Translations under genes and position numbers: made by a program
In this document: positions 1 to 64,000 of the stretch, piece by piece
Layout of the letters: each line of letters opens with the position of its first letter
How positions within the stretch are numbered: position 1 is the stretch's first letter
Assembly (NCBI RefSeq): GCF_907163125.1
Contig: NZ_OU015319.1
Coordinates: forward strand, 2,790,001-2,854,000
DNA: 64,000 bases
Reading direction: 5' to 3'
From: Cloacibacterium caeni
GTDB lineage: Bacteria; Bacteroidota; Bacteroidia; Flavobacteriales; Weeksellaceae
The notes under the pieces: generated by a model
What the model was told of the DNA's origin: nothing
The model's database searches: none
Seen by the model: the letters and a program-made list of their open reading frames with translations, nothing else

Positions 1-20
1 GTAAAGGCTTCATAAATCAT
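1..20 (-). CDS. Possible first codons of next gene (perhaps sensor kinase)
   Basis: Three bases after the response-regulator stop codon an ATG on the minus strand opens a frame (M-I-Y-E-A-F) that runs off the window. A histidine kinase commonly follows a regulator of this family in one operon, so this may be its start. Six codons cannot show that, so the identity is a guess from position only. Confidence 0.2.
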
Positions 21-23
21 ATT

Positions 24-701
24 TTAAACAACCTCCCATTTATAGCCTGTTCCGTAAACTGTTTTCAGGTAAGTTTCGCACCCTGCTTCGGACAGTTTCT
101 TTTTTAGATTTTTTACGTGGGCATATACAAAATCGTGGTTATCCAACATATCCGCAAAATCCCCTGAAAGATGTTCTGCTAAAGTACTTTTTGAAAGCAC
201 ACGATTTTTATTTCCAATAAAATAAAGCAATAAATCAAATTCCTTTTTTGTGAGAATAATAGGCTTATTGTTTGCTGAAGCTGTTTTTGCTAATAGGTCA
301 ATCGTTAGTTCATTTTGCTGAATGATATTGGTATTGTCAAATTGCTTTCTTCTGATGATAGAGTACACTCGGGCTGCCAATTCCGATAAATGGAAGGGTT
401 TTGTGAGGTAATCATCCGCACCAATTTGCAAACCTTTTATTTTATCTTCTAAAGAATTTTTGGCAGAAATGATAATAACACCATCCTGTTTTTGTTGTTT
501 TTTGAGTTCTTCTAAAATTTTAAGACCATTACCGTCTGGCAAAGTAATGTCCAACAAAATGCAATCGTAATTAAAAATTTCGATTTTATACATCGCTTCG
601 TGAAATGTCGCAGCCTTTTCGCACAAATAATTTTCTGTAGAAAGATATTCGGCAATGCTTTTAGCCAATTCTTTTTCGTCTTCAATAATGAGAATCTTCA
701 T
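24..701 (-). CDS. OmpR/PhoB-family response regulator
   Basis: A two-domain DNA-binding response regulator of 225 residues. The receiver domain (about 1-115) has the acidic pair near E7-D8, the phospho-acceptor D51 in LLDITLPDGNG and the conserved lysine K101 in DDYLTKPF. The C-terminal winged helix (about 125-225) carries LTKKEFDLLLYF and the final VYGTGYKWEV strand-turn typical of the OmpR/PhoB effector domain. It should be phosphorylated by a membrane sensor kinase, probably encoded just beyond the left edge. The target genes cannot be told from the window. Similar regulators accompany metal or antimicrobial efflux genes on mobile elements of Bacteroidota, but no such gene is visible here. 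Confidence 0.93.
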   Translation of the reverse strand: MKILIIEDEKELAKSIAEYLSTENYLCEKAATFHEAMYKIEIFNYDCILLDITLPDGNGLKILEELKKQQKQDGVIIISAKNSLEDKIKGLQIGADDYLTKPFHLSELAARVYSIIRRKQFDNTNIIQQNELTIDLLAKTASANNKPIILTKKEFDLLLYFIGNKNRVLSKSTLAEHLSGDFADMLDNHDFVYAHVKNLKKKLSEAGCETYLKTVYGTGYKWEVV

Positions 702-924
702 AGTACAAATTTATTAATCAATTTTGAAGGAAATTAGAAGCTGAATATCAATAGCAATATAGATTGATTAATTCAATATTAACAGCTTTTACCGCATTGT
801 TTTGGGATTGTTGTATGAGATGAAGAATGTCTAAAAATTTTGAATCCATGCTTAATTCTATGTTTTACAAATTTAGAAATAATTTTGCTGAAGTTTTATT
901 TCAATTGATTGTACAATATTTATT
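702..924. other. AT-rich spacer between regulator and relaxase genes
   Basis: No open frame of useful length is seen on either strand. The stretch is AT-rich and contains a short inverted pair around AATTCAATATT. It must hold the promoter of the response regulator and the 3' end of the relaxase transcript, but no box or terminator is clear enough to mark. Confidence 0.4.
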
Positions 925-2094
925 CTATCTCCTACTTCCAAAGTTCTGTTTCTCTTGGTTTTTCTTTTCATTTTCAAGTTTTTGAGTTTGCTTTTCGATG
1001 ATGTTTTTACTCAGTAGAGAATATAGTATTTTGTTGCGTTGAGCATCCTTAAAAACCTCTTCCAAAGCCGAATCTGGGATTTGATTTTCTTTCGCACATT
1101 TCTCCACAATTTCTATCAACTTGTCTTGTATTTCGTCTTTAGAAAACGTGTGAATATTCGGAATTTTTATACTTTCTTGCAAAATGTTTTTTTTAAGCGT
1201 ATTCTCAATCGATTCCAAATATTTTTTCTTTTCAACAGCAAAAACAGTTTCACTGGTTAAGAGCGCAGAGTTTTTGCTTTTGAAAAAGGAAACTTCTTTT
1301 TTTAGACTTTCAATTTTGGTATTGAGTTCTGCAATTTGTTTCTCTTTGAATTCCAGTTCTGTTTTATTTTTGAGAAGTTGAATGTTATTTGTTTTGATTG
1401 CCTTTTTGTAGTTTTCAATGGTTTTGTCTGTTTTTATTTTCTGAAAACCGAGAAAATCGGATTCTTTTACAATTAAATCTTCAGATTTTTTAGATTCCAT
1501 CTCTTGATGCATTTGGCTGTATCGTTCTTCCAAAATTTTCAAATCTTCTTCTTTTTTTCTGATTTTAAATTCAACTGCTTCTAATCTTGCTAACGAACCT
1601 GAAATACCTCTTTCCATTTCCAAACATTCCGCCGCTAAATCCTGCATTTTGGAATAATGAAAAGATTGATGTTTCAGCGTTTTGCCTGTATCCAAATCCT
1701 GCCAATCTGCCACCAAATGAGCGTGGTAATTAGATTTCCATTCTTTGGTGTCTTTATCATAATGTCCTTCATCTTTGTGAATGGCAATCTGAAAAATTCG
1801 GATTTTAAGTTCTTCTTCCAATCTTTTTGAAAGGTTGTGCAAATCCTGCATTGTGTTATTTTCTTTAATCACAACCACAGCTTCCCGAATTGGCATTGCA
1901 TTTTTTTGTAATTTTCTGCCTGATTTTTCTTTACAGTAGGCTTCTATTTTTAACAGTCGGTCTGCAATTTTTTGTTCCATCCAATATTCATTTTTAGGAG
2001 TTAAATCTTTGCGGATATAATCAAATGATTTTTTTCTAAAATTATGAATTTCGGAATCAGATTTTGACGCTTTGAAATTGATTGATGTCTTCAT
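925..2094 (-). CDS. MobV-type (Mob/Pre) relaxase
   Basis: A DNA relaxase for mobilization, expected to nick the element's oriT and stay bound to the 5' end during transfer. The N-terminal half has the three-histidine metal motif of the Mob/Pre family: HKDEGH (around residue 107), then NYHAHLVADW some 20 residues later. Residues about 165-330 are strongly charged, heptad-rich coiled coil (KKEEDLKILEERYSQMHQEM and similar), also usual in this family. Length (389 aa) is normal. It ends in a lysine- and glutamine-rich tail. The 190-base region upstream contains inverted repeats that make it the candidate oriT. Family assignment is firm; the nick site is not known. Confidence 0.88.
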   Translation of the reverse strand: MKTSINFKASKSDSEIHNFRKKSFDYIRKDLTPKNEYWMEQKIADRLLKIEAYCKEKSGRKLQKNAMPIREAVVVIKENNTMQDLHNLSKRLEEELKIRIFQIAIHKDEGHYDKDTKEWKSNYHAHLVADWQDLDTGKTLKHQSFHYSKMQDLAAECLEMERGISGSLARLEAVEFKIRKKEEDLKILEERYSQMHQEMESKKSEDLIVKESDFLGFQKIKTDKTIENYKKAIKTNNIQLLKNKTELEFKEKQIAELNTKIESLKKEVSFFKSKNSALLTSETVFAVEKKKYLESIENTLKKNILQESIKIPNIHTFSKDEIQDKLIEIVEKCAKENQIPDSALEEVFKDAQRNKILYSLLSKNIIEKQTQKLENEKKNQEKQNFGSRR

Positions 2095-2100
2095 TTTTAT

Positions 2101-2286
2101 TAAATTTGATAATGATGTAACCTGTGTCTTTTTTACTCATGTTACCTAATAACCTGTATCTATTTTATACAGGTTAAAGCCTCGCAGAGCGAAGAAGAAA
2201 CTTTGTTGGGAGAGAATCGACCTTCAAAGTTGCGAATGAGCTCCTAACTTTTGCCGATAGTTGGTGAAAAATAACCGCACGCAGTA
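2101..2286. other. Candidate oriT: inverted repeats upstream of relaxase
   Basis: The intergenic stretch holds a perfect 9-base inverted repeat, AACCTGTAT (2151-2159) and ATACAGGTT (2167-2175) with a 7-base loop. It also holds a second pair, AACTTTG (2199-2205) and CAAAGTT (2225-2231), and a looser GTAAC/GTTAC pair at about 2117-2145. MobV relaxases act at oriTs with an inverted repeat close to the mob gene, so this is the natural place. The assignment rests on position and repeats only, and the first hairpin could instead be an operator for mob. Confidence 0.45.
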
Positions 2287-3231
2287 TCAGCGTTTTCTTT
2301 TGTAAGTTTGATATATTTCACTTTCTTCTTGTTCTTGTTTTGATTTCAAGTCTATCTGCTGTTTTTTTTCGATTTCAGTGTTGTTTTTGAATTGTAAATA
2401 GTCGTTCAAATCTTTATGAAGAGCATAAATTTCAGAATGATTTTTGGCTTCGGGAAATGATTTCAGAATTTCATTTTTACAAGTTTCGCCTGCTTTATCA
2501 TTGTCTAAAAACAAATGGATTTCGGAATAAATTTTTAAATGTTCTTTGGTTCTATTCAACAATGAAATAGAATTCATTACCAACAAATCGCCAATGAAGA
2601 ATGGTTTCATCTCCACAAAAGACAAAGCATCCATAAATCCTTCAAAAACGACAATTCTTTTCCCTGTTTCATTTTGATTTTCATTATTGAGATTTACAAT
2701 TGAAATATCTTTCTTCTGTAATGAACCTTTGTAAAATGAATTTCTAAGTTCCCAACCTCCAGAAAAATTTTCAAAACCTATAGCGTAGAGTTTCTTTTCT
2801 CCAATGGTAAAATGAATTTCTTTAACTAACGGATATACTACTTTTGAAAGTCCTCTTTGATGAAGATAGCTTTTAAGATGTTCGTTTTGGAGTTTTTTGA
2901 TTTCGGTGATTTGATAATTTGGTTTTGAATTTATTGAATGAATAACATTCTGCTGTTGAAAAGAAGAAAAATTTTGCTTTTCTGCCCATTCTAAAACTTC
3001 TTTTACTGATTCGTTTAGATATTTTTTCATAAAATCGACATTGTTTCCGCCAATTCCTTCGGAGTGTAAATACCAATAATTCAGATTTTTATTAATTTTA
3101 AAAGAGGCTTGTGTTTCTGTGTAAAAAGGATTGAGAAACCAAGCTTCTTTTTCATTTTGTTTTGTTGGATGGTGTCCGAGTGAAACAAGGATTTCTTCCA
3201 ACTTTACAGAGTTGAATTGTTTGCAGTTCAT
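2287..3231 (-). CDS. TOPRIM-domain primase of the mobile element
   Basis: A DnaG-like primase of 314 residues. The N-terminal part (1-100) resembles the CHC2-type DNA-binding fold (FLNPFYTETQASFKIN, GIGGNNVDFMKKYL) but has no zinc cysteines. The TOPRIM core is clear: IVVFEGFMDALSF supplies the glutamate, and IHLFLDNDKAGE the DxD aspartates that bind magnesium. It should make primers on the element's single strand after transfer, or during autonomous replication. It is followed by the relaxase and preceded, across an iteron-like region, by the primase-helicase gene, so the two are likely to work together. The C-terminal tail is glutamine/lysine rich. Confidence 0.85.
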   Translation of the reverse strand: MNCKQFNSVKLEEILVSLGHHPTKQNEKEAWFLNPFYTETQASFKINKNLNYWYLHSEGIGGNNVDFMKKYLNESVKEVLEWAEKQNFSSFQQQNVIHSINSKPNYQITEIKKLQNEHLKSYLHQRGLSKVVYPLVKEIHFTIGEKKLYAIGFENFSGGWELRNSFYKGSLQKKDISIVNLNNENQNETGKRIVVFEGFMDALSFVEMKPFFIGDLLVMNSISLLNRTKEHLKIYSEIHLFLDNDKAGETCKNEILKSFPEAKNHSEIYALHKDLNDYLQFKNNTEIEKKQQIDLKSKQEQEESEIYQTYKRKR

Positions 3232-3266
3232 AGATGAAAAATGTTAGGGTTTAATTTTCGCAAATA

Positions 3267-3425
3267 TTTTGATGAATTGATGAGACAGCCGTATATGTTG
3301 CTGTATTTTAAAAGATTACATTCTCATCAAAGACTCATCATCTCATCAAACTTCAAATTTTTTGCTCATCAGTTTCTCATCAAAAATCAAGTTTTTATAT
3401 TTTGATGAGAGTTTTGATGAGATAT
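3267..3425. repeat. Iteron-like cluster of CTCATCA repeats
   Basis: Eight exact copies of CTCATCA or its complement TGATGAG lie within 150 bases. Forward copies start at 3323, 3334, 3342, 3365 and 3376; inverted copies start at 3278, 3403 and 3415. Several neighbours are 11-12 bases apart, about one helical turn, and most copies are followed by AA or AAA. The cluster lies between the primase-helicase and primase genes. Such arrays bind replication initiators (iterons) or repressors, so this is a candidate replication origin or operator. Confidence 0.6.
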
Positions 3426-3453
3426 AAACCATTGATTTTGTTTTCATTATCAA

Positions 3454-4692
3454 TTAATTCATCATTTCATCAAATTTTTGAAGAATGAAATCTTTTTTAA
3501 TAGTGAAATAGCGTCCAGTTTTATTATTTTGATAAAAACTTCCTGAATAATCAATGTCGTATTTGATGTATGCCAAAGAATTATTTTGTGGTTCAAGTTT
3601 CCATGTTTCTTTTAGAAGCTTTCGGATGTCGTTTACAGTCCAATAATGGTTTCTGAACATTCTTCCGAGCATATTGAAAATATCCTGCGGAATGACTTGG
3701 ATTTCATTTTCTTCGGTACTCTCAAAAAACTCATACAAGAGCTCAATAATTTTTGATTCAAGTTTGTTATTGTTTTTCCAAACCAATTTTTGTAACGCCT
3801 TTGTTCTTATCTCAGAATCAGTAAACCACATTCGGGTTTGTTTCTGGCTACAGAACGATCTTTGAATCAGATAGCGAAGGAAATAGGGAATTTCTTTAAT
3901 TAGGTTTTGAAGGAATTCAGTATTCTCTGTTTTTATAGATTTAACTTTGATAATCCAGAACCGAATTTCTTCTTCATCAATCTGAATAAAATTGTCTTCA
4001 TTGTTGGAACAAAGAATGAATTTTCCAAAAAATTCAACTTCCTCACGATCTTTTCCTTTCGCTTCTTTCTTATCTTTATCTGTTGTGGAAAGGTACTTAA
4101 GGCGCTCAGTAATCTCTTTTTTGTCGAAAAACACCTCATCAATAGCTACAATGAGCATTGAGGCCCAATCTGAATTAAATTGACTGTTAAAGGAATCTCC
4201 TTTAATGTAAGTCATATTCAACCCGAAAATGGATTTGAGCCATTTGATAAAAGTGGATTTTCCCGTAGAACGCTCTTTGCTTACCAAACATAATATTGGA
4301 AGCATTTGGGTAGGTTTTTCAAGCAAGATTTTGATGTAATCCAAACCCAGCTCAAACTGTTCTCCAAAAATATGTTCCATAAAGTTCAGCGAAAACTGAA
4401 TTTTTTCTTTGAGAGCATAAGAATTCAAACTTTCTTCAATCGGTTGATAAGGAATTTTATTGTACATGTTGTAAAATCCTTCGATTATTTTTTCATAATT
4501 CAAATGACTGGGGATACAGCAAAAACCGTCATATTTCGGAATTTGTGAAAGATAGGTTTTTCCGTAGTCGCTGATAATGGTTTCTCGATTCCAGCGAACC
4601 AAGATGGAAATTTTATCGCCTGAAATCAAAGGTTTTTCTATGGTTTTATAGTAGGTAGTGCCTACTCTTAGGTAAGGAATTTCTGAGGTCAT
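3454..4692 (-). CDS. Primase-helicase (DUF5906 / SF3-like ATPase)
   Basis: A 412-residue replication ATPase. Walker A is SKERSTGKSTF (about residue 150). Walker B is MLIVAIDEVFF (about 190). A sensor-like FILCSNNEDNF follows at about 240 and a conserved arginine in RFWIIKV. This is the arrangement of the phage/plasmid primase-helicase family (DUF5906, superfamily-3-like hexameric helicases). The C-terminal 150 residues look like a winged-helix DNA-binding region. It should unwind the element's DNA next to the TOPRIM primase encoded downstream, across the iteron-like region. A primase active site was not seen in this protein itself, so the partner primase may provide it. Confidence 0.83.
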   Translation of the reverse strand: MTSEIPYLRVGTTYYKTIEKPLISGDKISILVRWNRETIISDYGKTYLSQIPKYDGFCCIPSHLNYEKIIEGFYNMYNKIPYQPIEESLNSYALKEKIQFSLNFMEHIFGEQFELGLDYIKILLEKPTQMLPILCLVSKERSTGKSTFIKWLKSIFGLNMTYIKGDSFNSQFNSDWASMLIVAIDEVFFDKKEITERLKYLSTTDKDKKEAKGKDREEVEFFGKFILCSNNEDNFIQIDEEEIRFWIIKVKSIKTENTEFLQNLIKEIPYFLRYLIQRSFCSQKQTRMWFTDSEIRTKALQKLVWKNNNKLESKIIELLYEFFESTEENEIQVIPQDIFNMLGRMFRNHYWTVNDIRKLLKETWKLEPQNNSLAYIKYDIDYSGSFYQNNKTGRYFTIKKDFILQKFDEMMN

Positions 4693-4722
4693 TTTTTTTT
4701 GTTTTAGTTAAAACTTATTCGC

Positions 4723-5001
4723 CTATCTTTTATATTTAAGCGATTTGACCTCGTTTAAAGCATTCATCAAATCCAAATGGTTGACTCTGTAAAATCTTCC
4801 TATTTGTTCTGCTTTGATATTGCCTTTTAAAATGTGTGAGCGTACCGTCTGGTAATCGAGTTTTAAAATATCAGAACATTCTTTTATGGAATAGAATTTC
4901 TTTTTTAACTCGATTTCAGGTTCTTTCTTTAGGGAATAGAGTAAGTCTTTTACTTCTCCTAATTCATCCAAAATGGTTTGGAATGGATTGGTTGTTTGCA
5001 T
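4723..5001 (-). CDS. Excisionase-like helix-turn-helix protein
   Basis: A small DNA-binding protein of 92 residues. After a charged N-terminal helix (1-30), residues 37-80 form a MerR/HTH_17-type helix-turn-helix: YSIKECSDILKLDYQTVRSH, then I..G.IKAEQIGRFYRV. Proteins of this size and type next to an integrase usually act as recombination directionality factor (Xis) or as regulator of the replication genes. It ends 30 bases before the primase-helicase start and is probably co-transcribed with it. The Xis role is inferred from context. Confidence 0.8.
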   Translation of the reverse strand: MQTTNPFQTILDELGEVKDLLYSLKKEPEIELKKKFYSIKECSDILKLDYQTVRSHILKGNIKAEQIGRFYRVNHLDLMNALNEVKSLKYKR

Positions 5002-5081
5002 AGAATTGATTTTTAAAATTTCTATGCAAATATGAACGGATTGTGTTTTTAATCTATGAATTATAGTAAATTCAATGAAAT

Positions 5082-5810
5082 TTAATATTTTACCATAAGT
5101 TCTTTTGATAAATCATCAAATAATTTTTTCTCTTCGTCTTTAGTAGGATATGGCATTCCGCTTGAAAAGGAAGATGGGGAAATTTCAAAATCAAAATCGT
5201 CTTTTAATAATTTTATAATGTTAATATTTTTTACATTTTTTATTACCCCCTTTTTTTTGAGAAACGTCAGTACTCCAGAAAAGAAAATAACGGATATGTC
5301 AAATTTGTTATTTTCGTCTAAATAAGAATTATTTTTCATTACGAAAATGAATTTGTTATAATTTTCCTCACTTGAAAATATCGACACAAAAGAATTGTTG
5401 GGTTTTCTTTCCCTGTATAAAAGGAAATAAAGGAATAGCGTTTTCTCTGCTCCTGCCAAAAAGTTGCCCTGCAATTTCATTAGATTTGAGGAAGTCAATT
5501 TTTGTGATGATTCCTTCCTGTATTGTTTCAAACAATAGTTAATCTTATCCTGAAAATTATGACTGTTGAATTTATCAATTTCCTTGAAATGGTAGCTGAA
5601 AAAATTATCCAGTTTTTCATATTCGATAAGAAACTCGTTTTTATTCTTTTCTGTCAGTGTCATTTGCTCGGCTTTCCGTCTTGCTTTTTCTATTCTTTCA
5701 GAAAGCATCTTTTGAATTTTATCTCCTTTGATCCAATAATAAAGCATCATTGGATAACTAACAAGTTCTTCCCATATATACCAGTGTCCGTATAATTTCT
5801 TTTTATCCAT
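5082..5810 (-). CDS. Unknown protein of the mobile element
   Basis: A 242-residue protein I do not recognise. It begins 2 bases after the integrase stop codon, so the two are probably one transcript. The N-terminal 30 residues are aromatic (GHWYIWEELVSYPMMLYYWI), followed by a charged helix and a basic region. The sequence is rich in lysine, asparagine and phenylalanine, with no signal peptide and no clear membrane segment. Its position resembles that of accessory regulators near integrases in Bacteroidota elements, but no motif supports a function. Confidence 0.7.
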   Translation of the reverse strand: MDKKKLYGHWYIWEELVSYPMMLYYWIKGDKIQKMLSERIEKARRKAEQMTLTEKNKNEFLIEYEKLDNFFSYHFKEIDKFNSHNFQDKINYCLKQYRKESSQKLTSSNLMKLQGNFLAGAEKTLFLYFLLYRERKPNNSFVSIFSSEENYNKFIFVMKNNSYLDENNKFDISVIFFSGVLTFLKKKGVIKNVKNINIIKLLKDDFDFEISPSSFSSGMPYPTKDEEKKLFDDLSKELMVKY

Positions 5811-5812
5811 AG

Positions 5813-7054
5813 TTATTTGAAAACTTCATTCATATAATTCACTTTATCTTCTTCGCTAGGACGATAATAATTATTGAAAACTTCTAAGCTTCTATGCCCT
5901 GTATAACTCATAATCACTTTGTCTGGAACTCTTTTGTTTTTCATTATTGTAATAAAACTTCTTCTGGCGGTATGGCTGGATATTCTTTCCCAAAACTCAG
6001 ATTTTTTATCTATCAATTCATCGCCATATCTCATTGTCTTTTTTATTTCATCCGTAAACGCCATTTCCTGAAAAACTTCCTTTATAAATTTGTTCATTTT
6101 TTGATTGGAAATACTTGGAAGTGCATAATCATACTTTTCTAAAATCGCTCGTGAGATACTGTTCAATGGAATTGAGAGATTTTTAGTTTTGCTTTTCAAA
6201 TCGACTACACGAATAAAATCTCCTTGAATATCTTCTTTTGAAATACTACTGTAATTTCCAAAACGCATCCCTGTAACACAACCCAAAACAAATAAATCTC
6301 TTACTCTTTCTAATCGTTTATTTTTGTTGAAATCGTAATTGTAAATCTCTTCCACTTGCTGATAGTTTAATGCAATTTCATCTGTCCTGAATTTTGATGG
6401 CTTTTTGAAATTGAGAAAACTATTATTGTATGTATATTTCTTTTCAAAAGACCATCCTAAAAAGGTTTTTAACAGTCCAACATTACGATGAACAGTATTT
6501 GCCGAATGCTTCTTTTCTTCAATACAGTATTTAAGAAATTTGTTATAAAGTTTTTCATCAAAATTTCCGAGTGTAATTTTAACTTTATAATCTTTTTGGA
6601 AATCTTCAAGCAAAGTCTTGTTACATTTATACCTTTTTAGTGTCGAAATAGAGATTGCATTTCCTGTATAATCGTTTTCTTTTTCATTTAAAAAATCCTG
6701 ATAAACTCTAAAAAAATCACTTTTGACAGTTACCTTCTTAAAATGTTCATCAAATCTTTGTTTAATTACGTCCGTGGTCAGTTCTTCATTAATATTCTTA
6801 TAACGATTAACTATCTCAGTGAAAAAACCACTATATCTATCTAATTGCTTTTTAATACTTCTGTGATTTTCTGCTTTTTGAGTTCTTCCATTCAAATCAT
6901 TTGGCTGTCTATTTTCAAAATCCCATTCAGATGGTTTTATTTTTTCTCCAGTAGAGTAGATGAAATTCTTATTTTCATTCCCAAAATAAGAGCGGAAATA
7001 AATAAGGGTTTGCTTTTCGCTGTTAGGTTCTTTGAGTTTAAACGTTGAATTCAT
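5813..7054 (-). CDS. Tyrosine recombinase integrase
   Basis: A site-specific recombinase of 413 residues that should integrate and excise the element. The N-terminal arm-binding region (1-100) and SAM-like core-binding domain (about 110-215) have the usual Bacteroidota layout, including DFFRVYQDFLNE and HSANTVHRNVGLLKTFL. The catalytic domain has R264 (TGMRFGN), a lysine at 287 or 289, H361-x-x-R364 (HTARRSF), H387 (TGHRS) and nucleophile Y396 (FNNYYRP). All catalytic residues are present, so it looks active. A 10-base direct repeat overlaps its upstream edge, and the candidate attachment site lies 130 bases upstream, the normal place for attR. Confidence 0.95.
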   Translation of the reverse strand: MNSTFKLKEPNSEKQTLIYFRSYFGNENKNFIYSTGEKIKPSEWDFENRQPNDLNGRTQKAENHRSIKKQLDRYSGFFTEIVNRYKNINEELTTDVIKQRFDEHFKKVTVKSDFFRVYQDFLNEKENDYTGNAISISTLKRYKCNKTLLEDFQKDYKVKITLGNFDEKLYNKFLKYCIEEKKHSANTVHRNVGLLKTFLGWSFEKKYTYNNSFLNFKKPSKFRTDEIALNYQQVEEIYNYDFNKNKRLERVRDLFVLGCVTGMRFGNYSSISKEDIQGDFIRVVDLKSKTKNLSIPLNSISRAILEKYDYALPSISNQKMNKFIKEVFQEMAFTDEIKKTMRYGDELIDKKSEFWERISSHTARRSFITIMKNKRVPDKVIMSYTGHRSLEVFNNYYRPSEEDKVNYMNEVFK

Positions 7055-7076
7055 TAGGTGCTAAAATAGGTGCTAA
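7055..7076. repeat. Tandem TAGGTGCTAA repeat at the integrase start
   Basis: TAGGTGCTAA occurs at 7055-7064 and again at 7067-7076, directly upstream of the integrase ATG, with a 12-base period. Short direct repeats in this place may be arm-type binding sites of the integrase or an operator for its gene. Confidence 0.5.
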
Positions 7077-7183
7077 TATTTATATAATTAAGCATAAAAA
7101 CAATATATTTTTATTTATACAAATATATATAAAATATTGGTAAATAGCATATTTACATAAAATTAGATATAATGAATTTAATA

Positions 7184-7209
7184 AGGTTCATTTTCCTCCA
7201 ACTCCACGA
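7184..7209 (+). other. Candidate attR: tRNA/tmRNA 3'-end-like sequence
   Basis: The stretch from GGTTCA to ACTCCACGA looks like the last part of a tRNA or tmRNA (T-arm, acceptor strand and an end close to CTCCACCA). It is followed at once by an intrinsic terminator, as expected after an RNA gene. No complete RNA gene fits here, because the bases upstream do not pair and the T-loop lacks the usual A58. This suits the truncated copy left at the far end of an element that integrated into an RNA gene. The matching intact copy would be outside the window. Confidence 0.45.
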
Positions 7210-7214
7210 AAATT

Positions 7215-7247
7215 AAAACGCTACAAAATCATTTGTAGCGTTTTTTT
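7215..7247 (+). terminator. Intrinsic terminator after the attachment site
   Basis: AAAACGCTACAAA (7215-7227) pairs perfectly with TTTGTAGCGTTTT (7232-7244) around a 4-base loop and runs into seven T residues. It probably belonged to the RNA gene whose 3' end forms the attachment site. Confidence 0.85.
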
Positions 7248-7340
7248 ATTTCTTAACTTTGAGGAAATTACTGAAAAATGAATAACAAGTTATAATTCAT
7301 TTTCTCGGAAATTCCCTTAAAATTTTGGTGAAAGATTAAA

Positions 7341-7660
7341 ATGAAAAATTTTAAAAATTCAATTTTATTATTATTTATTCCTTTTCTATGTTTTGCTCAT
7401 GGAGAAGAAGCACTTTATTTTTTATTGATAGAATTTATAATAAATTGATAATTTTTGTTGGAATATTGTTTTTAAATACGCATTGGAAAAGAAAATTGTT
7501 TCTAATTGCGGTACTTTTCATCTCATATTTACTTTCCTTCTTTTTGGTAAATGGATTAGCATTTTTTAAAAATGAAATTTTGATAGTTAGCATACAGATG
7601 CTTTTTACAATTGCAATGGTTTTGCTTATATATTTCAAATTTTTAAAGAATAAAAAATAA
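7341..7660 (+). pseudogene. Small membrane protein gene with a frameshift
   Basis: A frame opening at ATG 7341 encodes a good signal peptide (MKNFKNSILLLFIPFLCFAHG) and then EEALYFLLIEFIIN before a TGA at 7446-7448. The next frame, open from 7388 to 7660, continues with KLIIFVGILFLNTHWKRK and three hydrophobic stretches ending in KFLKNKK. Read together, with one shift near 7435-7447, they make an ordinary 105-residue inner-membrane protein with a cleaved leader. Read from ATG 7388 alone, the start (MFCSWRRS) makes no sense. So the gene carries a frameshift, or the sequence has an indel error. I do not recognise the family. Confidence 0.6.
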
Positions 7661-7671
7661 TTACTACATTT

Positions 7672-7700
7672 AAAATCCGATTCATTCAATCGGATTTTTT
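7672..7700 (+). terminator. Intrinsic terminator
   Basis: AAAATCCGATT (7672-7682) pairs with AATCGGATTTT (7688-7698) around a 5-base loop and ends in six T residues. It closes the frameshifted gene and stands only a few bases before the ATG of the next gene, so that gene's transcript must begin within or next to it. Confidence 0.8.
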
Positions 7701-7705
7701 AATGT

Positions 7706-8860
7706 ATGCTGAAATCTATTCTCGTTAATTCGCCAGAAACGCAAAAAGAATTTTTAGAATTTCCATCTCGTTTGTTTAGAAACGAGAAAAACTACATTCG
7801 CCCTTTAGATAAAGATGTTGAAGAAGTTTTTAAGCCCAACAAAAATAAATTTTTCAGAAATGGAACGTGTGAAAGATTTCTTTTTAAAAATGCAGAGAAT
7901 CAAACGGTAGGGAAAGTTGCGGTTTTTGTCAATCCAAAATATGAACAAAAGTTAAAAACTGGTGGAATTGGTTTTTTTGATTGTATTGATGACCAAGAAA
8001 CAGCGAATTTCATCTTTGATTTCTGTAAAAATTGGTTGATGGAACGCGGAATGGAAGCAATGGATGGACCGATAAATTTCGGGGAGCGAGACAAGTTTTG
8101 GGGTTTGCTCATTGAAGGTTTTCATGAACCGTTGTACGGGATGAATTTTCATGCTCCGTATTATCAGAAATTGTTTGAAAATTATGGTTTTCAGATTTAT
8201 TTTAATCAATTGTGTTACGGAAGAAAAGTCTACGATGAGGTTTCAGAAGTTTTTATGAATGGACATAGAATGAATGCCAAAAATCCAAATTTGAAAGCAG
8301 TTCATTGGAAAAAAAATCAATTGGAAAAATTTGCGCATGATTTTGCAGAAATTTACAACAAAGCTTGGGCGAATCATGGTGAAGGAAAGCAAATAGAAGC
8401 GAAAAAAGTGCTAAAAATGTTTCAAACCATGAAACCTATTTTAGACGAAAATATCTCTTGGTTCATTTACGAAAACGATAAACCCATTGCGATGTGGATT
8501 AACATTCCAGATTTGAATCAATGGTTTAAATACCTGAATGGTAAATTCGGTTGGATTGAAAAATTGAAGTTTTTAATGGTTAAATTTTTTATAAAAAACA
8601 AGAAAATGGTTGGCTTAGTTTTCGGAATTGTTCCAGAATGGCAAAGAAAAGGCATCGATGGATTTATGATTTGGGAAGGCACAAAACATTTCAGAAAGAC
8701 CAGAAATTATACAGATTACGAAATGCAATGGATTGGAGATTTTAATCCAAGGATGATTAAAATTGCCGAAAATTTAGAAACGAAAGTCACGAGAAAACTC
8801 GCGACATATCGTTATATTTTTGACCGAAATCTTTCGTTTGAAAGACATAAAATGCTTTAG
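7706..8860 (+). CDS. GNAT-like acyltransferase family protein
   Basis: A 384-residue cytoplasmic protein of a family widespread in Bacteroidota and usually annotated as hypothetical or GNAT-like. The N-terminal half has PSRLFRNEKNYIRPL and a conserved core MDGPINFGERDKFWGLLIEGF. The C-terminal half contains the acetyltransferase-type core GLVFGIVPEWQRKGIDGFMIWEG, with the pyrophosphate-loop pattern Q/R-x-x-G-x-x-x-x. The substrate is unknown. It stands alone on the plus strand, convergent with metF, and its start lies directly after a terminator. Confidence 0.75.
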   Translation: MLKSILVNSPETQKEFLEFPSRLFRNEKNYIRPLDKDVEEVFKPNKNKFFRNGTCERFLFKNAENQTVGKVAVFVNPKYEQKLKTGGIGFFDCIDDQETANFIFDFCKNWLMERGMEAMDGPINFGERDKFWGLLIEGFHEPLYGMNFHAPYYQKLFENYGFQIYFNQLCYGRKVYDEVSEVFMNGHRMNAKNPNLKAVHWKKNQLEKFAHDFAEIYNKAWANHGEGKQIEAKKVLKMFQTMKPILDENISWFIYENDKPIAMWINIPDLNQWFKYLNGKFGWIEKLKFLMVKFFIKNKKMVGLVFGIVPEWQRKGIDGFMIWEGTKHFRKTRNYTDYEMQWIGDFNPRMIKIAENLETKVTRKLATYRYIFDRNLSFERHKML

Positions 8861-9819
8861 TCTTTAAACACTTCAGAAGCAATTCTTTTTACCACTTCGC
8901 TTTTTCCCATAGAATAATAATGAAGAACTGGAGCGCCGTTTTTCATTAAATCTTTGCTCTGCTGAATACACCAATTGATGCCAATTTCTTTTACTTCTTT
9001 GTTGTCTTTTGCTTTAGCAATGGCAATCACCAACTCGTTAGGCAAATCTACCTTGAAACGATGCGGAATCATGCTCAGTTGAGACTTGGTAGTAATCGGT
9101 TTTAATCCTGGGATAATAGGAACATTAATACCAGAAGTTCTGCATTTTTCTACAAAATCGTGATATTTTTGATTGTCGAAAAACATTTGCGTCACGATAT
9201 AATCTGCACCTGCTTCTACTTTTTTCTTGAGGTGGTAAATGTCCTGTTCTAGACTTGCTGCTTCCATGTGTTTTTCAGGATAACCCGCTACACCGATGTT
9301 AAAATCTGTACAGGCAGAATTTTCTAAACTTTCGTCTAGATAAGTTCCGTGATTCATTTTCACGATTTGTTCTACCAGATCTTTGGCAAAAGCATGTCCG
9401 TTTTTCTCTGGTTTAAAATAAGTTTCTGTTTTCACCGCATCTCCTCTTAAAGCGACTACATTATGAATTCCCAAGAAATCGATGTCTATCAAGAAATTTT
9501 CGGTGTCTTCCTTAGAAAAACCACCACACAAAATATGCGGCACCGCATCTACACCATATTTATTCTGAATTGCAGCACAAATTCCCACGGTTCCTGGTCT
9601 TTTTTTCACTACACGTTTTTCCAGAAGTCCATCTTCGCGCTCTACATATTCATATTCTTCACGATGGTACGTAACATCTATAAATGCAGGATTAAATTCC
9701 ATCAATGGATCAATCGCATCAAAAATCGATTGTATATTTTGACCTTTTAGAGGTGGCAAAATTTCAAAAGAAAAAAGTGTTTTTCCGTTGGCGTTTTGTA
9801 TGTGTTCTGTAACTTTCAT
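8857..9819 (-). CDS. metF: Methylenetetrahydrofolate reductase MetF
   Basis: Reduces 5,10-methylene-THF to 5-methyl-THF with FAD, supplying the methyl group that MetH passes to homocysteine. The TIM-barrel enzyme of 320 residues has FSFEILPPLKG near the N-terminus (the FExxPP motif with the catalytic glutamate), NVVALRGD at the folate/flavin site, FNIGVAGYPEKH, and DYIVTQMFFDN with the conserved glutamine. Length is normal. It is the last gene of the riboswitch-controlled methionine operon; its stop overlaps the end of the convergent GNAT-like gene by a few bases. The 196-base gap before it holds a repeat element. Confidence 0.96.
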   Translation of the reverse strand: MKVTEHIQNANGKTLFSFEILPPLKGQNIQSIFDAIDPLMEFNPAFIDVTYHREEYEYVEREDGLLEKRVVKKRPGTVGICAAIQNKYGVDAVPHILCGGFSKEDTENFLIDIDFLGIHNVVALRGDAVKTETYFKPEKNGHAFAKDLVEQIVKMNHGTYLDESLENSACTDFNIGVAGYPEKHMEAASLEQDIYHLKKKVEAGADYIVTQMFFDNQKYHDFVEKCRTSGINVPIIPGLKPITTKSQLSMIPHRFKVDLPNELVIAIAKAKDNKEVKEIGINWCIQQSKDLMKNGAPVLHYYSMGKSEVVKRIASEVFKD

Positions 9820-9823
9820 TTGT

Positions 9824-9852
9824 CATTCCGAGGAACGAAGCAAGCTGTTCCT
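9824..9852 (+). repeat. Single arm of a GAGGAACGAAGC-type dispersed repeat
   Basis: The string TCATTCCGAGGAACGAAGCA upstream of metF matches a widespread class of bacterial intergenic repeats with the core GAGGAACGAAGC. Usually two arms form a hairpin; only one is present here. The assignment rests on recognition of the core motif. Confidence 0.45.
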
Positions 9853-9880
9853 ATTTTTAAATATTTTAATTTTTTCTATT

Positions 9881-10011
9881 TTGGGCGTGTTCCATAAAAA
9901 TCCAAAACTTAATCCAAGCTATTTTTATGAAACCGCGCTTTCCGTTGCAATCTTTTTTTGCCAAAGCTTTTTCCTAGCAAAAAAAGGATTTCCACTGCAA
10001 TCGCTCACGCG
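9881..10011. repeat. Intergenic repeat element with T-hairpin-A core
   Basis: The element runs from TTGGGCGTGTTCC to CGCTCACGCG. Its core is TTTTTTTGC (9953-9961) facing GCAAAAAAA (9977-9985), framed by CGCTTTCCGTTGCAATC on the left and GGATTTCCACTGCAATCGC on the right. A second locus at 53635-53710 has the same layout with different bases. It fills the gap between metF and the preceding gene of the operon and may also act as a processing or attenuation site. Confidence 0.5.
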
Positions 10012-10015
10012 AAAT

Positions 10016-10339
10016 TTATTTTCTAATTAAATTTTCGTTTACAAGTTTTAAAATTGTTCCATAACCAACCACAACTCTGCCTTCACAAAATTTAAACTCT
10101 AAACCTTCATATAATTTATTTTCAAAAAGTTGTGGAGAAAGCATTGTTATTTCTGCCTCTACAGTTTCTCCAGGAGAAACCCATTCTTTATTTATGAAAA
10201 TTTGTCTTCCAGAAGTTGAATTTTTTTCAAAATCAAAATAAAGTTGAGGTCTATATCCTGATTTAGCAGGAGTTGATCTTCCTCCTTCATCGAAAGAGTT
10301 ATATTTTAAAAATGCTATAAAGTCAAAATCGTTTCTCAT
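10016..10339 (-). CDS. Orphan EF-Tu domain-3-like protein
   Basis: A 107-residue protein whose whole length resembles the third (C-terminal beta-barrel) domain of elongation factor Tu. EGGRSTPAKSGYRPQLYF corresponds to the EF-Tu stretch EGGRHTPF..YRPQFY. WVSPGETVEAEITMLSP corresponds to the MPGDNV..TVELI.P segment, and LEFKFCEGRVVVGYGTI to LRFAIREGGRTVGAG. There is no GTPase domain. It lies 3 bases after metH-C and is probably co-transcribed with it under the SAM riboswitch. In EF-Tu this domain binds tRNA and EF-Ts; what a free copy does is unknown. It could bind a protein partner or serve in immunity. The homology is clear by eye, the function is not. Confidence 0.75.
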   Translation of the reverse strand: MRNDFDFIAFLKYNSFDEGGRSTPAKSGYRPQLYFDFEKNSTSGRQIFINKEWVSPGETVEAEITMLSPQLFENKLYEGLEFKFCEGRVVVGYGTILKLVNENLIRK

Positions 10340-10342
10340 AAA

Positions 10343-13042
10343 TTAATCTACCAAATTTGGAGATAGCCATTTTCTCGCCAATTCTAAATCTATATTTTTT
10401 CTTTCGGCGTAATCTTTCAGTTGGTCTTCTGTAATTTTTCCTACTCCGAAATATTTCGCTTTAGGATTAGCAAAATAATATCCAGAAACAGAAGCTGTAG
10501 GGAACATTGCCAAACTTTCTGTCAATTCTAATCCTATGTTTTTCTTCACTTTCAATACTTCCCAAATCGTGGTTTTTTCTAAATGGTCTGGACAAGCAGG
10601 ATAACCAGGAGCAGGACGAATTCCTACATATTTTTCGGAAATTAAATCTTCATTTTCTAGATGTTCATCACTAGAATAACCCCAAATTTCAGTTCTTACT
10701 TTTTTGTGTAAATATTCTGCAAAAGCTTCTGCCAATCGGTCTGCTAATGCTTTTACCATAATCGCATTGTAATCATCATGCTCTGCTTCATATTTTTGAG
10801 CCAATTCATCGGTTCCAAAACCCGTAGTCACCGCAAAAGCACCGATGTAGTCTTGTTTCCCTGATGTTTTTGGAGCGATAAAATCACTCAAAGCCAAATA
10901 TTCTTTGCCATCAGATTTTTTATGTTGTTGACGAAGCGTTCTGAACGTAAATGTTTCCTCACCATTTTTCAGTTCAATATCGTCTTGCTCATTAGAATTG
11001 GCAGGGAAAATTCCGAAAATTGCTTTTGCAGTTAATAATTTTTCCGCCACGATTTTCTTCAACATTTTTTGAGCATCAGCAAAAAGTTCTTTTGCGTGTT
11101 CTCCTACAATTTCGTCTTCTAAAATCTGAGGATACTTTCCAAATAAATCCCAACTTCTGAAAAACGGACTCCAATCGATGTAAGGATGCAGTTCTTCTAA
11201 ATTTTGATTTTCAATCAATTGAATGCCTAAATTTTTAGGTTCAGAGATGGTCTCGATTTCCCAATTGATTTTGAATTTTTGATTTCTCGCTTCTTCTATC
11301 GAAATATATTCTTTATCAACTTGTCTGTTCAAAAATTTCTTACGGAAATCGGCATAATCAGTTTTCAATTCCGAAACAAATTCTGCATTTCTATTGCTCA
11401 ATAAAGAACTTACCACACCAACTGCTCTGGAAGCGTCATTTACATGAACCACAGCATTTTTATATTTAGGGTCTATTTTTACCGCAGTATGCGCTTTAGA
11501 AGTTGTAGCACCGCCAATCATCAACGGAAAGTTCAGGTTTTGACGCTCCAGTTCATTGGCAATATGTACCATTTCGTCTAAACTTGGCGTAATCAAACCG
11601 CTTAAACCAATAACGTCTACTTTTTCTTCAATCGCTGTTTGAATAATTTTTTCGGCAGGAACCATCACTCCTAAATCTACAATTTCGTAATTGTTACAGC
11701 CCAAAACTACGCTCACAATATTTTTTCCAATGTCGTGAACATCACCTTTTACCGTTGCCATCAATACTTTTCCGTTGGCTTTTTGAGCAGAATCTTTCTC
11801 AGCTTCTATAAATGGTTGAAGATAAGCCACCGCTTTTTTCATCACTCTCGCAGATTTTACCACTTGAGGAAGAAACATTTTTCCGCTTCCGAATAAATCT
11901 CCCACTACAGACATTCCCGTCATTAGATTTCCTTCGATAACATCCAAAGGTTTTGCCGAAATTATTCGGGCTTCTTCTACATCTTCCTCAATAAAACGGT
12001 CAATTCCTTTTACCAAAGAATGGGTAATTCTGTCTTGCAAAGGCTGATTTCGCCATGCTAAATCTTCTACTTTTTCTTTTTTTACGGATTTATGTTTTTC
12101 AGAATAATCCAATAATCTTTCCGTAGCATCATCTCTTCTGTCCAGCATTACATCTTCTACCAGCTCCAACAAATCTTTAGGAATCTCGTCGTAAATTTCT
12201 AGCATTGCAGGGTTTACAATTCCCATATTCATTCCCACTTTGATGGCGTGATAGAGGAAAACCGAGTGCATTGCTTCTCTTACCGTATCATTTCCTCTAA
12301 ACGAAAACGAAACGTTAGAAACACCACCCGAAACCGAAACATATGGCAAGTTTTCACGAACCCATTTTGTTGCTTCAATGAAATCCAATGCGTTTCTGCG
12401 ATGTTCTTCCATTCCAGTTGCCACTGGAAAAATATTGAGGTCGAAAATAATATCTTCCGCAGGAAAACGGACTGTGTCCGTCAACAGTTTATAACTTCTT
12501 TTACAGATTTCTATTCTGCGTTCGTAATTATCGGCTTGTCCATTTTCATCAAAAGCCATTACAACTACTGCGGCACCATATCTTTTGATGGCTTTGGCTT
12601 GACGAATAAATTCTTCTTCACCACCTTTTAAACTGATGGAATTTACTACACATTTCCCTTGAACCACTTGCAAACCAGCTTCTAAAATTTCCCATTTTGA
12701 AGAATCTATCATCATTGGAATTCTGGAAATATCAGGTTCTGAGGCGATTAAATTCAAGAATTTAACCATGCAATATTTTCCGTCTAAAAGTCCATCATCA
12801 AAACAAATGTCTAAAATCTGTGCGCCTCCTTCTAATTGATGACGAGCAATATCTAGAGCTTCAGAAAATTTTTCTTCTTTAATCAATCTGAGAAATTTCT
12901 TAGAACCTGCTACATTGGTTCTTTCTCCAATATTGATAAAATTGGATTCTGGAGTTATAATTAAAGGTTCTAGACCAGATAATTTTAGTTGTCGGTTGTT
13001 GGTTGTTGGTTGTCGGAATTTTTGGATCGGATTAGTTTCCAT
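10343..13042 (-). CDS. metH: Methionine synthase MetH, pterin/B12/activation half
   Basis: The C-terminal three domains of cobalamin-dependent methionine synthase, 899 residues. Order: pterin-binding methyl-THF domain (LSGLEPL at the start, [14 protein letters not shown]), cobalamin-binding domain with the DxHxxG motif in [13 protein letters not shown], and the AdoMet reactivation domain ending with [12 protein letters not shown]. The homocysteine domain is encoded separately by the upstream gene, as in many Flavobacteriia. The first 20 residues are odd. Residues QPTTNNRQ are encoded by an intergenic heptamer repeat, and the ATG overlaps the stop of the four-helix-bundle gene by 11 bases, so initiation is probably coupled to that gene. 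True MetH homology begins at about residue 20 (LKLSGLEPL). Confidence 0.95.
12988..13016. repeat. Heptamer array GTTGTYG x4 (left arm)
   Basis: Four consecutive 7-base units, GTTGTCG, GTTGTTG, GTTGTTG, GTTGTCG, followed by G. The first 22 bases face an inverted partner at 13419-13440 with 19 of 22 matches and a perfect 11-base core (GTTGTCGGTTG / CAACCGACAAC). The four-helix-bundle gene lies between the two arms. This arm is translated as part of the N-terminus of the MetH C-terminal half. Confidence 0.8.
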
Positions 13043-13403
13043 TCTGTAGACTTTTAAAATAGTTAATAAATCCGTTTAATAATTTTTTACAAGCAAGTAT
13101 TTGATTTAAAAAAGTTTCTAAATCTATTTCATTGATATATTTTTGATCAAACGCTAAATAAATTTGAGTTTCTAATTCATAAAGCGAACCTCTTGAAATA
13201 TGCAAAAATTGAATGGTATCTTGTGCTGTTCTTCTTCCTAATCCTTCTGCAATATTAGAAGGAATTGAAATTGAACATCTTCTTATTTGGTTTGTAAGTC
13301 CATAAATTTCTTCTTTTGGAAAATTTTTAGTTTTTTCATAAATCATATTGACCAATTTTCTGGCTTCAATCCAAACTTCTAGTTCTGTGTATTCTTTTTT
13401 CAT
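13032..13403 (-). CDS. Four-helix-bundle protein (S23/IVP family)
   Basis: A 123-residue protein of the four-helix-bundle family first known from 23S rRNA intervening sequences. Diagnostic are [19 protein letters not shown] at the start, [22 protein letters not shown] in the middle and [15 protein letters not shown] further on. I chose ATG 13403 (MKKEYTELE). An upstream extension in the same frame reads through the repeat and the end of metH-N and is not part of the family. The gene sits between the two metH halves, framed by inverted heptamer arrays, and looks like an inserted cassette. Its stop overlaps the start of metH-C. The biological role of free-standing members is not established. 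Confidence 0.9.
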
Positions 13404-13418
13404 CAATATTTTTTTAAA

Positions 13419-13447
13419 CCGATAACCATCAACCGACAACTGACAAC
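13419..13447. repeat. Heptamer array NNAYAAC x4 (right arm)
   Basis: After one leading C, four 7-base units (CGATAAC, CATCAAC, CGACAAC, TGACAAC) form the inverted partner of the array at 12988-13016. On the minus strand this arm encodes the last residues of the homocysteine methyltransferase (LSVVG) and its stop codon. The same family occurs again at 47016-47043. Confidence 0.8.
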
Positions 13448-14439
13448 TTTCTTGGTTGATAATTTTTAACAATATTTGCGATTGCAGCAATGTGGTCAGG
13501 AGTTGTTCCGCAACAACCACCCACGATATTTACCAATCCTTTTTCTGCATATTCACGGATTTGTTCTGCCATAAATTCTGGAGATTCATCATATTGCCCA
13601 AAAGCATTCGGTAAACCAGCATTTGGATAAGCAGAAATGTAAAATTCAGAATTATTAGAAATGGTTTCTAAATAAGGCGTCAATTGTTTCGCTCCTAGAG
13701 CACAGTTAAATCCTACACTCAATAAGTTAAGATGAGATATTGAAACCAAAAATGCTTCAGCAGTTTGTCCGCTCAAAGTTCTTCCTGAAGCGTCAGTAAT
13801 GGTTCCAGAAACCATAATTGGAATCTGAATTTTTCTTTCTTCCTGAATTTGGTCTATGGCAAAAAGTGCAGCTTTAGCATTTAAAGTGTCAAAAATAGTT
13901 TCTACTAAAAGAATATCAGAACCGCCATCTAAAAGTGCTTCTGCTTGTTGTTTGTAAGCAATTCTTAACTCATCAAAAGTAATGGCTCTATAACCAGGAT
14001 CATTTACATCCGGAGAAAGAGATGCGGTTTTATTAGTAGGGCCAATAGAACCTGCTACAAATCTTGGTTTTTCTGGAGTTATAGCTGTGAATTCATCACA
14101 AACTTTTCTTGCAATTTTTGCAGATTCAAAATTGAGTTCGTACACCAAATCTTCCATATGGTAATCTGCCATTGCAATGGTAGTCGCAGAAAAAGTATTG
14201 GTTTCGATGATGTCTGCACCAGCTTCTAAATATTTTTTGTGTACTTCTTCTATAGCATGAGGCTGAGTAAGAGAAAGTAAATCATTATTTCCCTTCAATG
14301 GAGATTCCCAGTTTTTAAATCTCTCGCCACGATAGTCTTCTTCTGTAAACTGATATCGCTGAAGCATAGTTCCCATAGCTCCGTCTAGAACAAGGATTCT
14401 TTGCTGTAAATTTTGATAAAGTATGTCGCTATTTTGCAT
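13429..14439 (-). CDS. metH: Methionine synthase MetH, homocysteine-binding half
   Basis: The N-terminal homocysteine S-methyltransferase domain of MetH as a separate 336-residue protein. It has [21 protein letters not shown] at the N-terminus, the zinc ligand region GFNCALGA (first cysteine) and [11 protein letters not shown] (second and third cysteines) near the C-terminus. It must act together with the pterin/cobalamin half encoded two genes downstream. The last five residues (LSVVG) and the stop codon come from the heptamer repeat that begins here, in place of the linker that joins the two domains in full-length MetH. It is the first gene after the SAM-I riboswitch. Confidence 0.95.
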
Positions 14440-14500
14440 TTCAATGTGATTAAAAAATGAAATGCTATAAGAAAAGTTGAGGGAATCAACTGTTTTTATG

Positions 14501-14609
14501 TGTTATCTATCCCAAAAATGAGTAGAATGTAGCACCTTTTCTCGTTTTAGAAACGCGATAGGTTGCCAAGGTTTCACAGAGTCTAATCTCTCCACCTTTC
14601 TTGATAACA
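14501..14609 (-). promoter_or_regulatory. SAM-I riboswitch (S box)
   Basis: On the minus strand the leader upstream of metH has the S-box consensus: TATCAAGAAAGGTGGAG, then TGAAACCTTGGCAACC, and later AAAGGTGCTACATTC. The closing helix P1 is a perfect 7-base pairing between 14603-14609 and 14501-14507. High S-adenosylmethionine should switch the downstream methionine operon off. Between the aptamer and the metH start, at 14475-14492, a short hairpin (AGTTGA / TCAACT) followed by T residues may be the terminator part of the expression platform. Confidence 0.93.
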
Positions 14610-14753
14610 TTTCGATTATATGAAAGAACAAATCTTTTGCAAAGCTATATCATTTTTTTCACAATAAGAAATTGTCATTGAAAAAATTAATCTAAATGAA
14701 ATTTCATAGTTTTTATTTTTTTCTAACTTCGCATCATGTTATTTTAAAAAATA

Positions 14754-17372
14754 ATGGTTATGAATGCTGAAAAACAACGATTACAAGATATAAATTACAG
14801 AACTTGGGGACCTTATGTAAGCAATAGACAGTGGGGAAACGTAAGAGAAGATTATTCCTTTGATGGAAATACTTGGGGAGCAACTGGTCATGATGATGCA
14901 GAAAGCAGAACTTACAGATGGGCAGAAGAAGGAATCGCGGGAATTTCTGATGACAAACAACGTTTGTGCTTCGCTTTTTCTTTTTGGAATAAAAAGGATA
15001 AAATGGTTAAAGAACGTTTCTTTGGATTGAGCAACCATCAAGGAAATCATGGCGAAGACATTAAAGAAATTTTCTATTATTTAGACAATACGCCTACTCA
15101 TTCTTACATGAAAATGGTGTACAAATATCCGCAGAATGCCTTTCCTTACGAAGATTTAATCAAGACAAATGCAGAACGAAGCAATAAGGAAACAGAATAT
15201 GAAATTATAGATACGGGAATTTTTGACCAAAATGAATATTTCGATATTTTTATAGAATATGCCAAAATTCACCATGATGATATTTTAATCAGAGTTACTG
15301 TCACCAACCGAAATATAGAAAAAGCACCTTTGGTGATTCTCCCCACACTTTGGTACAGAAATAATTGGAGTTGGGGTTATAATTCTTATAAACCTAATTT
15401 TACAACGCGCCATCGTGGACAGATAGAAATAGAACATGAGAGTTTGGGAATGAAAAAGCTTTATTCTCGGGACAAATCCGTGAAAATTCTTTTCTGTGAA
15501 AATGAAACCAATACCGAAAAATTATTCGGGAAAAAATCTGAAAATAAATACTTTAAAGATGGAATTAACCATCATATCGTTCATCAAAAAAACACGGTGA
15601 ATCCTAAAAAATTCGGGACTAAAGCTGCTTTTGTAATAGATACAGAATTAGAAGGAGGAGAAACTAAAACTTTTGACTTCAGAATGTCTCCTCATAAAAT
15701 GGAGAACGCTTTTTTTGATTTTGATGAGGTTTTTGAAGTAAGAAAAAAAGAATCGGATGAATTTTATGACGAAATTCAAAAAGAATTTAACTGCGAAGAT
15801 GAAAAAAATGTGCAGCGACAAGCTTTTGCAGGATTGCTTTGGAACAAACAATTTTATCATTATAAAGTTGGAAAATGGTTAAATGGCGACCCAAATTTCC
15901 CTGTGGAAAGGAATTTTGAACATCATGTAAGAAATGTAGAATGGAAACACATGAATTGCAAAGACATTATTTCTATGCCAGATAAATGGGAATATCCGTG
16001 GTTTGCAACGTGGGATTTAGCCTTTCACTGTGTGAGTTTTAGTATTTTAGACCCAGATTTTGCCAAAAATCAATTGCAATTATTGACCAAAGAATGGTAC
16101 ATGCATCCTAACGGTCAGCTTCCAGCGTATGAATGGGATTTTTCAGATGTCAATCCGCCAGTTCACGCATGGAGCACTTTTAGAGTTTTTAAAATCGATG
16201 AAAAAATCAATGGAAAACCAGATATTCATTTCTTAGAAAGTGTTTTTCAGAAATTATTGCTCAATTTTACGTGGTGGGTAAACCGAAAAGATAAAAACGG
16301 AAAGAATGTTTTCGGAGGTGGATTTCTTGGATTGGATAACATTGGTGCTTTTGACAGAAATATGCAGTTCAAAAATGGAGAATATCTAGAACAAGCTGAT
16401 GGAACTTCTTGGATGGCGATGTTTGCCCTGAATATGATGAGAATTTCTATGGAATTGGCATTGTATAATCCAGTTTATGAAGATATGGCGATTAAATTTT
16501 TCGAGCATTATCTCTACATTGCAGAAGCTATGGGAAATCTTGGCGAAGGAAAAAATGGACTTTGGAACGAAGAAGACGGATTTTTCTATGACGTATTGCA
16601 ACTTAGCGACGGAACTGGAATTTCTCTAAAATTAAGAAGTATTGTAGGCCTCATTCCAATGTTTGCGGTAGAAGTAATAGAACACGAAATGCTTCAAAAA
16701 CTGCCTAATTTTACCGAAAGAATGGACTGGATTCTAAAAAATAAACCTGAACTTGCCAAATTGGTTTCGCATTGGGATGTAGAAGGAAAAGGAAGAAAAC
16801 ATCTCATGAGTATTTTGAGAAAAACGAGATTGACCAAAATTCTGAATAGAATGTTAGACGAAAAAGAATTTTTAAGTGAATTTGGAATTCGTTCGATGTC
16901 AAAAGTATATGAAAAAAATCCGTTTCAATTAGAAATTAATGGCATCAATCACGTTGTGCATTATACGCCTGCCGAAAGTGATAGTCGAATGTTTGGCGGA
17001 AACAGCAATTGGAGAGGCCCGATTTGGTTCCCGATTAATTTTTTAATCGTAGAAAGTCTTCAGCGATTTTATTTTTATTACGACGAAAGTTTGAAAGTAG
17101 AGCTTCCTACGGGAAGTGGGAATTATCAGAATCTAAATTATGTGGCAGATCATTTGAGTCAAAGATTGTGCAATATTTTCTTGCCAGACAAAGACGGAAA
17201 TCGTGCTTTTAATGGAAACGTAGATAAATTAAACCATGACGAACATTTCAAAAATTACGTGATGTTCTACGAATATTTTCATGGAGATAATGGTCGTGGA
17301 GTAGGAGCTTCTCACCAAACTGGTTGGACTTCTACCGTTGCCAAATTAATACACCCTAAATTGAAAAATTAG
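14754..17372 (+). CDS. GH63-like glucosidase (MGH1-type)
   Basis: A cytoplasmic 872-residue protein related to the GH63 / mannosyl-oligosaccharide glucosidase clan, with an (alpha/alpha)6-barrel. Marks are TWGPYVSNRQWGNVREDYS at the N-terminus, KWEYPWFATWDLAFHCVSF, QLPAYEWDFSDVNPP, FLGLDNIGAFDR with an acidic residue, and the C-terminal NSNWRGPIWFPINFL and HQTGWTSTVAKLI. The family hydrolyses alpha-glucosidic bonds; the bacterial substrate of this subgroup is not known from sequence. No signal peptide is present. ATG 14754 is used; ATG 14760 (MNAEK) is equally likely. It stands alone, divergent from the methionine operon. Confidence 0.85.
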   Translation: MVMNAEKQRLQDINYRTWGPYVSNRQWGNVREDYSFDGNTWGATGHDDAESRTYRWAEEGIAGISDDKQRLCFAFSFWNKKDKMVKERFFGLSNHQGNHGEDIKEIFYYLDNTPTHSYMKMVYKYPQNAFPYEDLIKTNAERSNKETEYEIIDTGIFDQNEYFDIFIEYAKIHHDDILIRVTVTNRNIEKAPLVILPTLWYRNNWSWGYNSYKPNFTTRHRGQIEIEHESLGMKKLYSRDKSVKILFCENETNTEKLFGKKSENKYFKDGINHHIVHQKNTVNPKKFGTKAAFVIDTELEGGETKTFDFRMSPHKMENAFFDFDEVFEVRKKESDEFYDEIQKEFNCEDEKNVQRQAFAGLLWNKQFYHYKVGKWLNGDPNFPVERNFEHHVRNVEWKHMNCKDIISMPDKWEYPWFATWDLAFHCVSFSILDPDFAKNQLQLLTKEWYMHPNGQLPAYEWDFSDVNPPVHAWSTFRVFKIDEKINGKPDIHFLESVFQKLLLNFTWWVNRKDKNGKNVFGGGFLGLDNIGAFDRNMQFKNGEYLEQADGTSWMAMFALNMMRISMELALYNPVYEDMAIKFFEHYLYIAEAMGNLGEGKNGLWNEEDGFFYDVLQLSDGTGISLKLRSIVGLIPMFAVEVIEHEMLQKLPNFTERMDWILKNKPELAKLVSHWDVEGKGRKHLMSILRKTRLTKILNRMLDEKEFLSEFGIRSMSKVYEKNPFQLEINGINHVVHYTPAESDSRMFGGNSNWRGPIWFPINFLIVESLQRFYFYYDESLKVELPTGSGNYQNLNYVADHLSQRLCNIFLPDKDGNRAFNGNVDKLNHDEHFKNYVMFYEYFHGDNGRGVGASHQTGWTSTVAKLIHPKLKN

Positions 17373-17419
17373 ATTTTTTTGATTTTCTTCCTATAAGATT
17401 GAAGTAAAAAAGTCAAAAA

Positions 17420-18679
17420 TTAATCTTTTAAAATTTTCAAGCTAATATTACAATTCAAGCAGTTTTTGTATGAACATAAATGTTTATGATGATACAAAAA
17501 CGCTTGGGTTTCTAATGCTGAACTAAATTTTACGTTCAGTTTTTTCCATGAAGAGATGATAGAATTTTTTTCAGGGTTCAAATTTTTGTAAAAGTCTATA
17601 ACTTGGTCAGTTTTTTCGGGATTTATATTTTTAAAATATGTGTAAATAATAGGCAAAACTGCATTGATGAGAAGAATTTCTATGAAATCGTCAGACAATT
17701 TTTTCTCTATTTTTTCTTCGGAAGTTTTTTCGAACGTGTAGTGATTTTCCCAAAATTCTGAAGTTTTTACTTTTTCGAAAAGTGATTTTAATTCCTGAAT
17801 ATTTTTAGCCTTTAAAATTTTAGAAAATAAATTGGGCTGAAGATGATACAGCATCGCCAACTGAGAAAGCCGAATCGTTGGAAAAGAAGGAGGCATTAAC
17901 CGCATAAATTTTACTGGAAAAGTTTGTTCTGAAATTTTAAATTTTGTTTTCAGAAAATCAAATTCTTTCTTCCATTTTTGATTTGTTTCGGTTTCTTTTT
18001 CTAATAAATTTCCTTTCCCGAAAAGGAAACTTTCTAACTGAAATCGATTCTGAGAAATCTTCTGAACGATTTTAAAATCAATATTTTCTGCAATATTTTG
18101 ATAAATTTCTGCATTTACTTTTAATCCAAAACTGTAGGCTAGTTTTTGAAATAAAACAGCTTCGTAATTATTTTTAGATTGAGCCAAAAGATGTTCAATT
18201 TCTATAGATTTTTCATCTAATTTTTTGAGTAAAGTCTCTTCTGAAAAAAGAAATGGAATTTTAGAAGCATCAAAGATGCTTTCGCAAGGAATGAACTGAT
18301 ATTGGTTTTCTAAAGTTTGATATTTGGCAAGAATTTCCTCGTTAATATAATCTTTCAGGTCTAAAGTAGGAATTCCAGCTTCTTTGAGTTCAGAAACATC
18401 TGTGTCGTTAAAATAAACTACATGCAGAATTACTGATTGATAGTCTTTTTGAAGGTCATGATTGTGAAAATACCAATCCGAAGATTTCACATGAATTTCT
18501 ATGTTTCCTGCTAAAACGATGTTTTTCGTTTTAATTTTTGCCAAAGAAAAATCTGGTCCAGAATTGGTGTTCAATGTTCCAAAATCTAGAATTTCGACTG
18601 GGTTTCCATCGGTATCTTTGAAATCAAACTTGGAAAATATTTTATACTTCCAAAGATATTGGAGTAAATTTTCGTTCAT
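17420..18679 (-). CDS. DUF2851 family protein
   Basis: A 419-residue cytoplasmic protein of the DUF2851 family, typical of Bacteroidota. Recognised by LLQYLWKYKIFS at the start, GTLNTNSGPDFSLAKI, AGNIEIHVKSSDWYFHNHD, and a C-terminal pair of CxxC-like cysteines (CSYKNCLNCNISLKIL) that may bind a metal. The biochemical function is unknown; the ExHxKxSDW core is reminiscent of nuclease-like metal sites, but that is only an impression. It follows bshA on the same strand after a short hairpin. Confidence 0.85.
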   Translation of the reverse strand: MNENLLQYLWKYKIFSKFDFKDTDGNPVEILDFGTLNTNSGPDFSLAKIKTKNIVLAGNIEIHVKSSDWYFHNHDLQKDYQSVILHVVYFNDTDVSELKEAGIPTLDLKDYINEEILAKYQTLENQYQFIPCESIFDASKIPFLFSEETLLKKLDEKSIEIEHLLAQSKNNYEAVLFQKLAYSFGLKVNAEIYQNIAENIDFKIVQKISQNRFQLESFLFGKGNLLEKETETNQKWKKEFDFLKTKFKISEQTFPVKFMRLMPPSFPTIRLSQLAMLYHLQPNLFSKILKAKNIQELKSLFEKVKTSEFWENHYTFEKTSEEKIEKKLSDDFIEILLINAVLPIIYTYFKNINPEKTDQVIDFYKNLNPEKNSIISSWKKLNVKFSSALETQAFLYHHKHLCSYKNCLNCNISLKILKD

Positions 18680-18707
18680 GGTGGTTTAGTTTTTTAGTTT
18701 TATTTCC

Positions 18708-18735
18708 CGCAGATTTACTTTTTGTAGAATCTGCG
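18708..18735. repeat. Hairpin between bshA and the DUF2851 gene
   Basis: CGCAGATT (18708-18715) faces AATCTGCG (18728-18735) with a 12-base loop. There is no T run in the direction of the operon, so it is more likely a processing site or a dispersed repeat than a terminator. Confidence 0.4.
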
Positions 18736-18745
18736 AGAATGATTG

Positions 18746-19885
18746 TTAAGCCATTTTATGAAATTCTTCTAGTGTTTCTTCATACATTTTTTCATAAATC
18801 GGAAGAATATTGACCAAGTCAAATTCCAATGCTCTTGCTTTAGCTTTTTTCTTAATTTCTGCGAGAAGTTTATCGTCTGAAAGCAATTTTATTGCATAAC
18901 TTGCCATGGCTTCTACATTTCCTACTTCTGCTAAAAATCCGGTTTCTCCTTGAATGTTTACCTCTGGTATTCCACCTGCATTACTCGAAATTACTGGTGT
19001 TTCTGCGGCCATTGCTTCTAATGCTGCCAAACCGAAACTTTCCTGTTCAGAAGGCAATAAGAATACATCTGCAAACTTCAGAATTTGATATAAATTATCT
19101 ACTTTTCCGAGAAGTTTAATTTTATTGATGAGGTGCGGATTTTCATTGATGAATTCATTGATGACTTCTACATCTGGACCGTCTCCCAAAATCAATAATT
19201 TAGATTTTACCGATTTTTCAACTTTGTTGAAAATTTCTAAAACATCTTTAATTCTCTTAACAGGACGAAGATTGGAAACGTGAATCAGAATTTTTTCATC
19301 TTCATTGGCAAAATGATTTCTTTGGCAAGTTTTTAAATCTTCAAATTCTGTATTGTCAATGAAATTGGTGATGACTTCAATATCTTTGGTTATTTTAAAA
19401 AATTTCAAAGTATCACTTTTCAAACTTTCAGAAACCGTAGTAATTTTATCTGATTGATTGATGGAAAATTCTACCGCATGTTTGTAACTCGGGTGTTGAC
19501 CAACCAAAGTGATGTCTGTTCCGTGAAGCGTTGTAACTAACGGAATATCAGCATTTTCTTCTTTTAGCATTTGCTTGGCGAAAAAAGCAGCATAAGCATA
19601 AGGAATGGCGTAATGCGCGTGCAAAATATCTAATTTGTACAATTTCACCACTTGATAAATCGTGGAAGAAAGCGCAATATCAAACGGTTGATGTTTGAAC
19701 AAAGGATAGGTTTGTACATTTACTTTGTGGAAGAAAATGTTTGGGTCTGTCATGTCTAATCTTGCAGGTAATTCAGAGGAAATAAAGTGCACTTCATAAC
19801 CTTTTTTGGCAAGAGACATTCCGAGTTCTGTGGCTACGATTCCGCTACCACCGTATGTTGGATAACAAAGGATTCCTATTTTCAT
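18746..19885 (-). CDS. bshA: N-acetylglucosaminyl-malate synthase BshA
   Basis: A GT4-type glycosyltransferase that joins GlcNAc from UDP-GlcNAc to L-malate, the first step of bacillithiol synthesis. The N-terminus MKIGILCYPTYGGSGIVATE is diagnostic. LHAHYAIPYAYAAF and TLHGTDITLVGQHPSY follow, and the C-terminal nucleotide-sugar domain has LLPSEQESFGLAALEAMA (the E-x7-E motif) and SNAGGIPEV. Length (379 aa) is normal. BshB and BshC are not in the window. Bacillithiol is the low-molecular-weight thiol of many Flavobacteriia, so the assignment fits the organism. Confidence 0.95.
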   Translation of the reverse strand: MKIGILCYPTYGGSGIVATELGMSLAKKGYEVHFISSELPARLDMTDPNIFFHKVNVQTYPLFKHQPFDIALSSTIYQVVKLYKLDILHAHYAIPYAYAAFFAKQMLKEENADIPLVTTLHGTDITLVGQHPSYKHAVEFSINQSDKITTVSESLKSDTLKFFKITKDIEVITNFIDNTEFEDLKTCQRNHFANEDEKILIHVSNLRPVKRIKDVLEIFNKVEKSVKSKLLILGDGPDVEVINEFINENPHLINKIKLLGKVDNLYQILKFADVFLLPSEQESFGLAALEAMAAETPVISSNAGGIPEVNIQGETGFLAEVGNVEAMASYAIKLLSDDKLLAEIKKKAKARALEFDLVNILPIYEKMYEETLEEFHKMA

Positions 19886-20076
19886 TTTATTTTTTTGAAA
19901 CGAAGTTTTCCGTTTCTGTTTTTAAATTTATTATATTTTTTTAACCATAAAAGGAACAAAAGCTATATAAATTTTTGAGTTAATCAAAAGTAAAAAAAGG
20001 ATCGGTTTTTCTTTTTTTACTTTTGTAATACTTGTTTTCAATCATTTCTTTTGATGCTTTTGCGGTTAAACTTTTT

Positions 20077-21762
20077 TTATTTCTCAATTCCGCTTCCTGC
20101 TTTTAAATTTTCATTGACAATAACTGGTAACTTTCCAGAAATTTTTGTTTTTCCTAAAAGTGCTTTTGCAGAAGCTTTCATAGACAAATCATTGTTTTCA
20201 TAACTTACCAAAACCGTAGAAATTTTAGAAATATCAACATCTTTCAAAGCGTAAGGCGAACCAAAAACGTCTAAAATTACATTTTGTTTTTTGTTTAATT
20301 CTGCTAAAATATTTTTACTTTCTTGCGAAATTTTGTACGGTTTGTAAGCCGTAGAATTGTCTTTGTGAAAACCAACAATCACCGTAGAATTTTCTGGAAT
20401 TTGAGCAATTTCATTTTTTGAAATGAGTTTTACAGTAGTTCCTAAATTTAAATTTTCTATAAAATTCTGAAACGGCGCTTCTTCCAAAGGAAGATAATAA
20501 TAGGTTTCGGTGCAACTTAAAGGCAAAAGATTTTTTTCGTCTTTCAATAAAGTTATTGCGTTGGAATATAATTTTTCTGAAAGTTCTGCGTGAGAAGCGT
20601 TGTTTAAATCTTCATTAATATTTTCAGAGTTTATGGATTTTAAATTTTGAAGTCCTAATAAATATTTGGTTTTCAGAATTTTCTTTACACTTTCTGCGAG
20701 ACGGTTTTCGGAGATTTCTCCTTTTTCTAAAGCTGATTTTATCAAAGCTTTTCCGTTCGGAACGTCTTGTGAAAAAAGCATGATGTCATTTCCCGCTTTG
20801 AAAGCTCTCAAATCTAATTCACCTGCAGGAAATTTTTTCGCTACAGCGTTCATATTCAAAGCATCAGTAATAATTAAACCATTGTATTGATAAGATTTTT
20901 TGAGCAAATTGGTAATGACTTCATAAGAAACAGAAGCAGGAATTCCCGATTGTTTTTCTAGAGCAGGAACATATAAATGCGCTACCATAACTCCGCCAAT
21001 TTTTTTATCAAGCAAAGCTTTGAAAGGAGCTAATTCCACAGAATTGAGTCGCTCCAAATTGTGCGAAACCACTGGTAAATCTAAATGAGAATCGGTATCT
21101 GTATCGCCATGACCAGGGAAATGTTTCATAGAAGCGAGAACACCATTGTCTTGTAAACCTTGTGCATAAGCTAAACCTTTCGCAATCACATTATTGATGT
21201 CTGACCCGAAACTTCTGTTGCCAATAATAGGATTTGAAGGGTTGGTATTCACATCTACAACGGGCGCGAAATCCCAATAAATACCCATTCTTTTACAGTC
21301 CTCGGCTATTTTAGAAGTCATTTCATAAATGAGAGAGTTGTCTTGAATAGCTCCTAAAGTCATAGCCCATGGAAATTTATGAGCAGCAGGAAATCTTTGG
21401 AACAATCCCCATTCTCCATCAATGCCAATCATCATTTTTACTCTAGATTTCCCTTGAAATTCATTCAGTAATTGGATGTGTTTTTCTGCGTTGTCTTGCA
21501 TGAGAATCAATCCACCGATTTTTTCTTTTTCTACCAAATTTCTAATTTTCTGAACTTCTTCTTCTCCACGATTGTTGTACAAAGCTACAATGTATAATTG
21601 CCCGATTTTTTCGTCTAAAGACAATTGTTGATACAGAGAATCAGCATATTTTTCGGCTTTTTGCTCTAAATTTTTTGGAGCGTTTTTGGGGAAATATTGT
21701 GCCGAAAGATTGGCGAAAATTAAAATGAATAAATAAGTGAGTATATTTTTGATGAATTTCAT
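20077..21762 (-). CDS. GH3 beta-N-acetylhexosaminidase-like enzyme
   Basis: A secreted or periplasmic glycoside hydrolase family 3 enzyme, about 561 residues from ATG 21762. That start gives a proper signal peptide, MKFIKNILTYLFILIFANLS-AQ; the longer frame from 21795 adds a meaningless prefix. Features: LSLDEKIGQLYIVA, MMIGIDGEWGLFQRFP, the NagZ-type histidine/aspartate loop KHFPGHGDTDTDSHLDLP, and nucleophile aspartate in LIITDALNM. The C-terminal 200 residues resemble the GH3 C-terminal alpha/beta domain. It probably trims muropeptides or chitin-like glycans. It lacks the large beta-lactamase partner domain seen in some Bacteroidota homologues. Confidence 0.88.
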   Translation of the reverse strand: MKFIKNILTYLFILIFANLSAQYFPKNAPKNLEQKAEKYADSLYQQLSLDEKIGQLYIVALYNNRGEEEVQKIRNLVEKEKIGGLILMQDNAEKHIQLLNEFQGKSRVKMMIGIDGEWGLFQRFPAAHKFPWAMTLGAIQDNSLIYEMTSKIAEDCKRMGIYWDFAPVVDVNTNPSNPIIGNRSFGSDINNVIAKGLAYAQGLQDNGVLASMKHFPGHGDTDTDSHLDLPVVSHNLERLNSVELAPFKALLDKKIGGVMVAHLYVPALEKQSGIPASVSYEVITNLLKKSYQYNGLIITDALNMNAVAKKFPAGELDLRAFKAGNDIMLFSQDVPNGKALIKSALEKGEISENRLAESVKKILKTKYLLGLQNLKSINSENINEDLNNASHAELSEKLYSNAITLLKDEKNLLPLSCTETYYYLPLEEAPFQNFIENLNLGTTVKLISKNEIAQIPENSTVIVGFHKDNSTAYKPYKISQESKNILAELNKKQNVILDVFGSPYALKDVDISKISTVLVSYENNDLSMKASAKALLGKTKISGKLPVIVNENLKAGSGIEK

Positions 21763-21888
21763 AAATACAATGTTATTCAACAAAAATACAAACATATTTT
21801 TGTGATTGCTATAGAAATAATGTATTTCTAAAATTTTAAATCATTAAAAGTTAAGAAAATGCTTAGAGTTTAGCCTTTTTTGAACCAA

Positions 21889-22659
21889 TTATCTGTGATT
21901 TCTTTTCAAGAATTCTACCATTTTTGGAATAGAATTTTGTGGAAATTCGTGTCCTGCATTTCGGTCTTCTATGATAATTTCTTTGTTTTCAGAAGTTTGA
22001 TAAACGGTTATTTCGCCTTCTGTTTGTGCTGTGTTTTCATTGGCTTCAAAGAATTTTAAGTATTGCTTGGAAGAGAATTTTTGAATTTTATAAGGCACGA
22101 TTTTATCATTTTTTCCAAAACTGATCCAAACAGATTTTTGTGGTGCAGATTTTAGCCAATTTCCACCAGGACCAGCAACAATAACGAATGCAGCAAATTT
22201 TTCTGGTCGCATTTTCCATAAAACATTTACAAATCTAGAACCATTAGAATGTCCGACTGCATAAGTTCTGTCTAAATCTATGTTGTGATTTTTAGAAATT
22301 TGAGAAAAAACTTCATCAAAAAACTTTACATCTCGGTTTTGTAATTCGTCTGGATTCATTTGCCAACCGTTGTATTTTCCTTCTTTGTCTACAATAGAAT
22401 TGGTAACTCCGGGAATTCCTTGCATATAAATGACTAACGCTTCGGGGAAATTTTGATGAAATTTAAGATTTCTACTGGCGTGTTTCGCATTTCCACCATG
22501 ACCGTGAAAAACAAAAACCACTGGAATTTTTTCTGAATTTATTTTGGGCTCAAAAAAAAGTGCTTTTCTTTCTACGCCATTAATTTGATAAAATTTTTCA
22601 GTTTGAGCGAATAGTTTTGTGCTGAAAATCAATAAGAAAACGATGATTGTGTTTTTCAT
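21889..22659 (-). CDS. Secreted alpha/beta-hydrolase, PHB-depolymerase/LpqC-like
   Basis: An esterase of about 256 residues with a signal peptide from ATG 22659 (MKNTIIVFLLIFSTKLFA-Q). VVFVFHGHGG is the oxyanion strand, YAVGHSNGSRF holds the nucleophile serine, VWISFGKNDKIVPY the aspartate region and DRNAGHEFP the histidine. These belong to the PHB-depolymerase/feruloyl-esterase-like family (LpqC/FAEC). The substrate is likely an ester of a polysaccharide or polyester outside the cytoplasm, but it cannot be named. The frame is open further upstream, but the added residues have no leader character. Confidence 0.82.
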   Translation of the reverse strand: MKNTIIVFLLIFSTKLFAQTEKFYQINGVERKALFFEPKINSEKIPVVFVFHGHGGNAKHASRNLKFHQNFPEALVIYMQGIPGVTNSIVDKEGKYNGWQMNPDELQNRDVKFFDEVFSQISKNHNIDLDRTYAVGHSNGSRFVNVLWKMRPEKFAAFVIVAGPGGNWLKSAPQKSVWISFGKNDKIVPYKIQKFSSKQYLKFFEANENTAQTEGEITVYQTSENKEIIIEDRNAGHEFPQNSIPKMVEFLKRNHR

Positions 22660-22765
22660 TTTAAATGCTTTAAATCTTTGATGAAAATTAAACAATAAAG
22701 TTAAAAATTTATTTTGGCACGCAACTTGGAATGTAAAAACCATTAACCAACAAATAATTACTGAT

Positions 22766-23281
22766 ATGAAAAAATATTTTACTTTAATGGTTCTTGCGAT
22801 TTTCGGAGGATTATTGATGATGAGCTGCGAAATGAACGAAGTAGTAGATAGAGATATTCAAGATAATGATACGTATCCTGTGATGAAGGATGTAACGGGA
22901 ACTTTTAGTTCTACTAATAATTATGCCTTAGATCAAGCGATTGATATTCCTTCTTCTGATGTAGTTTTGGTGTATAGAAATATCAATTCTAACAGCTCAG
23001 CAAGTGCAATTTGGCAACTTTTACCTAAAACTTTTTACTTGAGCGATAACAGAGAATTAGATTACAACTTTATTTTTGATACAAAAAGAGTTCAAGTAAG
23101 AACCGAAGCTAATTTTGACCAATCTACCATGACAAGTACAGAAAGAGCTACTTATCTTAACAATCAAACGTTTAGAATTGTACTGGTTCCAGCTTCTAGA
23201 GCAAATAGAACTGCCTCACAAGTAAATTACGAGGATTATAATGCGGTAGTGAAATATTTTAACTTAAAAGAACCAAAATAA
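22766..23281 (+). CDS. Conserved Bacteroidota lipoprotein
   Basis: A 171-residue lipoprotein: after a hydrophobic leader the lipobox LMMSC places the lipidated cysteine at about residue 21. The mature part (EMNEVVDRDIQDNDTYPVMK ... ) is acidic at first, then mostly beta-strand, with a conserved-looking IWQLLPKTFYL and RTEANFD. Homologues of this size occur in Flavobacteriia without known function. It is divergent from the esterase gene and ends before a clear terminator. Confidence 0.75.
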   Translation: MKKYFTLMVLAIFGGLLMMSCEMNEVVDRDIQDNDTYPVMKDVTGTFSSTNNYALDQAIDIPSSDVVLVYRNINSNSSASAIWQLLPKTFYLSDNRELDYNFIFDTKRVQVRTEANFDQSTMTSTERATYLNNQTFRIVLVPASRANRTASQVNYEDYNAVVKYFNLKEPK

Positions 23282-23329
23282 TCACTAAATCATTCAAAAC
23301 CATCCATATATTAATTTTTTACAAAAAAG

Positions 23330-23362
23330 AAATCCTAGCAAAATGAATTGCTGGGATTTTTT
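23330..23362 (+). terminator. Intrinsic terminator
   Basis: AAATCCTAGCAA (23330-23341) pairs with TTGCTGGGATTT (23348-23359), with one G-T pair, and is followed by T residues. It closes the lipoprotein gene. Confidence 0.75.
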
Positions 23363-23404
23363 GTTGGTTAATAAAAATCAGATTTTTTTCCCATAAAAAG
23401 TTCT

Positions 23405-23412
23405 TACCTTTG
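23405..23412 (+). promoter_or_regulatory. Probable -7 box of deoD
   Basis: TACCTTTG fits the Bacteroidota -7 consensus TAnnTTTG and lies 23 bases before the deoD ATG. No convincing -33 TTG is seen at the expected distance, so this is a moderate call. Confidence 0.5.
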
Positions 23413-23434
23413 TTGTCCTTTTAAAATTAAAATT

Positions 23435-24142
23435 ATGAGTGTTCACATCAGTGCCAAAAAAGGCGAAATTGCAAAAACGGTATTACAGCCAGGAGATCCT
23501 TTAAGAGCTAAATACATCGCAGATAATTTTCTAGAAGATGTAAAATTGGTAAGCAAGACCAGAAATATATTTTATTTTACAGGTTTGTATAAAGGAAAAG
23601 AAATTTCTGTAGGAGCGAGTGGAATGGGAGTGCCAAGTATTGGGATTTATTCTTACGAATTATTTACAGAATATGATGTAGATACCATTATCAGAATTGG
23701 GACTTGTGGTGGTTATACTACAGATCTTAATGTTTTTGACCTGATTAATGTAGATGGAGCAGCAAGTGAATCTACTTATGCTAAATTTGCTTGGGAAATG
23801 GATGAAGAAATCATGTATCACCAAGGAAAAGCCTTTGATGTAATTAATGAAACGGCTAAAGAATTAGCTCTTGAAACTAAAGCAGCTAATATTCACACCA
23901 GTGATGTTTTTTACAGAAAAACACCAGGAATTCCTGCCATTGCAGAGAAATATAATTGTCCAGCAGTAGAAATGGAAGCTTTCGCACTTTTTGCTAATGC
24001 CAAACATTTAGGGAAAAATGCAGCAACGATTTTGACGGTTTCAGATATTATTCCAACAGGTGAAGAAATTTCTGCAGATCAAAGAGAAACTGCTCTTAGA
24101 ACCATGATGACTCTGGCTCTAGAAAGCGGAATTAAACTTTAA
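23435..24142 (+). CDS. deoD: Purine-nucleoside phosphorylase DeoD
   Basis: Hexameric (trimer-of-dimers) purine nucleoside phosphorylase that cleaves purine ribo- and deoxyribonucleosides with phosphate. It has VLQPGDPLRAKYIA (phosphate loop), GASGMGVPSIGIY, IRIGTCGGY, VEMEAFALF (ribose contact) and TVSDIIPTGEE with the catalytic aspartate. Length (235 aa) is typical of the DeoD subfamily. It stands alone between two terminators, convergent with ribA. Confidence 0.95.
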   Translation: MSVHISAKKGEIAKTVLQPGDPLRAKYIADNFLEDVKLVSKTRNIFYFTGLYKGKEISVGASGMGVPSIGIYSYELFTEYDVDTIIRIGTCGGYTTDLNVFDLINVDGAASESTYAKFAWEMDEEIMYHQGKAFDVINETAKELALETKAANIHTSDVFYRKTPGIPAIAEKYNCPAVEMEAFALFANAKHLGKNAATILTVSDIIPTGEEISADQRETALRTMMTLALESGIKL

Positions 24143-24161
24143 ATAATTTCAAATAGATACT

Positions 24162-24194
24162 AAAAAACGCTTCGAAATTCTCGAAGCGTTTTTT
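24162..24194. terminator. Bidirectional terminator between deoD and ribA
   Basis: AAAAACGCTTCGA faces TCGAAGCGTTTTT around the loop AATTC, with A residues on one side and T residues on the other, so it can stop transcripts from both directions. Confidence 0.88.
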
Positions 24195-24794
24195 TTATTT
24201 TTCTGTTTCGTCATCTAGAAGATGCCCGAAATATTCTTTTTTAGTTTTCAGATATTCTTTGCTGTTTTCATTGGCTTCCATCTGAAGTGGAATTCTTTTA
24301 TTGAGATGAATTTCACTGTTTTCTACGAATTTTATTTTATCAGGATTATTCGTTAGAAGATTGATTTCTTTTACGTCTAATAATTTTAAAATTTCAATTG
24401 CTACATTAAAATCTCTATCATCTGCAGGAAGACCTAATTGGAGATTCGCTTGAACGGTATCTAATCCTTTTTCTTGTAAAGCATAAGCTTTGAGCTTATT
24501 GATAATGCCAATATTTCTACCTTCTTGACGAAGATAAACGATGATGCCTCCGTTTTCTTGAATAAATTTCATGGCTGCATCTAATTGCTGACCGCATTCA
24601 CATTTTTTAGAATGGAAAACTTCTCCAGTAATACATTCTGAGTGAAAACGAACATTGATAGGTTTAGAAAAATCTGTGTTTTCTGCAACCAAAGCAATAT
24701 GAGGCATCCAGTCTTTTTCACTATCCGAAAAAGCCATTACTCTAAAGTTTCCAAAATCGGTAGGAACTAATGATTCTGCCTGTAATGTTATCAT
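24195..24794 (-). CDS. ribA: GTP cyclohydrolase II RibA
   Basis: Opens the imidazole ring of GTP, the first step of riboflavin synthesis. The zinc site is seen in FHSECITGEVFHSKKCECG (three cysteines). GGIIVYLRQEGRNIGIINKL gives the catalytic arginine/tyrosine region, and LLTNNPDKI the nucleotide-binding loop. At 199 residues it is the stand-alone form without the RibB (DHBP synthase) domain. It is the last gene of the long minus-strand operon-like run that begins with the flippase gene. Confidence 0.95.
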   Translation of the reverse strand: MITLQAESLVPTDFGNFRVMAFSDSEKDWMPHIALVAENTDFSKPINVRFHSECITGEVFHSKKCECGQQLDAAMKFIQENGGIIVYLRQEGRNIGIINKLKAYALQEKGLDTVQANLQLGLPADDRDFNVAIEILKLLDVKEINLLTNNPDKIKFVENSEIHLNKRIPLQMEANENSKEYLKTKKEYFGHLLDDETEK

Positions 24795-24819
24795 CTAATT
24801 TTTTATGTAAAGATAAGAT

Positions 24820-25272
24820 TTACTTAGATTCTGTACTATCGAAAGAATCTATAAGACTAATGTTTGTTTTGATTTTAGCCAAATATCTATTCAGTAATTC
24901 TAAATCGTCTTTTGGAAGACTTGTTTTTAAGGTCTGAATCGTTTTATAAGAATTGGTGTAATTTTTATAAGCCTTAGTTTGTTCCGCCTTGTTATTCTGT
25001 TTGATAGAATAAATGTAATCAGAAATATGCAGTTTCATTTTATAAATTTCTGCATTGAGTTTTTGATTTTTAAAAACTGGAAATTCTGTAAGCGTATTGG
25101 TGATTTCTGAGAGATAATTCACCCTTTCCATAGATTTATATGTCTGTTCAGAAAAACTAGTTTGGGTAGAATAACTCGAAAAACTATTAGACAAAGGAGA
25201 TAAATTTACTTTTTCTACCGAGCACGAAGTCAATAGAAGCAAGGCGAAAAGTAAATTTATTGTATTTCTCAT
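24820..25272 (-). CDS. Small lipoprotein of unknown function
   Basis: A 150-residue lipoprotein with a leader and lipobox LLLTSC (cysteine at about 17). The mature part is almost entirely alpha-helical and charged (TYKSMERVNYLSEITNTLTEF ... ), with no known domain visible. It starts 3 bases after the DUF4254 gene and ends 26 bases before ribA, so it is probably in the same transcript. Function unknown. Confidence 0.7.
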   Translation of the reverse strand: MRNTINLLFALLLLTSCSVEKVNLSPLSNSFSSYSTQTSFSEQTYKSMERVNYLSEITNTLTEFPVFKNQKLNAEIYKMKLHISDYIYSIKQNNKAEQTKAYKNYTNSYKTIQTLKTSLPKDDLELLNRYLAKIKTNISLIDSFDSTESK

Positions 25273-25274
25273 TT

Positions 25275-25886
25275 TTATGAATTAGATTTTTGATAAAGGA
25301 TAGGGTTAAGACTTTCGTCATTATACATTTTCATTTGTTTGTATACCTTCATCTTAACATCACCGTTTTCTATATCTAAAAGTAATTGATCAATCGCTTG
25401 GCTTAAATCTTTTTTCTGTTCTAGGAGTACATTGAGTTTTTCTGTACATTTTGCTCTATGTTCTTCTGTAGCAGATTCTCTAGTAGCTTCTTGGTTCATG
25501 TGATAAACTTTCAAAACGAGAATTGAAAATCTATCAATTGCCCAAGCTACTGTTTCTGTATTGATTTTAGCTTCTGGTTTAGGCGTAATATTTTGATATT
25601 TTTGAAAAAAATAACTGTCAATATATTCCACCAAATCAGTTCTTTTTTGGTTAGAAGCATCAATTCTTCTTTTCAATTGTAGTGCTTCTACCGGATCAAT
25701 ATTTTCGTCTCTAATGATATCTTCTAAATGCCATTGTACGGTATCTATCCAATTCTTAGTATACAAAAGATGTTCCAAACTGCCATTTTCGAATGGATTA
25801 TTGATAGGAAAGTCTACATTATCATGTAAATGATAATCTTCAACAGATTTGTTGAAGATATTCCAAGCGTGTGCGGTAAAAGACAT
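25275..25886 (-). CDS. DUF4254 family protein
   Basis: A 203-residue helical cytoplasmic protein of the DUF4254 family, found mainly in Bacteroidota. Typical stretches are FNKSVEDYHLHDNVDFP.NNPF, LEHLLYTKNWIDTVQWHLEDIIRD, and RIDASNQKRTDLVEYID. No enzymatic motif is known. It begins one base after tatA and is followed at once by a lipoprotein gene. The association with tatA and the EnvC-like gene suggests a cell-envelope setting but proves nothing. Confidence 0.85.
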   Translation of the reverse strand: MSFTAHAWNIFNKSVEDYHLHDNVDFPINNPFENGSLEHLLYTKNWIDTVQWHLEDIIRDENIDPVEALQLKRRIDASNQKRTDLVEYIDSYFFQKYQNITPKPEAKINTETVAWAIDRFSILVLKVYHMNQEATRESATEEHRAKCTEKLNVLLEQKKDLSQAIDQLLLDIENGDVKMKVYKQMKMYNDESLNPILYQKSNS

Positions 25887-25887
25887 G

Positions 25888-26082
25888 TTAAGAAGGATTT
25901 TGAGATTTATCTTCTGGTTTTTTTTCGTCTTCTTTTACAGCGTCTTTAAATTCTTTAATTCCGCTACCAACTCCTCTCATTAATTCAGGAATTTTTTTAC
26001 CTCCGAAAAGTAATAAAAGTACGATAGCAACAATTAGGATATGCTGCCAAGAAAGTGATAGTATAATAATTGGTGAAATCAT
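25888..26082 (-). CDS. tatA: Twin-arginine translocase subunit TatA/E
   Basis: A 64-residue protein with one N-terminal membrane helix ([15 protein letters not shown]), the conserved [12 protein letters not shown] hinge and amphipathic helix, and a charged tail ([15 protein letters not shown]). This is the TatA/TatE pore-forming component for export of folded proteins. TatC is not in the window. It sits between the EnvC-like and DUF4254 genes in one direction. Confidence 0.93.
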
Positions 26083-26113
26083 TTTTGAAAATTTTTACAA
26101 AGGTAAGGATTTT

Positions 26114-27655
26114 TTAATACGAAACCCAATCTAATGGATTAACTGGATTGGCTCCATTCCAAATTTGAAAATCGAGTGCAAAATTTCCATCAAAATCAGT
26201 TCCGATGCTTCCAATGGTGGTTCCTGCAGAGACTTGTTGGTTTTTGGCAACGTTTACATTGTCCAAGTTTCCATAGATGCTGAAGTAGTCTCCATGTTTA
26301 ACCAATACAGTTTTTGCGCCACCACTTACCAAAATGTTGCTCACAACACCTGGGAATACACATCTTGCTCTCGTTCCGTTTGGAACTACCACTTTTATTC
26401 CGTTATTTTCAATAGTAATTCCTTTGAAAACTGGGTGCGGTTGTCTGCCAAATCGTTCGGTAACCTGACCAGAAGGAACAGGGAAAGACATTTTTCCTTT
26501 ATTTGCTGCGAAGTTACTTCCTGCGGTAATTGCTCCCACTCCGAAGTCTTTCATTTTTTTCTCTTCTACAGCTGCTTTTTCTTTATCTGTTTTATCTGCT
26601 AATGCTTTTGATGCATTTCTAGCTTCATCAGCTTTTGCTTTGGCAGCATTTGCTTTTTCTTCAGACTCTTTTTTCTCTTTTTCTGCTTTTGCTATTTTTT
26701 CGGCATCATTTTTTTCTTTGGCAACTCTTTCTGCTTCTGCTTTTTCACGGGCAAGTTTTGTGGCTTTTCTTTCCTCTTCTTCTGCTTTTTTCTTCGCAAG
26801 AGCAAGAGCATCAGCTTTCGCTTTATTCTCAGCGTCTATTTTTGCTTTTTCTTTTTCAGCTGCAATTTTTGCTAGTCTTATTCTTTCTGCTTCTGCTTTT
26901 TTATCTGCTTCAGCTTTAGCTTTGGCCGCTTTTATCTCTTCATTGATGAGATTTCTGATGGCATTTTCTACCTTTTTATTCTCGGCTTGTTTAGTCCTAA
27001 GTTCTCCTACCAGTTTTGCCTCGTTTTTCTTAAATTCTTCTAGAAGTACTTCTTTTTGTTTTCTTTCTACTTGAATTACAGCGAGTTCTTGTTTTTGCTT
27101 ATTAAGAAGGTTTTCTTTTTCTTTTACAGATTTTTGCTTTAAACCGATTGATTTTTTGATTTGAGTAGCTTTTTGATTAATCTCAGCTGCTTTTTTATCT
27201 TGATATTCTCCGTATTGCTTGATGTATTGAACTCTTCTCAATGCTTCTCCTAAATCTCTGGAAGAAAGAATGAAAGTAACTTTGTTTTGAACACCTTTGT
27301 TCTTGTATGCTTTTACAAGAATATCAGCATATTCTTTACGAAGAACTTTCAGTTCACGGTTAAGTTTATTGATTTCTAACTGACGGAGATAGATGTCATC
27401 TTCTATGAATCTTTTCTCTTTCTGAGTGTTATTATAAACTTTTTCTCGGAGCGCAATTTTTTTATTGACATCATTAAGGTAAGCAAGAGATAATTTTGCT
27501 TCTCCTCTAGCTTTGGCAAGAGTAGCATTAATGGCAGCAATTTGTTTTTTTAGCTCTGAATTTTGTTTTTGCAGTTGTTCTTTTCTTCCTTGTTGAGAAA
27601 AGAAAATGCTAAAGGCTAGTAATCCTAATAATAAACTCAGTTTCTTATGCATCAT
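26114..27655 (-). CDS. EnvC-like murein hydrolase activator
   Basis: A 513-residue periplasmic protein with a signal peptide (LSLLLGLLAFSIFFS-Q), two coiled-coil regions (about 20-250, and an alanine/lysine/glutamate-rich stretch at about 240-370) and a C-terminal LytM/M23 domain. The metallopeptidase residues appear lost: FKGITIENNGI lacks the usual HxxxD aspartate, YGNL stands where YxHL is expected, and ALDFQIW where LHFEV is expected. This is the state of EnvC and related proteins, which activate amidases at the division site. The long low-complexity coil is unusual in length. It overlaps the preceding DUF4292 gene by 4 bases. Confidence 0.88.
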   Translation of the reverse strand: MMHKKLSLLLGLLAFSIFFSQQGRKEQLQKQNSELKKQIAAINATLAKARGEAKLSLAYLNDVNKKIALREKVYNNTQKEKRFIEDDIYLRQLEINKLNRELKVLRKEYADILVKAYKNKGVQNKVTFILSSRDLGEALRRVQYIKQYGEYQDKKAAEINQKATQIKKSIGLKQKSVKEKENLLNKQKQELAVIQVERKQKEVLLEEFKKNEAKLVGELRTKQAENKKVENAIRNLINEEIKAAKAKAEADKKAEAERIRLAKIAAEKEKAKIDAENKAKADALALAKKKAEEEERKATKLAREKAEAERVAKEKNDAEKIAKAEKEKKESEEKANAAKAKADEARNASKALADKTDKEKAAVEEKKMKDFGVGAITAGSNFAANKGKMSFPVPSGQVTERFGRQPHPVFKGITIENNGIKVVVPNGTRARCVFPGVVSNILVSGGAKTVLVKHGDYFSIYGNLDNVNVAKNQQVSAGTTIGSIGTDFDGNFALDFQIWNGANPVNPLDWVSY

Positions 27656-28446
27656 TTAATTTCTGTCTTTGTATAATTAGTAGGAATGGAAAAAGGAGTT
27701 TCCATCTTCAAAAATTCAAATTTCGTATTTTCTATTAAAATTTGGTCTGTTTTCTGTGCTTTTATAATTATTTTAACACTTTTTGGGAGTTTTTGTGAAC
27801 CTAAAATTTCATAATCATTATAGCTCACTTCTAGGCTATTATTGTTTTTAATATCTTGTAAAAATACCTTTTTCAAAGTCAATTCAGGAGTATATTCTAG
27901 TGAAGTTTTGTATTCACTGGTTTTGCCATTTACCGTGATAATTTGGTTTTTAGCAGAATTCAGCAAATAACCATTTTCATTTTGCAAGAAAGTATAATCT
28001 TTTTCATTGACAGGAATAAAGGTTTTACCCAAAAGTAAATTTTGTAAAGCTCTGTAATCTATGAAATTAACTTTCAAAAGATTGTTGATATAGTCAAAAT
28101 TAGAATCAATATACGTCTTATTTATCTTTTCGTAGGCTTTGATTCCAGCAGGAGTAATATTGGCTCTTGCTTGAGACATAAAAAGGAATGAGAAATTTGC
28201 CCAAATTTTTTGGTCATTTTCTATGTAAAATGTTCCATCAATAGTTGGGATAAATCTGTCTGTCTCCGCATTTACTTTGCTGGTGATTTTTAAACTCTCA
28301 AAAGCATCTTTTTTAGTAATTGTTTCGAAAAAAGCTTTATTAGAACTTACATTTTCTGCAGGAGCAGGAGCTTGTTCTACGGTTTTTCTAGCTTTACAAG
28401 ATAATAAAGCTAATGATGAAATAAGGATAAGTATATAATTTTTCAT
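27652..28446 (-). CDS. DUF4292 lipoprotein
   Basis: A 264-residue lipoprotein: leader MKNYILILISSLALLSC with the lipidated cysteine at 17. The mature part is beta-rich with DRFIPTIDGTFYIENDQKIWANF, FLFMSQARANITPAGIKAYEKI and YRALQNLLLGK, the pattern of the DUF4292 family, whose fold resembles outer-membrane lipoprotein carriers (LolA/LolB-like). A role in envelope assembly is likely but not shown. Its last 4 bases overlap the EnvC-like gene, so the two are translated together. Confidence 0.85.
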   Translation of the reverse strand: MKNYILILISSLALLSCKARKTVEQAPAPAENVSSNKAFFETITKKDAFESLKITSKVNAETDRFIPTIDGTFYIENDQKIWANFSFLFMSQARANITPAGIKAYEKINKTYIDSNFDYINNLLKVNFIDYRALQNLLLGKTFIPVNEKDYTFLQNENGYLLNSAKNQIITVNGKTSEYKTSLEYTPELTLKKVFLQDIKNNNSLEVSYNDYEILGSQKLPKSVKIIIKAQKTDQILIENTKFEFLKMETPFSIPTNYTKTEIK

Positions 28447-28497
28447 ATTTTATGATTGTAAATGTTACTTGTGGAAGAACATTACAATTTTAACGCC

Positions 28498-28525
28498 AAA
28501 CCACACAAAATGTTTTGTGTGGTTT
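28498..28525. terminator. Long perfect hairpin, possible terminator or attenuator
   Basis: AAACCACACAAAA (28498-28510) pairs over all 13 bases with TTTTGTGTGGTTT (28513-28525). It lies between the nucleotidyltransferase and DUF4292 genes. The T run on the minus strand is short, so it may reduce rather than stop transcription. Confidence 0.55.
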
Positions 28526-28550
28526 AGTTAATTTATTGATTTATAGTGGA

Positions 28551-29576
28551 TTAATCATTTCCTTTTGATAAGAAATCTAACACCGAATAATCTCCTAAGG
28601 AAATTTCTCTAGAAACACCAAAGTACTGTGCGTGACTTCCAATCATAGAGTTGCTTAAATTACCATGATTGATGACCGTTTTCTCTTGAATCAAAGAATT
28701 TTCTATATTAGAATTCTCTACGCAAGTTCCGTTTCCTAAAGAAACATAAGGCCCGATTTTAGAATTTTTAATTTTTACATTTTCCCCTATAAAACATGGC
28801 GGAATGATAAGACTGTTTTCTATTTCTGCTGATGCTGGGAAATTTGCAAATGTTTCTTTTTCGTATTGAAGGATTTTACCATTGGTTTCTACGGTAGCAT
28901 TTTTATTTCCACAATCCATCCAATCATCTACTTTTCCTAGAGAGAATTTTGCTCCTTTTTGGCGAAGGTTTTCTAATGCAGTAGTAAGTTGATATTCACC
29001 ACCTTGTTTTATATCATTTTCCATAATATAATTAATTTCATTCATTAGATTCTCTGCAGATTTGAAATAATAAATTCCAATAATAGCCAAGTCTGAAACG
29101 AAAGTTTGTGGTTTTTCTACAAAATCTGTGATGAAACCATAATCATCTAATTTTACAACACCAAAAGCAGATGGATCAGCTACTTTTTTAACCCAAATTA
29201 CCCCATCAGAATTGGTGTCTAATTTAAAATCAGCACGGAAAAGGGTATCAGCAAATGCTACGACTACGTCTCCTTGCATTGATTGTTCTGCACATTTTAT
29301 AGCGTGAGCTGTTCCTAGAGGTTCGTCTTGCGTATAAACGCTTCCTTTTGCTCCTAGTTTTTCTGCAATTTCTATCAAAGATTGTTCAACTTCTGGTCCG
29401 AAATCTCCTATGATAAATGCTATTTCATCTATGTTTTCACCAGCTACTTTTGCTATATCTTCTACTAATCTTTGAACAATTGGTTTTCCTGCAATAGGAA
29501 TTAATGGTTTAGGAACGGTAAGTGTATGTGGTCTTAATCTAGAACCACGTCCTGCCATTGGAACTATAATTTTCAT
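28551..29576 (-). CDS. Sugar-phosphate nucleotidyltransferase
   Basis: A 341-residue enzyme that activates a sugar phosphate with an NTP. The Rossmann-like N-terminal domain has the signature IVPMAGRGSRLRPHTLTVPK (G-x-G-x-R-x7-P-K), the Mg-binding FADTLF, and FVEKP. The last 100 residues show the hexad periodicity of a left-handed beta-helix (SLIIPPCFIGENVKIKNSKI). This matches the RmlA/GCD1/GlmU-like group in Bacteroidota; the sugar cannot be decided. Its neighbour upstream is dut and then a flippase, which suggests cell-surface polysaccharide work. Confidence 0.88.
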   Translation of the reverse strand: MKIIVPMAGRGSRLRPHTLTVPKPLIPIAGKPIVQRLVEDIAKVAGENIDEIAFIIGDFGPEVEQSLIEIAEKLGAKGSVYTQDEPLGTAHAIKCAEQSMQGDVVVAFADTLFRADFKLDTNSDGVIWVKKVADPSAFGVVKLDDYGFITDFVEKPQTFVSDLAIIGIYYFKSAENLMNEINYIMENDIKQGGEYQLTTALENLRQKGAKFSLGKVDDWMDCGNKNATVETNGKILQYEKETFANFPASAEIENSLIIPPCFIGENVKIKNSKIGPYVSLGNGTCVENSNIENSLIQEKTVINHGNLSNSMIGSHAQYFGVSREISLGDYSVLDFLSKGND

Positions 29577-29613
29577 AGTCTATTGAATTTAAATTTATTT
29601 GTGTTTTTAATTG

Positions 29614-30054
29614 TTATTTTTTTGCGACTCCTGAACTGCCAAAACCACCTTCTCCGCGTTCTGTTTCTTCTAAAGTGTTTACTTCTTCCCAAGTTGCGGT
29701 TTCGTGTTTAGCAATAATCATTTGAGCGATTCTGTCACCGTCATTGATGGTAAATTCTTCGGCCGATAAATTTACTAAAATTACTCCAATTTCTCCACGA
29801 TAATCAGCGTCTATTGTTCCTGGGGTATTCAGAACCGTAATTCCGTTTTTTAGGGCAAGACCACTTCTAGGTCTTACTTGTGCTTCGTAACCTTCTGGTA
29901 GTGAAATGAATAAACCTGTACTGATTAATCTTCTCTCTAAAGATTTCAGCGTGATGGGTTCAGAAATATTAGCATATAAATCCATTCCTGCAGAAAATGC
30001 AGTTTGGTATTTTGGTAAAGCGTGTTTTGATTTGTTGATTACTTTTATGGTCAT
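29614..30054 (-). CDS. dut: dUTP diphosphatase Dut
   Basis: Trimeric dUTPase that hydrolyses dUTP to dUMP. All five motifs are present in 146 residues: [36 protein letters not shown] with the catalytic aspartate and tyrosine, GDRIAQMII, and the C-terminal arm [10 protein letters not shown]. It overlaps the flippase stop by 4 bases (ATGA type), so the two are translationally coupled. Confidence 0.96.
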
Positions 30055-31526
30055 CTTTTTAAAATTCTTTTGATAATGGCTTGTTCCTTAAAGGCTACAA
30101 AACCGATGAATAATGCTAAAAATAAGTTTCCTACAATATAATTGGTTCTAAAATAGTAAAACGAAATCATAGAAAGTGAAACCGAAATGACGAGATAAAG
30201 GATTACTTTTCCCGTGTTATAAGGAATAGGATATTTTATTCTTCCCCAAATGTAGGAAATTACCATCATACTCGTAAACGTTACTAATGCAGCAGTTGCA
30301 CTTGCCCAATATCCATATTCTGGAATAAAAAGAACGTTAATGAGCACTGTAATTGCTGCTCCGATGATAGAAATATATAAACCAACTCTAGTTTGGTCTG
30401 AAAGTTTGTACCAAATAGAAAGGTTAAGGTAAATCCCTAAAAATAAAGCACCTAACATCACCATCGGAATAATTTCTATGCCTTCGTAGTAAAGTGGATT
30501 TCTCAAATATTTTTCTGAAATCCATTGAAGATTGACCATCAATCCCATGTAAATCAAGCAATTACAAATTACAAAAACGTCCATTAAAACTGCATAGGTT
30601 TTATGATTGTTTTTATCTTTGAAACTGCTGAAAAAATAAGGCTCAATGCCTAATTGATAAGCTTGTCTGAAAACCGTAATAAAAGTGGCGATTTTGTAAA
30701 CAGCGCCATAAACTCCAATCTGATGGCGCGCTTCTTTATCAGGAAGTAAGTATTTAAGAAATTGTCTGTCAAGCGTTTGATTTACAATTCCAGCCAACCC
30801 TGCAATCATTACTGGCCACGAATAATTCATAATTCTTTTCCAAAGTTGAAAATCAAATTTTTTGATGCTGAAATTCACAAATTCTTTGCCTACAATCGCT
30901 AAAGTGACAATACTTTGAACCAAATTAGCAATAAAAACGTAACCTACCCCAATTTCTGGATTGTATTTTAGCCCAAGAATTCCCTGTGGAAATTTAGGCA
31001 ACCATTTGATGAAAAATACCACTAAAAAAAAGTAAACCAATGAACCGATTACTTTAGAAAGCATATATTGAATAGGTCTTCCTTCTAATCTTAAAACTGC
31101 TGAAGGAATAGTAGAAAACGCATCAAAAGATAAAATAAATAAGAAAATGACCAAAAAATTCACTTGGTCTGGCGTTTCAAAAGCGTTCGCTAATTCTTGC
31201 CTGAAAACATAACCTAAAATCAAATAAATGAACCCTACCGAAAGAATGCTAAGTGCAGTAGTAGAAATTAAGGTTTTTTTGTCAATATCATCTTCTTGCG
31301 CAAAACGAAAGAATGAAGTTTCCATTCCGTGCGTTAAAAAAACCGTAATAACTCCAGCAATAGAGTACCAATCTACAAATGGTGAAGATGCAGCTGGCCC
31401 AAATGCTCGTGTAACGATAGGAGCGATAAGAAAAGGAAAAATCCTTACTAATACTGAACTTAAACCATAAATGGCGGTTTGTCCAAATAGTTTTTTATAC
31501 AATTTTTTAGCGTTTTTAGAATGCAA
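30051..31526 (-). CDS. Polysaccharide flippase (MOP superfamily)
   Basis: A multispanning inner-membrane protein of 491 residues with about 12-14 hydrophobic helices, beginning [20 protein letters not shown], the usual opening of the oligosaccharide flippase (Wzx/MurJ-like) family. [13 protein letters not shown] and EPYFFSSF are further family-like stretches. It should flip lipid-linked oligosaccharides. The cargo is not known; it is followed by dut and the sugar nucleotidyltransferase gene. It is the first gene of the minus-strand run that ends with ribA. Confidence 0.88.
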
Positions 31527-31538
31527 AAATAACTATAA

Positions 31539-31566
31539 GATTTGGGATTTGGGATTTTAGATTTAC
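31539..31566. repeat. Heptamer array GATTTNN x4
   Basis: Four 7-base units in a row, GATTTGG, GATTTGG, GATTTTA, GATTTAC, directly upstream of the flippase start on the other strand. Only a weak inverted partner (AAATCTAAAA at about 31659) is seen before pyrC. Confidence 0.65.
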
Positions 31567-31623
31567 GAATTTTTCATAAACCTTAGAATTGAACTTTTAC
31601 ACTTTCACAAAAACCTAAATTTC

Positions 31624-31655
31624 TTTGGCTTTACTCAAAAGTTAAATTAAATTTG
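31624..31655 (+). promoter_or_regulatory. Promoter of pyrC
   Basis: TTTG (31624-31627), 20 bases, then TAAATTTG (31648-31655) matches the Bacteroidota sigma-ABfr promoter TTTG-N19/20-TAnnTTTG. The dihydroorotase ATG follows 18 bases later, leaving a very short leader, which is usual in this group. Confidence 0.7.
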
Positions 31656-31673
31656 TAAAAATCTAAAAGTAAA

Positions 31674-33008
31674 ATGAAAACCCTAATCAAAAACGCTCAA
31701 ATCGTAAACGAAGGAAAGATTTTTAAATCTGATGTATTGATTGAAAATGATTTGATAGCAAAAATTTCCTCAACTATTTCCGAAGAAAATGTAGATAAAA
31801 TCATTAACGCTGAAGGAAAATTCCTAATTCCTGGAGTAATTGATGATCAAGTGCATTTTCGTGAACCGGGATTAACGCACAAAGGCGATATAGAAAGCGA
31901 ATCAAAAGCTGCAATTGCTGGTGGAGTAACCAGTTTTATAGAACAACCGAACACCGTTCCCAATGCGGTAACGCAAGAACTTTTAGAAGAAAAATACAAA
32001 ATTGCTTCGGATAAATCTTACGCCAATTATTCTTTTTCGATGGGCGGAACCAATGATAATTTAGAAGAAATTCTAAAGACCAATCCAAGAAATGTAGCGG
32101 CCATTAAACTTTTTCTAGGTTCTTCCACAGGAAATATGTTGGTAGATAATCCCGAAATTTTGGAAGAAATCTTCTCTAAAGTAAAAATGCCGATTTGTGT
32201 GCATTGTGAAGACGAAGCGACCATCAGAAAAAATACAGAAATCTATAAAGAACAATACGGAGAAGATATTCCTGTGAAATTTCATCACTTAATTAGAAGC
32301 GAAGAAGCGTGTTATCTTTCAAGTTCAAAAGCAATAGAACTCGCCAAAAAAACTGGCGCGAGATTGCATGTTTATCATCTTTCTACCGCAAAAGAAATGG
32401 AGCTTTTCCGAAATGATATTCCGTTAAAAGAAAAAAAAATCACCGCTGAAGTTTGTGTGCATCACCTTCATTTTACCAACGAAGATTATGAAACCAAAGG
32501 TTCTCTCATCAAATGGAATCCTGCTGTAAAAACAGAAACGGATAAAAATGGACTTTGGGAAGCACTTTTAGATGATAGAATTGATATTATTGCAACCGAT
32601 CATGCTCCGCATACTTTGGAAGAAAAATCCAACAAATATTTAAAATGTCCTTCTGGTGCGCCTTTGGTTCAATATTCTTTGTCTGTTATGTTTGAATATT
32701 TCAAAAAAGGCAAGATTTCTTTAGAAAAAGTAGTTGAAAAAATGTGTCATAACCCTGCTATTTTATTCGAAATTGAAAAAAGAGGTTATGTGAAAGAAGG
32801 GTACAAAGCAGATTTGGTAATCATTAATCCAAATGCAGAAATTACAGTTTCTAAAGAAAATATCCTCTCAAAATGTGGTTGGAGTCCACTAGAAAACGAG
32901 ACTTTTCATTCAGAAATTACACATACTTTCGTGAATGGTTTTCTGGCTTATGAAAATGGTAAAGTTTCTCCTGAAAAACACGGAGAAAGATTGCTTTTTG
33001 AAAGATAA
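31674..33008 (+). CDS. pyrC: Dihydroorotase (class I-type)
   Basis: Cyclic amidohydrolase of pyrimidine synthesis, closing carbamoyl-aspartate to dihydroorotate. It has 444 residues with DDQVHFREPGLTHKGDIESE at the first metal site, VAAIKLFLGSSTGNML (carbamylated lysine), ICVHCEDE and RLHVYHLSTAKE (metal histidines), and IIATDHAPHT (catalytic aspartate). In the first motif the usual H-x-H is Q59-x-H61. From memory the Porphyromonas dihydroorotase of known structure has the same QVH, so this is a feature of the Bacteroidota subgroup, not a defect. The gene stands alone. Confidence 0.9.
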   Translation: MKTLIKNAQIVNEGKIFKSDVLIENDLIAKISSTISEENVDKIINAEGKFLIPGVIDDQVHFREPGLTHKGDIESESKAAIAGGVTSFIEQPNTVPNAVTQELLEEKYKIASDKSYANYSFSMGGTNDNLEEILKTNPRNVAAIKLFLGSSTGNMLVDNPEILEEIFSKVKMPICVHCEDEATIRKNTEIYKEQYGEDIPVKFHHLIRSEEACYLSSSKAIELAKKTGARLHVYHLSTAKEMELFRNDIPLKEKKITAEVCVHHLHFTNEDYETKGSLIKWNPAVKTETDKNGLWEALLDDRIDIIATDHAPHTLEEKSNKYLKCPSGAPLVQYSLSVMFEYFKKGKISLEKVVEKMCHNPAILFEIEKRGYVKEGYKADLVIINPNAEITVSKENILSKCGWSPLENETFHSEITHTFVNGFLAYENGKVSPEKHGERLLFER

Positions 33009-33089
33009 AATCATTCCTTTTCAAAAAATCTGAATATTTAAGAAACATTTTTGCATTTTTTGCGTCTAATAGAAAAAAATTAATTCAAT

Positions 33090-36017
33090 ATGATTAGAAA
33101 GCTTACTTTGGCATTTGCTGCAGTATTAGTTTCTGTAGTTGCTTTTGCCCAAAACCAGTTTCAGTGGAAAGAAGCTTCGAGTGGCGGTTACACGTATAAA
33201 TATGTAACCAATGACCCTGCGAAAGCTCGTTTTTACACTTTAAAGAATGGTTTAACTGTTATTTTAAGTCCTACGAATAAGGATCCTAGAATCCAAGCGT
33301 ATGTTGCCATCAAAGCAGGAAGTAAAACAGATCCTGCAACCAATACTGGTTTGGCGCATTATTTAGAGCACATGTTATTCAAAGGAACTGATAAATACGG
33401 TTCATTAGATTGGTCTAAAGAAAAAGTAGAATTAGAAAAAATTGACGCATTATACGAACAGTATAACTCTACTAAAGACGAAGTTCAAAGAAAAGCCATT
33501 TATAAAAAAATAGACTCTGTTTCTGGAGTTGCTGCAAAATATGCAATTGCAAACGAGTACGACAAAATGATGTCTGCAATGGGCGCTCAAGGAACCAATG
33601 CTTTCACCAGTTTTGAACAAACCGTTTATACAGATGATGTTCCTAGTGCTTCTTTAGATAAATATTTAGCAGTACAGGCAGAAAGATTCAGAAATCCAGT
33701 TTTGAGAATTTTCCATACTGAATTAGAAGCGGTTTACGAAGAAAAAAATAGAACGCTAGATAATGACGGGAGAAAAGTTTCTGAAACTTTATTCTCTAAT
33801 CTTTTCCAAAAGCATAACTACGGTTTACAAACAACTATTGGTACTGTAGAACACCTTAAAAACCCTTCGTTAATAGAAATCAGAAAGTATTTTAATAAAT
33901 ATTACGTTCCTAATAACATGGGAATTATCCTTTCTGGTGACTTTAATCCAGATGAGGTAATTGCAAAAGTGGACAAAGCGTTTTCTTACATGCAACCAAA
34001 ACCATTTGATAAATACACTTTCCAACCAGAAGATGCGATTACAGCACCAATTGTAAAAGAAATTGTAGGTCCAGATGCAGAAAATTTAACCATCGGTTAC
34101 AGATTGCCTGGAAATAAAGATAAAGATGCTTTGTTAGCTGACTTAGTTGGTCAAATTTTAACCAACGGAAGAGCGGGTTTATTAGACTTGAACTTGGTTA
34201 AAAAACAAAAATTATTGAGAGCTTCAGCTTTCACCTATTCATTAATTGATTATGGAATTTTATATCTTTCTGCTGCGCCAACTTCTGGCCAAAGTTTAGA
34301 AGATGTAAAAGCTTTAGTATTAAATGAAATCGAAAACCTTAAAAAAGGAAATTTTGATGACCAACTTATCACTTCTATCATCAATAACATCAAGAAAAAC
34401 AAAATCTACGAAACCGAAAAATACGGTGATAGAGCTAGTGTTTTGATGGATGCTTTCACTTCTGAACTAGATTGGAGAGACCAAGTTGCGTATGTAAATG
34501 ATTTGTCTAAAATTAAAAAAGAAGACATCGTAGCTTTTGCCAATAAATATTTTGGCGACAATTATGTAGCTGTTTTGAAAAGAAAAGGAGAATCTCCTGC
34601 AACTGTAAAAATTGAAAAACCATCAATTACACCAGTAGAAACCAATCCAGATAAACAGTCTTCATTTGTGAAAACAATAAATGAAATGCCTGCAACTGCT
34701 GCGAAACCAGTTTTCTTAGATTACAAAAAAGATATTCAGAAATCTAAATTAGGAAAAGCAGAAGTACTTTACGTTCCGAACAAAGACAATGATATTTTCA
34801 GATTAAGCTATCGTTACAAAATCGGTTCTTTGAATGATAAAAAACAAGGTTTAGCTTCTCAATACATTCAGTTTTTAGGAACTGATAAAATGACTGCCGA
34901 AGAAATTTCTAAAGCATTCTACAAAATTGCATGTAGTTTTAATGTTTCTACAGGAGAAGAATACACTACGGTAAGTATTGAAGGTTTGCAAGAAAACTTC
35001 GAAAATGCAGTGAAATTGTACGAAGAAGTGGTAAATAATGTAAAAGCAGATGATAAAGCTTTGGCAGCACTTAAAGCTAGATTAAACAAAGCTAGAAAAG
35101 ATGCTAAAGCCAACAAAGGTGCTATTTTACAAGGTTTAACAAGTTATGCGCTTTATGGTTCAGAAAATAAATTCAACAATGTTTTGACCAATGAAGAACT
35201 GAATGCGGTAACCGCTCAAGAATTAGTAGACAGAATTAAAAACCTTAATAATTATGAGCAAACAGTAATTTATTACGGACCAACTCCTGTTTATAACGTT
35301 GTTTCTCAGTTGAAAACATTGCACCAAGTTCCTGCAAATTTTGCAGTAGCAGCTCCAGCAAAAACTTTCAAACAAGAAGTTCCTGCTAAAAATCAAGTGC
35401 TTTTTGCAGATTATGATATGGTTCAGGCAGAAACCAGATGGATTAGAAATACAGAAACTTACAACCCAGAAAAAACTACGATGGTGAATGTGTTCAATAA
35501 CTATTTCGGTGGAGGTATGGGAAGTTTAGTATTCCAAACCATCAGAGAAAGTAAAGCTTTAGCTTACAGTACTTACGGATATTATGTGCAACCACAGAAA
35601 AAAGACCAAGATTACTATTTATTAGGTTATGTAGGTTCTCAAGCAGATAAATTTAATGATGCTACGGTTGCTATGAATGAATTGCTAACCAAAATGCCAG
35701 AATTGCCTAAAAATTTAGATTTGGCTAAAAATCAAGTGAAAAAAGATATTCAGACAGAGAGAATTACTCAAGATGGTATCATTTACAACTATTTAAACGC
35801 TAAAAATTTAGGTCTTACTGATGACATTAGAAAGAAAATGTACGAAACAGTAGATAAAATTACGATGGCAGATGTTAAGAAATTCCACCAGAATTATTTC
35901 TCAGGAAAACCTTACACGTATGCAATTGTAGCTTCTGAAAAAAGAGTGTCTATGGACGATATGAAAAAACTAGGAGAAGTAAAAAAACTTTCTTTAGAAG
36001 AAATTTTCGGATACTAG
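33090..36017 (+). CDS. M16-family zinc peptidase
   Basis: A large (975 aa) exported peptidase with a signal peptide (MIRKLTLAFAAVLVSVVAFA-Q). The N-terminal M16 domain has the inverted zinc motif H90-x-x-E93-H94 in LAHYLEHMLFKGT and the downstream glutamate in LEAVYEEKNRTLDND. The second M16-like half (about 560-975) keeps the fold (FNNYFGGGMGSLVFQTIRES) but not the zinc motif, the usual active/inactive two-half layout. The substrate is probably periplasmic peptides. It is single, with a strong terminator behind it. Confidence 0.92.
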   Translation: MIRKLTLAFAAVLVSVVAFAQNQFQWKEASSGGYTYKYVTNDPAKARFYTLKNGLTVILSPTNKDPRIQAYVAIKAGSKTDPATNTGLAHYLEHMLFKGTDKYGSLDWSKEKVELEKIDALYEQYNSTKDEVQRKAIYKKIDSVSGVAAKYAIANEYDKMMSAMGAQGTNAFTSFEQTVYTDDVPSASLDKYLAVQAERFRNPVLRIFHTELEAVYEEKNRTLDNDGRKVSETLFSNLFQKHNYGLQTTIGTVEHLKNPSLIEIRKYFNKYYVPNNMGIILSGDFNPDEVIAKVDKAFSYMQPKPFDKYTFQPEDAITAPIVKEIVGPDAENLTIGYRLPGNKDKDALLADLVGQILTNGRAGLLDLNLVKKQKLLRASAFTYSLIDYGILYLSAAPTSGQSLEDVKALVLNEIENLKKGNFDDQLITSIINNIKKNKIYETEKYGDRASVLMDAFTSELDWRDQVAYVNDLSKIKKEDIVAFANKYFGDNYVAVLKRKGESPATVKIEKPSITPVETNPDKQSSFVKTINEMPATAAKPVFLDYKKDIQKSKLGKAEVLYVPNKDNDIFRLSYRYKIGSLNDKKQGLASQYIQFLGTDKMTAEEISKAFYKIACSFNVSTGEEYTTVSIEGLQENFENAVKLYEEVVNNVKADDKALAALKARLNKARKDAKANKGAILQGLTSYALYGSENKFNNVLTNEELNAVTAQELVDRIKNLNNYEQTVIYYGPTPVYNVVSQLKTLHQVPANFAVAAPAKTFKQEVPAKNQVLFADYDMVQAETRWIRNTETYNPEKTTMVNVFNNYFGGGMGSLVFQTIRESKALAYSTYGYYVQPQKKDQDYYLLGYVGSQADKFNDATVAMNELLTKMPELPKNLDLAKNQVKKDIQTERITQDGIIYNYLNAKNLGLTDDIRKKMYETVDKITMADVKKFHQNYFSGKPYTYAIVASEKRVSMDDMKKLGEVKKLSLEEIFGY

Positions 36018-36038
36018 AAACTTTCAAAATATTTTTAG

Positions 36039-36067
36039 AAAAGACCGCAATTTTGCGGTCTTTTTTT
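36039..36067 (+). terminator. Intrinsic terminator
   Basis: AAAAGACCGCAA (36039-36050) pairs with TTGCGGTCTTTT (36053-36064) and ends in seven T residues; it closes the M16 peptidase gene. Confidence 0.9.
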
Positions 36068-36116
36068 GTGAATTATCTTCTTTACATAATAGATTTTTTT
36101 CTCGGAATTTTATAAA

Positions 36117-36132
36117 TGCTTACTTTTAAGCA
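36117..36132. promoter_or_regulatory. Palindrome upstream of the SDR gene
   Basis: TGCTTA-CTTT-TAAGCA is a perfect 6-base inverted repeat 23 bases before the SDR start codon. It may be an operator; there is no nearby regulator gene to pair it with. Confidence 0.35.
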
Positions 36133-36154
36133 ATAATTTTAAACAAGACTTGTC

Positions 36155-37036
36155 ATGAATATGTACACGCAACCGATGCTTCAAGAGAACGCATTAAAAG
36201 ATAAAGTAGCCATCGTTACTGGTGGTGGGAGTGGTTTGGGAAAAGCCATGACCAAATATTTTCTTCAATTAGGAGCCAAAGTAGTGATTACTTCTAGAAA
36301 TTTAGAAAAATTACAAGGAACTGCCGCAGAATTAGAAGCAGAAACTGGCGGTAAAGTACTTTGTGTTTCTTGCGATGTAAGAAATTGGGACGAAGTAGAA
36401 GCTATGAAAGAAGCTGCGATTAAAGAATTTGGTAGAATAGATATTTTGCTCAATAATGCTGCGGGAAATTTTATTTCACCCACCGAAAGATTGACGCATT
36501 CTGCTTTTGATTCTATTTTGGATATTGTTTTGAAAGGAACCAAAAACTGTACACTTTCTGTAGGAAAATATTGGATTGATAATAAAATTCCGGGAACTGT
36601 ACTTAATATTGTCACCACTTATTCTTGGACGGGTTCTGCTTATGTAGTTCCTTCAGCTTGTGCAAAAGCAGGAGTTTTAGCGATGACCAGGAGTTTAGCT
36701 GTAGAGTGGGCGAAATACAATATTCGTTTTAATGCAATTGCGCCGGGTCCATTCCCTACAAAAGGAGCTTGGGAAAGATTATTGCCGGGAGATTTAGCCG
36801 AAAAATTTGATATGAGAAAAAAAGTGCCATTGAGAAGAGTGGGAGAACATCAAGAATTGGCAAACTTAGCGGCGTATTTGGTTTCTGATTATTCAGCGTA
36901 CATTAACGGAGAAGTAGTAACCATAGATGGTGGAGAATGGTTGCAAGGTGCTGGAGAATTTAATATGCTAGAACAAATTCCACAAGAAATGTGGGATATG
37001 CTGGAAATGATGATAAAAGCAAAAAAGAAATCATAA
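36155..37036 (+). CDS. SDR oxidoreductase, 2,4-dienoyl-CoA reductase type
   Basis: A 293-residue short-chain dehydrogenase. The NADP-binding motif is TGGGSGLG and NNAAGNF follows. The active site is of the dienoyl-CoA reductase type: TTYSWTGSAYVVPSACAKAG has no tyrosine four residues before the lysine (S-A-C-A-K), which is the arrangement of mammalian DECR1, where a tyrosine further upstream serves. APGPFPTKGAWERL is also DECR-like. It probably reduces 2,4-dienoyl-CoA esters in beta-oxidation of unsaturated fatty acids. It stands alone between two terminators. Confidence 0.85.
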   Translation: MNMYTQPMLQENALKDKVAIVTGGGSGLGKAMTKYFLQLGAKVVITSRNLEKLQGTAAELEAETGGKVLCVSCDVRNWDEVEAMKEAAIKEFGRIDILLNNAAGNFISPTERLTHSAFDSILDIVLKGTKNCTLSVGKYWIDNKIPGTVLNIVTTYSWTGSAYVVPSACAKAGVLAMTRSLAVEWAKYNIRFNAIAPGPFPTKGAWERLLPGDLAEKFDMRKKVPLRRVGEHQELANLAAYLVSDYSAYINGEVVTIDGGEWLQGAGEFNMLEQIPQEMWDMLEMMIKAKKKS

Positions 37037-37049
37037 AAATCAACTTTTT

Positions 37050-37080
37050 AATCCCGAAATTTATTTTCGGGATTTTTAAT
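37050..37080 (+). terminator. Intrinsic terminator
   Basis: AATCCCGAAA (37050-37059) pairs with TTTCGGGATT (37065-37074) and is followed by T residues. It closes the SDR gene. Confidence 0.85.
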
Positions 37081-37111
37081 TTTAAATCCCTAATTTTATC
37101 CTTCCAAAAAA

Positions 37112-37892
37112 TTGAGGTTTTGTGAAAAAAAGTACTTTAAATTCCTTTTATTTCTAATTCTTTGTTTTTCAGTAAGGGTAATTTCTCAAACATGTGGAGG
37201 TTCGTTCGGAGCTCCAATTTTCGTAGAAGATTTTGGGAGGGTAAATAATTCTTATCAGACGGTTTCTCCAGCATTGGTATCTCCAGCATTTACCAATTAT
37301 ATTTATTCGTCAGTAATGCCACCCAATGATGGTTATTATACGATTTCAAATACTACGGAATATTTACCTTGGGGTTGGAAAAATTCATTAGATCATACCA
37401 ATGATCCCTCTGGAACTTATGGAAATATGTTGGTAGTAAATGCAGATTATAGCACGGGAGAATTTTCTAGAAATTTTAGCAGAAAATGGTAATCCTCCTT
37501 ATTTGTATTCTCTAGACAATGTAAATTGGCAAACTTCTAATATTTTTAAAAATTTGGATGCTGGGATTTATCAGATTTATGTAAAATCTCAAACCAATAG
37601 TTGTACTGCGGTTGCTACTTCGGCGGTACTTTTTATTCCAAATGCTTTTACGCCTAATCATGATGGTTATAATGATGTGTGGAGGGTTTCTAATATTGAG
37701 TTTTTCTCTAATGTGAAACTTAAAATTTTTGATAAGTATGGCACTCAAGTTTTTATGGCGGAAGATGTTTTAAAATTCAATTGGGATGGTCTATATAACG
37801 GAAGAATATTACCTTCAGAAACTTATTGGTATGTTATGGAAATTGATGGACATTATACCAGAACGGGTTGGATTTTTCTAAAAAACAGATAA
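37112..37892 (+). pseudogene. Internally deleted T9SS type-B surface protein
   Basis: Two fragments in different frames. The first (to the stop at 37492) has a leader (KKYFKFLLFLILCFSVRVISQ) and the N-terminus common in long flavobacterial adhesins (CGGSFGAPIFVEDFG ... NMLVVNADYSTGEF). The second (open from about 37440 to 37892) has the last repeat and the type-B T9SS sorting domain (FIPNAFTPNHDGYNDVW, KIFDKYGTQVF, ETYWYVMEIDG). Family members normally run to many hundreds of residues, so the middle is missing. The join, near 37455-37490, lies in a region with near-repeats GAATTTT and GAAATTTT. The start is also disturbed: GTG at 37122 would give a good leader only if the following A7 run had one more A. 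Confidence 0.75.
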
Positions 37893-37898
37893 AATAAG

Positions 37899-37925
37899 AA
37901 AGCCGAATCAACGATTCGGCTTTTC
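37899..37925. terminator. Bidirectional terminator
   Basis: AAAGCCGAATC pairs with GATTCGGCTTT around AAC, with A and T runs on the two sides. It serves the deleted surface-protein gene and the convergent protease gene. Confidence 0.85.
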
Positions 37926-37943
37926 TCATTAATGTATAGGATT

Positions 37944-38930
37944 TTATAAATTTCTTAAACCTGCTCTAGCTCCACCTGCAGCTACTACAGCTTGCATTCT
38001 GTCTCTTTGACCTGCAGAGAACATATACATTGCAGAATCATATACATAATCCATATAGTTCATGAACATTACAGATCTTTGTACACCACCACAAGTATTG
38101 TATAAAGGATAAGTTGGTGAACCACCATTAGAACCTGTTTGAGTAGGAGTGTCAGCTACGAAATCGTTTCCACAAGTTGCATCTCCCCAAATGTGACGAA
38201 GATTTAAGTAGTGACCAACTTCGTGAGTTGCAGTTCTTCCTAAGTTGTATGGAGCAGTAGCACCAGTTACACCAGTGTATTTAGAAGCTAAAACAACTCC
38301 ATCATTCCATAAACCAGCAGATTCTGGGAAAGTTGCGTATCCTAAGATACTTCCCATATCACCTACAACCCAAATGTTGAAATATTGTGTTGGGTCTGTA
38401 GCATCAATTCCTTTTGTAGAAGCTTTTTTCATGGCATCATTGGTTCTCCAAGATCTTACAGAAGTTGATTTTCTAACTGTTTTTACCAATCTAAATCTTA
38501 CTTTGGTGTCACCAGCAGCTACTGAAGCAAATTCAGCAGGGATTTTATTAATATCTGAGTTAGTTGCTCCAAAGTCTTTATTAAGTACAGCGATTTGTTC
38601 TGCGATTCTAGCATCAGAAAGATTTTCTGCTGTAGTTCTGTATAATAAATTTACAACTACAGGGATTTCTACAGTTCCATCAGCTAATACTCTTCCTAAT
38701 TTTTTAGCTTGAATGAATTTTTCAGTTCCCGCTTCTATTGCAGCAAATCTTGCTCTTGCTTTTGCGTCATTTTTAAGTAATTCTGCTCTGATTTCTTCAG
38801 ATGGACAAGATTTTCTAGATGCAGTTGCTGTTCTAGCATTTGTGTCTTCTGTTAAGTTTGCAGTTTCCTCTGTTGTGTTACATGCTGCTAACATACCTAG
38901 CGCTATAACTCCGAATAGTAATTTCTTCAT
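37944..38930 (-). CDS. Pappalysin-family (M43) zinc metalloprotease
   Basis: An exported metalloprotease of 328 residues. The leader ends in a lipobox LGMLAAC (cysteine 17), so it is probably a lipoprotein. The metzincin motif H236-E237-x-x-H240-x5-H246 (THEVGHYLNLRHIWGD) and the methionine turn MFMNYMDYVYD are both present. A cysteine-containing loop (DATCGNDFVADTPTQ ... YNTCGG) is typical of the M43B group, as is the IWVVGDMGSILGYATFP approach strand. It should cleave extracellular proteins or peptides. It is a single gene. Confidence 0.92.
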   Translation of the reverse strand: MKKLLFGVIALGMLAACNTTEETANLTEDTNARTATASRKSCPSEEIRAELLKNDAKARARFAAIEAGTEKFIQAKKLGRVLADGTVEIPVVVNLLYRTTAENLSDARIAEQIAVLNKDFGATNSDINKIPAEFASVAAGDTKVRFRLVKTVRKSTSVRSWRTNDAMKKASTKGIDATDPTQYFNIWVVGDMGSILGYATFPESAGLWNDGVVLASKYTGVTGATAPYNLGRTATHEVGHYLNLRHIWGDATCGNDFVADTPTQTGSNGGSPTYPLYNTCGGVQRSVMFMNYMDYVYDSAMYMFSAGQRDRMQAVVAAGGARAGLRNL

Positions 38931-39217
38931 ATCAAATTAATTTTTAATAAAATTGTTTTTTAATTCACAGCTGCGAATATATAGAGTTGAAATTTAGTGT
39001 GCAATATTTTTTTTAAATTTTTTTTCAAAAAGTGTTGATTTTTATTTAATAGATAGGTTTTTTCTTTGATGATTGAGTATTAAATTTACTTAATTCTTTA
39101 TGGATTTATTAATTTTATTAGGTTTTTTTTTATTGCTGATTTTGTAATTTTGGTGTGAAATGATAGAAATTTTTTATTTTTTAGATAATTTCTTTGTAAA
39201 GTTCTCAAAATAGAAAA
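38931..39217. other. AT-rich gap between protease and clpB
   Basis: About 290 bases without any open frame, very AT-rich with runs of T. It must contain the promoter of the protease on the minus strand. I see no repeat, RNA gene or other structure in it. Confidence 0.5.
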
Positions 39218-39244
39218 ATCCGCCTGAAAAAATTCCAGACGGAT
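39218..39244 (-). terminator. Probable terminator of clpB
   Basis: ATCCGCCTG (39218-39226) faces CAGACGGAT (39236-39244) with one mismatch; on the minus strand T residues follow (AAAAA on the plus strand at 39214-39218). Confidence 0.65.
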
Positions 39245-39292
39245 CTCCTATGAAAAACTTAAATGGTAAGTTATATATGAAAAATATCAATG

Positions 39293-41899
39293 TTATATTT
39301 CAACTGGTCTGAAAACCAGTCCGCTTTCTTCGAAATAATCTAATGTGATTCTGTCTCCATCATTTATCTTTCCTGCGAGAATTTCTTTAGATAATCTGTT
39401 CAGAACTTCTTGTTGAAGCACTCTTTTTAATGGTCTTGCTCCAAATGTAGGATCGTAACCTTTGTTGGTTAGATATTTTAAAGCGTCTTCAGTCGCAGTT
39501 AAGATGATGTTTCTCTTTTCTAGCATTTGATTAAAGCCTCTTAATTGGAAATTCACGATTTTACCAATTTCTGATTTGCTTAATGGTTGGAAAAGTACCA
39601 CTTCATCTATTCTGTTTAAAAATTCCGGACGGAGAGATTGTTTCAATAATCCGAAAACTTCTTCTTTGGTTGCTTCTAAAGTTTCAGAATCGATATTGTC
39701 ATCTTTGTCACGCTGTGCAGCGTCAAAACGTTCCTGAATAATATGCGAACCAAGGTTGGAAGTCATAATAATGATAGAATTTTTAAAATTCACTACTCTT
39801 CCTTTATTATCGGTTAATCTTCCATCGTCTAAAACTTGTAAAAGCGTGTTGAAAACATCTGGATGCGCTTTTTCTATCTCGTCCAAAAGCACTACAGAAT
39901 AAGGTCTTCTTCTCACCGCTTCGGTTAATTGTCCGCCTTCATCATAACCTACGTAACCTGGAGGCGCACCAACTAATCTAGAAACAGAGTGTCTTTCTTG
40001 ATATTCACTCATGTCAATTCTGGTCATGTTGTTCTCATCGTCAAATAAAAATTCTGCCAAAGCTTTTGCTAGTTCGGTTTTACCAACACCAGTTGTTCCA
40101 AGGAATAGGAAACTTCCGATTGGTTTTTTCTCGTCATTTAATCCGGCTCTATTTCTTCTAATAGCATCTGCAACTGCAGAGATAGCTTCTTCTTGACCTA
40201 CCACTCTGTGGTGGAGTTCGGTTTCTAGATTTAACAATTTTTCTCTTTCAGATTGAAGCAACTTGGTAACTGGGATTCCAGTCCATTTTGCAATCACTTC
40301 TGAAATGTTTTCAGCGGTAACTTCTTCTTTGATGAGCTCATTCTGATGTTTTTGCATTTCGAGTTCTAATTTTTTCAAATCTTCCTCTTTTTCTCTGAGT
40401 TTACCGTATTGTATTTCGGCAACTTTTGCGTAATCACCAACTCTAGACGCTCTTTCTGCTTCTAATTTCAGAGATTCTATTTCTTTTTTAATGGCGGTTA
40501 AATCTTCAGATTTTTGTTTTTCGCCAAGCCATTTTGCGTGGATTTCGTTTCTTTGTTCCTGAATTTTCGCAATATCTTCTTTCAGATGATTGATTTTTAC
40601 TTCATTTTTTTCTCTAGAAATTGCAGCGAGTTCTATTTCTAACTGCATTAATTTTCTGTCGAGAATATCTAATTCTTCAGGTTTAGAATTGATTTCCATT
40701 CTTAGTTTAGCTGAAGCTTCATCAATCAAGTCGATGGCTTTATCTGGTAAAAATCTGTCTGAAATATATCTTTGAGACATTTCTACGGCAGCAATAATGG
40801 CTTCGTCTTTTATTCTTACTTTGTGGTGTGCTTCGTACTTGTCTTTAATTCCTCTCAAGATAGAAATCGCAGATTCTGTGTCTGGTTCTTCTACCATTAC
40901 TTTTTGGAAACGTCTTTCTAAAGCTTTATCTTTTTCAAAATATTTTTGATATTCATTTAAAGTGGTTGCACCAATCGCTCTAAGCTCTCCTCTTGCTAAA
41001 GCTGGTTTTAAAATATTCGCAGCGTCCATCGCTCCTTCTCCACCACCAGCTCCTACTAAAGTGTGAATTTCATCGATGAAGAGAATGATTTGTCCATCGC
41101 TTTTAATGACTTCATTTACTACAGATTTCAAACGCTCCTCGAATTCACCTTTGTATTTTGCACCAGCAATTAATGCACCCATATCTAGGGAATAAATGGT
41201 TTTGTCCATTAAATTTTCTGGAACATCACCTGAAATAATTCTATGAGCAATTCCTTCTGCAATAGCGGTTTTACCTACACCTGGTTCGCCAATGAGAATC
41301 GGGTTGTTTTTGGTTCTTCTTGATAAAATTTGTAAAACTCTTCTTATTTCTTCGTCTCTACCAATTACAGGGTCTAGTTTTCCTTCTGCAGCGAGTTCAT
41401 TGAAGTTTTTAGCGTATTTATTTAAACTTTGATAAGTTTCTTCTGAACTTGCCGAAGTTGCTTTGCTTCCTTTTCTCAATTCTTTGATGGCTGCTTCTAA
41501 TGAATTTTTAGTCACTCCAAAATCTTTTAAAATTTTAGAAACTTCAGAATTTACCTCTAAAAGTGAAAGCCAAAGATGCTCAATGGTTACATATTCATCG
41601 CCCATTTTTTTGGCAACATTCGGTGCGTCTAAAAGAATTTTATTTGCTGATTGAGAAAGATAAATGTTTCCACCTTCTACTTTTGGAAGTTTTTCTAATG
41701 CCTCACGGTTTTTTTCTCTAATAAGGTTGAGGTCTGCTTCTGATTTTTTCATCAAGAATGCAGAAATATTTTCATCTACTTGAAGAATTCCTTCTAATAA
41801 ATGTTGAGGTTCAATGCTTTGATGGCCAAAATCCAGCGCAATTTGTTGTGCTTTTTGAATGGCTTCTTGTGATTTTGTGGTATATTGGTTTAAGTTCAT
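39293..41899 (-). CDS. clpB: Disaggregase chaperone ClpB
   Basis: Hexameric AAA+ disaggregase of 868 residues that works with DnaK. Order: Clp N domain ([20 protein letters not shown], two ClpN repeats), first ATPase with [13 protein letters not shown] and [13 protein letters not shown], the long middle coiled coil (about 405-525), and the second ATPase with [15 protein letters not shown] and [11 protein letters not shown], then the D2 small domain. All Walker and arginine-finger regions appear intact. Length is normal. No CIRCE element is visible upstream; the gene has a 240-base AT-rich leader region shared with the divergent TetR gene. Confidence 0.97.
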
Positions 41900-42135
41900 A
41901 TTAATGGTTTTGATTGGTATGCTTCAAAATGTATTCTAAAGTAATTTTTAGGTCAAAATTTCCTGATTTCTGTAATTTCTTAAAATTTTTATAGACAAAA
42001 TTTCTGGATTTTATATATTATTGAGTTTGGATGTTGACATTTTTTCTTGTTTATGATTAGGTGTTTGTTAAATAAAATTCATAATTTTTATTTGTTTTAT
42101 TATATAATGTTAATTTTTTTAGAAAATTTATATTG
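41900..42135. other. Divergent intergenic region clpB / tetR
   Basis: About 240 AT-rich bases with no open frame. On the minus strand, TTTTGACC and, 20 bases further, TACATTTTG upstream of clpB loosely resemble a Bacteroidota promoter. No heat-shock operator is recognised. Confidence 0.4.
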
Positions 42136-42158
42136 TATATTTGTTGGAAACACAAATA
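42136..42158 (+). promoter_or_regulatory. TetR promoter with overlapping operator
   Basis: TATATTTG (42136-42143) fits the -7 box TAnnTTTG. A perfect inverted repeat TATTTGT-N7-ACAAATA (42138-42158) covers it and ends just before the ATG at 42162, as expected for an autoregulatory TetR operator. The next promoter, at 42779, carries one half of the motif. Confidence 0.6.
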
Positions 42159-42161
42159 CTA

Positions 42162-42749
42162 ATGAAGAATCTCACTCCGAGACAAAAAGAAATACTAAAT
42201 GTAGCTCTTGAATTGTTCTATAAAAGAGGTTTTGCAGATACCTCCATGAGAGACATTGCAGAAGTGATGAATATAAAAGCTGCTTCTCTTTATGCCCACA
42301 TTAAGTCTAAAGAAGAAATTATGGAGTGGATAAGTGAGGATGTGAGAACTAGATTTATGGAAAGATATTATGAAATTCTTGATTCTAAATTATCTGTAGA
42401 AGAAAGGTTTAGGTTAATGGTAGAAAATCACCTTAATTCTATTTTCCATAATGTAAAACTTTACGATGTTTTTTTTACTAATATCTTTAGACTAAGAGTA
42501 GATTTTAAACATCAGCATAAATATTTAGAAAACATTGATTTTTATATCGCTTTTGCTGAAAGTATTATTAAAGATTATCTTAAAAGTAAAGGTATGAAAG
42601 ATGATGAAAGTCTAGAACTGGTAACTAAATTCTCTATTAACATTCTTAATAATGTTTATAGATACATTCCAGAAGATAAATTTAATGTAGAAAATCATAC
42701 CGATTTTTTAAGGGATATGTTGCTTTATGGCGTGATTGGGAAAAAATAA
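42162..42749 (+). CDS. TetR/AcrR-family regulator of the paa cluster
   Basis: A 195-residue repressor-type regulator. The N-terminal HTH is complete: TPRQKEILNVALELFYKRGF, TSMRDIAEVMNIKAASLYAHIKSKEEI. The C-terminal ligand-binding part is all-helical and poorly conserved. I use ATG 42162 (MKNLTPRQKE); a TTG further upstream is in frame but less likely. It is the first gene of the phenylacetate cluster, 70 bases before paaE, so it probably controls the cluster, with a phenylacetyl-CoA-type effector by analogy to other paa TetR regulators (PaaR). The effector is inferred. Confidence 0.88.
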   Translation: MKNLTPRQKEILNVALELFYKRGFADTSMRDIAEVMNIKAASLYAHIKSKEEIMEWISEDVRTRFMERYYEILDSKLSVEERFRLMVENHLNSIFHNVKLYDVFFTNIFRLRVDFKHQHKYLENIDFYIAFAESIIKDYLKSKGMKDDESLELVTKFSINILNNVYRYIPEDKFNVENHTDFLRDMLLYGVIGKK

Positions 42750-42778
42750 ATTTATCTTTTATTTTTCGCATAAAATAT

Positions 42779-42786
42779 TATATTTG
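42779..42786 (+). promoter_or_regulatory. Probable promoter box upstream of paaE
   Basis: TATATTTG fits TAnnTTTG, 35 bases before the paaE ATG. It shares TATATTTGTTG with the tetR promoter, one half-site of the proposed operator. A hairpin-like GGG-TTACT-CCC follows at about 42796. Confidence 0.5.
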
Positions 42787-42821
42787 TTGACATTGGGTTA
42801 CTCCCGAAGAAATGAATTGAT

Positions 42822-43907
42822 ATGAACCATTTTTATATATTAAAAGTAGCTAAAATTCAGAAGGTTACAGATGAGGCAGTGAGAATCACCTTCGAAATAC
42901 CTTCTTCTATACAAGATAAATTTAAATTTAAACAGGGGCAATATCTTAACCTCAAGTTTAATTTCGGGGAAGAAGAGTTTCGCCGTTCGTATTCTATCAT
43001 AGATGCACCTTCCGAAAATTCTCAAACGCTTTCCATTTTAGTTAAACAGATGGAAAATGGCACTATTTCTACCTTTCTTAACCAAAATCTTAAAGAAAAT
43101 GACGAGGTAGAAGTGCAACAACCTATGGGAAATTTCTGTACCAATTATCACGCATCTAATCACAAAAATTATGTAGGAATAGCAGCAGGAAGCGGTATTT
43201 CTCCGGTTTTGTCTAATCTCAAAGAAGCATTGTTTCAAGAACCAAATGCTAAAGTTTTATTGTTTTTTGGCAATAAAGATTCTCAAAATATTTTGCTCAA
43301 AGAAGAATTAGATGCTTTGAAAGCACAATTTCCAGAGCGATTTCAGGTAACACATGTTTTGAGTAGAGAACCACAAGAAGATGCTCTTTTTGAAGGAAGA
43401 ATCACTACTGAAAAGTTAGGACAACTTTTAGATAAAAATTCCGAAATAAAACCAGAAGATTCTACGTTTTTTATTTGTGGACCAACCGAAATGATTAAGT
43501 CCACTTCGGATTTTCTGAAAAAAGAAAGAAAAGTTCCTGCATTGCAGGTATTATATGAATATTTCTCCGCTCCAGATGATGAAGATAATGCAGAAATGAG
43601 CGAAGAATTCAAGAAAATACCCAACTTAGAAAGTTTTGTAACGTTGATTATAGATGATGATGAGTATTCTATTCATCTCAATTCTAAAAAAGAAAGTATT
43701 TTAGATAAAGCATTGAAAGAAAACTTACCAGTTCCGTTTGCTTGTAAAGGCGGTGTTTGTTGCACCTGTAAGGCTCAAGTGATGGAAGGTGAGGTTTTTA
43801 TGGAAAAAAACTTTGCGCTTACCGAAGACGAAGTCGCAAGAGGTTTTGTGTTAACTTGTCAGTGTCACCCTACTACCAATATTGTGATGCTGAATTATGA
43901 TGTATAA
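42822..43907 (+). CDS. paaE: Phenylacetyl-CoA epoxidase reductase PaaE
   Basis: Passes electrons from NADPH to the PaaABC(D) epoxidase. It has 361 residues: FAD-binding barrel with RRSYS (54-58), NADP domain with AAGSGISP (121-128) and FICGPTEMI, and a C-terminal plant-type [2Fe-2S] domain with ligands C308, C313, C316 and C346 (ACKGGVCCTC ... VLTCQC). Length and order match PaaE of other bacteria. It is first of the structural genes here, ahead of paaA, which is common in Bacteroidota. Confidence 0.96.
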   Translation: MNHFYILKVAKIQKVTDEAVRITFEIPSSIQDKFKFKQGQYLNLKFNFGEEEFRRSYSIIDAPSENSQTLSILVKQMENGTISTFLNQNLKENDEVEVQQPMGNFCTNYHASNHKNYVGIAAGSGISPVLSNLKEALFQEPNAKVLLFFGNKDSQNILLKEELDALKAQFPERFQVTHVLSREPQEDALFEGRITTEKLGQLLDKNSEIKPEDSTFFICGPTEMIKSTSDFLKKERKVPALQVLYEYFSAPDDEDNAEMSEEFKKIPNLESFVTLIIDDDEYSIHLNSKKESILDKALKENLPVPFACKGGVCCTCKAQVMEGEVFMEKNFALTEDEVARGFVLTCQCHPTTNIVMLNYDV

Positions 43908-43929
43908 TTCATTCTAAAAAATTAAAAAA

Positions 43930-44187
43930 ATGGTCAATTGGAAATTCGCAAAAGCCATCGATGAAAACGAAGAGTTTAAAATAAATGGCACAAACATTTG
44001 GAACCATTATTGGCATTGTGTCAACAAAAAAGTAGAAGTAAAAGGACCTTATGAAGGGCAAGTTTACTTTTTCAAAGAGTATGAAATTACCAACGGAGAC
44101 CAAAAACTAAACTTCGTGGCAGGAGAATTTGTAAATTCTAAAGTAGGGATTTATATAAAAGACGATTTAAGCGACGGAAAATTATGA
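43930..44187 (+). CDS. Small unknown protein between paaE and paaA
   Basis: An 85-residue cytoplasmic protein, rich in aromatic and charged residues, with NIWNHYWHCVNKKVEVKGPYEG and FVAGEFVNSKVGIYIKDD. No leader, membrane span or known motif is visible. Its place between the reductase and oxygenase genes suggests it belongs to the pathway, but nothing in the sequence assigns a role. Start ATG 43930 is preceded by an A-rich stretch typical of initiation in Bacteroidota. Confidence 0.75.
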   Translation: MVNWKFAKAIDENEEFKINGTNIWNHYWHCVNKKVEVKGPYEGQVYFFKEYEITNGDQKLNFVAGEFVNSKVGIYIKDDLSDGKL

Positions 44188-44198
44188 TTTGGCTTATC

Positions 44199-44301
44199 GC
44201 TGTCTGCTTTCTGCAATCAGCTGAAAAGAGCTCATAATCAAAAAAATATTGTATTAAAAAATTTAAAAAATGCTGAAAGCAGATTGCCGAAAGCTGAAAG
44301 C
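44199..44301. repeat. Inverted heptamer arrays upstream of paaA
   Basis: Left arm 44199-44226 consists of 7-base units GCTGTCT, GCTTTCT, GCAATCA, GCTGAAA. Right arm 44272-44301 consists of GCTGAAA, GCAGATT, GCCGAAA, GCTGAAA, GC. A 24-base stretch of the left arm (44199-44222) matches the complement of 44278-44301 at 20 positions. The right arm ends 6 bases before the paaA start codon. Confidence 0.75.
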
Positions 44302-44307
44302 AAAAAT

Positions 44308-45249
44308 ATGGATACAGAAAAATTTTTACAATACGTTCAAGCCGAAAATAAGGTAGAACCCAAAGATATGATGCCAGAAGATTACAGAAAACTTCTGGTA
44401 AGACAGATTTCTCAACATGCTCATTCTGAAGTAGTGGGAATGTTGCCAGAAGCCAATTGGATTACCAGAGCGCCAAGTTTGAGAAGAAAAATGGCACTTT
44501 TGGCAAAAATTCAGGACGAGGCAGGTCACGGTTTGTATTTATATGCCGCTACAGAAACGCTGAACAACGGAGAAATAGCTGCAGATAGAGATTCTACCTA
44601 TAATGATATGCTTTCTGGAAAAGCCAAATATTCTAGTATTTTTAATTATCCAGCGTTAAGTTGGGCAGATATTGGAGCGATTGGTTGGTTAGTAGATGGT
44701 GCTGCCATTATGAATCAAGTAATGTTGATGGGAAATTCTTACGGCCCTTATTCCAGAGCGATGCTCAGAATTTGTAAAGAAGAATCTTTTCACCAAAGAC
44801 AAGGCTACGAAATCCTGATGACGCTTTGCCGTGGAACCAAAGAACAGAAACAATTGGCTCAAGATGCTTTAGACAGATTTTGGTGGCCAGCTTTGATGAT
44901 GTTTGGTCCGAATGATGACGCTTCTCCTAATTCTCAAAAATCTATGAATTATCGAGTGAAAAGAGAAAGTAACGATTCACTCCGCCAAAGATTTGTAGAT
45001 GTTACCGTTCCTCAAGCAGAATTTTTAGGGCTGAAAGTTCCTGATAAAAATTTAAAATGGAACGAAGAAACGGGGCATTATGATTTTGGCGATTTACCTT
45101 GGGACGAATTTATTGAAGTGCTAAAAGGAAACGGACCGTGTAATAAAAAACGCCTCGAAACCAAAAGAAAAGCACAAGCAGAAAACGCTTGGGTAAAAGA
45201 AGCAGCAATTGCGTATGCTGCAAAACAGGAAAATTTGAAAATGAGTTAA
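44308..45249 (+). CDS. paaA: Phenylacetyl-CoA epoxidase catalytic subunit PaaA
   Basis: The diiron oxygenase subunit that forms ring-1,2-epoxyphenylacetyl-CoA. 313 residues from ATG 44308; the frame extends eight codons upstream through the repeat, which is not part of the protein. Diiron ligands are visible at E41 (HSEVVG), E71 and H74 ([10 protein letters not shown]), D130 (WLVDGA), and E159 and H162 (EESFHQ). These correspond closely to the positions in E. coli PaaA. Length is normal. The next operon gene was a small membrane protein, now cut by an IS element before paaB. Confidence 0.97.
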
Positions 45250-45574
45250 TTAGATAATTTATAAAATGTTTAAAGGAAGATTTGGAGATTTTTATTTAAT
45301 TAAAGTTTGGATTTTTATTCTAGTAATAGGTTCAATAATATTTCCTTTTCTACATTTTAAATTAAAAAGTGAATCAAAACTTATGATTGGTATAATTGAA
45401 TTTATATTTTTTGAAATATTTCTTGGTTTTTTCATTTCAATTCCATCATTATTAATTTCAAATATATTTTATATTATCATGAGTAAACAAAAATTTTCTG
45501 ATATAAAAGTATTTGTAATTACATTCTTGATTTCGTTTATAACAACATTATCAACATACATTTATTTATTTAAT

Positions 45575-46912
45575 ATCAATACTGTCCTAAAAAAAAATTA
45601 TTAAAAATAGAAACAGCCTAAATACCTATTTTACATTTAGCTTTACATTTAATTTCAAAAAAGAACCCCTTGATAATAGTTTTTGGGGGTTTCAGGCGGT
45701 TGCTCAAATGGTTTGTCGAGCCAAAATTGAAGATTAATTTTAACAAAAATATTCAATCGGATAAAAGCTACCAGATTTGATAATTGCCAATTATATTTAG
45801 CGATGGATTTCAGGTATTTCAGAATGAGAATAGTGATAAGTGCCGTCCAAATTTGGATTTTCACTGCATTTTCAGAAGTTCCAATGAAGGTTTTGATGTG
45901 AAGCAACTGCTTGATATCTCTAAAAAAGATCTCAATTTGCCATCTTTGCTTGTATAATTCTGCTATGGTAGAAGCAGCCCAAGAGAAATTATTGGAAATC
46001 ATTTCAATGGTTTGCTTGTTTTCATTATCCCAAATAGCCACTCTTCTTAATTTTTTTGGATATTTTTCTTTGGATAAAGGATTTGAGAGTACTATTTCTT
46101 CGTCTTTTAGGATGCTTTGAGCTCCTTTTGGTGGAAGTTCTCGTTCCTGTAAAGTTTCAAATTTCAGATTTTCTTTATGTCTTATTACGAAGAAAACACC
46201 TTTGCTGTCCCAAATAGAGAGCATTGGAAAATCGTTATAGAATCGGTCTGCAACAATGACTGCTCCCTTTTCCAAAGGAATGTTTTCCGCTCCCTTGTTA
46301 TCAGCAACACTTCCTTTGGTAATATTCACATAAACAGGAAGTTTCCCGTCATATTCAAGTAAGGTATGCATTTTCACGGCTCCTTTTTTAGTTCGATATG
46401 TTGCCCAATCGAACAAAGACAGGCATAGAGAAATAAGGGTAGAATCTAATAAATAGACAGGAACTTTTATTTTGAGTTTTATCCGTCTTTCTTTCGTGTG
46501 CTGTCCTAATTGTTCTAATAGTTTGAAATACACGTCTTTAAACAAATCTGCATCTCGTTTTCCATTCTGGTAGCTAATAGAAGATTTGGAAGGTGCTGTT
46601 TTTATCCCTAAATGATTCAGGTTTCCTGTGGCACTGCGAAGTCCGTTGGAAATGTCCCGAACCGAAGTGCTTTTGGCAAAATGACAGAAAAGCATAGAAA
46701 CTAAGTGGTTCCAACTATCAAATCCTTTATTTCGGTAATCGGTTTTCTTCTCAATTACTATTTTTTTGAAAATCCCTCGGTCTATTTTTGAAATAATCTG
46801 AGAAAATAATGTTAATTTTGAGTCCATAAGAAGGTTTTTTTGTTGTGCAACCTCAAAGATACTTTGAGTTACTTTAATTCCTTCTTATTTTTTTATTTAG
46901 GACGCTATTGAT
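45575..46912 (-). mobile_element. IS4-family insertion sequence
   Basis: About 1338 bases with one transposase gene. Ends are inverted: ATCAATACTGTCCTAA at the left, and ATCAATAGCGTCCTAA reading inward from the right. The element is flanked by a direct repeat TTAAT (45570-45574 and 46913-46917), which reads as ATTTAAT if the last two bases of the element are counted. It has inserted between paaA and paaB, in a small membrane protein gene, in the opposite direction to the operon. Confidence 0.85.
45655..46827 (-). CDS. IS4-family transposase
   Basis: A complete DDE transposase of 390 residues. The N-terminal part (FSQIISKIDRGIFKKIVIE ... SWNHLVSMLFCHFAKSTSVRDI) is the DUF4372-type DNA-binding region. 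The catalytic acids are in YLLDSTLISL (first D), VIVADRFYNDF (second D) and the IS4 signature Y-x2-R-x3-E-x6-K (YKQRWQIEIFFRDIK). No stop or frameshift is present, so the element may still be active. Confidence 0.93.
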   Translation of the reverse strand: MDSKLTLFSQIISKIDRGIFKKIVIEKKTDYRNKGFDSWNHLVSMLFCHFAKSTSVRDISNGLRSATGNLNHLGIKTAPSKSSISYQNGKRDADLFKDVYFKLLEQLGQHTKERRIKLKIKVPVYLLDSTLISLCLSLFDWATYRTKKGAVKMHTLLEYDGKLPVYVNITKGSVADNKGAENIPLEKGAVIVADRFYNDFPMLSIWDSKGVFFVIRHKENLKFETLQERELPPKGAQSILKDEEIVLSNPLSKEKYPKKLRRVAIWDNENKQTIEMISNNFSWAASTIAELYKQRWQIEIFFRDIKQLLHIKTFIGTSENAVKIQIWTALITILILKYLKSIAKYNWQLSNLVAFIRLNIFVKINLQFWLDKPFEQPPETPKNYYQGVLF

Positions 46913-47015
46913 TTAATATAAATTTTTCTAATTATAAGACGAATAATGGAGGATTAATTTTTTGTATTTTATTTTCATTATTACTACTTATTGGATTAGT
47001 TATTTTTAAAAATTC

Positions 47016-47043
47016 TGACAACCATCAACTAACAACAGACAAC
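47016..47043. repeat. Heptamer array NNNCAAC x4 before paaB
   Basis: Four 7-base units TGACAAC, CATCAAC, TAACAAC, AGACAAC end 8 bases before the paaB ATG. It is the same family as the arms at 13419-13447 and 12988-13016. Here it is one arm only, and it forms the end of the small membrane protein frame. Confidence 0.75.
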
Positions 47044-47051
47044 CAAAATAT

Positions 47052-47333
47052 ATGAGCAATTTAGATATGTGGGAAGTTTTTATCCAAACCAAACCTGGAC
47101 TTTCTCATAAACACGCAGGAACGGTTCAAGCGCCAACTGCAGAACTGGCACTTCAAAATGCTAGAGACGTTTATACAAGACGCGGAGAAGGAACTTCTAT
47201 TTGGGTAGTTCCCAGCAAATATGTGGTAACAAGTGAAGGAATAGACAAAGAAGCATTCTTTGATCCTGCAGATGATAAACTCTATCGTCATCCTACTTTT
47301 TACCAAATTCCTAATGATGTGAAAAACATGTAA
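47052..47333 (+). CDS. paaB: Phenylacetyl-CoA epoxidase subunit PaaB
   Basis: A small subunit (93 aa) needed for the PaaABCE complex. MWEVFIQTKPGLSHKHAGTVQAP and ALQNARDVYTRRGEGTSIWVVP are diagnostic; FDPADDKLYRHPTFY follows. Length is normal. Its ATG overlaps the stop codon of the small membrane protein frame, so it was probably translated by coupling to that gene before the IS insertion. Confidence 0.96.
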   Translation: MSNLDMWEVFIQTKPGLSHKHAGTVQAPTAELALQNARDVYTRRGEGTSIWVVPSKYVVTSEGIDKEAFFDPADDKLYRHPTFYQIPNDVKNM

Positions 47334-47336
47334 AAA

Positions 47337-47408
47337 TTGGTAATTAGACTTTTGGTAATTAGTATTTGGTACTAATTACCAACTACCAAAATACCAACTA
47401 CCAAAAGT
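47337..47408. repeat. Heptad-periodic repeat hairpin between paaB and paaC
   Basis: Directly after paaB, GGTAATTAGTA (47354-47364) pairs perfectly with TACTAATTACC (47370-47380). Around it, units such as TTGGTAA, TACCAAC and TACCAAA recur with a period of 7 (one 8). The array reaches to a few bases before the paaC ATG. Confidence 0.7.
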
Positions 47409-47409
47409 T

Positions 47410-48150
47410 ATGAAGAATTATATCCTAAAACTCGCAGATGATTCCCTAATTATGGGGCAAAGATTGGCAGAATGGTGCGGAAAAGGTCCGTACTTGGAAG
47501 AAGATATTGCGGTCATTAACATCGCTCTTGATCAATTGGGTCAAGCCAATAATTTCTACAATTTAGCGGCAAATTTATTTAATGACGGCAGAACTGCAGA
47601 TGATTTTGCCATGCTTCGTGTCGAAAAAGAATACCTCAATGCTCAATTGGTAGAATTACCAAACGGAGATTATGCCAATACCATTATGAAGGCTTATTTC
47701 TTTGCGGTTTACCAAAATTTATTGTACGAAAATTTAAGCAATTCTGCAGATGAAGAACTGAGAGCCATTGCTCAAAAATCTCTGAAAGAAGTAAAATATC
47801 ACTATACTCATACCGAAACTTGGATGCGTATTTTTGCTCAAGGAACAGATGAAAGCCGAAAAAGAATAGAAGCGGCTCTCGAAAATCTTTGGGAATACAC
47901 AGGCGGACTTTTTGATGAAGTAGAAGAAGAGGAAAATTTGGTGGCACTGAGTTTAATTCCTGCTTCAAAACAACTTCATGAAGAATGGAAAGCTAAAATC
48001 GCAGAAGATTTTGCCAAATTTGGTTTAGAAGTTCCAACTTCAGAATTTATGCAAAAAGGAAGCAGAAAAGGAATTCATACCGAATATTTTGGATATATTT
48101 TGTGTGAATTACAGTATATGCAAAGAACCTATCCAAATTGTGTTTGGTAG
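47410..48150 (+). CDS. paaC: Phenylacetyl-CoA epoxidase subunit PaaC
   Basis: The structural, ferritin-like subunit that pairs with PaaA. 246 residues, all helical, with LADDSLIMGQRLAEWCGKGPYLEEDIA at the start, LDQLGQANNFYNLAA, VKYHYTHTETWMRIFAQGTDES and HTEYFGYILCELQYMQRTYPN at the end. Like other PaaC proteins it need not bind iron. It is followed 2 bases later by paaD. Confidence 0.96.
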   Translation: MKNYILKLADDSLIMGQRLAEWCGKGPYLEEDIAVINIALDQLGQANNFYNLAANLFNDGRTADDFAMLRVEKEYLNAQLVELPNGDYANTIMKAYFFAVYQNLLYENLSNSADEELRAIAQKSLKEVKYHYTHTETWMRIFAQGTDESRKRIEAALENLWEYTGGLFDEVEEEENLVALSLIPASKQLHEEWKAKIAEDFAKFGLEVPTSEFMQKGSRKGIHTEYFGYILCELQYMQRTYPNCVW

Positions 48151-48152
48151 AA

Positions 48153-48617
48153 ATGCAAGATTTATTAGAAATACTCACTCAGATTCCAGACCCCGAAATT
48201 CCAGTGATTAACATTGTGGAACTCGGGATTGTTCGTGATGCAAAAATGATTTCTGAAACAGAAGCAGAAATCATCATTACGCCTACTTATTCTGCGTGTC
48301 CTGCTATGTTTAATATCGAAGAAGATATTATCAAATTATTTAAAGAGAAAGGAATTTCTGCAAAAGTAGTTACCAAAATGTTTCCGATTTGGACTACCGA
48401 TTGGATGACTGATGAAGCCAGAGAAAAACTGAGAGCTTACGGAATTGTTCCACCAGAAAAAGGCGCAGACGAAAATCATCTTCACATTCCCAAAAAATGT
48501 CCGAGATGTGGCAGTGAAAACACTACGCAAATCAGCAGATTTGGTTCCACACTTTGCAAAGCCAGTTATCAGTGCCAAGATTGTTTAGAACCTTTTGATT
48601 ATTTTAAATGTCATTAA
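48153..48617 (+). CDS. paaD: PaaD, MIP18-like Fe-S assembly protein
   Basis: A 154-residue DUF59/MIP18-type protein thought to help mature the iron centres of the epoxidase. The DUF59 domain has IPDPEIPVINIVELGIV and TPTYSACPA; the C-terminus is a zinc ribbon with CPRCGSENT ... CKASYQCQDCLEPFDYFKC. I chose ATG 48153, 2 bases after the paaC stop; alternative start codons inside paaC are in frame but less likely. It is followed by a repeat region before paaG. Confidence 0.95.
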   Translation: MQDLLEILTQIPDPEIPVINIVELGIVRDAKMISETEAEIIITPTYSACPAMFNIEEDIIKLFKEKGISAKVVTKMFPIWTTDWMTDEAREKLRAYGIVPPEKGADENHLHIPKKCPRCGSENTTQISRFGSTLCKASYQCQDCLEPFDYFKCH

Positions 48618-48728
48618 CGTAAAATTGTAGAACTGTAAAGTTGCAAAATCGCAGAACCAAAAAAAATCACATAAAAACATTAGATTTGTAAAAACGACTT
48701 TACGATTTTACAAATTAACAATTCTAAA
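48618..48728. repeat. Octamer arrays between paaD and paaG
   Basis: From the paaD stop, five 8-base units run CGTAAAAT, TGTAGAAC, TGTAAAGT, TGCAAAAT, CGCAGAAC (48618-48657). A second set with complementary character, ACTTTACG, ATTTTACA, AATTAACA, ATTCTAAA, lies at 48697-48728 and ends just before the paaG ATG. The two sets form imperfect inverted arms. Confidence 0.65.
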
Positions 48729-48732
48729 GAAA

Positions 48733-49530
48733 ATGTACACTCAGATAGAAATAGAAACCCATTTCGAGGGTAAGTTGAAAATCGCATATCTCAATCAGCC
48801 CGAAACCTACAATTCACTCAATAAAGTTTTACTCCAAGAGTTGAAAAACTTTATTGTAGAATGCAATGAAGATGAAAATGTGCGTTGTGTAGCACTTTCT
48901 GGGAGAGGAAAAGCTTTTTGTTCGGGGCAAAATTTGAAGGAAGCACTTTCACTCGGAAATGTAGAGGAAGAAAGAGTGATTCAGAAAATGGTGGTAGACT
49001 ATTACAATCCTTTGGTTGAAGAAATTGCACATTGCAGAAAACCAGTCGTTTCTTTGGTGAATGGTCCTGCAGTTGGAGCTGGAGCAATGTTAGCGCTGAT
49101 TTGTGATATTTGTTTGGCTACAGAAAATTCCTATTTTTCTCAAGCTTTTGTAAATATTGGTTTAATACCAGATACAGGCGGAACGTATTGGTTGCCTAAA
49201 TTATTAGGACGTCAACAAGCGAATTATCTTGCTTTTACAGGAAAAAAACTCTCGGCAAATGATGCTTTGAAACTGGGTTTAATTGCGGATGTTTTCGGTG
49301 ATGCAGAATTTTCTTCAAAATCTATGGAAGTGCTGGAAACGCTTTCTCATTTACCTACAAAAGCGATTGCATTAACCAAAAAAGCATTCAATCATTCTTA
49401 TGAAAACGATTTAAAAGAGCAATTGGAGTTAGAAGGAATTTATCAACAAGACGCAGCAGAAACCCAAGATTTCAAAGAAGGAGTTACTGCATTTTTAGAA
49501 AAAAGAAAACCGAATTATACAGGAAAATAA
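48733..49530 (+). CDS. paaG: Enoyl-CoA hydratase/isomerase PaaG
   Basis: Crotonase-fold enzyme that converts ring-1,2-epoxyphenylacetyl-CoA to the oxepin, and also isomerizes later enoyl-CoA intermediates. 265 residues with GRGKAFCSGQNLKEA (oxyanion hole), SLVNGPAVGAGAMLALICDI, and FVNIGLIPDTGGTYWLP, where the aspartate of IPDTGG is the PaaG-type acid. Placement between paaD and paaH supports PaaG rather than PaaF. Length is normal. Confidence 0.92.
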   Translation: MYTQIEIETHFEGKLKIAYLNQPETYNSLNKVLLQELKNFIVECNEDENVRCVALSGRGKAFCSGQNLKEALSLGNVEEERVIQKMVVDYYNPLVEEIAHCRKPVVSLVNGPAVGAGAMLALICDICLATENSYFSQAFVNIGLIPDTGGTYWLPKLLGRQQANYLAFTGKKLSANDALKLGLIADVFGDAEFSSKSMEVLETLSHLPTKAIALTKKAFNHSYENDLKEQLELEGIYQQDAAETQDFKEGVTAFLEKRKPNYTGK

Positions 49531-49534
49531 AAAA

Positions 49535-49587
49535 GATGTGATGATGTGTTGATTTGCAGATTATCACATCGTCACATCATCACATCA
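49535..49587. repeat. Octamer hairpin between paaG and paaH
   Basis: Left arm units GATGTGAT, GATGTGTT, GATTTGCA, GATTATCA (from 49535) meet right arm units TCACATCG, TCACATCA, TCACATCA (49564-49587). GATGTGATGATGTG (49535-49548) pairs with 49565-49578 at 13 of 14 positions. The right arm ends 7 bases before the paaH ATG. Confidence 0.75.
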
Positions 49588-49594
49588 TCATATT

Positions 49595-50743
49595 ATGAAG
49601 AAAGTAGGAATCATCGGCTCAGGAACTATGGGAATTGGCATTGCGCAAGTAGCAGCTACTGCACATTGCGAGGTTTTTTTATACGATGCCAACTTCTCAC
49701 AAACCGAAAAATCTCTAAAAAATTTAAAAATCACATTAAATAAATTAGCGGAAAAAGGGAAAATTTCTACTGAAAAATCCTTAGAAATTTTCAATCAAAT
49801 TAAGCCTTGTCAAGAAATCAAAGAATTGAAAGATTGTGATTTGGTCATAGAAGCCATCATCGAAAATAAAGAAATCAAGCAAAAAGTTTTCGCCGAGTTA
49901 GAAACTTATGTTTCGGAAAAATGTGTTTTGGGTTCTAATACTTCGTCTATTTCCATTACTTCGCTTCAGTCAGAACTTAAAAATCCTGAACGTTTTATCG
50001 GAATTCATTTTTTCAATCCAGCGCCATTAATGCCTTTGGTTGAAGTGATTCCAGGATTGTTGACTGAAAATAATTTAGCTCAAGAAATGTTGGATTTAAT
50101 GAAATCTTGGGGCAAATCTCCTATCATCGCTAAAGATGTTCCCGGTTTTATTGTTAACCGAATTGCAAGACCTTTTTATGGTGAAGCTTTGAAAATCGTA
50201 GAAGAAAATTTAGCAACTCCAGAACAAGTGGATGACGCGATGAAATCTCTTGGAAATTTTAAAATGGGACCATTTGAATTGATGGATTTAATCGGAATTG
50301 ATGTTAATTTTTCGGTAACGAAAACGGTTTATCAGGATTATTTCTACGACCCAAAATACAAACCATCACTTCTTCAGCAAAGAATGAGCGAAGCCAAATT
50401 ACTTGGTAGAAAAACAGGAAAAGGCTTTTATGATTATTCTGAACAGAATCAAGAATCAAGAGTCAAGAATCAAGAAATTGTAAAAGATGAAAGTCTGTAT
50501 GAAATGATTTTCATGAGAATTATTTCTATGTTGATTAATGAAGCGGTAGAAGCAAAAAGATTAGGAATTGCCAATGATGAAGACATAGAAACTGCGATGC
50601 AAAAAGGTGTAAATTATCCGAAAGGATTATTGAATTGGGGAAAAGAAATTGGCTATCAAAAGATTTCAGAAACCTTACAAAATTTATACGAGGAATATCA
50701 GGAAGAGCGATACAGACAAAGTCCACTTTTAAAAAAACTATAA
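49595..50743 (+). CDS. paaH: 3-hydroxyacyl-CoA dehydrogenase PaaH
   Basis: NAD-dependent oxidation of 3-hydroxyadipyl-CoA to 3-oxoadipyl-CoA. 382 residues: Rossmann motif VGIIGSGTMGIGIAQVA, IEAIIE, SNTSSISIT, GIHFFNPAPLMPLVEV (catalytic histidine), FIVNRIARPFYGEAL and DLIGIDVN in the C-terminal helical domain. Between YDYSEQ and IVKDES (about 284-294) the sequence QESRVKNQE is encoded by four 7-base repeat units, an in-frame insertion in a linker. The rest looks intact, so the enzyme is probably functional. Confidence 0.94.
   Translation: MKKVGIIGSGTMGIGIAQVAATAHCEVFLYDANFSQTEKSLKNLKITLNKLAEKGKISTEKSLEIFNQIKPCQEIKELKDCDLVIEAIIENKEIKQKVFAELETYVSEKCVLGSNTSSISITSLQSELKNPERFIGIHFFNPAPLMPLVEVIPGLLTENNLAQEMLDLMKSWGKSPIIAKDVPGFIVNRIARPFYGEALKIVEENLATPEQVDDAMKSLGNFKMGPFELMDLIGIDVNFSVTKTVYQDYFYDPKYKPSLLQQRMSEAKLLGRKTGKGFYDYSEQNQESRVKNQEIVKDESLYEMIFMRIISMLINEAVEAKRLGIANDEDIETAMQKGVNYPKGLLNWGKEIGYQKISETLQNLYEEYQEERYRQSPLLKKL
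50447..50474. repeat. Heptamer array AATCAAG x4 inside paaH
   Basis: Units AATCAAG, AATCAAG, AGTCAAG, AATCAAG lie within the coding sequence and encode part of QESRVKNQE. The array alone is 28 bases, so the reading frame is kept only together with further inserted or lost bases. Confidence 0.75.
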
Positions 50744-50746
50744 ATT

Positions 50747-50950
50747 ATGAATTTCAAAATTGCATTAGTACAAACAATAACTCAAGTAATAATTTTATCA
50801 CTTGGTTACTATTTATTAGAAGTATTCGTTAGAAAAAATAATTATACGATTTCTGAATACATTTTAAACTATTGGTTTTATGGAGTTGCAGCTTTTATCG
50901 GACTTTTAATCACAAATTTTTTCTGGAATAAATCAGAATTGAAAAAATAA
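50747..50950 (+). CDS. Small membrane protein in paa cluster (first)
   Basis: A 67-residue protein with two hydrophobic helices (ALVQTITQVIILSLGYYLLEVF and FYGVAAFIGLLITNFFW) and short basic ends. It starts 3 bases after paaH. The next gene looks like a diverged paralogue (similar LVQ, LGY and E-Y positions). No family is recognised. Codon use is AT-richer than the paa enzymes. Confidence 0.65.
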   Translation: MNFKIALVQTITQVIILSLGYYLLEVFVRKNNYTISEYILNYWFYGVAAFIGLLITNFFWNKSELKK

Positions 50951-50955
50951 AAGTT

Positions 50956-51195
50956 ATGAAAAAAATAATAATCACAACGTTAGTTCAATCTATCTTATTT
51001 GTATTAATTAACACTACTTTAGGATATTTTTTTAATAAAATGCAAATGTCTTTTTACGAATATGTGTTTTCACAAAAAACAAAAATGACTGTAACGTTTT
51101 TATTATGGTTTGTAATATTCTTTTTTGTAAATAAAATTTCAAAAAATGGAGAAATCACATGGAAAGATATTTTTAAAAGAAAAAATGAACTTTAA
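50956..51195 (+). CDS. Small membrane protein in paa cluster (second)
   Basis: A 79-residue protein with two hydrophobic helices (IIITTLVQSILFVLINTTLGYFF and MTVTFLLWFVIFFFV) and a charged C-terminus (KDIFKRKNEL). Layout and some residues match the preceding gene, which ends 5 bases upstream, so they may be a tandem duplication. The function is unknown and no link to phenylacetate is visible beyond position. Confidence 0.65.
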   Translation: MKKIIITTLVQSILFVLINTTLGYFFNKMQMSFYEYVFSQKTKMTVTFLLWFVIFFFVNKISKNGEITWKDIFKRKNEL

Positions 51196-51212
51196 ACATT
51201 GAATTTATTAGA

Positions 51213-51626
51213 ATGACTCCTCTAGAAACCGCACAATATATGCTCAATCAAGACTATTTCTCACAATGGATGGGAATTTCTTTGGTTGAGGTTCGTGAAC
51301 ACTACTGTTTGATTGAAATGCCCATCAAAAAAGAGATGATTAATGGCTTAAAAACGGTTCATGGCGGAGTAACTTTTGCTTTTGCGGATTCTGCATTGGC
51401 ATTTTCTTCTAACAATATGGGAGATGCAGCAGTTGCGCTCAATTGCATGATTAATTTTACCAAAGCAGTACGTTTAGGAGACACCCTTTTTGCAGAGAGT
51501 ATTCTCATGGCAGATACCAGAAAAACGGCAGTTTATGATATTACGATTACCAATCAGCATAAAGTGGTGGTCGCAAGTTTCAGAGGAACTGTTTATAAAA
51601 TTGATAAAAAAGTAGTTGATTTATAA
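51213..51626 (+). CDS. paaI: Hydroxyphenylacetyl-CoA thioesterase PaaI
   Basis: Hot-dog-fold thioesterase that releases CoA from dead-end phenylacetyl-CoA derivatives. 137 residues with the PaaI motif VHGGVTFAFADSALAFSSN (HGG-x-x-F-x-x-AD), where the aspartate is catalytic, and NCMINFTKAVRLGDTLFAE. Length is normal. It lies between the small membrane proteins and paaJ. Confidence 0.94.
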   Translation: MTPLETAQYMLNQDYFSQWMGISLVEVREHYCLIEMPIKKEMINGLKTVHGGVTFAFADSALAFSSNNMGDAAVALNCMINFTKAVRLGDTLFAESILMADTRKTAVYDITITNQHKVVVASFRGTVYKIDKKVVDL

Positions 51627-51640
51627 TTTCGAAATCAGAT

Positions 51641-52849
51641 ATGAAACAAGTATACATCATAGATTATATCAGAACACCGATTGCTAAATTTCAAGGAGGC
51701 TTATCAGAAGTAAGAGCAGATGATTTAGCAGCCATCGTTTTGAAGGAAATTGTAAAGAGAAATCCACAAATTCCCGCCGAAGAAATAGAAGACGTGATTT
51801 TAGGTTGTGCCAATCAAGCTGGAGAAGACAATCGAAATGTAGCAAGAATGGCTTCACTTTTGGCAGAGCTTCCTGTAAAAATTGGAGGAGAAACTGTGAA
51901 CAGATTATGTGCTTCTGGAATGGCAGCAATTTCCAATGCGTACAGAGCGATTGCAATTGGAGAAGGCGATTTTTACATTGCAGGAGGAGTTGAACAAATG
52001 ACTAGAGCGCCTTATGTTTTGAGTAAATCAGCTCAACCTTTTGGTAGAGATGTTCAGTTGTTTGATAGCAGTTTTGGATGGAGGTTTGTTAATCCTAAAA
52101 TGAAAGAACTCTACGGAGTTGATGGAATGGGAGAAACCGCGGAAAATCTAGCCGAAATCTATAAAATTTCCAGAGAAGCGCAAGATGAATTTGCATTACT
52201 TTCTCAGCAAAAAGCTACTTCTGCTCAAAATTCAGGAAGATTAGCTCAAGAAATTGTAAACGTAGAAGTTCCACAAAAAAAAGGTGAACCGAAAATTTTT
52301 TCACAAGACGAATTTGTAAAACCAGATACTACTTTAGATAAATTAGCGAAGTTAAGACCTGCTTTCAAAAAAGAAGGAGGAAGTGTTACTGCAGGAAATT
52401 CTTCTGGCTTAAATGACGGAGCTGCTGCCATGATTTTGGCAAGTGAAGACGCCGTTAAAAAATATAATTTGAAGCCATTGGCAAAAATTATTTCAAGCGC
52501 AGTGGTTGGTGTAGAACCTAGAATTATGGGAATAGGTCCAGTAGAAGCGACCAAAAAAGCACTTTCTAGAGCCAATCTTTCGTTGGAAGATATGGATATT
52601 ATTGAACTCAACGAAGCTTTTGCAGCTCAAGCATTATCAGTTTTACAGGAATTAGGGATTGATGCAAAAGACGAACGATTAAATCCAAATGGTGGCGCGA
52701 TTGCATTAGGTCATCCTCTCGGAATGTCAGGAACCAGAATTGTAGGAACTGCCGCTTTAGAATTACAGAGAAAAAATAAAAAATATGCACTTTGTACGCT
52801 CTGTATCGGAGTCGGACAAGGTTACGCAATGATTATCGAAAAAATTTAA
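51641..52849 (+). CDS. paaJ: 3-oxoadipyl-CoA thiolase PaaJ
   Basis: Cleaves 3-oxoadipyl-CoA (and the related dehydrosuberyl-CoA) to succinyl-CoA and acetyl-CoA. 402 residues with the nucleophile cysteine in VNRLCASGMAAISNA, the NEAF motif in ELNEAFAAQ, GGAIALGHPLGMSGTR (histidine) and the second cysteine in LCTLCIGVGQGYA. EQMTRAPYVL and the length match PaaJ/PcaF thiolases; the context makes PaaJ the best name. Confidence 0.93.
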   Translation: MKQVYIIDYIRTPIAKFQGGLSEVRADDLAAIVLKEIVKRNPQIPAEEIEDVILGCANQAGEDNRNVARMASLLAELPVKIGGETVNRLCASGMAAISNAYRAIAIGEGDFYIAGGVEQMTRAPYVLSKSAQPFGRDVQLFDSSFGWRFVNPKMKELYGVDGMGETAENLAEIYKISREAQDEFALLSQQKATSAQNSGRLAQEIVNVEVPQKKGEPKIFSQDEFVKPDTTLDKLAKLRPAFKKEGGSVTAGNSSGLNDGAAAMILASEDAVKKYNLKPLAKIISSAVVGVEPRIMGIGPVEATKKALSRANLSLEDMDIIELNEAFAAQALSVLQELGIDAKDERLNPNGGAIALGHPLGMSGTRIVGTAALELQRKNKKYALCTLCIGVGQGYAMIIEKI

Positions 52850-53042
52850 AAGTTTTTTTAAAAAACTGACATTGAATTGGAGGCGTTAAAAAATTTTGAA
52901 ATTGATTTGTTAATAAATTCCTGTTGTTTGAGCGAAGCGAGTTTCAGGGATTTTAGAATTAATGAAAAATTTTAGCCGAGAATTCACAGTCTTGAACTTT
53001 TGGTTCTTTTGTTTCAAGACAAAAGAACATAAATAAAAATAT
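52850..53042. repeat. Intergenic repeats between paaJ and paaY
   Basis: About 190 bases with no gene. Two recurrent-looking strings are present: GAGCGAAGCGAGTTTCAGGG (from about 52929) and CTTGAACTTTTGGTTC with TTCAAGACAAAAGAAC (52993-53028). Both are of kinds I recognise as dispersed intergenic repeats in Flavobacteriia, from memory. No terminator is obvious, so transcription may continue into paaY. Confidence 0.4.
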
Positions 53043-53633
53043 ATGGCAAATATTTATTCATACCACGGCATAAAACCCATCATCAAAAAATCAGCATACA
53101 TCCATCCTCAAGCGGTAATTATAGGAAATGTAGAAATTGGGGAAGAAGTATACATCGGTCCTAATGCAGTTTTGCGTGGAGATTGGGGAAAAATCATCAT
53201 CAAAGACGGCGCAAACGTTCAAGAAAACTGTACGCTTCACGTTTTTCCGGGAATTCCGACTATTTTAGAAGAATCGGCGCATATTGGTCACGGCGCGATT
53301 ATTCATTCGGCGCACATTGGCAAAAATTGTTTGGTTGGGATGAATGCCGTCGTAATGGACAATGCCAAAATTGGAGACGAATGTATTATTGGTGCGTTGA
53401 GTTTTGTTCCCACTGGTTTTATTTCGGAAAATAGAAAATTGATAGTTGGCAGTCCTGCGAAAATTATTCGCGAAGTTTCAGACGAAATGATTGCTTGGAA
53501 AACCAAAGGAACCGCTATTTATCAAGAACTGGCTCGTGAAGGAAAAACCGCCATTCAACCATGCGAACCATACATAGAATTTGTAGAACAAACGCCCACC
53601 AAAATTGTAGATTACTCCGTTTGGACGAAGTAA
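53043..53633 (+). CDS. paaY: PaaY, gamma-carbonic anhydrase-like thioesterase
   Basis: A left-handed beta-helix protein of 196 residues. Hexapeptide repeats run from VIIGNVEIGEEVYIGPNAVL to NAKIGDECIIGA. Zinc histidines are in NCTLHVFPG, SAHIGHGAIIHSAHIG. The C-terminal helix includes SPAKIIREVSDEMIAWKTKG. PaaY hydrolyses a CoA thioester side product and so protects the pathway. General gamma-carbonic anhydrases are close relatives, but the position between paaJ and paaZ supports PaaY. Confidence 0.9.
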   Translation: MANIYSYHGIKPIIKKSAYIHPQAVIIGNVEIGEEVYIGPNAVLRGDWGKIIIKDGANVQENCTLHVFPGIPTILEESAHIGHGAIIHSAHIGKNCLVGMNAVVMDNAKIGDECIIGALSFVPTGFISENRKLIVGSPAKIIREVSDEMIAWKTKGTAIYQELAREGKTAIQPCEPYIEFVEQTPTKIVDYSVWTK

Positions 53634-53634
53634 T

Positions 53635-53710
53635 GGCGCCAAATTTCCGCCTTCCGTTCCCGCTTTTTTATTTTAAAAAAATAAAAAGAGCTCCACTCAA
53701 GTCGGGGCGC
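53635..53710. repeat. Intergenic repeat element with T-hairpin-A core (second copy)
   Basis: Directly after the paaY stop: GGCGCC, then CCGCCTTCCGTTCCCGC, then TTTTTTATTTT (53664-53674) facing AAAAAAATAAAAA, then GAGCTCCACTCAAGTCGGGGCGC. The order of parts is that of the element at 9881-10011 with other bases. Confidence 0.5.
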
Positions 53711-53784
53711 AATTTCGTTACAATTTCACCATTTTTCCAAAATTTAAAATTTGAGTATCTTAACCACGAAAAATAAATTCAATA

Positions 53785-53840
53785 GAAACGGGCTTTAGCC
53801 CGTTTTTAAAAAAATAAAAAAGCAATTGGCTTTAGCCAAA
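53785..53840. repeat. Two GGCTTTAGCC-type mini-hairpins
   Basis: AACGGGCT-TT-AGCCCGTT, followed by T residues, could act as a terminator. A second hairpin, TTGGCT-TT-AGCCAA, follows about 40 bases later, just before the next ATG. Both share the core GGCTTTAGCC, a repeat type common in this group of bacteria as far as I recall. Confidence 0.5.
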
Positions 53841-53847
53841 ATTTATA

Positions 53848-54129
53848 ATGAAATTTTCAAAAAAAATATTTTTTGTAATTCTTGGAGTGATTTTTCTAAT
53901 TGCACTAAATATTTTTGGGTTTTATCTAAATCAAGAAGGTTTGAGAATTTCAGATTCATTAGAACACGCGCAATCAAAACAACAAGAACAATTTATTAAA
54001 AATCAGGAATTTCCATTTTCAGAAATCATAATTTATTTAGTTTTTATTTTTGATTTGGCAATTATTCTATTTTTACTTTTTATGATATTAAAATTTATTT
54101 TCAAGAAACTCAAAACATCTAAAATCTAA
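53848..54129 (+). CDS. Small membrane protein upstream of paaZ
   Basis: A 93-residue protein with two hydrophobic helices (IFFVILGVIFLIALNIFGFYL at 5-26 and IIIYLVFIFDLAIILFLLFMIL at 60-82) separated by a polar loop rich in glutamine and serine. The C-terminus is basic (KFIFKKLKTSKI). No family is recognised. It is the fourth small membrane protein gene within the paa cluster and ends 14 bases before paaZ. Confidence 0.65.
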   Translation: MKFSKKIFFVILGVIFLIALNIFGFYLNQEGLRISDSLEHAQSKQQEQFIKNQEFPFSEIIIYLVFIFDLAIILFLLFMILKFIFKKLKTSKI

Positions 54130-54143
54130 CATCCTCACATAAA

Positions 54144-56636
54144 ATGAAACTAAAAAACTACATATCAGGACAATGGATTGAAGGAAACGGCCACGAAATT
54201 CCGCTTTACAATGCTGTAAACGGAGAACTGGTTGCCATTTCAGATACTTCGGGACTAGATTTTGAAGAAGCATTGCATTTTGGTAGAACCATAGGTTATA
54301 AAAACTTGTCTTCTATGACTTTTTACGACCGTGGAGAAATGCTTAAAAAAATTGCATTGTATCTTTTAGAAAGAAAGAAAAAATATTATGAACTTTCTTA
54401 CAAAACAGGTGCCACTCATATTGATTCTTGGGTAGATATAGAAGGCGGTTTTGGTACTTTTTTCACCTATTCAGGTTTGGCGAAAAGAATGCTTCCCAAT
54501 ACACCATTTTGGGTAGATGGAGAAACTCAGAAAATTTCTGCCAACGGAACGCATCTCGGAACGCATATTTTGACACCAAGTGAAGGCGTTTCTGTGCAAA
54601 TCAATGCGTATAATTTTCCAGTTTGGGGAATGTTAGAAAAATTGTCAACATCGCTTTTGGCAGGAGTTCCAGCCGTTGTAAAACCTTCGCCGTACAGTTC
54701 TTATCTTACGAATGAAGTTTTCAAAGACATGATAGAAAGCGGTTATCTTCCTGAAGGTGCAGTTCAATTGGTTTGTGGCGAACCAGGCAATATTTTAGAT
54801 TTTGTAAAAGATGGAGATTCTGTAGTGTTTACAGGCTCCGCAAATACTGGTAGAAAACTGAAAGCGCTTCCATCAATTTCGGGAAATGCAGTTCGTTTCA
54901 ATATGGAAGCCGATTCTTTGAACTGTTCTATTCTTGGGTTAGATGCCAAACCGGGAACTCCAGAATTTGATTTGTTCATCAAAGAAGTTAAAAATGAAAT
55001 GACTACAAAAGCAGGACAAAAATGTACGGCAATCCGTAGAATTATTGTTCCTGAAAATTTAGTTGGTGATGTTCAAAATGCGTTATCAAAAGCTCTTGAC
55101 CAAACAAAAATTGGAAATCCATTAAGCAGAGAAACCAAAATGGGCTCTATTGTTGGAAAAGAACAAATGCAGATTTTAGAAGAAAAAGTAAATCTCTTAA
55201 AAGCAGAAACAGAACTCATCTACGATGGAAAGCATGATTTGGTAGATGCAAATTACGAAAACGGAGCTTTCTTTACTCCGAAAGTTTTTTATAATGATAA
55301 ACCTTTTGAAAAAAATATATCTCACGAACTCGAAGCTTTTGGCCCAGTTTCTACGATTATGCCATACAAAGATGCAGAAGAAGCTGCAGCTTTAGCAAAA
55401 CGAGGAAAAGGAAGTTTAGTAGGTTCTATTGTTTCTCATGATGAGAAATTTGTGGCAGAAACTTCTTGGAAAATGGCGAGTTCTCATGGTAGAATTTTTG
55501 TTTTGAATAGAGATAATGCCAAAGAAAGTACAGGTCACGGTTCTCCGTTGCCAACTTTAATGCATGGTGGTCCTGGTAGAGCTGGAGGTGGCGAAGAAAT
55601 GGGAGGTTTAAATGGACTTCACTTTTTCCTTCAAAAAACTGCGATTCAGGGTTCGCCAGATGTTTTGACAGCGATTACTAAAGTTTATACACAAGGTGCA
55701 GAAAAGAAATTCAGTGATAAACATCCTTTCCAAAAATATTTTGAAGAAGTGGAAGTTGGAGATTCTCTAGAAACCGCAGGAAGAACTTTTACAGAGGCAG
55801 ATATTGTCAATTTTTCTAATGTTTCTTGGGATCATTTTTATGCACATACAGATGCAACCAGCTTAAATGGAACTATTTTTGACAAAACCGTTGCACACGG
55901 ATATTTTATCCTTTCTGCAGCGGCTGGTTTATTTGTTTCAGGGAAAAAAGGGCCAGTTATTGCGAATTATGGACTGGAAAATGCAAGTTTTTTTAAACCA
56001 GTTTATGCTGGAGATACCATTACCGTTTATTTGACGGCGAAAGAAAAAATCAACAGAGGTGTAAAAGGTAGAAATATTCCAAGTGGAGTAGTAAAATGGT
56101 TGGTTGAGGTAGTGAATCAAAGAGAAGAAGTGGTTTGTGTAGCTACCATTTTGACTTTGGTGGCAAAAAAATCTCCTTTCATTGAACTAAATAGAAGAAA
56201 TATTCAAAAATTATTGAATGGTTTAACTGAAAATACGAAGCCGAATTGGGGTAAAATGACTGCTCAGCAAATGTTGGAACATCTAGAAACAACTATACTG
56301 TATAGCATGGGTGAACCAGAAGCTGAGAAATGCTTCACACCAGAAGAGCATTTAGAAAAGTATCAAGATTCTCTATACAATCACCGAAAAATGCCAAAAG
56401 ATTTTCCTGCGCCGTTCCTTCCAGAAGATGGAACTTTACCAGTGTTGAAGTATAAAAATCTGGAGCAAGCCAAAGAGAAATTTTTAGAAAATCTTCAGAA
56501 ATATCAGATTTATTATAGAGAAAATCCAGAAGCGGAGCATATGCATTTTGTCTTTGGAAAGCTCAATAAAGAAATGATGGAGTTGATGCACAGAAAACAT
56601 TTTACGCATCATTTTGAACAATTTAATCTAATTTAA
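54144..56636 (+). CDS. paaZ: PaaZ with extra C-terminal DinB-like domain
   Basis: Bifunctional ring-opening enzyme: the MaoC domain hydrolyses oxepin-CoA and the aldehyde dehydrogenase oxidizes the resulting semialdehyde. N-terminal ALDH (1-520) with E255 (NMEADSLN) and C294 (AGQKCTAIRR). The MaoC-type hydratase (about 530-675) has D563 and H568 (WDHFYAHTD); E. coli PaaZ uses D561 and H566. At 830 residues it is about 150 longer than E. coli PaaZ. The extra part (about 680-830) has NWGKMTAQQMLEHLETTILY and the ending LMHRKHFTHHFEQFNLI, resembling DUF1569/DinB-superfamily proteins. The role of this third domain is not known to me. Confidence 0.93.
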   Translation: MKLKNYISGQWIEGNGHEIPLYNAVNGELVAISDTSGLDFEEALHFGRTIGYKNLSSMTFYDRGEMLKKIALYLLERKKKYYELSYKTGATHIDSWVDIEGGFGTFFTYSGLAKRMLPNTPFWVDGETQKISANGTHLGTHILTPSEGVSVQINAYNFPVWGMLEKLSTSLLAGVPAVVKPSPYSSYLTNEVFKDMIESGYLPEGAVQLVCGEPGNILDFVKDGDSVVFTGSANTGRKLKALPSISGNAVRFNMEADSLNCSILGLDAKPGTPEFDLFIKEVKNEMTTKAGQKCTAIRRIIVPENLVGDVQNALSKALDQTKIGNPLSRETKMGSIVGKEQMQILEEKVNLLKAETELIYDGKHDLVDANYENGAFFTPKVFYNDKPFEKNISHELEAFGPVSTIMPYKDAEEAAALAKRGKGSLVGSIVSHDEKFVAETSWKMASSHGRIFVLNRDNAKESTGHGSPLPTLMHGGPGRAGGGEEMGGLNGLHFFLQKTAIQGSPDVLTAITKVYTQGAEKKFSDKHPFQKYFEEVEVGDSLETAGRTFTEADIVNFSNVSWDHFYAHTDATSLNGTIFDKTVAHGYFILSAAAGLFVSGKKGPVIANYGLENASFFKPVYAGDTITVYLTAKEKINRGVKGRNIPSGVVKWLVEVVNQREEVVCVATILTLVAKKSPFIELNRRNIQKLLNGLTENTKPNWGKMTAQQMLEHLETTILYSMGEPEAEKCFTPEEHLEKYQDSLYNHRKMPKDFPAPFLPEDGTLPVLKYKNLEQAKEKFLENLQKYQIYYRENPEAEHMHFVFGKLNKEMMELMHRKHFTHHFEQFNLI

Positions 56637-56646
56637 AAAACTAGTT

Positions 56647-57411
56647 ATGCTACCATTTGTAATATCAGAAATTAAAAATAATATTTCCGAAATCACTTTC
56701 GGGACGCCAAAAAGCAACTCATTACCCGGCGAAATTTTAGAAAAATTAGCACAAACCATTTTAGACGAAGCGGCTAAAGAAGAAGTAAAAGCCATTTTAC
56801 TAAAATCTGAGGGCGAAAAAGCGTTTTGTGCAGGAGCAAGTTTTGATGAGTTGTTAGAAATCAACGATTTAGAAATATCAAAAACTTTCTTTGGGGGTTT
56901 TGCTAAAGTGCTCAACGCCATGAGAACTTGCAGAAAAATTGTAGTGGTAAGAGTTCAGGGAAAAACGACTGGAGGTGGAGTAGGAATTGCTTGTGCTGCA
57001 GATTATTGTTTTGCGACAGAGAATGCAAGTTTGGCACTCACCGAAATTAATTTAGGAATTGGGCCATTTGTGATTGGACCTTATGTTGAAAGAAAAATAG
57101 GTAAATCACAATTTACTGCGATGGCAATAGATGCCGATTTCCGTACCGCAAATTGGGCAGAACAGCATAATATTTACCATTCGGTTTCTCCAACGATTGC
57201 AGAAATGGATTCAGAAATAACACGATTTTTAGAAAAATTGGCGAGTAGAAGTTCAGATGCTTTAGCTTTAATCAAAAAAGTTTCTTGGGAAGGAACAGAG
57301 CACTTTACAGAGCTTTCCCCAGAAAGAATTCACATGAGCGCAAGTCTTATTCTAGAAGATACAGCCAAGAAAAATATTGAAAAAATTAAAGAAAATCTGA
57401 GAAATAAATAA
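56647..57411 (+). CDS. Enoyl-CoA hydratase, probable PaaF role
   Basis: A 254-residue crotonase-family protein. The oxyanion-hole stretch is SEGEKAFCAGASFDELLE and the second is VRVQGKTTGGGVGIACAADYC. Catalytic glutamate positions of hydratases appear in ALTEINLGIGPFVIGP (E in LTEINLG), though the usual second acid is less clear. As the last gene of the paa cluster it is the candidate for 2,3-dehydroadipyl-CoA hydratase (PaaF), which is otherwise missing. Sequence similarity alone would also allow a methylglutaconyl-CoA hydratase, so no symbol is given. Confidence 0.8.
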   Translation: MLPFVISEIKNNISEITFGTPKSNSLPGEILEKLAQTILDEAAKEEVKAILLKSEGEKAFCAGASFDELLEINDLEISKTFFGGFAKVLNAMRTCRKIVVVRVQGKTTGGGVGIACAADYCFATENASLALTEINLGIGPFVIGPYVERKIGKSQFTAMAIDADFRTANWAEQHNIYHSVSPTIAEMDSEITRFLEKLASRSSDALALIKKVSWEGTEHFTELSPERIHMSASLILEDTAKKNIEKIKENLRNK

Positions 57412-57415
57412 GAAA

Positions 57416-57442
57416 GAAACTGCAAATTAATTTTGCAGTTTC
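57416..57442 (+). terminator. Probable terminator of the paa cluster
   Basis: GAAACTGCAAA (57416-57426) pairs perfectly with TTTGCAGTTTC (57432-57442). The T run after it is poor (AAAATAAA), so it is a hairpin of strong stem but uncertain terminator strength. Confidence 0.6.
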
Positions 57443-57455
57443 AAAATAAATATTA

Positions 57456-57472
57456 ACTTTGTATTTCAAAGT
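57456..57472. promoter_or_regulatory. Palindromic operator ACTTTG-N5-CAAAGT (first)
   Basis: A perfect 6-base inverted repeat with 5-base spacer that overlaps the -7 box TAACTTTG (57454-57461, form TAnnTTTG), 9 bases before an ATG. The same element occurs at 58533-58549. It is the likely operator of the winged-helix regulator encoded between the two. Confidence 0.75.
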
Positions 57473-57481
57473 GCTTTATTT

Positions 57482-58099
57482 ATGGAAAATAAAAACTACC
57501 AAGAAGACTTGCAGCACATCAGAAAAATGATGGAAAAAAGCTCTCGATTTATTTCTTTGAGCGGAATTTCAGGCGTTTTTGCAGGATTATTTGCTTTAGC
57601 TGGTGCTATTTATGTTTATTTCTTTTTCAAAAAAAATGGTGTAGATTATTTCGAGGGAACGGTAAAATACTATGAAAAAGATATCATTACTCATTTGGTT
57701 ATTGTGGCGATGATTATTATGGTTTTAGCGATTTCTTCTGGAGCATATTTTACCATAAAAAAAAGCAAAGCCCATCATCTTCAAATTTGGGATGCTACCA
57801 CCAAAAAATTATTGTATAATTTTGCCATTCCATTGGGAATTGGAGGTTTATTTTGCGCAGGATTATTGTATCACGGTTTACATGGTTTACTTTCTCCTGC
57901 CACTTTAATTTTCTATGGATTAGCGCTATTTAATGCTGGAAATTACACTTTTTCTGACATTAAATATTTAGGATTGTGCGAAATGGCATTAGGAATTGTA
58001 TCACTGTTTTTTTTAGGGTATGGTTTATTTTTCTGGGCAATTGGTTTTGGAGTTTTGCATATTGTTTATGGTTTGATAATGCATAAGAAGTATAAATAA
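57482..58099 (+). CDS. Membrane protein of the wHTH-regulated locus
   Basis: A 205-residue inner-membrane protein with about five to six hydrophobic helices (SLSGISGVFAGLFALAGAIYVYF, LVIVAMIIMVLAISSGAYF, and others). The N-terminus is charged (NYQEDLQHIRKMMEKSS), a pattern common in Bacteroidota proteins encoded beside small winged-helix regulators. No enzymatic motif. The gene starts 9 bases after the operator, so it is probably the first target of repression. The function is unknown. Confidence 0.8.
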   Translation: MENKNYQEDLQHIRKMMEKSSRFISLSGISGVFAGLFALAGAIYVYFFFKKNGVDYFEGTVKYYEKDIITHLVIVAMIIMVLAISSGAYFTIKKSKAHHLQIWDATTKKLLYNFAIPLGIGGLFCAGLLYHGLHGLLSPATLIFYGLALFNAGNYTFSDIKYLGLCEMALGIVSLFFLGYGLFFWAIGFGVLHIVYGLIMHKKYK

Positions 58100-58133
58100 A
58101 ATCAGAAATAAATTAGTAAAAGAATTGAATTAA

Positions 58134-58424
58134 ATGTTAAAGATTCATCAACTCAACAAAGAATTTGAAAGCCGTGTCAGATTGGGTATAATGTCCGTTC
58201 TGATGGTTAACGATTGGGTTGATTTTAATGAAATGAAGCAACTTTTAGAAGTAACAGACGGAAATTTAGCAAGTCACAGTTCTGCATTAGAAAAATCTAA
58301 TTACATAGAAATCAAGAAGGAATTTGTAGGCAAAAAACCAAAAACATCTTACCGTGTTACACAAGCAGGAAGAAAAGCTTTCGAAGAACATCTGTCAGCT
58401 TTAGAAAAATTATTAGGAAAGTAA
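58134..58424 (+). CDS. Small winged-helix transcriptional regulator
   Basis: A 96-residue DNA-binding protein of the HTH_34/MarR-like group: LNKEFESRVRLGIMSVLMVNDWVDFNEMKQ, then VTDGNLASHSSALEKSNYIEIKKEFVGKKPKTSYRVT with the recognition helix and the beta-hairpin wing. Such proteins are dimeric repressors of neighbouring membrane-protein genes in Bacteroidota. The two palindromes ACTTTG-N5-CAAAGT flanking this gene are the likely binding sites. The inducing signal is unknown. Confidence 0.9.
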   Translation: MLKIHQLNKEFESRVRLGIMSVLMVNDWVDFNEMKQLLEVTDGNLASHSSALEKSNYIEIKKEFVGKKPKTSYRVTQAGRKAFEEHLSALEKLLGK

Positions 58425-58431
58425 TTTTTTA

Positions 58432-58504
58432 AATTGAAAATTGAAAGTGGAGAATTGAAAATTTAAAACAATCAACTGACAACAATTAGTCAAAAATCAA
58501 AAAG
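58432..58504. repeat. Heptamer arrays AATTGAA and NNNCAAC
   Basis: From just after the regulator stop codon, units AATTGAA, AATTGAA, AGTGGAG, AATTGAA, AATTTAA occupy 58432-58466. They are followed by AATCAAC and TGACAAC (58470-58483), of the CAAC family seen at 13419 and 47016, and by looser units to 58504. Confidence 0.65.
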
Positions 58505-58532
58505 GAGCAATCCTTTAATTTTTTAGAAATTT

Positions 58533-58549
58533 ACTTTGTGATTCAAAGT
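58533..58549. promoter_or_regulatory. Palindromic operator ACTTTG-N5-CAAAGT (second)
   Basis: Same inverted repeat as at 57456-57472, and the following bases are also alike (GTRCTTTA). It overlaps a -7-like box TTACTTTG upstream of the next membrane-protein gene. Confidence 0.75.
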
Positions 58550-58577
58550 ACTTTAAATGAAATTTAAATTAAAAATT

Positions 58578-58868
58578 ATGATAACAAGCAAACAAAGAAG
58601 CTTCGCAATTTATGGAATTGCAGCTTTATTATTAGTCATTCCGTTTATTGGGATGCAGTTTACCAAAGAAATTAATTGGTCTGGTTTTGACTTTTTAATC
58701 GCGGGAATTCTTCTTTTTGGAACCGCATTTTGCGTAGATATGGTTCTAAAAATGGAGAAAAAGAATGCCAAAAGAATGTTTTACATCGTAATAATTCTGT
58801 TAGCATTATTTCTGATTTGGGCAGAATTAGCGGTAGGGATTTTCGGAAGTCCAGTTGCGGGAAGTTAA
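58578..58868 (+). CDS. Small membrane protein, second target of the regulator
   Basis: A protein of 96 residues from ATG 58578 (MITSKQRSFAIYG) with three hydrophobic helices (FAIYGIAALLLVIPFIGMQF, FDFLIAGILLFGTAFCVDMVL, MFYIVIILLALFLIWAELAVGIFG). The frame also has an ATG at 58557, but that would lie only 8 bases after the operator palindrome, probably inside the untranslated leader. Similar short proteins are common in Bacteroidota next to such regulators. The function is unknown. Confidence 0.75.
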   Translation: MITSKQRSFAIYGIAALLLVIPFIGMQFTKEINWSGFDFLIAGILLFGTAFCVDMVLKMEKKNAKRMFYIVIILLALFLIWAELAVGIFGSPVAGS

Positions 58869-58887
58869 TTTTTTTTAAAAACATCTT

Positions 58888-60249
58888 ATGAAAACACATC
58901 ACTTAATCTTTTTAGTTACAGCAATGTTTGTTGTACTGTTTTATGACCAAGAACCTGGATTAAATATCGGTATTTTAGGAATTTTAGTAGCGGTTCTTAC
59001 TTATTTTAATACCGAAAAAAGATTCAAAACTCGAACTTTTTATTCAGTTTTGCTCACCAGCATTTTAAGCAGTATTGCTTTTGCTTGGTATGGTGATTTT
59101 GCCTCTTTTTTGGCCATTTTCACTTCGCTTTTTTTATTGGGTTTCACTTCCAAAAACAAAGAACTTAAATCCATTCTCGTAATTCCTGTTTTTGCGATTA
59201 ATTTTGTGACTTTTATTTACCGTATTTTTCAGTTGGAACAATGGTTACCAAAGAGAAAAACCGAAAGTTTTTGGCAAAAAGTTTTAGCGGTGGTTCTAAT
59301 CCCAGCTTTTCTGCTGTTGATTTTCTTTGCGATTTATACGCACGGAAGTTCACATTTTGCTTCGCTTTTTTCTGATTATGAATTAGATATTAATCTTTGG
59401 CAAGTGATTGCGTTAAGTATTTTAGGGTTTTTCTTGGCTTTTAATTATTTCAATTTTTCGATTTATGAATTTTTTATCAAGAACAATCATTATTTGAAAA
59501 ACGATTTTTTGAATGAAGACAAAAAACTGAAACCTACATACGATTTTCTAGACCTTCCTTTTGAAAGATTAAGCGGTGTAGTTTCCTTTGTAGCATTGAA
59601 TATTTTATTGTTATTCTTTATCATCACGTTTAATTATGAGCAGTTTGTAGAATTGCCAAAAGCTACGGCCAATCAACTTGCCGAAGAAACGCACGAAAGA
59701 GTAGGAGCGGTAATTGCGAGTATTGTGATGGCAATAGGTGTGATTATGTTCTATTTTAAAGGCAGTTTCAATTTTGATACACAAGCGAAATCTTTGAAAA
59801 TTTTGGCAAAAATTTGGGTATTTCTGAATGCCGTTTTAGTGATTTCGGCTTTTGCAAAAAATTCTGAATACGTATTGAATTTAGGCTTAACCTACAAAAG
59901 ATTAGGTGTTTATGCATTTTTAATTTTAGCCATTATTGGATTGATTTTTACTTTCATTAAAATTCATCAGCAAAAAACCAATGCATATCTTTTTAACCAA
60001 ATGGTTTGGTATTTCTACGGAACGATTTTGGTGTGTAGTTTTATCAATTGGGGAAATATTGCCACAGTTTACAATATTAAGAACGAAAAAGCAGACTTTA
60101 AATTTCTGTATTCTTTGAATTACAATGATAAAATTCTTAAAGAAAAATTCCCGAAAGATATGAGTGAAAGATCGAATTACGAAAAAGAATTGAATAATAA
60201 AAAACCGTTTTTATCAAAAATTCTTTACTACGAAACACTAAATTTTTAG
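58888..60249 (+). CDS. DUF4153 membrane protein
   Basis: A large inner-membrane protein of 453 residues with about ten to twelve hydrophobic helices and a C-terminal polar part (FKFLYSLNYNDKILKEKFPKD). Stretches such as RTFYSVLLTSILSSIAFAWYGDFASF, LRLGVYAF-like LTYKRLGVYAFLIL and TFNYEQFVELPKATAN place it in the DUF4153 family. It follows the small membrane protein by 19 bases and is probably in the same transcript controlled by the palindromic operator. The function is unknown. Confidence 0.85.
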   Translation: MKTHHLIFLVTAMFVVLFYDQEPGLNIGILGILVAVLTYFNTEKRFKTRTFYSVLLTSILSSIAFAWYGDFASFLAIFTSLFLLGFTSKNKELKSILVIPVFAINFVTFIYRIFQLEQWLPKRKTESFWQKVLAVVLIPAFLLLIFFAIYTHGSSHFASLFSDYELDINLWQVIALSILGFFLAFNYFNFSIYEFFIKNNHYLKNDFLNEDKKLKPTYDFLDLPFERLSGVVSFVALNILLLFFIITFNYEQFVELPKATANQLAEETHERVGAVIASIVMAIGVIMFYFKGSFNFDTQAKSLKILAKIWVFLNAVLVISAFAKNSEYVLNLGLTYKRLGVYAFLILAIIGLIFTFIKIHQQKTNAYLFNQMVWYFYGTILVCSFINWGNIATVYNIKNEKADFKFLYSLNYNDKILKEKFPKDMSERSNYEKELNNKKPFLSKILYYETLNF

Positions 60250-60307
60250 AATTCTAACGAATTGTTACAACATTTACATCAAGCTGAATATTCTACAATT
60301 TATTGAG

Positions 60308-60315
60308 TAACTTTG
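60308..60315 (+). promoter_or_regulatory. Probable -7 box upstream of lipoprotein gene
   Basis: TAACTTTG fits TAnnTTTG and lies 36 bases before the ATG at 60352. No -33 element is obvious. Confidence 0.45.
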
Positions 60316-60351
60316 GTATAATATTAGCTCGCTAATGATAAACCAGATGAT

Positions 60352-60840
60352 ATGAAAATTTTAATTAATGTTTTGTGGAGTTCTATTTTGGGAGTGAGTT
60401 GTTGTTCAAACAACGGAATTTCTCAAAATGCAAATACAACTACCACTAAAACAGAAATCATGGAAAATAATTCGTCTCAACCATCACAAGGAAGACGAGG
60501 TGCAATGAGAACGGTAGAAGGTAATAAAATCATCAGAACTGTAGATGCTTCTCAACTTCCATTTACCATTGGTGAAGAGTTTACAGATGAGAACCAGCAA
60601 TTTATTCTCGTGATTAAAAATTTTAATAAGCCCACTCTTTCTGCTAAAATCAATACCGTAGAGAAAGGTAGAAATCTCAGAATCAATCAAATTATTTTAC
60701 CAGATGGTTCTGCGGATGGTCCTTTTTCGAGAGAAATGAAATATACTAAAAAACAAAGCGGAACCTATAAGATTATTTTTGGCAAAAATCTAATGGCAGA
60801 AGGAAAACTGAAGGGAAATATCTCCGTGACAGTAGAATAA
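60352..60840 (+). CDS. Lipoprotein-like exported protein
   Basis: A 162-residue protein with a short leader (MKILINVLWSSILGVSCC) that ends in a lipobox-like GVSC. The mature part starts low-complexity (NANTTTTKTEIMENNSSQPSQ) and then forms a compact beta-rich domain (LPFTIGEEFTDENQQFILVIK, MAEGKLKGNISVTVE). I do not recognise the family. It is followed after 17 bases by a second lipoprotein gene, so the pair is probably co-transcribed. Confidence 0.65.
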   Translation: MKILINVLWSSILGVSCCSNNGISQNANTTTTKTEIMENNSSQPSQGRRGAMRTVEGNKIIRTVDASQLPFTIGEEFTDENQQFILVIKNFNKPTLSAKINTVEKGRNLRINQIILPDGSADGPFSREMKYTKKQSGTYKIIFGKNLMAEGKLKGNISVTVE

Positions 60841-60857
60841 AATAAAAAAATGTAAAT

Positions 60858-61379
60858 ATGAAAAATTTAATTTTATCAGCTTTTGTAATTGCAGCTACTA
60901 CAGTGAGTTGTGGTACAGTGCAAAGCATCGTGCAGAATACCGTTCCTTATACTACTAATGTTTTGGTTTCTTCAGGAGTGCCAGGAAATCAAGAAATTTC
61001 TGTAACGTCTTCTGCTACAAGTTTCGCTCAATATGTAGGAGCAGGAACCAGCATGGTTCAAGATATTAGAATTTCTAGCGCCAAAGCGACTGCTACCAAC
61101 TTGAGTACGAATGGCGAATTGGGAATTTTTAAATCCATTAAAGTTTATCTTTCTGGAAATAATACTGGTGAAATTTTAGTGGCTCAAAGAACAGATATTG
61201 GCTCTAATATAGGGAATACGCTCAATTTAGATCCTGATACTTCTAAAATTTTAGACCAAATTGTAAAAAGCGGTTCTGTGAAAGCTAGAGTAGCTTATGT
61301 ATTGAAAGATACGGCGACTAATGATACTAATCTCACTATTAGCATGAGATTTTCAAGTATTCCAGCGCCAAATCAATAG
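60858..61379 (+). CDS. Lipoprotein of unknown function
   Basis: A 173-residue exported protein with leader MKNLILSAFVIAATTVSC and lipidated cysteine at 18. The mature part is rich in serine, threonine and beta-strands (TNVLVSSGVPGNQEISVTSSATS, IRISSAKATATNLS, VKARVAYVLKDTATNDTNLT), which suggests a small beta-sandwich. Similar proteins occur in Flavobacteriia without known role. Confidence 0.7.
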   Translation: MKNLILSAFVIAATTVSCGTVQSIVQNTVPYTTNVLVSSGVPGNQEISVTSSATSFAQYVGAGTSMVQDIRISSAKATATNLSTNGELGIFKSIKVYLSGNNTGEILVAQRTDIGSNIGNTLNLDPDTSKILDQIVKSGSVKARVAYVLKDTATNDTNLTISMRFSSIPAPNQ

Positions 61380-61425
61380 AAAAATAATCCAAGAATTTGG
61401 ATCAAAAGAATCATTTAGAAATATA

Positions 61426-61455
61426 AAAGCACTCCAAAAAAGGAGTGCTTTATTT
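61426..61455. terminator. Bidirectional terminator
   Basis: AAAGCACTCC (61426-61435) pairs with GGAGTGCTTT (61442-61451) around an A6 loop, between the convergent lipoprotein and DUF3276 genes. Confidence 0.85.
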
Positions 61456-61789
61456 ATACTTCGTCGTCAGATTCGATTGTGAAAGATCTAGACTTAAAGT
61501 CTTTGTCATGTTTTTCAGAAATTACGTCCTCACCTTTTTGAGCGATGATAAAATCTGTAGATTCATTAAACATTTCTCTGAAACTTGCAAAATCTTCTTT
61601 GTATAAATAGATTTTATGCTTCTCGAAAGTTGCTTCTCCATTCTCACCAAAATTCTTTTTACTTTCTGTAATGGTAAGATAATAGTCTCCTGCTTTTGTT
61701 TCGCGCACATCAAAGAAATAAGTTCTTCTACCTGCCTTCAACACCTTTGTGAAAATTTCATTTTCGTTTCTCTCCTTGTAATCACTCAT
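61454..61789 (-). CDS. DUF3276 (PUR-alpha-like) protein
   Basis: A 111-residue nucleic-acid-binding type protein of the DUF3276 family, related to the PUR domain of eukaryotic Pur-alpha. Typical are IFTKVLKAGRRTYFFDVRETKAGDYYLTITE and KHKIYLYKEDFASFREMF, with the acidic C-terminal tail. Bacterial PUR-domain proteins form dimers and bind single-stranded DNA or RNA; the target here is unknown. Confidence 0.92.
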   Translation of the reverse strand: MSDYKERNENEIFTKVLKAGRRTYFFDVRETKAGDYYLTITESKKNFGENGEATFEKHKIYLYKEDFASFREMFNESTDFIIAQKGEDVISEKHDKDFKSRSFTIESDDEV

Positions 61790-61891
61790 TGTTACTTATT
61801 TTAGAAATCCTATTGAACAAATATAAAAGATTTCTTTTAATCTCAAAATAAATTTTAAAGAAATTGAGATTTTAGCGTAATTTTTAAGTTT

Positions 61892-63571
61892 TTACGAAGT
61901 TTCCGTAGTATCTAAATCATTAAGATTTAATATGAAGTCTGCTCTTTTTGCGCTTGATTCTCTGTGAGTTATGATGATAGAAGTGCAAGATTTAATGTCT
62001 TTTTCTATGTTTTGAAGGATGTTTTCTTCGGTCTCTGTATCGAGTGCAGAAAGCGAATCATCAAAGATGAGGATTTCTGGTTTTTTAATGAGTGCTCTTG
62101 CGATACAAATACGCTGTTTTTGCCCTCCAGAAAGCATTACGCCACGTTCGCCAACCATGGTTTTGTATTGGTCTTTGAATTCTACAATATTCTTATGCAC
62201 ATCTGCTTTTTTTGCAAATTCTTCTACCAAATCATGCGTAGGATGGTCTATTGCAAAGCCAATGTTATTCTCAATCGTATCTGAGAATAAGTAACTTTCC
62301 TGAGGAATATAGCCAATGTGTTTTCTGTATAATTCTAGATTATGGTCTTTTAGATTTTTCCCATCAATTAAAATTTCTCCTTCATCGGGATCAATTAACC
62401 TGCATAGTAACAATGCGATTGTAGATTTTCCGCTGCCCGTTTTTCCCATAATTGCCATAGATTTCCCAGCTTCTAGTTTGAAACTTAGATTTTCTAAAGC
62501 TTTAATTCCTGTATTTGGATAAGTGTATGATACATTTCTGAATTCTATATCGCCTTTAATTTCATATTGGTCGAAATTTTTGTTGACGATTTCAGATTTT
62601 ATGTCCAAAAATTCATTCACTCTGGTCATAGAAGCAGCAGCTCTTTGATTAACAGATGAAACCCAACCTACCATAGAAAATGGCCAAATCAGAATGTTAA
62701 TATACATGAAGAAATCTGCAATGGTTCCTACTGTAAGTTTTCCTTCGAAATAATTTTTACCACCGATGTATAAAATGGCAACATTTAATAAACCGATAAC
62801 AAATAAAATAATGGTGAAGAAATACGCTTCTGTTTTGGCTAAATCTAATGCTTTGTCTTGATAATCCTTTACTTTTTCGCCATAATTTTTTTCGATGTAT
62901 TTTTCTTTGTTGAAAAATTTCACCACTCTAATTCCCGAAAAACTGTCTTGTACAAATGTAGAAATCGCACTTTGGCTTTTCTGCATAATTTTAGATTTTC
63001 GATTGATAATAGAACTTACTTTGTAAATTAGAAAAGACAAAATAGGAAGAGGAATAAGTGTCCAAAGTGTCATCTCTACATTAGTCATGAGCATGTAAAT
63101 ACTCGTGATGACTAATAAAATCACCAAGTTCGCCACATACATTACACCAGGACCAAGGTACATTCTAATCGCCACTACATCTTCAGAAAGTCTGTTCAGT
63201 AAATCCCCAATTGTGGTTTTTTTATAAGTAGTAAGCGAAAGTTCCTGATAATGTCTGTAAATTTTATTTTTGAGTTCGTATTCTATTCTTCTAGAAGCTA
63301 CAATAATGGTTTGTCTCATCATAAATCTAAAAATTCCAGACAAAACTGAAGTTCCTACGATAATGGCTCCATTAATCAGTAAAGTATTAAATAATAATTC
63401 TTTATCTACACTTTTTTTATCTAAAACACTTTTGATAACATCTACACTCTGGCCTACAAACTGTACTTGATAAATAGCAAAAAAGTTAGATGCTATGATA
63501 AATAGCAAGCCCCAGAATAGCAGAACTCTGTGTTTCCAAAAGTAAGGATTAAGCGTTTTAAGTGAATTCAT
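61892..63571 (-). CDS. ABC exporter, MsbA/MDR type
   Basis: A half-transporter of about 559 residues from ATG 63571 (MNSLKTLNPYFWKHRVLLFW); the frame continues 14 codons further upstream but without homology. Six membrane helices (about 15-300) with the coupling-helix region LTTYKKTTIGDLLNRLSEDV. The nucleotide-binding domain has Walker A GKTGSGKS, Q-loop PQESYLFSDT, signature LSGGQKQR, Walker B ILIFDDSLSALD and switch histidine IITHRE. It should export a lipid or drug as a homodimer. The substrate is not defined by the context (it diverges from nusB). Confidence 0.92.
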   Translation of the reverse strand: MNSLKTLNPYFWKHRVLLFWGLLFIIASNFFAIYQVQFVGQSVDVIKSVLDKKSVDKELLFNTLLINGAIIVGTSVLSGIFRFMMRQTIIVASRRIEYELKNKIYRHYQELSLTTYKKTTIGDLLNRLSEDVVAIRMYLGPGVMYVANLVILLVITSIYMLMTNVEMTLWTLIPLPILSFLIYKVSSIINRKSKIMQKSQSAISTFVQDSFSGIRVVKFFNKEKYIEKNYGEKVKDYQDKALDLAKTEAYFFTIILFVIGLLNVAILYIGGKNYFEGKLTVGTIADFFMYINILIWPFSMVGWVSSVNQRAAASMTRVNEFLDIKSEIVNKNFDQYEIKGDIEFRNVSYTYPNTGIKALENLSFKLEAGKSMAIMGKTGSGKSTIALLLCRLIDPDEGEILIDGKNLKDHNLELYRKHIGYIPQESYLFSDTIENNIGFAIDHPTHDLVEEFAKKADVHKNIVEFKDQYKTMVGERGVMLSGGQKQRICIARALIKKPEILIFDDSLSALDTETEENILQNIEKDIKSCTSIIITHRESSAKRADFILNLNDLDTTETS

Positions 63572-63657
63572 AGTTGCAAAAATACAGAAAATATAAGTTT
63601 GAAAAAGAAGCAAAAATAACTTCTGGCTTCATGTTTCTTACTTCCAGCATTTTTTTC

Positions 63658-63665
63658 TATCTTTG
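63658..63665 (+). promoter_or_regulatory. Probable -7 box of nusB
   Basis: TATCTTTG fits TAnnTTTG, 27 bases before the nusB ATG. A -33 element is not clear. Confidence 0.55.
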
Positions 63666-63692
63666 CAGCATCTTATTAAAAGCTCTTTGAAA

Positions 63693-64000
63693 ATGTTAGG
63701 AAGAAGACAAATCCGCGAAAAAGTAGTGCAGACACTATATTCTTATCATCAGAATCCTATAAAAACTGATGTTTTAGAGAAAAATATGTTTACAGAGATT
63801 GAAAAAATCTATTATCTCTATATTTATCAACTCAACTTCTTGGTTGCATTAAAAGATCTTGCCGAAAGACAAATTGAAATCGGTAAAAATAAATTTATTA
63901 AGACTGAAGAAGACCTTAATCCTAACATGAAATTCGTGAATAATCAAGTTTTTTTACAACTTGATCAAAACGAAGAAAGACTTTCCTTTAACTCAAAACA
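63693..64000 (+). CDS. nusB: Transcription antitermination factor NusB (start only)
   Basis: The frame from ATG 63693 begins MLGRRQIREKVVQTLYSYH and continues without a stop to the window end, about 102 codons. The start resembles RR-x-x-R-x-x-x-x-Q-x-LY of NusB, and the long inserted region afterwards (FTEIEKIYYLYIYQLNFLVALKDLAERQ) is typical of the extended NusB of Bacteroidota. The protein binds the boxA RNA with NusE. The C-terminal part is outside the window. Confidence 0.88.
   Translation, partial: MLGRRQIREKVVQTLYSYHQNPIKTDVLEKNMFTEIEKIYYLYIYQLNFLVALKDLAERQIEIGKNKFIKTEEDLNPNMKFVNNQVFLQLDQNEERLSFNSK

Follow-up and report, generated by a model that had tools for sequence, protein, structure and literature searches.

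Tandem arrays and genes in the window

The window analysed here, a stretch of 64,000 nucleotides of DNA from Cloacibacterium caeni, contains a series of degenerate tandem arrays with a period of 7 or 8 bases and approximately 3 to 5.5 copies of the unit, and the arrays listed in an initial annotation of the sequence were all recovered close to where it had placed them. Two lie on the minus strand between metH1 and metH2, where they form inverted arms around a four-helix-bundle gene (13032-13403, minus strand) that matches the profiles PF05635 (23S_rRNA_IVP; 129 bits, cut-off 33.8) and TIGR02436. The 5' arm (13417-13447), of heptad type GTTGTCAGTTGTCGG, overlaps the final bases of metH1, and the 3' arm (12988-13016), of heptad type CCGACAAC, overlaps the 5' end of the metH2 frame.

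The plus strand holds a gene-less hairpin, with a 5' arm of GCTGTCT type (44199-44221) and a 3' arm of GCTGAAA type (44272-44301), followed by a heptad array immediately 5' of paaB (47017-47046) with a unit that is, by eye, of the same type as that of the metH element. A period-7 hairpin (47337-47404, with its array at 47377-47404) occupies the gap between paaB and paaC; a hairpin with period-8 arms, 5' at 48619-48656 and 3' at 48694-48721, lies between paaD and an enoyl-CoA hydratase gene; and a further period-8 hairpin, GATGTGAT / ATCACATC, is found at the junction of that hydratase gene with a 3-hydroxyacyl-CoA dehydrogenase gene (49535-49596). The remaining plus-strand arrays consist of AATCAAG heptads (50445-50476) and of AATTGAA heptads 3' of an HTH_34 gene (58431-58468), and a single GATTTNN heptad array without assigned strand lies at 31539-31571.

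The initial description of the arrays as gene-junction features, several with an inverted partner and most filling the space from stop to start codon, needs correction for the AATCAAG array, which lies within the dehydrogenase gene, for the metH arrays, which overlap coding sequence, and for the GATTTNN array, a single arm without inverted partner at a divergent junction. Most array-bearing junctions are co-directional. The proposed constancy of period with varying unit was borne out, and the further statement that each locus has its own unit proved partly right, with AATCAAG, CATCCAA and CTTCCGA types recurring between loci (by eye).

The statistical reality of the periodicity was assessed in 308 intergenic intervals, drawn from the window and 20 stretches of 20 kb from the same Cloacibacterium-like genome. 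The excess over shuffled sequence that the initial annotation had anticipated was found, with lag-match z scores of 8.1 (lag 7) and 6.9 (lag 8). Lags 6, 9, 10, 11 and 15 were likewise elevated (z 4.8 to 6.0), and a period of 7 or 8 is therefore a peak rather than an exclusive property. At a segment score of at least 14, which the array at 44199-44221 does not reach, the same intergenic sample contained 17 arrays of period 7 versus 0.1 in shuffles, and 7 of period 8 versus 0.2. With genes called by a simple script, arrays were found at 25/199 co-directional versus 4/94 other junctions (Fisher p 0.03); expressed differently, 25 of the 29 array-bearing junctions are co-directional, a class that makes up 44% of intergenic bases (p 4e-6).

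Association of arrays with a four-helix-bundle gene

The initial annotation had suggested a search for a co-occurring gene, naming the four-helix-bundle family as one candidate; that guess was correct and provided the key to the arrays, although the enclosure of just such a gene by the two metH arrays had been missed. Among the best 30 of 49 PF05635 loci in the genus, a flanking array was found at 28, arrays on both sides at 19 and inverted flanks at 26, versus 16/85, 4/85 and 5/85 for control genes (called genes of 80-180 aa; Fisher 3e-13 and 8e-17). The single PF05635 gene known from the control stretches (in L001) is not among these called genes. Counted once per insertion site, so that orthologous loci are pooled, the figures for the genus were 15/16 and 9/16. 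Across the phylum, the loci among the best matches listed gave 22/29 and 6/29, and the weaker per-site figures were 14/20 and 4/20; both sets of loci are best matches and not random samples. The array was absent from 2 of the best 30 of 49 genus loci and from 7 of the 29 phylum loci listed.

Enclosure of the gene by inverted terminal repeats, a property of the intervening sequences (IVSs) of 23S rRNA, was observed for the window copy (z 9.7), for 26/30 loci (best 30 of 49) or 12/16 sites in the genus, and for 18/29 loci listed or 9/20 sites in the phylum. The same association is present in a second phylum. Among 14 plasmid copies picked by hand, 13 of them cyanobacterial, an array was found at 13, arrays on both sides at 8 and inverted flanks at 9; 12 of the 13 cyanobacterial plasmid copies examined have an adjoining array, and the corresponding figures for cyanobacterial control genes were 3/30, 0/30 and 0/30. 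Two plasmid copies (L285 and L287), with arrays on both sides in direct orientation, run against the inverted-arm rule.

Across 59 Bacteroidota loci, the flanking arrays had a period of 7 in 49 cases, 8 in 17 and another value in 3. The tie of period to the gene tree was weak (4 changes versus 5.8; 11/300 shuffles). Protein genes could be resolved on at least one side of 56 of these loci; the upstream gene is co-directional with the PF05635 gene in 53/54 resolved loci, and both neighbours are so in 46/59. Ten genomes with at least 5 PF05635 copies contained 41 arrays of period 7 or 8, versus 4 in ten genomes with at most 2. Without the genome of the window, nine genomes with at least 5 copies contained 14 arrays, and the correlation of array density with copy number was modest (rho 0.50, p 0.03), with exceptions in G157 (13 copies, no array in the sample) and G061 (no copy, one array).

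Polarity of the arms and hairpin formation

The arms display a consistent strand polarity, the 5' arm being G-rich and the 3' arm C-rich (28 versus 3 of 32, and 12 versus 0 of 13), and the same polarity is found in gene-less hairpins (15/2, 11/4 and 13/0). Single arrays behave according to position, with G exceeding C in 13/16 near a stop codon and C exceeding G in 9/12 near a start codon. In the genome of the window, an inverted partner was found at only 7/35 sampled arrays (control 1), and array-bearing co-directional junctions folded back about as often as others (7/24 versus 30/131), so that single arms dominate there. A 400-kb sample of that genome contained 27 arrays of period 7 or 8, which extrapolates to approximately 200 per genome versus 13 PF05635 genes.

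Covariation within the stems was weak: of nine within-junction clusters analysed for compensatory changes, one yielded no consensus pairs and the remainder gave values close to, or a little above, those of shuffles. Mismatches on the sense strand were more often A-C (169) than G-T (128), an observation that weighs against a selected stem in the sense RNA; RNA-level selection acting through G-U wobble is accordingly unsupported.

Turnover of junctions between related species

Presence or absence at orthologous junctions, a comparison proposed in the initial annotation, revealed that arrays are replaced or missing in some species. At the metH junction, the heptad element and its gene are present in the genome of the window; five relatives (G001, G003, G004, G005 and G006) have spacers of 80-81 nt without the gene, four of them with an octad array, and in G002 the spacer is 51 nt long and array-free. 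The entire spacer of the gene-less hairpin at 44199-44301 differs in G002, five Cloacibacterium genomes carry three mutually unrelated alleles of the paaB-paaC gap, the paaD/hydratase junction of G006 carries a different pair of octad arrays, and the hydratase/dehydrogenase junction of G002 carries a heptad array instead of the octad hairpin. The AATCAAG array is absent in G002 and G006, and in G005 it is longer and includes units of a second type; the AATTGAA array is absent in G002 and gives way to a palindromic REP-like sequence in G003. The GATTTNN array is present, in drifting form, in the four mapped relatives, in three of which an array was detected. Many junctions could be mapped in only part of the relatives, the junction at 46990 with the array 5' of paaB could not be mapped in relatives, and a zero-length mapping at 17373 is an artefact.

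Such wholesale replacement of junctions occurs between species with aligned flanking blocks that are 90-97% identical. In Weeksellaceae (80 and 80 loci, after removal of duplicate genomes from 82 and 81), the paaB-paaC gap and a second paa junction group into 25 and 24 clusters of alleles, with 47 and 45 changes counted along the tree, and an array of period 7 or 8 was detected in 44/80 and 57/80 genomes. Some array-less junctions turn over as well, and no insertion event with its target site was caught in this comparison. Thiolase loci numbered 3 by script pattern and 8 by eye from the listing.

Other Weeksellaceae carry a PF05635 gene at the hydratase/dehydrogenase junction, inside a hairpin and either intact or broken, and the open reading frames in such loops matched PF05635 in 4/4 cases scanned. 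The 15 copies of at least 100 aa are under purifying selection, with divergences of 0.126/0.069/0.386 at the three codon positions; 6/21 copies are shorter than 100 aa, and two loci (L087 and L099) retain the arms with the interior deleted.

Origin of the arrays

These observations suggest, at somewhat better than even probability, that the arrays are the arms, or leftover single arms, of small fold-back elements of which the complete form carries the PF05635/TIGR02436 gene; such elements are probably selfish. In each, a 5' arm and an inverted 3' arm, of approximately 3 to 6 degenerate units of 7 or 8 bases, would enclose the gene; the elements lie mostly at junctions within operons, with the gene in the sense direction of its upstream neighbour and with a stop codon near one side and a start codon near the other. 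The elements, probably IVS-like, may be co-transcribed with the host operon, and tolerated since the hairpin would be cut or ignored in the RNA, and gene-less hairpins and single arms would represent products of decay. If the protein contacts the repeated units, the period might remain fixed as the letters drift. Against this reading stand the low share of arrays with an inverted partner in the genome of the window and the large excess of arrays over genes there, the PF05635 loci that have no array, the plasmid copies with direct arrays, the weak covariation, the excess of A-C mismatches, the modest density correlation, the weak tie of period to the gene tree, and the turnover of array-less junctions.

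Ordinary slippage, in which slipped-strand copying grows arrays wherever DNA may vary, draws on a heptamer excess described for many bacterial genomes, where heptamers are over-represented among simple repeats (in a portion of PMC4692102), on 7-nt indels between Cyanothece strains (in a portion of PMC4679880), on unit-for-unit changes between G003 and G005 (by eye) and on one very long array (L083). It gives no reason to expect inverted arms, a G/C polarity, a bias to co-directional junctions or arrays beside a single gene family in each of two phyla; the presence of arrays at 28/30 PF05635 genes (best 30 of 49) versus 16/85 size-matched genes makes slippage alone quite unlikely, and the inverted arms, the polarity and the link to the gene led to its rejection as a full account. 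Slippage may still contribute by making arrays longer and their units more uniform. The arrays might instead be host signals in 5' or 3' untranslated regions, acting in RNA processing, translation or attenuation and maintained by selection, with the four-helix-bundle gene a parasite or domesticated partner between them. The positional polarity of single arrays and their frequency at the two paa junctions fit this proposal, as does a translational role that MacGregor put forward, in a passage of PMC4679880, for TAACTGA repeats near start codons; wholesale replacement between close species, the absence of an array from a particular site in some species and the weak covariation speak against it, and we consider it unlikely.

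Movement of REP/RAYT- or MITE-type elements by a transposase would account for inverted repeats in dispersed families, and Y1_Tnp matches were found in 6/7 genomes of the genus, with inverted flanks at 17/25 loci listed. Arrays of period 6-10 occurred at only 2 of those 25 loci, the flanks of which are plain palindromes by eye; G002, which has no Y1_Tnp match, carries arrays as well as four PF05635 genes, and no fixed terminal sequence was seen. The initial view that the arrays are unlike an ordinary REP family is therefore upheld, its suggestion of a REP-type transposase as the co-occurring gene is not, and transposase carriage appears highly improbable. Another possible cargo, GxxExxY/PDDEXK_3 (PF13366), had inverted flanks at 13/28 loci listed and a period 6-10 array at 8/28, six of these of period 9 or 10, so that it looks like a parallel family. 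(Five Y1_Tnp and two PF13366 loci were left out as cut or short.) Copying driven by a reverse transcriptase was also rejected: an RVT_1 match was found in 1/7 genomes of the genus, at 1.08 Mb in the genome of the window (which spans 2.79-2.85 Mb), and none in six relatives, so that a reverse transcriptase of that family does not seem to be needed.

Relationship to known systems

To our knowledge, heptanucleotide repeats have been on record from about 1990 onwards with no carrier or cause assigned, and S23/four-helix-bundle proteins are an annotation shared by many genomes for which no role beyond rRNA is known. Linking the two gives each a testable partner, suggests operon junctions as a new habitat for IVS-like elements, and would explain how the spacer separating two conserved genes of an operon can differ entirely from one sister species to the next with its form retained. 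Short tandemly repeated repetitive sequences (STRRs), reportedly found in cyanobacteria by Mazel (1990) and by Holland and Wolk (1990), are degenerate tandem heptanucleotides, intergenic and dispersed; that definition fits the present arrays as a description only.

An IVS with an S23p gene is described, in part of PMC4990558, as a selfish element of 428 nt that is excised by RNase III. The elements considered here resemble it in protein family, in length and in carrying the gene inside a fold-back stem; they differ in lying between protein genes, in many copies, with stems of polar 7- or 8-base units. Because the window copy occupies the metH1-metH2 junction and not a 23S rRNA helix, we term these elements IVS-like rather than IVSs. 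The GGGGAYT/GGGAATC heptamers of Nostoc and Xanthomonas (PMC4692102) share with STRRs and with the present arrays their degenerate heptads and scattered intergenic placement, and the passages of that account used here do not mention PF05635. TAACTGA direct repeats, present in Beggiatoaceae, cyanobacteria and five Bacteroidetes, are similar in forming heptad arrays near start codons, in showing 7-nt indels and in being missing from orthologous gaps in relatives, and differ in having a single unit sequence; a further similarity is that Elizabethkingia has assemblages of other heptamers (both in portions of PMC4679880). The main text of that paper contains none of the terms four helix, 23S and S23.

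The Avd protein of diversity-generating retroelements belongs to a related four-helix-bundle family (PF22296 and NF033474; E values of 1e-5 and 2.7e-6). The window protein falls below both curated cut-offs (26.4 bits versus 40 and 27.6 versus 80, respectively), and its gene has no adjacent reverse transcriptase, the sole RVT_1 match in the genome being far from the window.

A broader proposal, which we regard as doubtful, is that heptad-armed four-helix-bundle elements form one selfish class accounting for the heptanucleotide repeats seen in cyanobacteria and Bacteroidota, and perhaps for those in Xanthomonas and Beggiatoaceae, in which each subunit of a five-subunit ring would take a single unit of 7 or 8 bases along one arm, selection would hold the spacing and a three-letter alphabet per arm rather than the sequence, and the same complex would drive hairpin replacement. 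The proposed ring may be likened to TRAP, which wraps RNA around a ring. By sequence similarity, relatives of the window protein include 2gsc (the best PDB match, E 3e-33) and 2rld (E 6e-21), each an entry of five chains; the former is named XCC0516, presumably from Xanthomonas campestris.

Heptad and octad arrays at gene junctions

The genome containing the window comprises 2.98 Mb in a single contig, and its PaaC protein is 98% identical to that of Cloacibacterium normanense IMET F, the nearest named record in a comparison that may exclude the genome's own entry. The tandem arrays of degenerate 7- or 8-base units (heptads and octads) named in the initial annotation were found in place, both by Tandem Repeats Finder and by direct checking. 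Their departure from chance was evaluated in 308 intergenic intervals, taken from the window and from 20 stretches of 20 kb across the genome with genes called by a simple script, against dinucleotide-preserving shuffles. Lags 7 and 8 gave the two highest excesses of matches over shuffled intergenic DNA (z 8.1 and 6.9, respectively), bearing out the periodicity that had been proposed, and in the same intervals lags 6 and 9-11 (z 4.8 to 6.0) and 15 (z 5.3) were raised as well. The numbers of arrays scoring at least 14 were 17 for period 7 and seven for period 8; the shuffles gave 0.1 and 0.2, respectively. Of 199 co-directional junctions 25 bore arrays, as against two of the 54 divergent and two of the 40 convergent ones; judged by bases, co-directional junctions thus hold 25 of the 29 array-bearing junctions within 44% of the sequence (p 4e-6), a bias that is modest when judged by junction count (p 0.03). 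Two Flavo-1 RNAs (RF01705) also lie in the window on the minus strand, at 9927-10015 and 53639-53713, and 31 matches to that family, 23 of them above cut-off, are found genome-wide.

A four-helix-bundle gene between inverted arms

Two of the arrays, at 12988-13016 and 13417-13447, are inverted relative to each other and flank an open reading frame on the minus strand (13032-13403) that matches PF05635 (129 bits) and TIGR02436 (123 bits), the four-helix-bundle family that includes the S23 protein of 23S rRNA intervening sequences. Thirteen copies of PF05635 are present in this genome, and three to nine in each of six further genomes of the genus. The element in the window separates metH1, which encodes the homocysteine S-methyltransferase domain, from metH2, which encodes the pterin, B12 and activation domains. 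The corresponding junction in five congeneric genomes (G001, G003, G004, G005 and G006) is a gene-less spacer of 80-81 nt that appears hairpin-like by eye; octad arrays were detected in four of these spacers. In the sixth genome (G002) it is a 51-nt spacer with neither gene nor array. In the region 12970-13042 the 3' arm overlies the 5' end of metH2, such that the metH2 frame now has its start inside the terminal part of the four-helix-bundle gene and continues through that arm. The operon carrying the element has a SAM riboswitch (14500-14610, minus strand) at its head, before metH1.

Generality of the association

The flanks of PF05635 genes were scored for arrays of period 6-10, and for inverted similarity at z above 3 relative to shuffles. 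Among the best 30 of 49 matches in the genus, 28 had an array on either side, 19 on both sides and 26 inverted flanks, as compared to 16, 4 and 5 of 85 size-matched control genes from the Cloacibacterium caeni genome; counted once per site, the genus values were 15, 9 and 12 of 16. Across Bacteroidota, where the family occurs in 116 of 148 sampled genomes, 29 loci among the matches listed gave 22 with an array, 6 with arrays on both sides and 18 with inverted flanks (14, 4 and 9 of 20 per site). At the combined 59 loci, flank arrays were of period 7 (n=49), period 8 (n=17) or other periods (n=3).

A search of plasmid proteins returned 30 records (24 cyanobacterial, four Riemerella, one Azospirillum and one Gemmatirosa), from which 14 copies, 13 cyanobacterial and one from Riemerella, were chosen by hand. 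Arrays accompanied 13 of these, on both sides in eight, and nine had inverted flanks; two loci had two-sided arrays in direct orientation (L285 and L287) and one had no array (L284). Thirty control genes from three stretches of cyanobacterial plasmid gave three arrays, none two-sided, and no inverted flanks. Octad arms (z 19.8) were also noticed at one additional Nostoc copy. On three of the cyanobacterial plasmids (L285, L293 and L294) CRISPR genes stand on both sides of the PF05635 gene (cas6 and cas4 twice, cas10 and a Cmr3-family gene once), and heptad or octad arrays lie alongside it.

Gene copy number and array density were compared across 19 Bacteroidota genomes, each sampled in three stretches of 20 kb, together with the Cloacibacterium caeni genome (20 stretches). 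Ten genomes with at least five copies contained 41 arrays of period 7 or 8 (14 in nine genomes when that genome is removed), as opposed to four in ten genomes with at most two copies. The rank correlation, uncorrected for base composition or relatedness, was 0.57 (Spearman, p 0.009), and 0.50 (p 0.03, likewise uncorrected) without the Cloacibacterium caeni genome. Individual genomes break the trend, one having 13 copies and no array (G157) and another no copy and one array (G061).

Orientation, polarity and sites

At the 59 Bacteroidota loci, the upstream gene was co-directional with the PF05635 gene in 53 of 54 resolved cases, and both neighbors were co-directional in 46. The arms display a consistent polarity, the 5' arm being G-rich and C-poor and the 3' arm C-rich and G-poor: with one arm pair per site, 28 pairs agreed and three disagreed in Bacteroidota (32 pairs), as did 12 and none on plasmids (13 pairs from 15 copies). 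The same rule held for hairpins lacking a gene at three paa junctions, taken once per cluster (15 to 2, 11 to 4 and 13 to 0), and arrays of the Cloacibacterium caeni genome showed G above C in 13 of 16 cases near a stop codon and C above G in 9 of 12 near a start codon. Each arm is therefore made up mainly of three letters, which allows pairing with the opposite arm but hardly any within itself.

By eye, eight of the 59 loci, drawn from families f1 and f35, lie directly before a presumed thiolase-like gene. Four others precede a gene starting MINLxNTHI, three a presumed nuoD-like gene and two a presumed lpd-like gene; each of these groups falls within one family, so that shared descent is possible.

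An inverted partner arm was found for only 7 of 35 sampled arrays in the Cloacibacterium caeni genome, as against 1 of 35 when the partner was sought in another junction picked at random, which indicates that two-armed hairpins are usual at gene-bearing elements and paa junctions and not elsewhere in that genome, where fold-back was not clearly more frequent at array-bearing junctions than at others.

Turnover among close relatives

Aligned blocks shared with four relatives (G002, G003, G005 and G006) are 90-97% identical, and array sequences across them are mostly either near-identical or unalignable. The paaB-paaC gap contains three unrelated period-7 sequences, one in Cloacibacterium caeni and G006, one in G003 and G005 and one in G002. 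The gap at 48618 carries one octad sequence in all but G006, which has a different one, and that at 49531 carries an octad hairpin in all but G002, which has a heptad array. The array junctions that could be mapped in every one of these relatives (44188, 47334, 48618 and 49531) each fall to at most 0.62 identity in at least one of them; 12 of the 22 non-array junctions so mapped keep at least 0.87 in all. Four non-array junctions (19886, 37037, 37893 and 57412, the count leaving out 17373 as a mapping artefact) also fall to at most 0.62 in at least one relative, partly via insertions, and turnover is thus typical of array junctions, yet not exclusive to them. The array at the 31527 junction has drifted without replacement.

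At the junction 58425-58556, an AATTGAA heptad array is matched in the G003 orthologue (L051) by a palindromic REP-like sequence, indicating that the same gaps are used by different repeat families. A heptad array at 50445-50476, and likewise in locus L054, lies within the 3-hydroxyacyl-CoA dehydrogenase gene with the reading frame preserved; in G005 an additional array, built of a different type of unit, takes the place of adjacent coding sequence. In Kaistella pullorum (L083) the paaB-paaC spacer reaches 252 nt and holds a very long heptad array with a score of 99, possibly a recent expansion.

Variable spacers at two operon junctions

Upstream of the dehydrogenase gene, the spacer exceeds 300 nt at 21 loci and is bounded by octad arms in many of them; the four loop reading frames scanned were all PF05635 (81-87 bits). 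Fifteen of these spacers encode a frame of at least 100 amino acids, and six only shorter ones (24-94). Divergence among the 15 longer frames at codon positions 1, 2 and 3 (0.126, 0.069 and 0.386) points to purifying selection. Two loci (L087 and L099) retain the arms with most of the interior gone.

Among 80 genomes with duplicates removed, paaB-paaC spacers form 25 clusters, for which a quick protein tree requires 47 changes (minimum 24, shuffled mean 60.0), with 44 bearing a period-7 or -8 array and 54 folding back. At the dehydrogenase junction, again in 80 genomes, 24 clusters require 45 changes (55.6 when shuffled), with such arrays in 57 and fold-back in 66. Cluster limits depend on the 70% identity cut by which they were defined. 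Shuffled spacers at the two junctions, from a set including duplicate genomes, gave 0.3 and 1.0 arrays.

A proposed element resembling rRNA intervening sequences

The most economical reading of the element is that it resembles a 23S rRNA intervening sequence, being a small unit that folds back on itself, carries a gene of the S23 family and is read within a host operon. Intervening sequences are described, in the available part of one account, as selfish, bounded by inverted repeats and excised by RNase III (PMC4990558). Several results weigh against the reading: stem covariation was weak, wobble pairs on the sense strand were not favored, and period was only weakly tied to the gene tree.

A constant period with free letters would require some factor that measures unit spacing. 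The four-helix-bundle protein is a candidate for that reader because its gene recurs at arrays, and its binding is a prediction; structure entries for its closest solved relatives each contain five chains, and the arms hold about as many units. In the accessible portions of earlier reports, TAACTGA heptads are described from Beggiatoaceae, cyanobacteria and Bacteroidetes with a binding protein suspected (PMC4679880), heptamers from Xanthomonas and Nostoc (PMC4692102), and heptamer-derived satellites are mentioned (PMC6749651). Among 5.39 million open, non-subscription papers, a search pairing S23 or four-helix-bundle family names with heptamer repeats gave four, and not one of them contained the two together.

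Other gene families with inverted flanks

Genes of the PF13366 family (PDDEXK_3, GxxExxY; L013:2649-3056 and L300-L329) have inverted flanks in 13 of 28 cases among the matches listed, and possibly represent a parallel family of armed elements; by eye their units resemble CACAGATT, and most of their arrays have a period of 9-10. Y1 transposase genes (L330-L359 and L003:17554-18006) have inverted flanks in 17 of 25 cases among the matches listed, with REP-like palindromes by eye and period arrays in only 2 of the 25.
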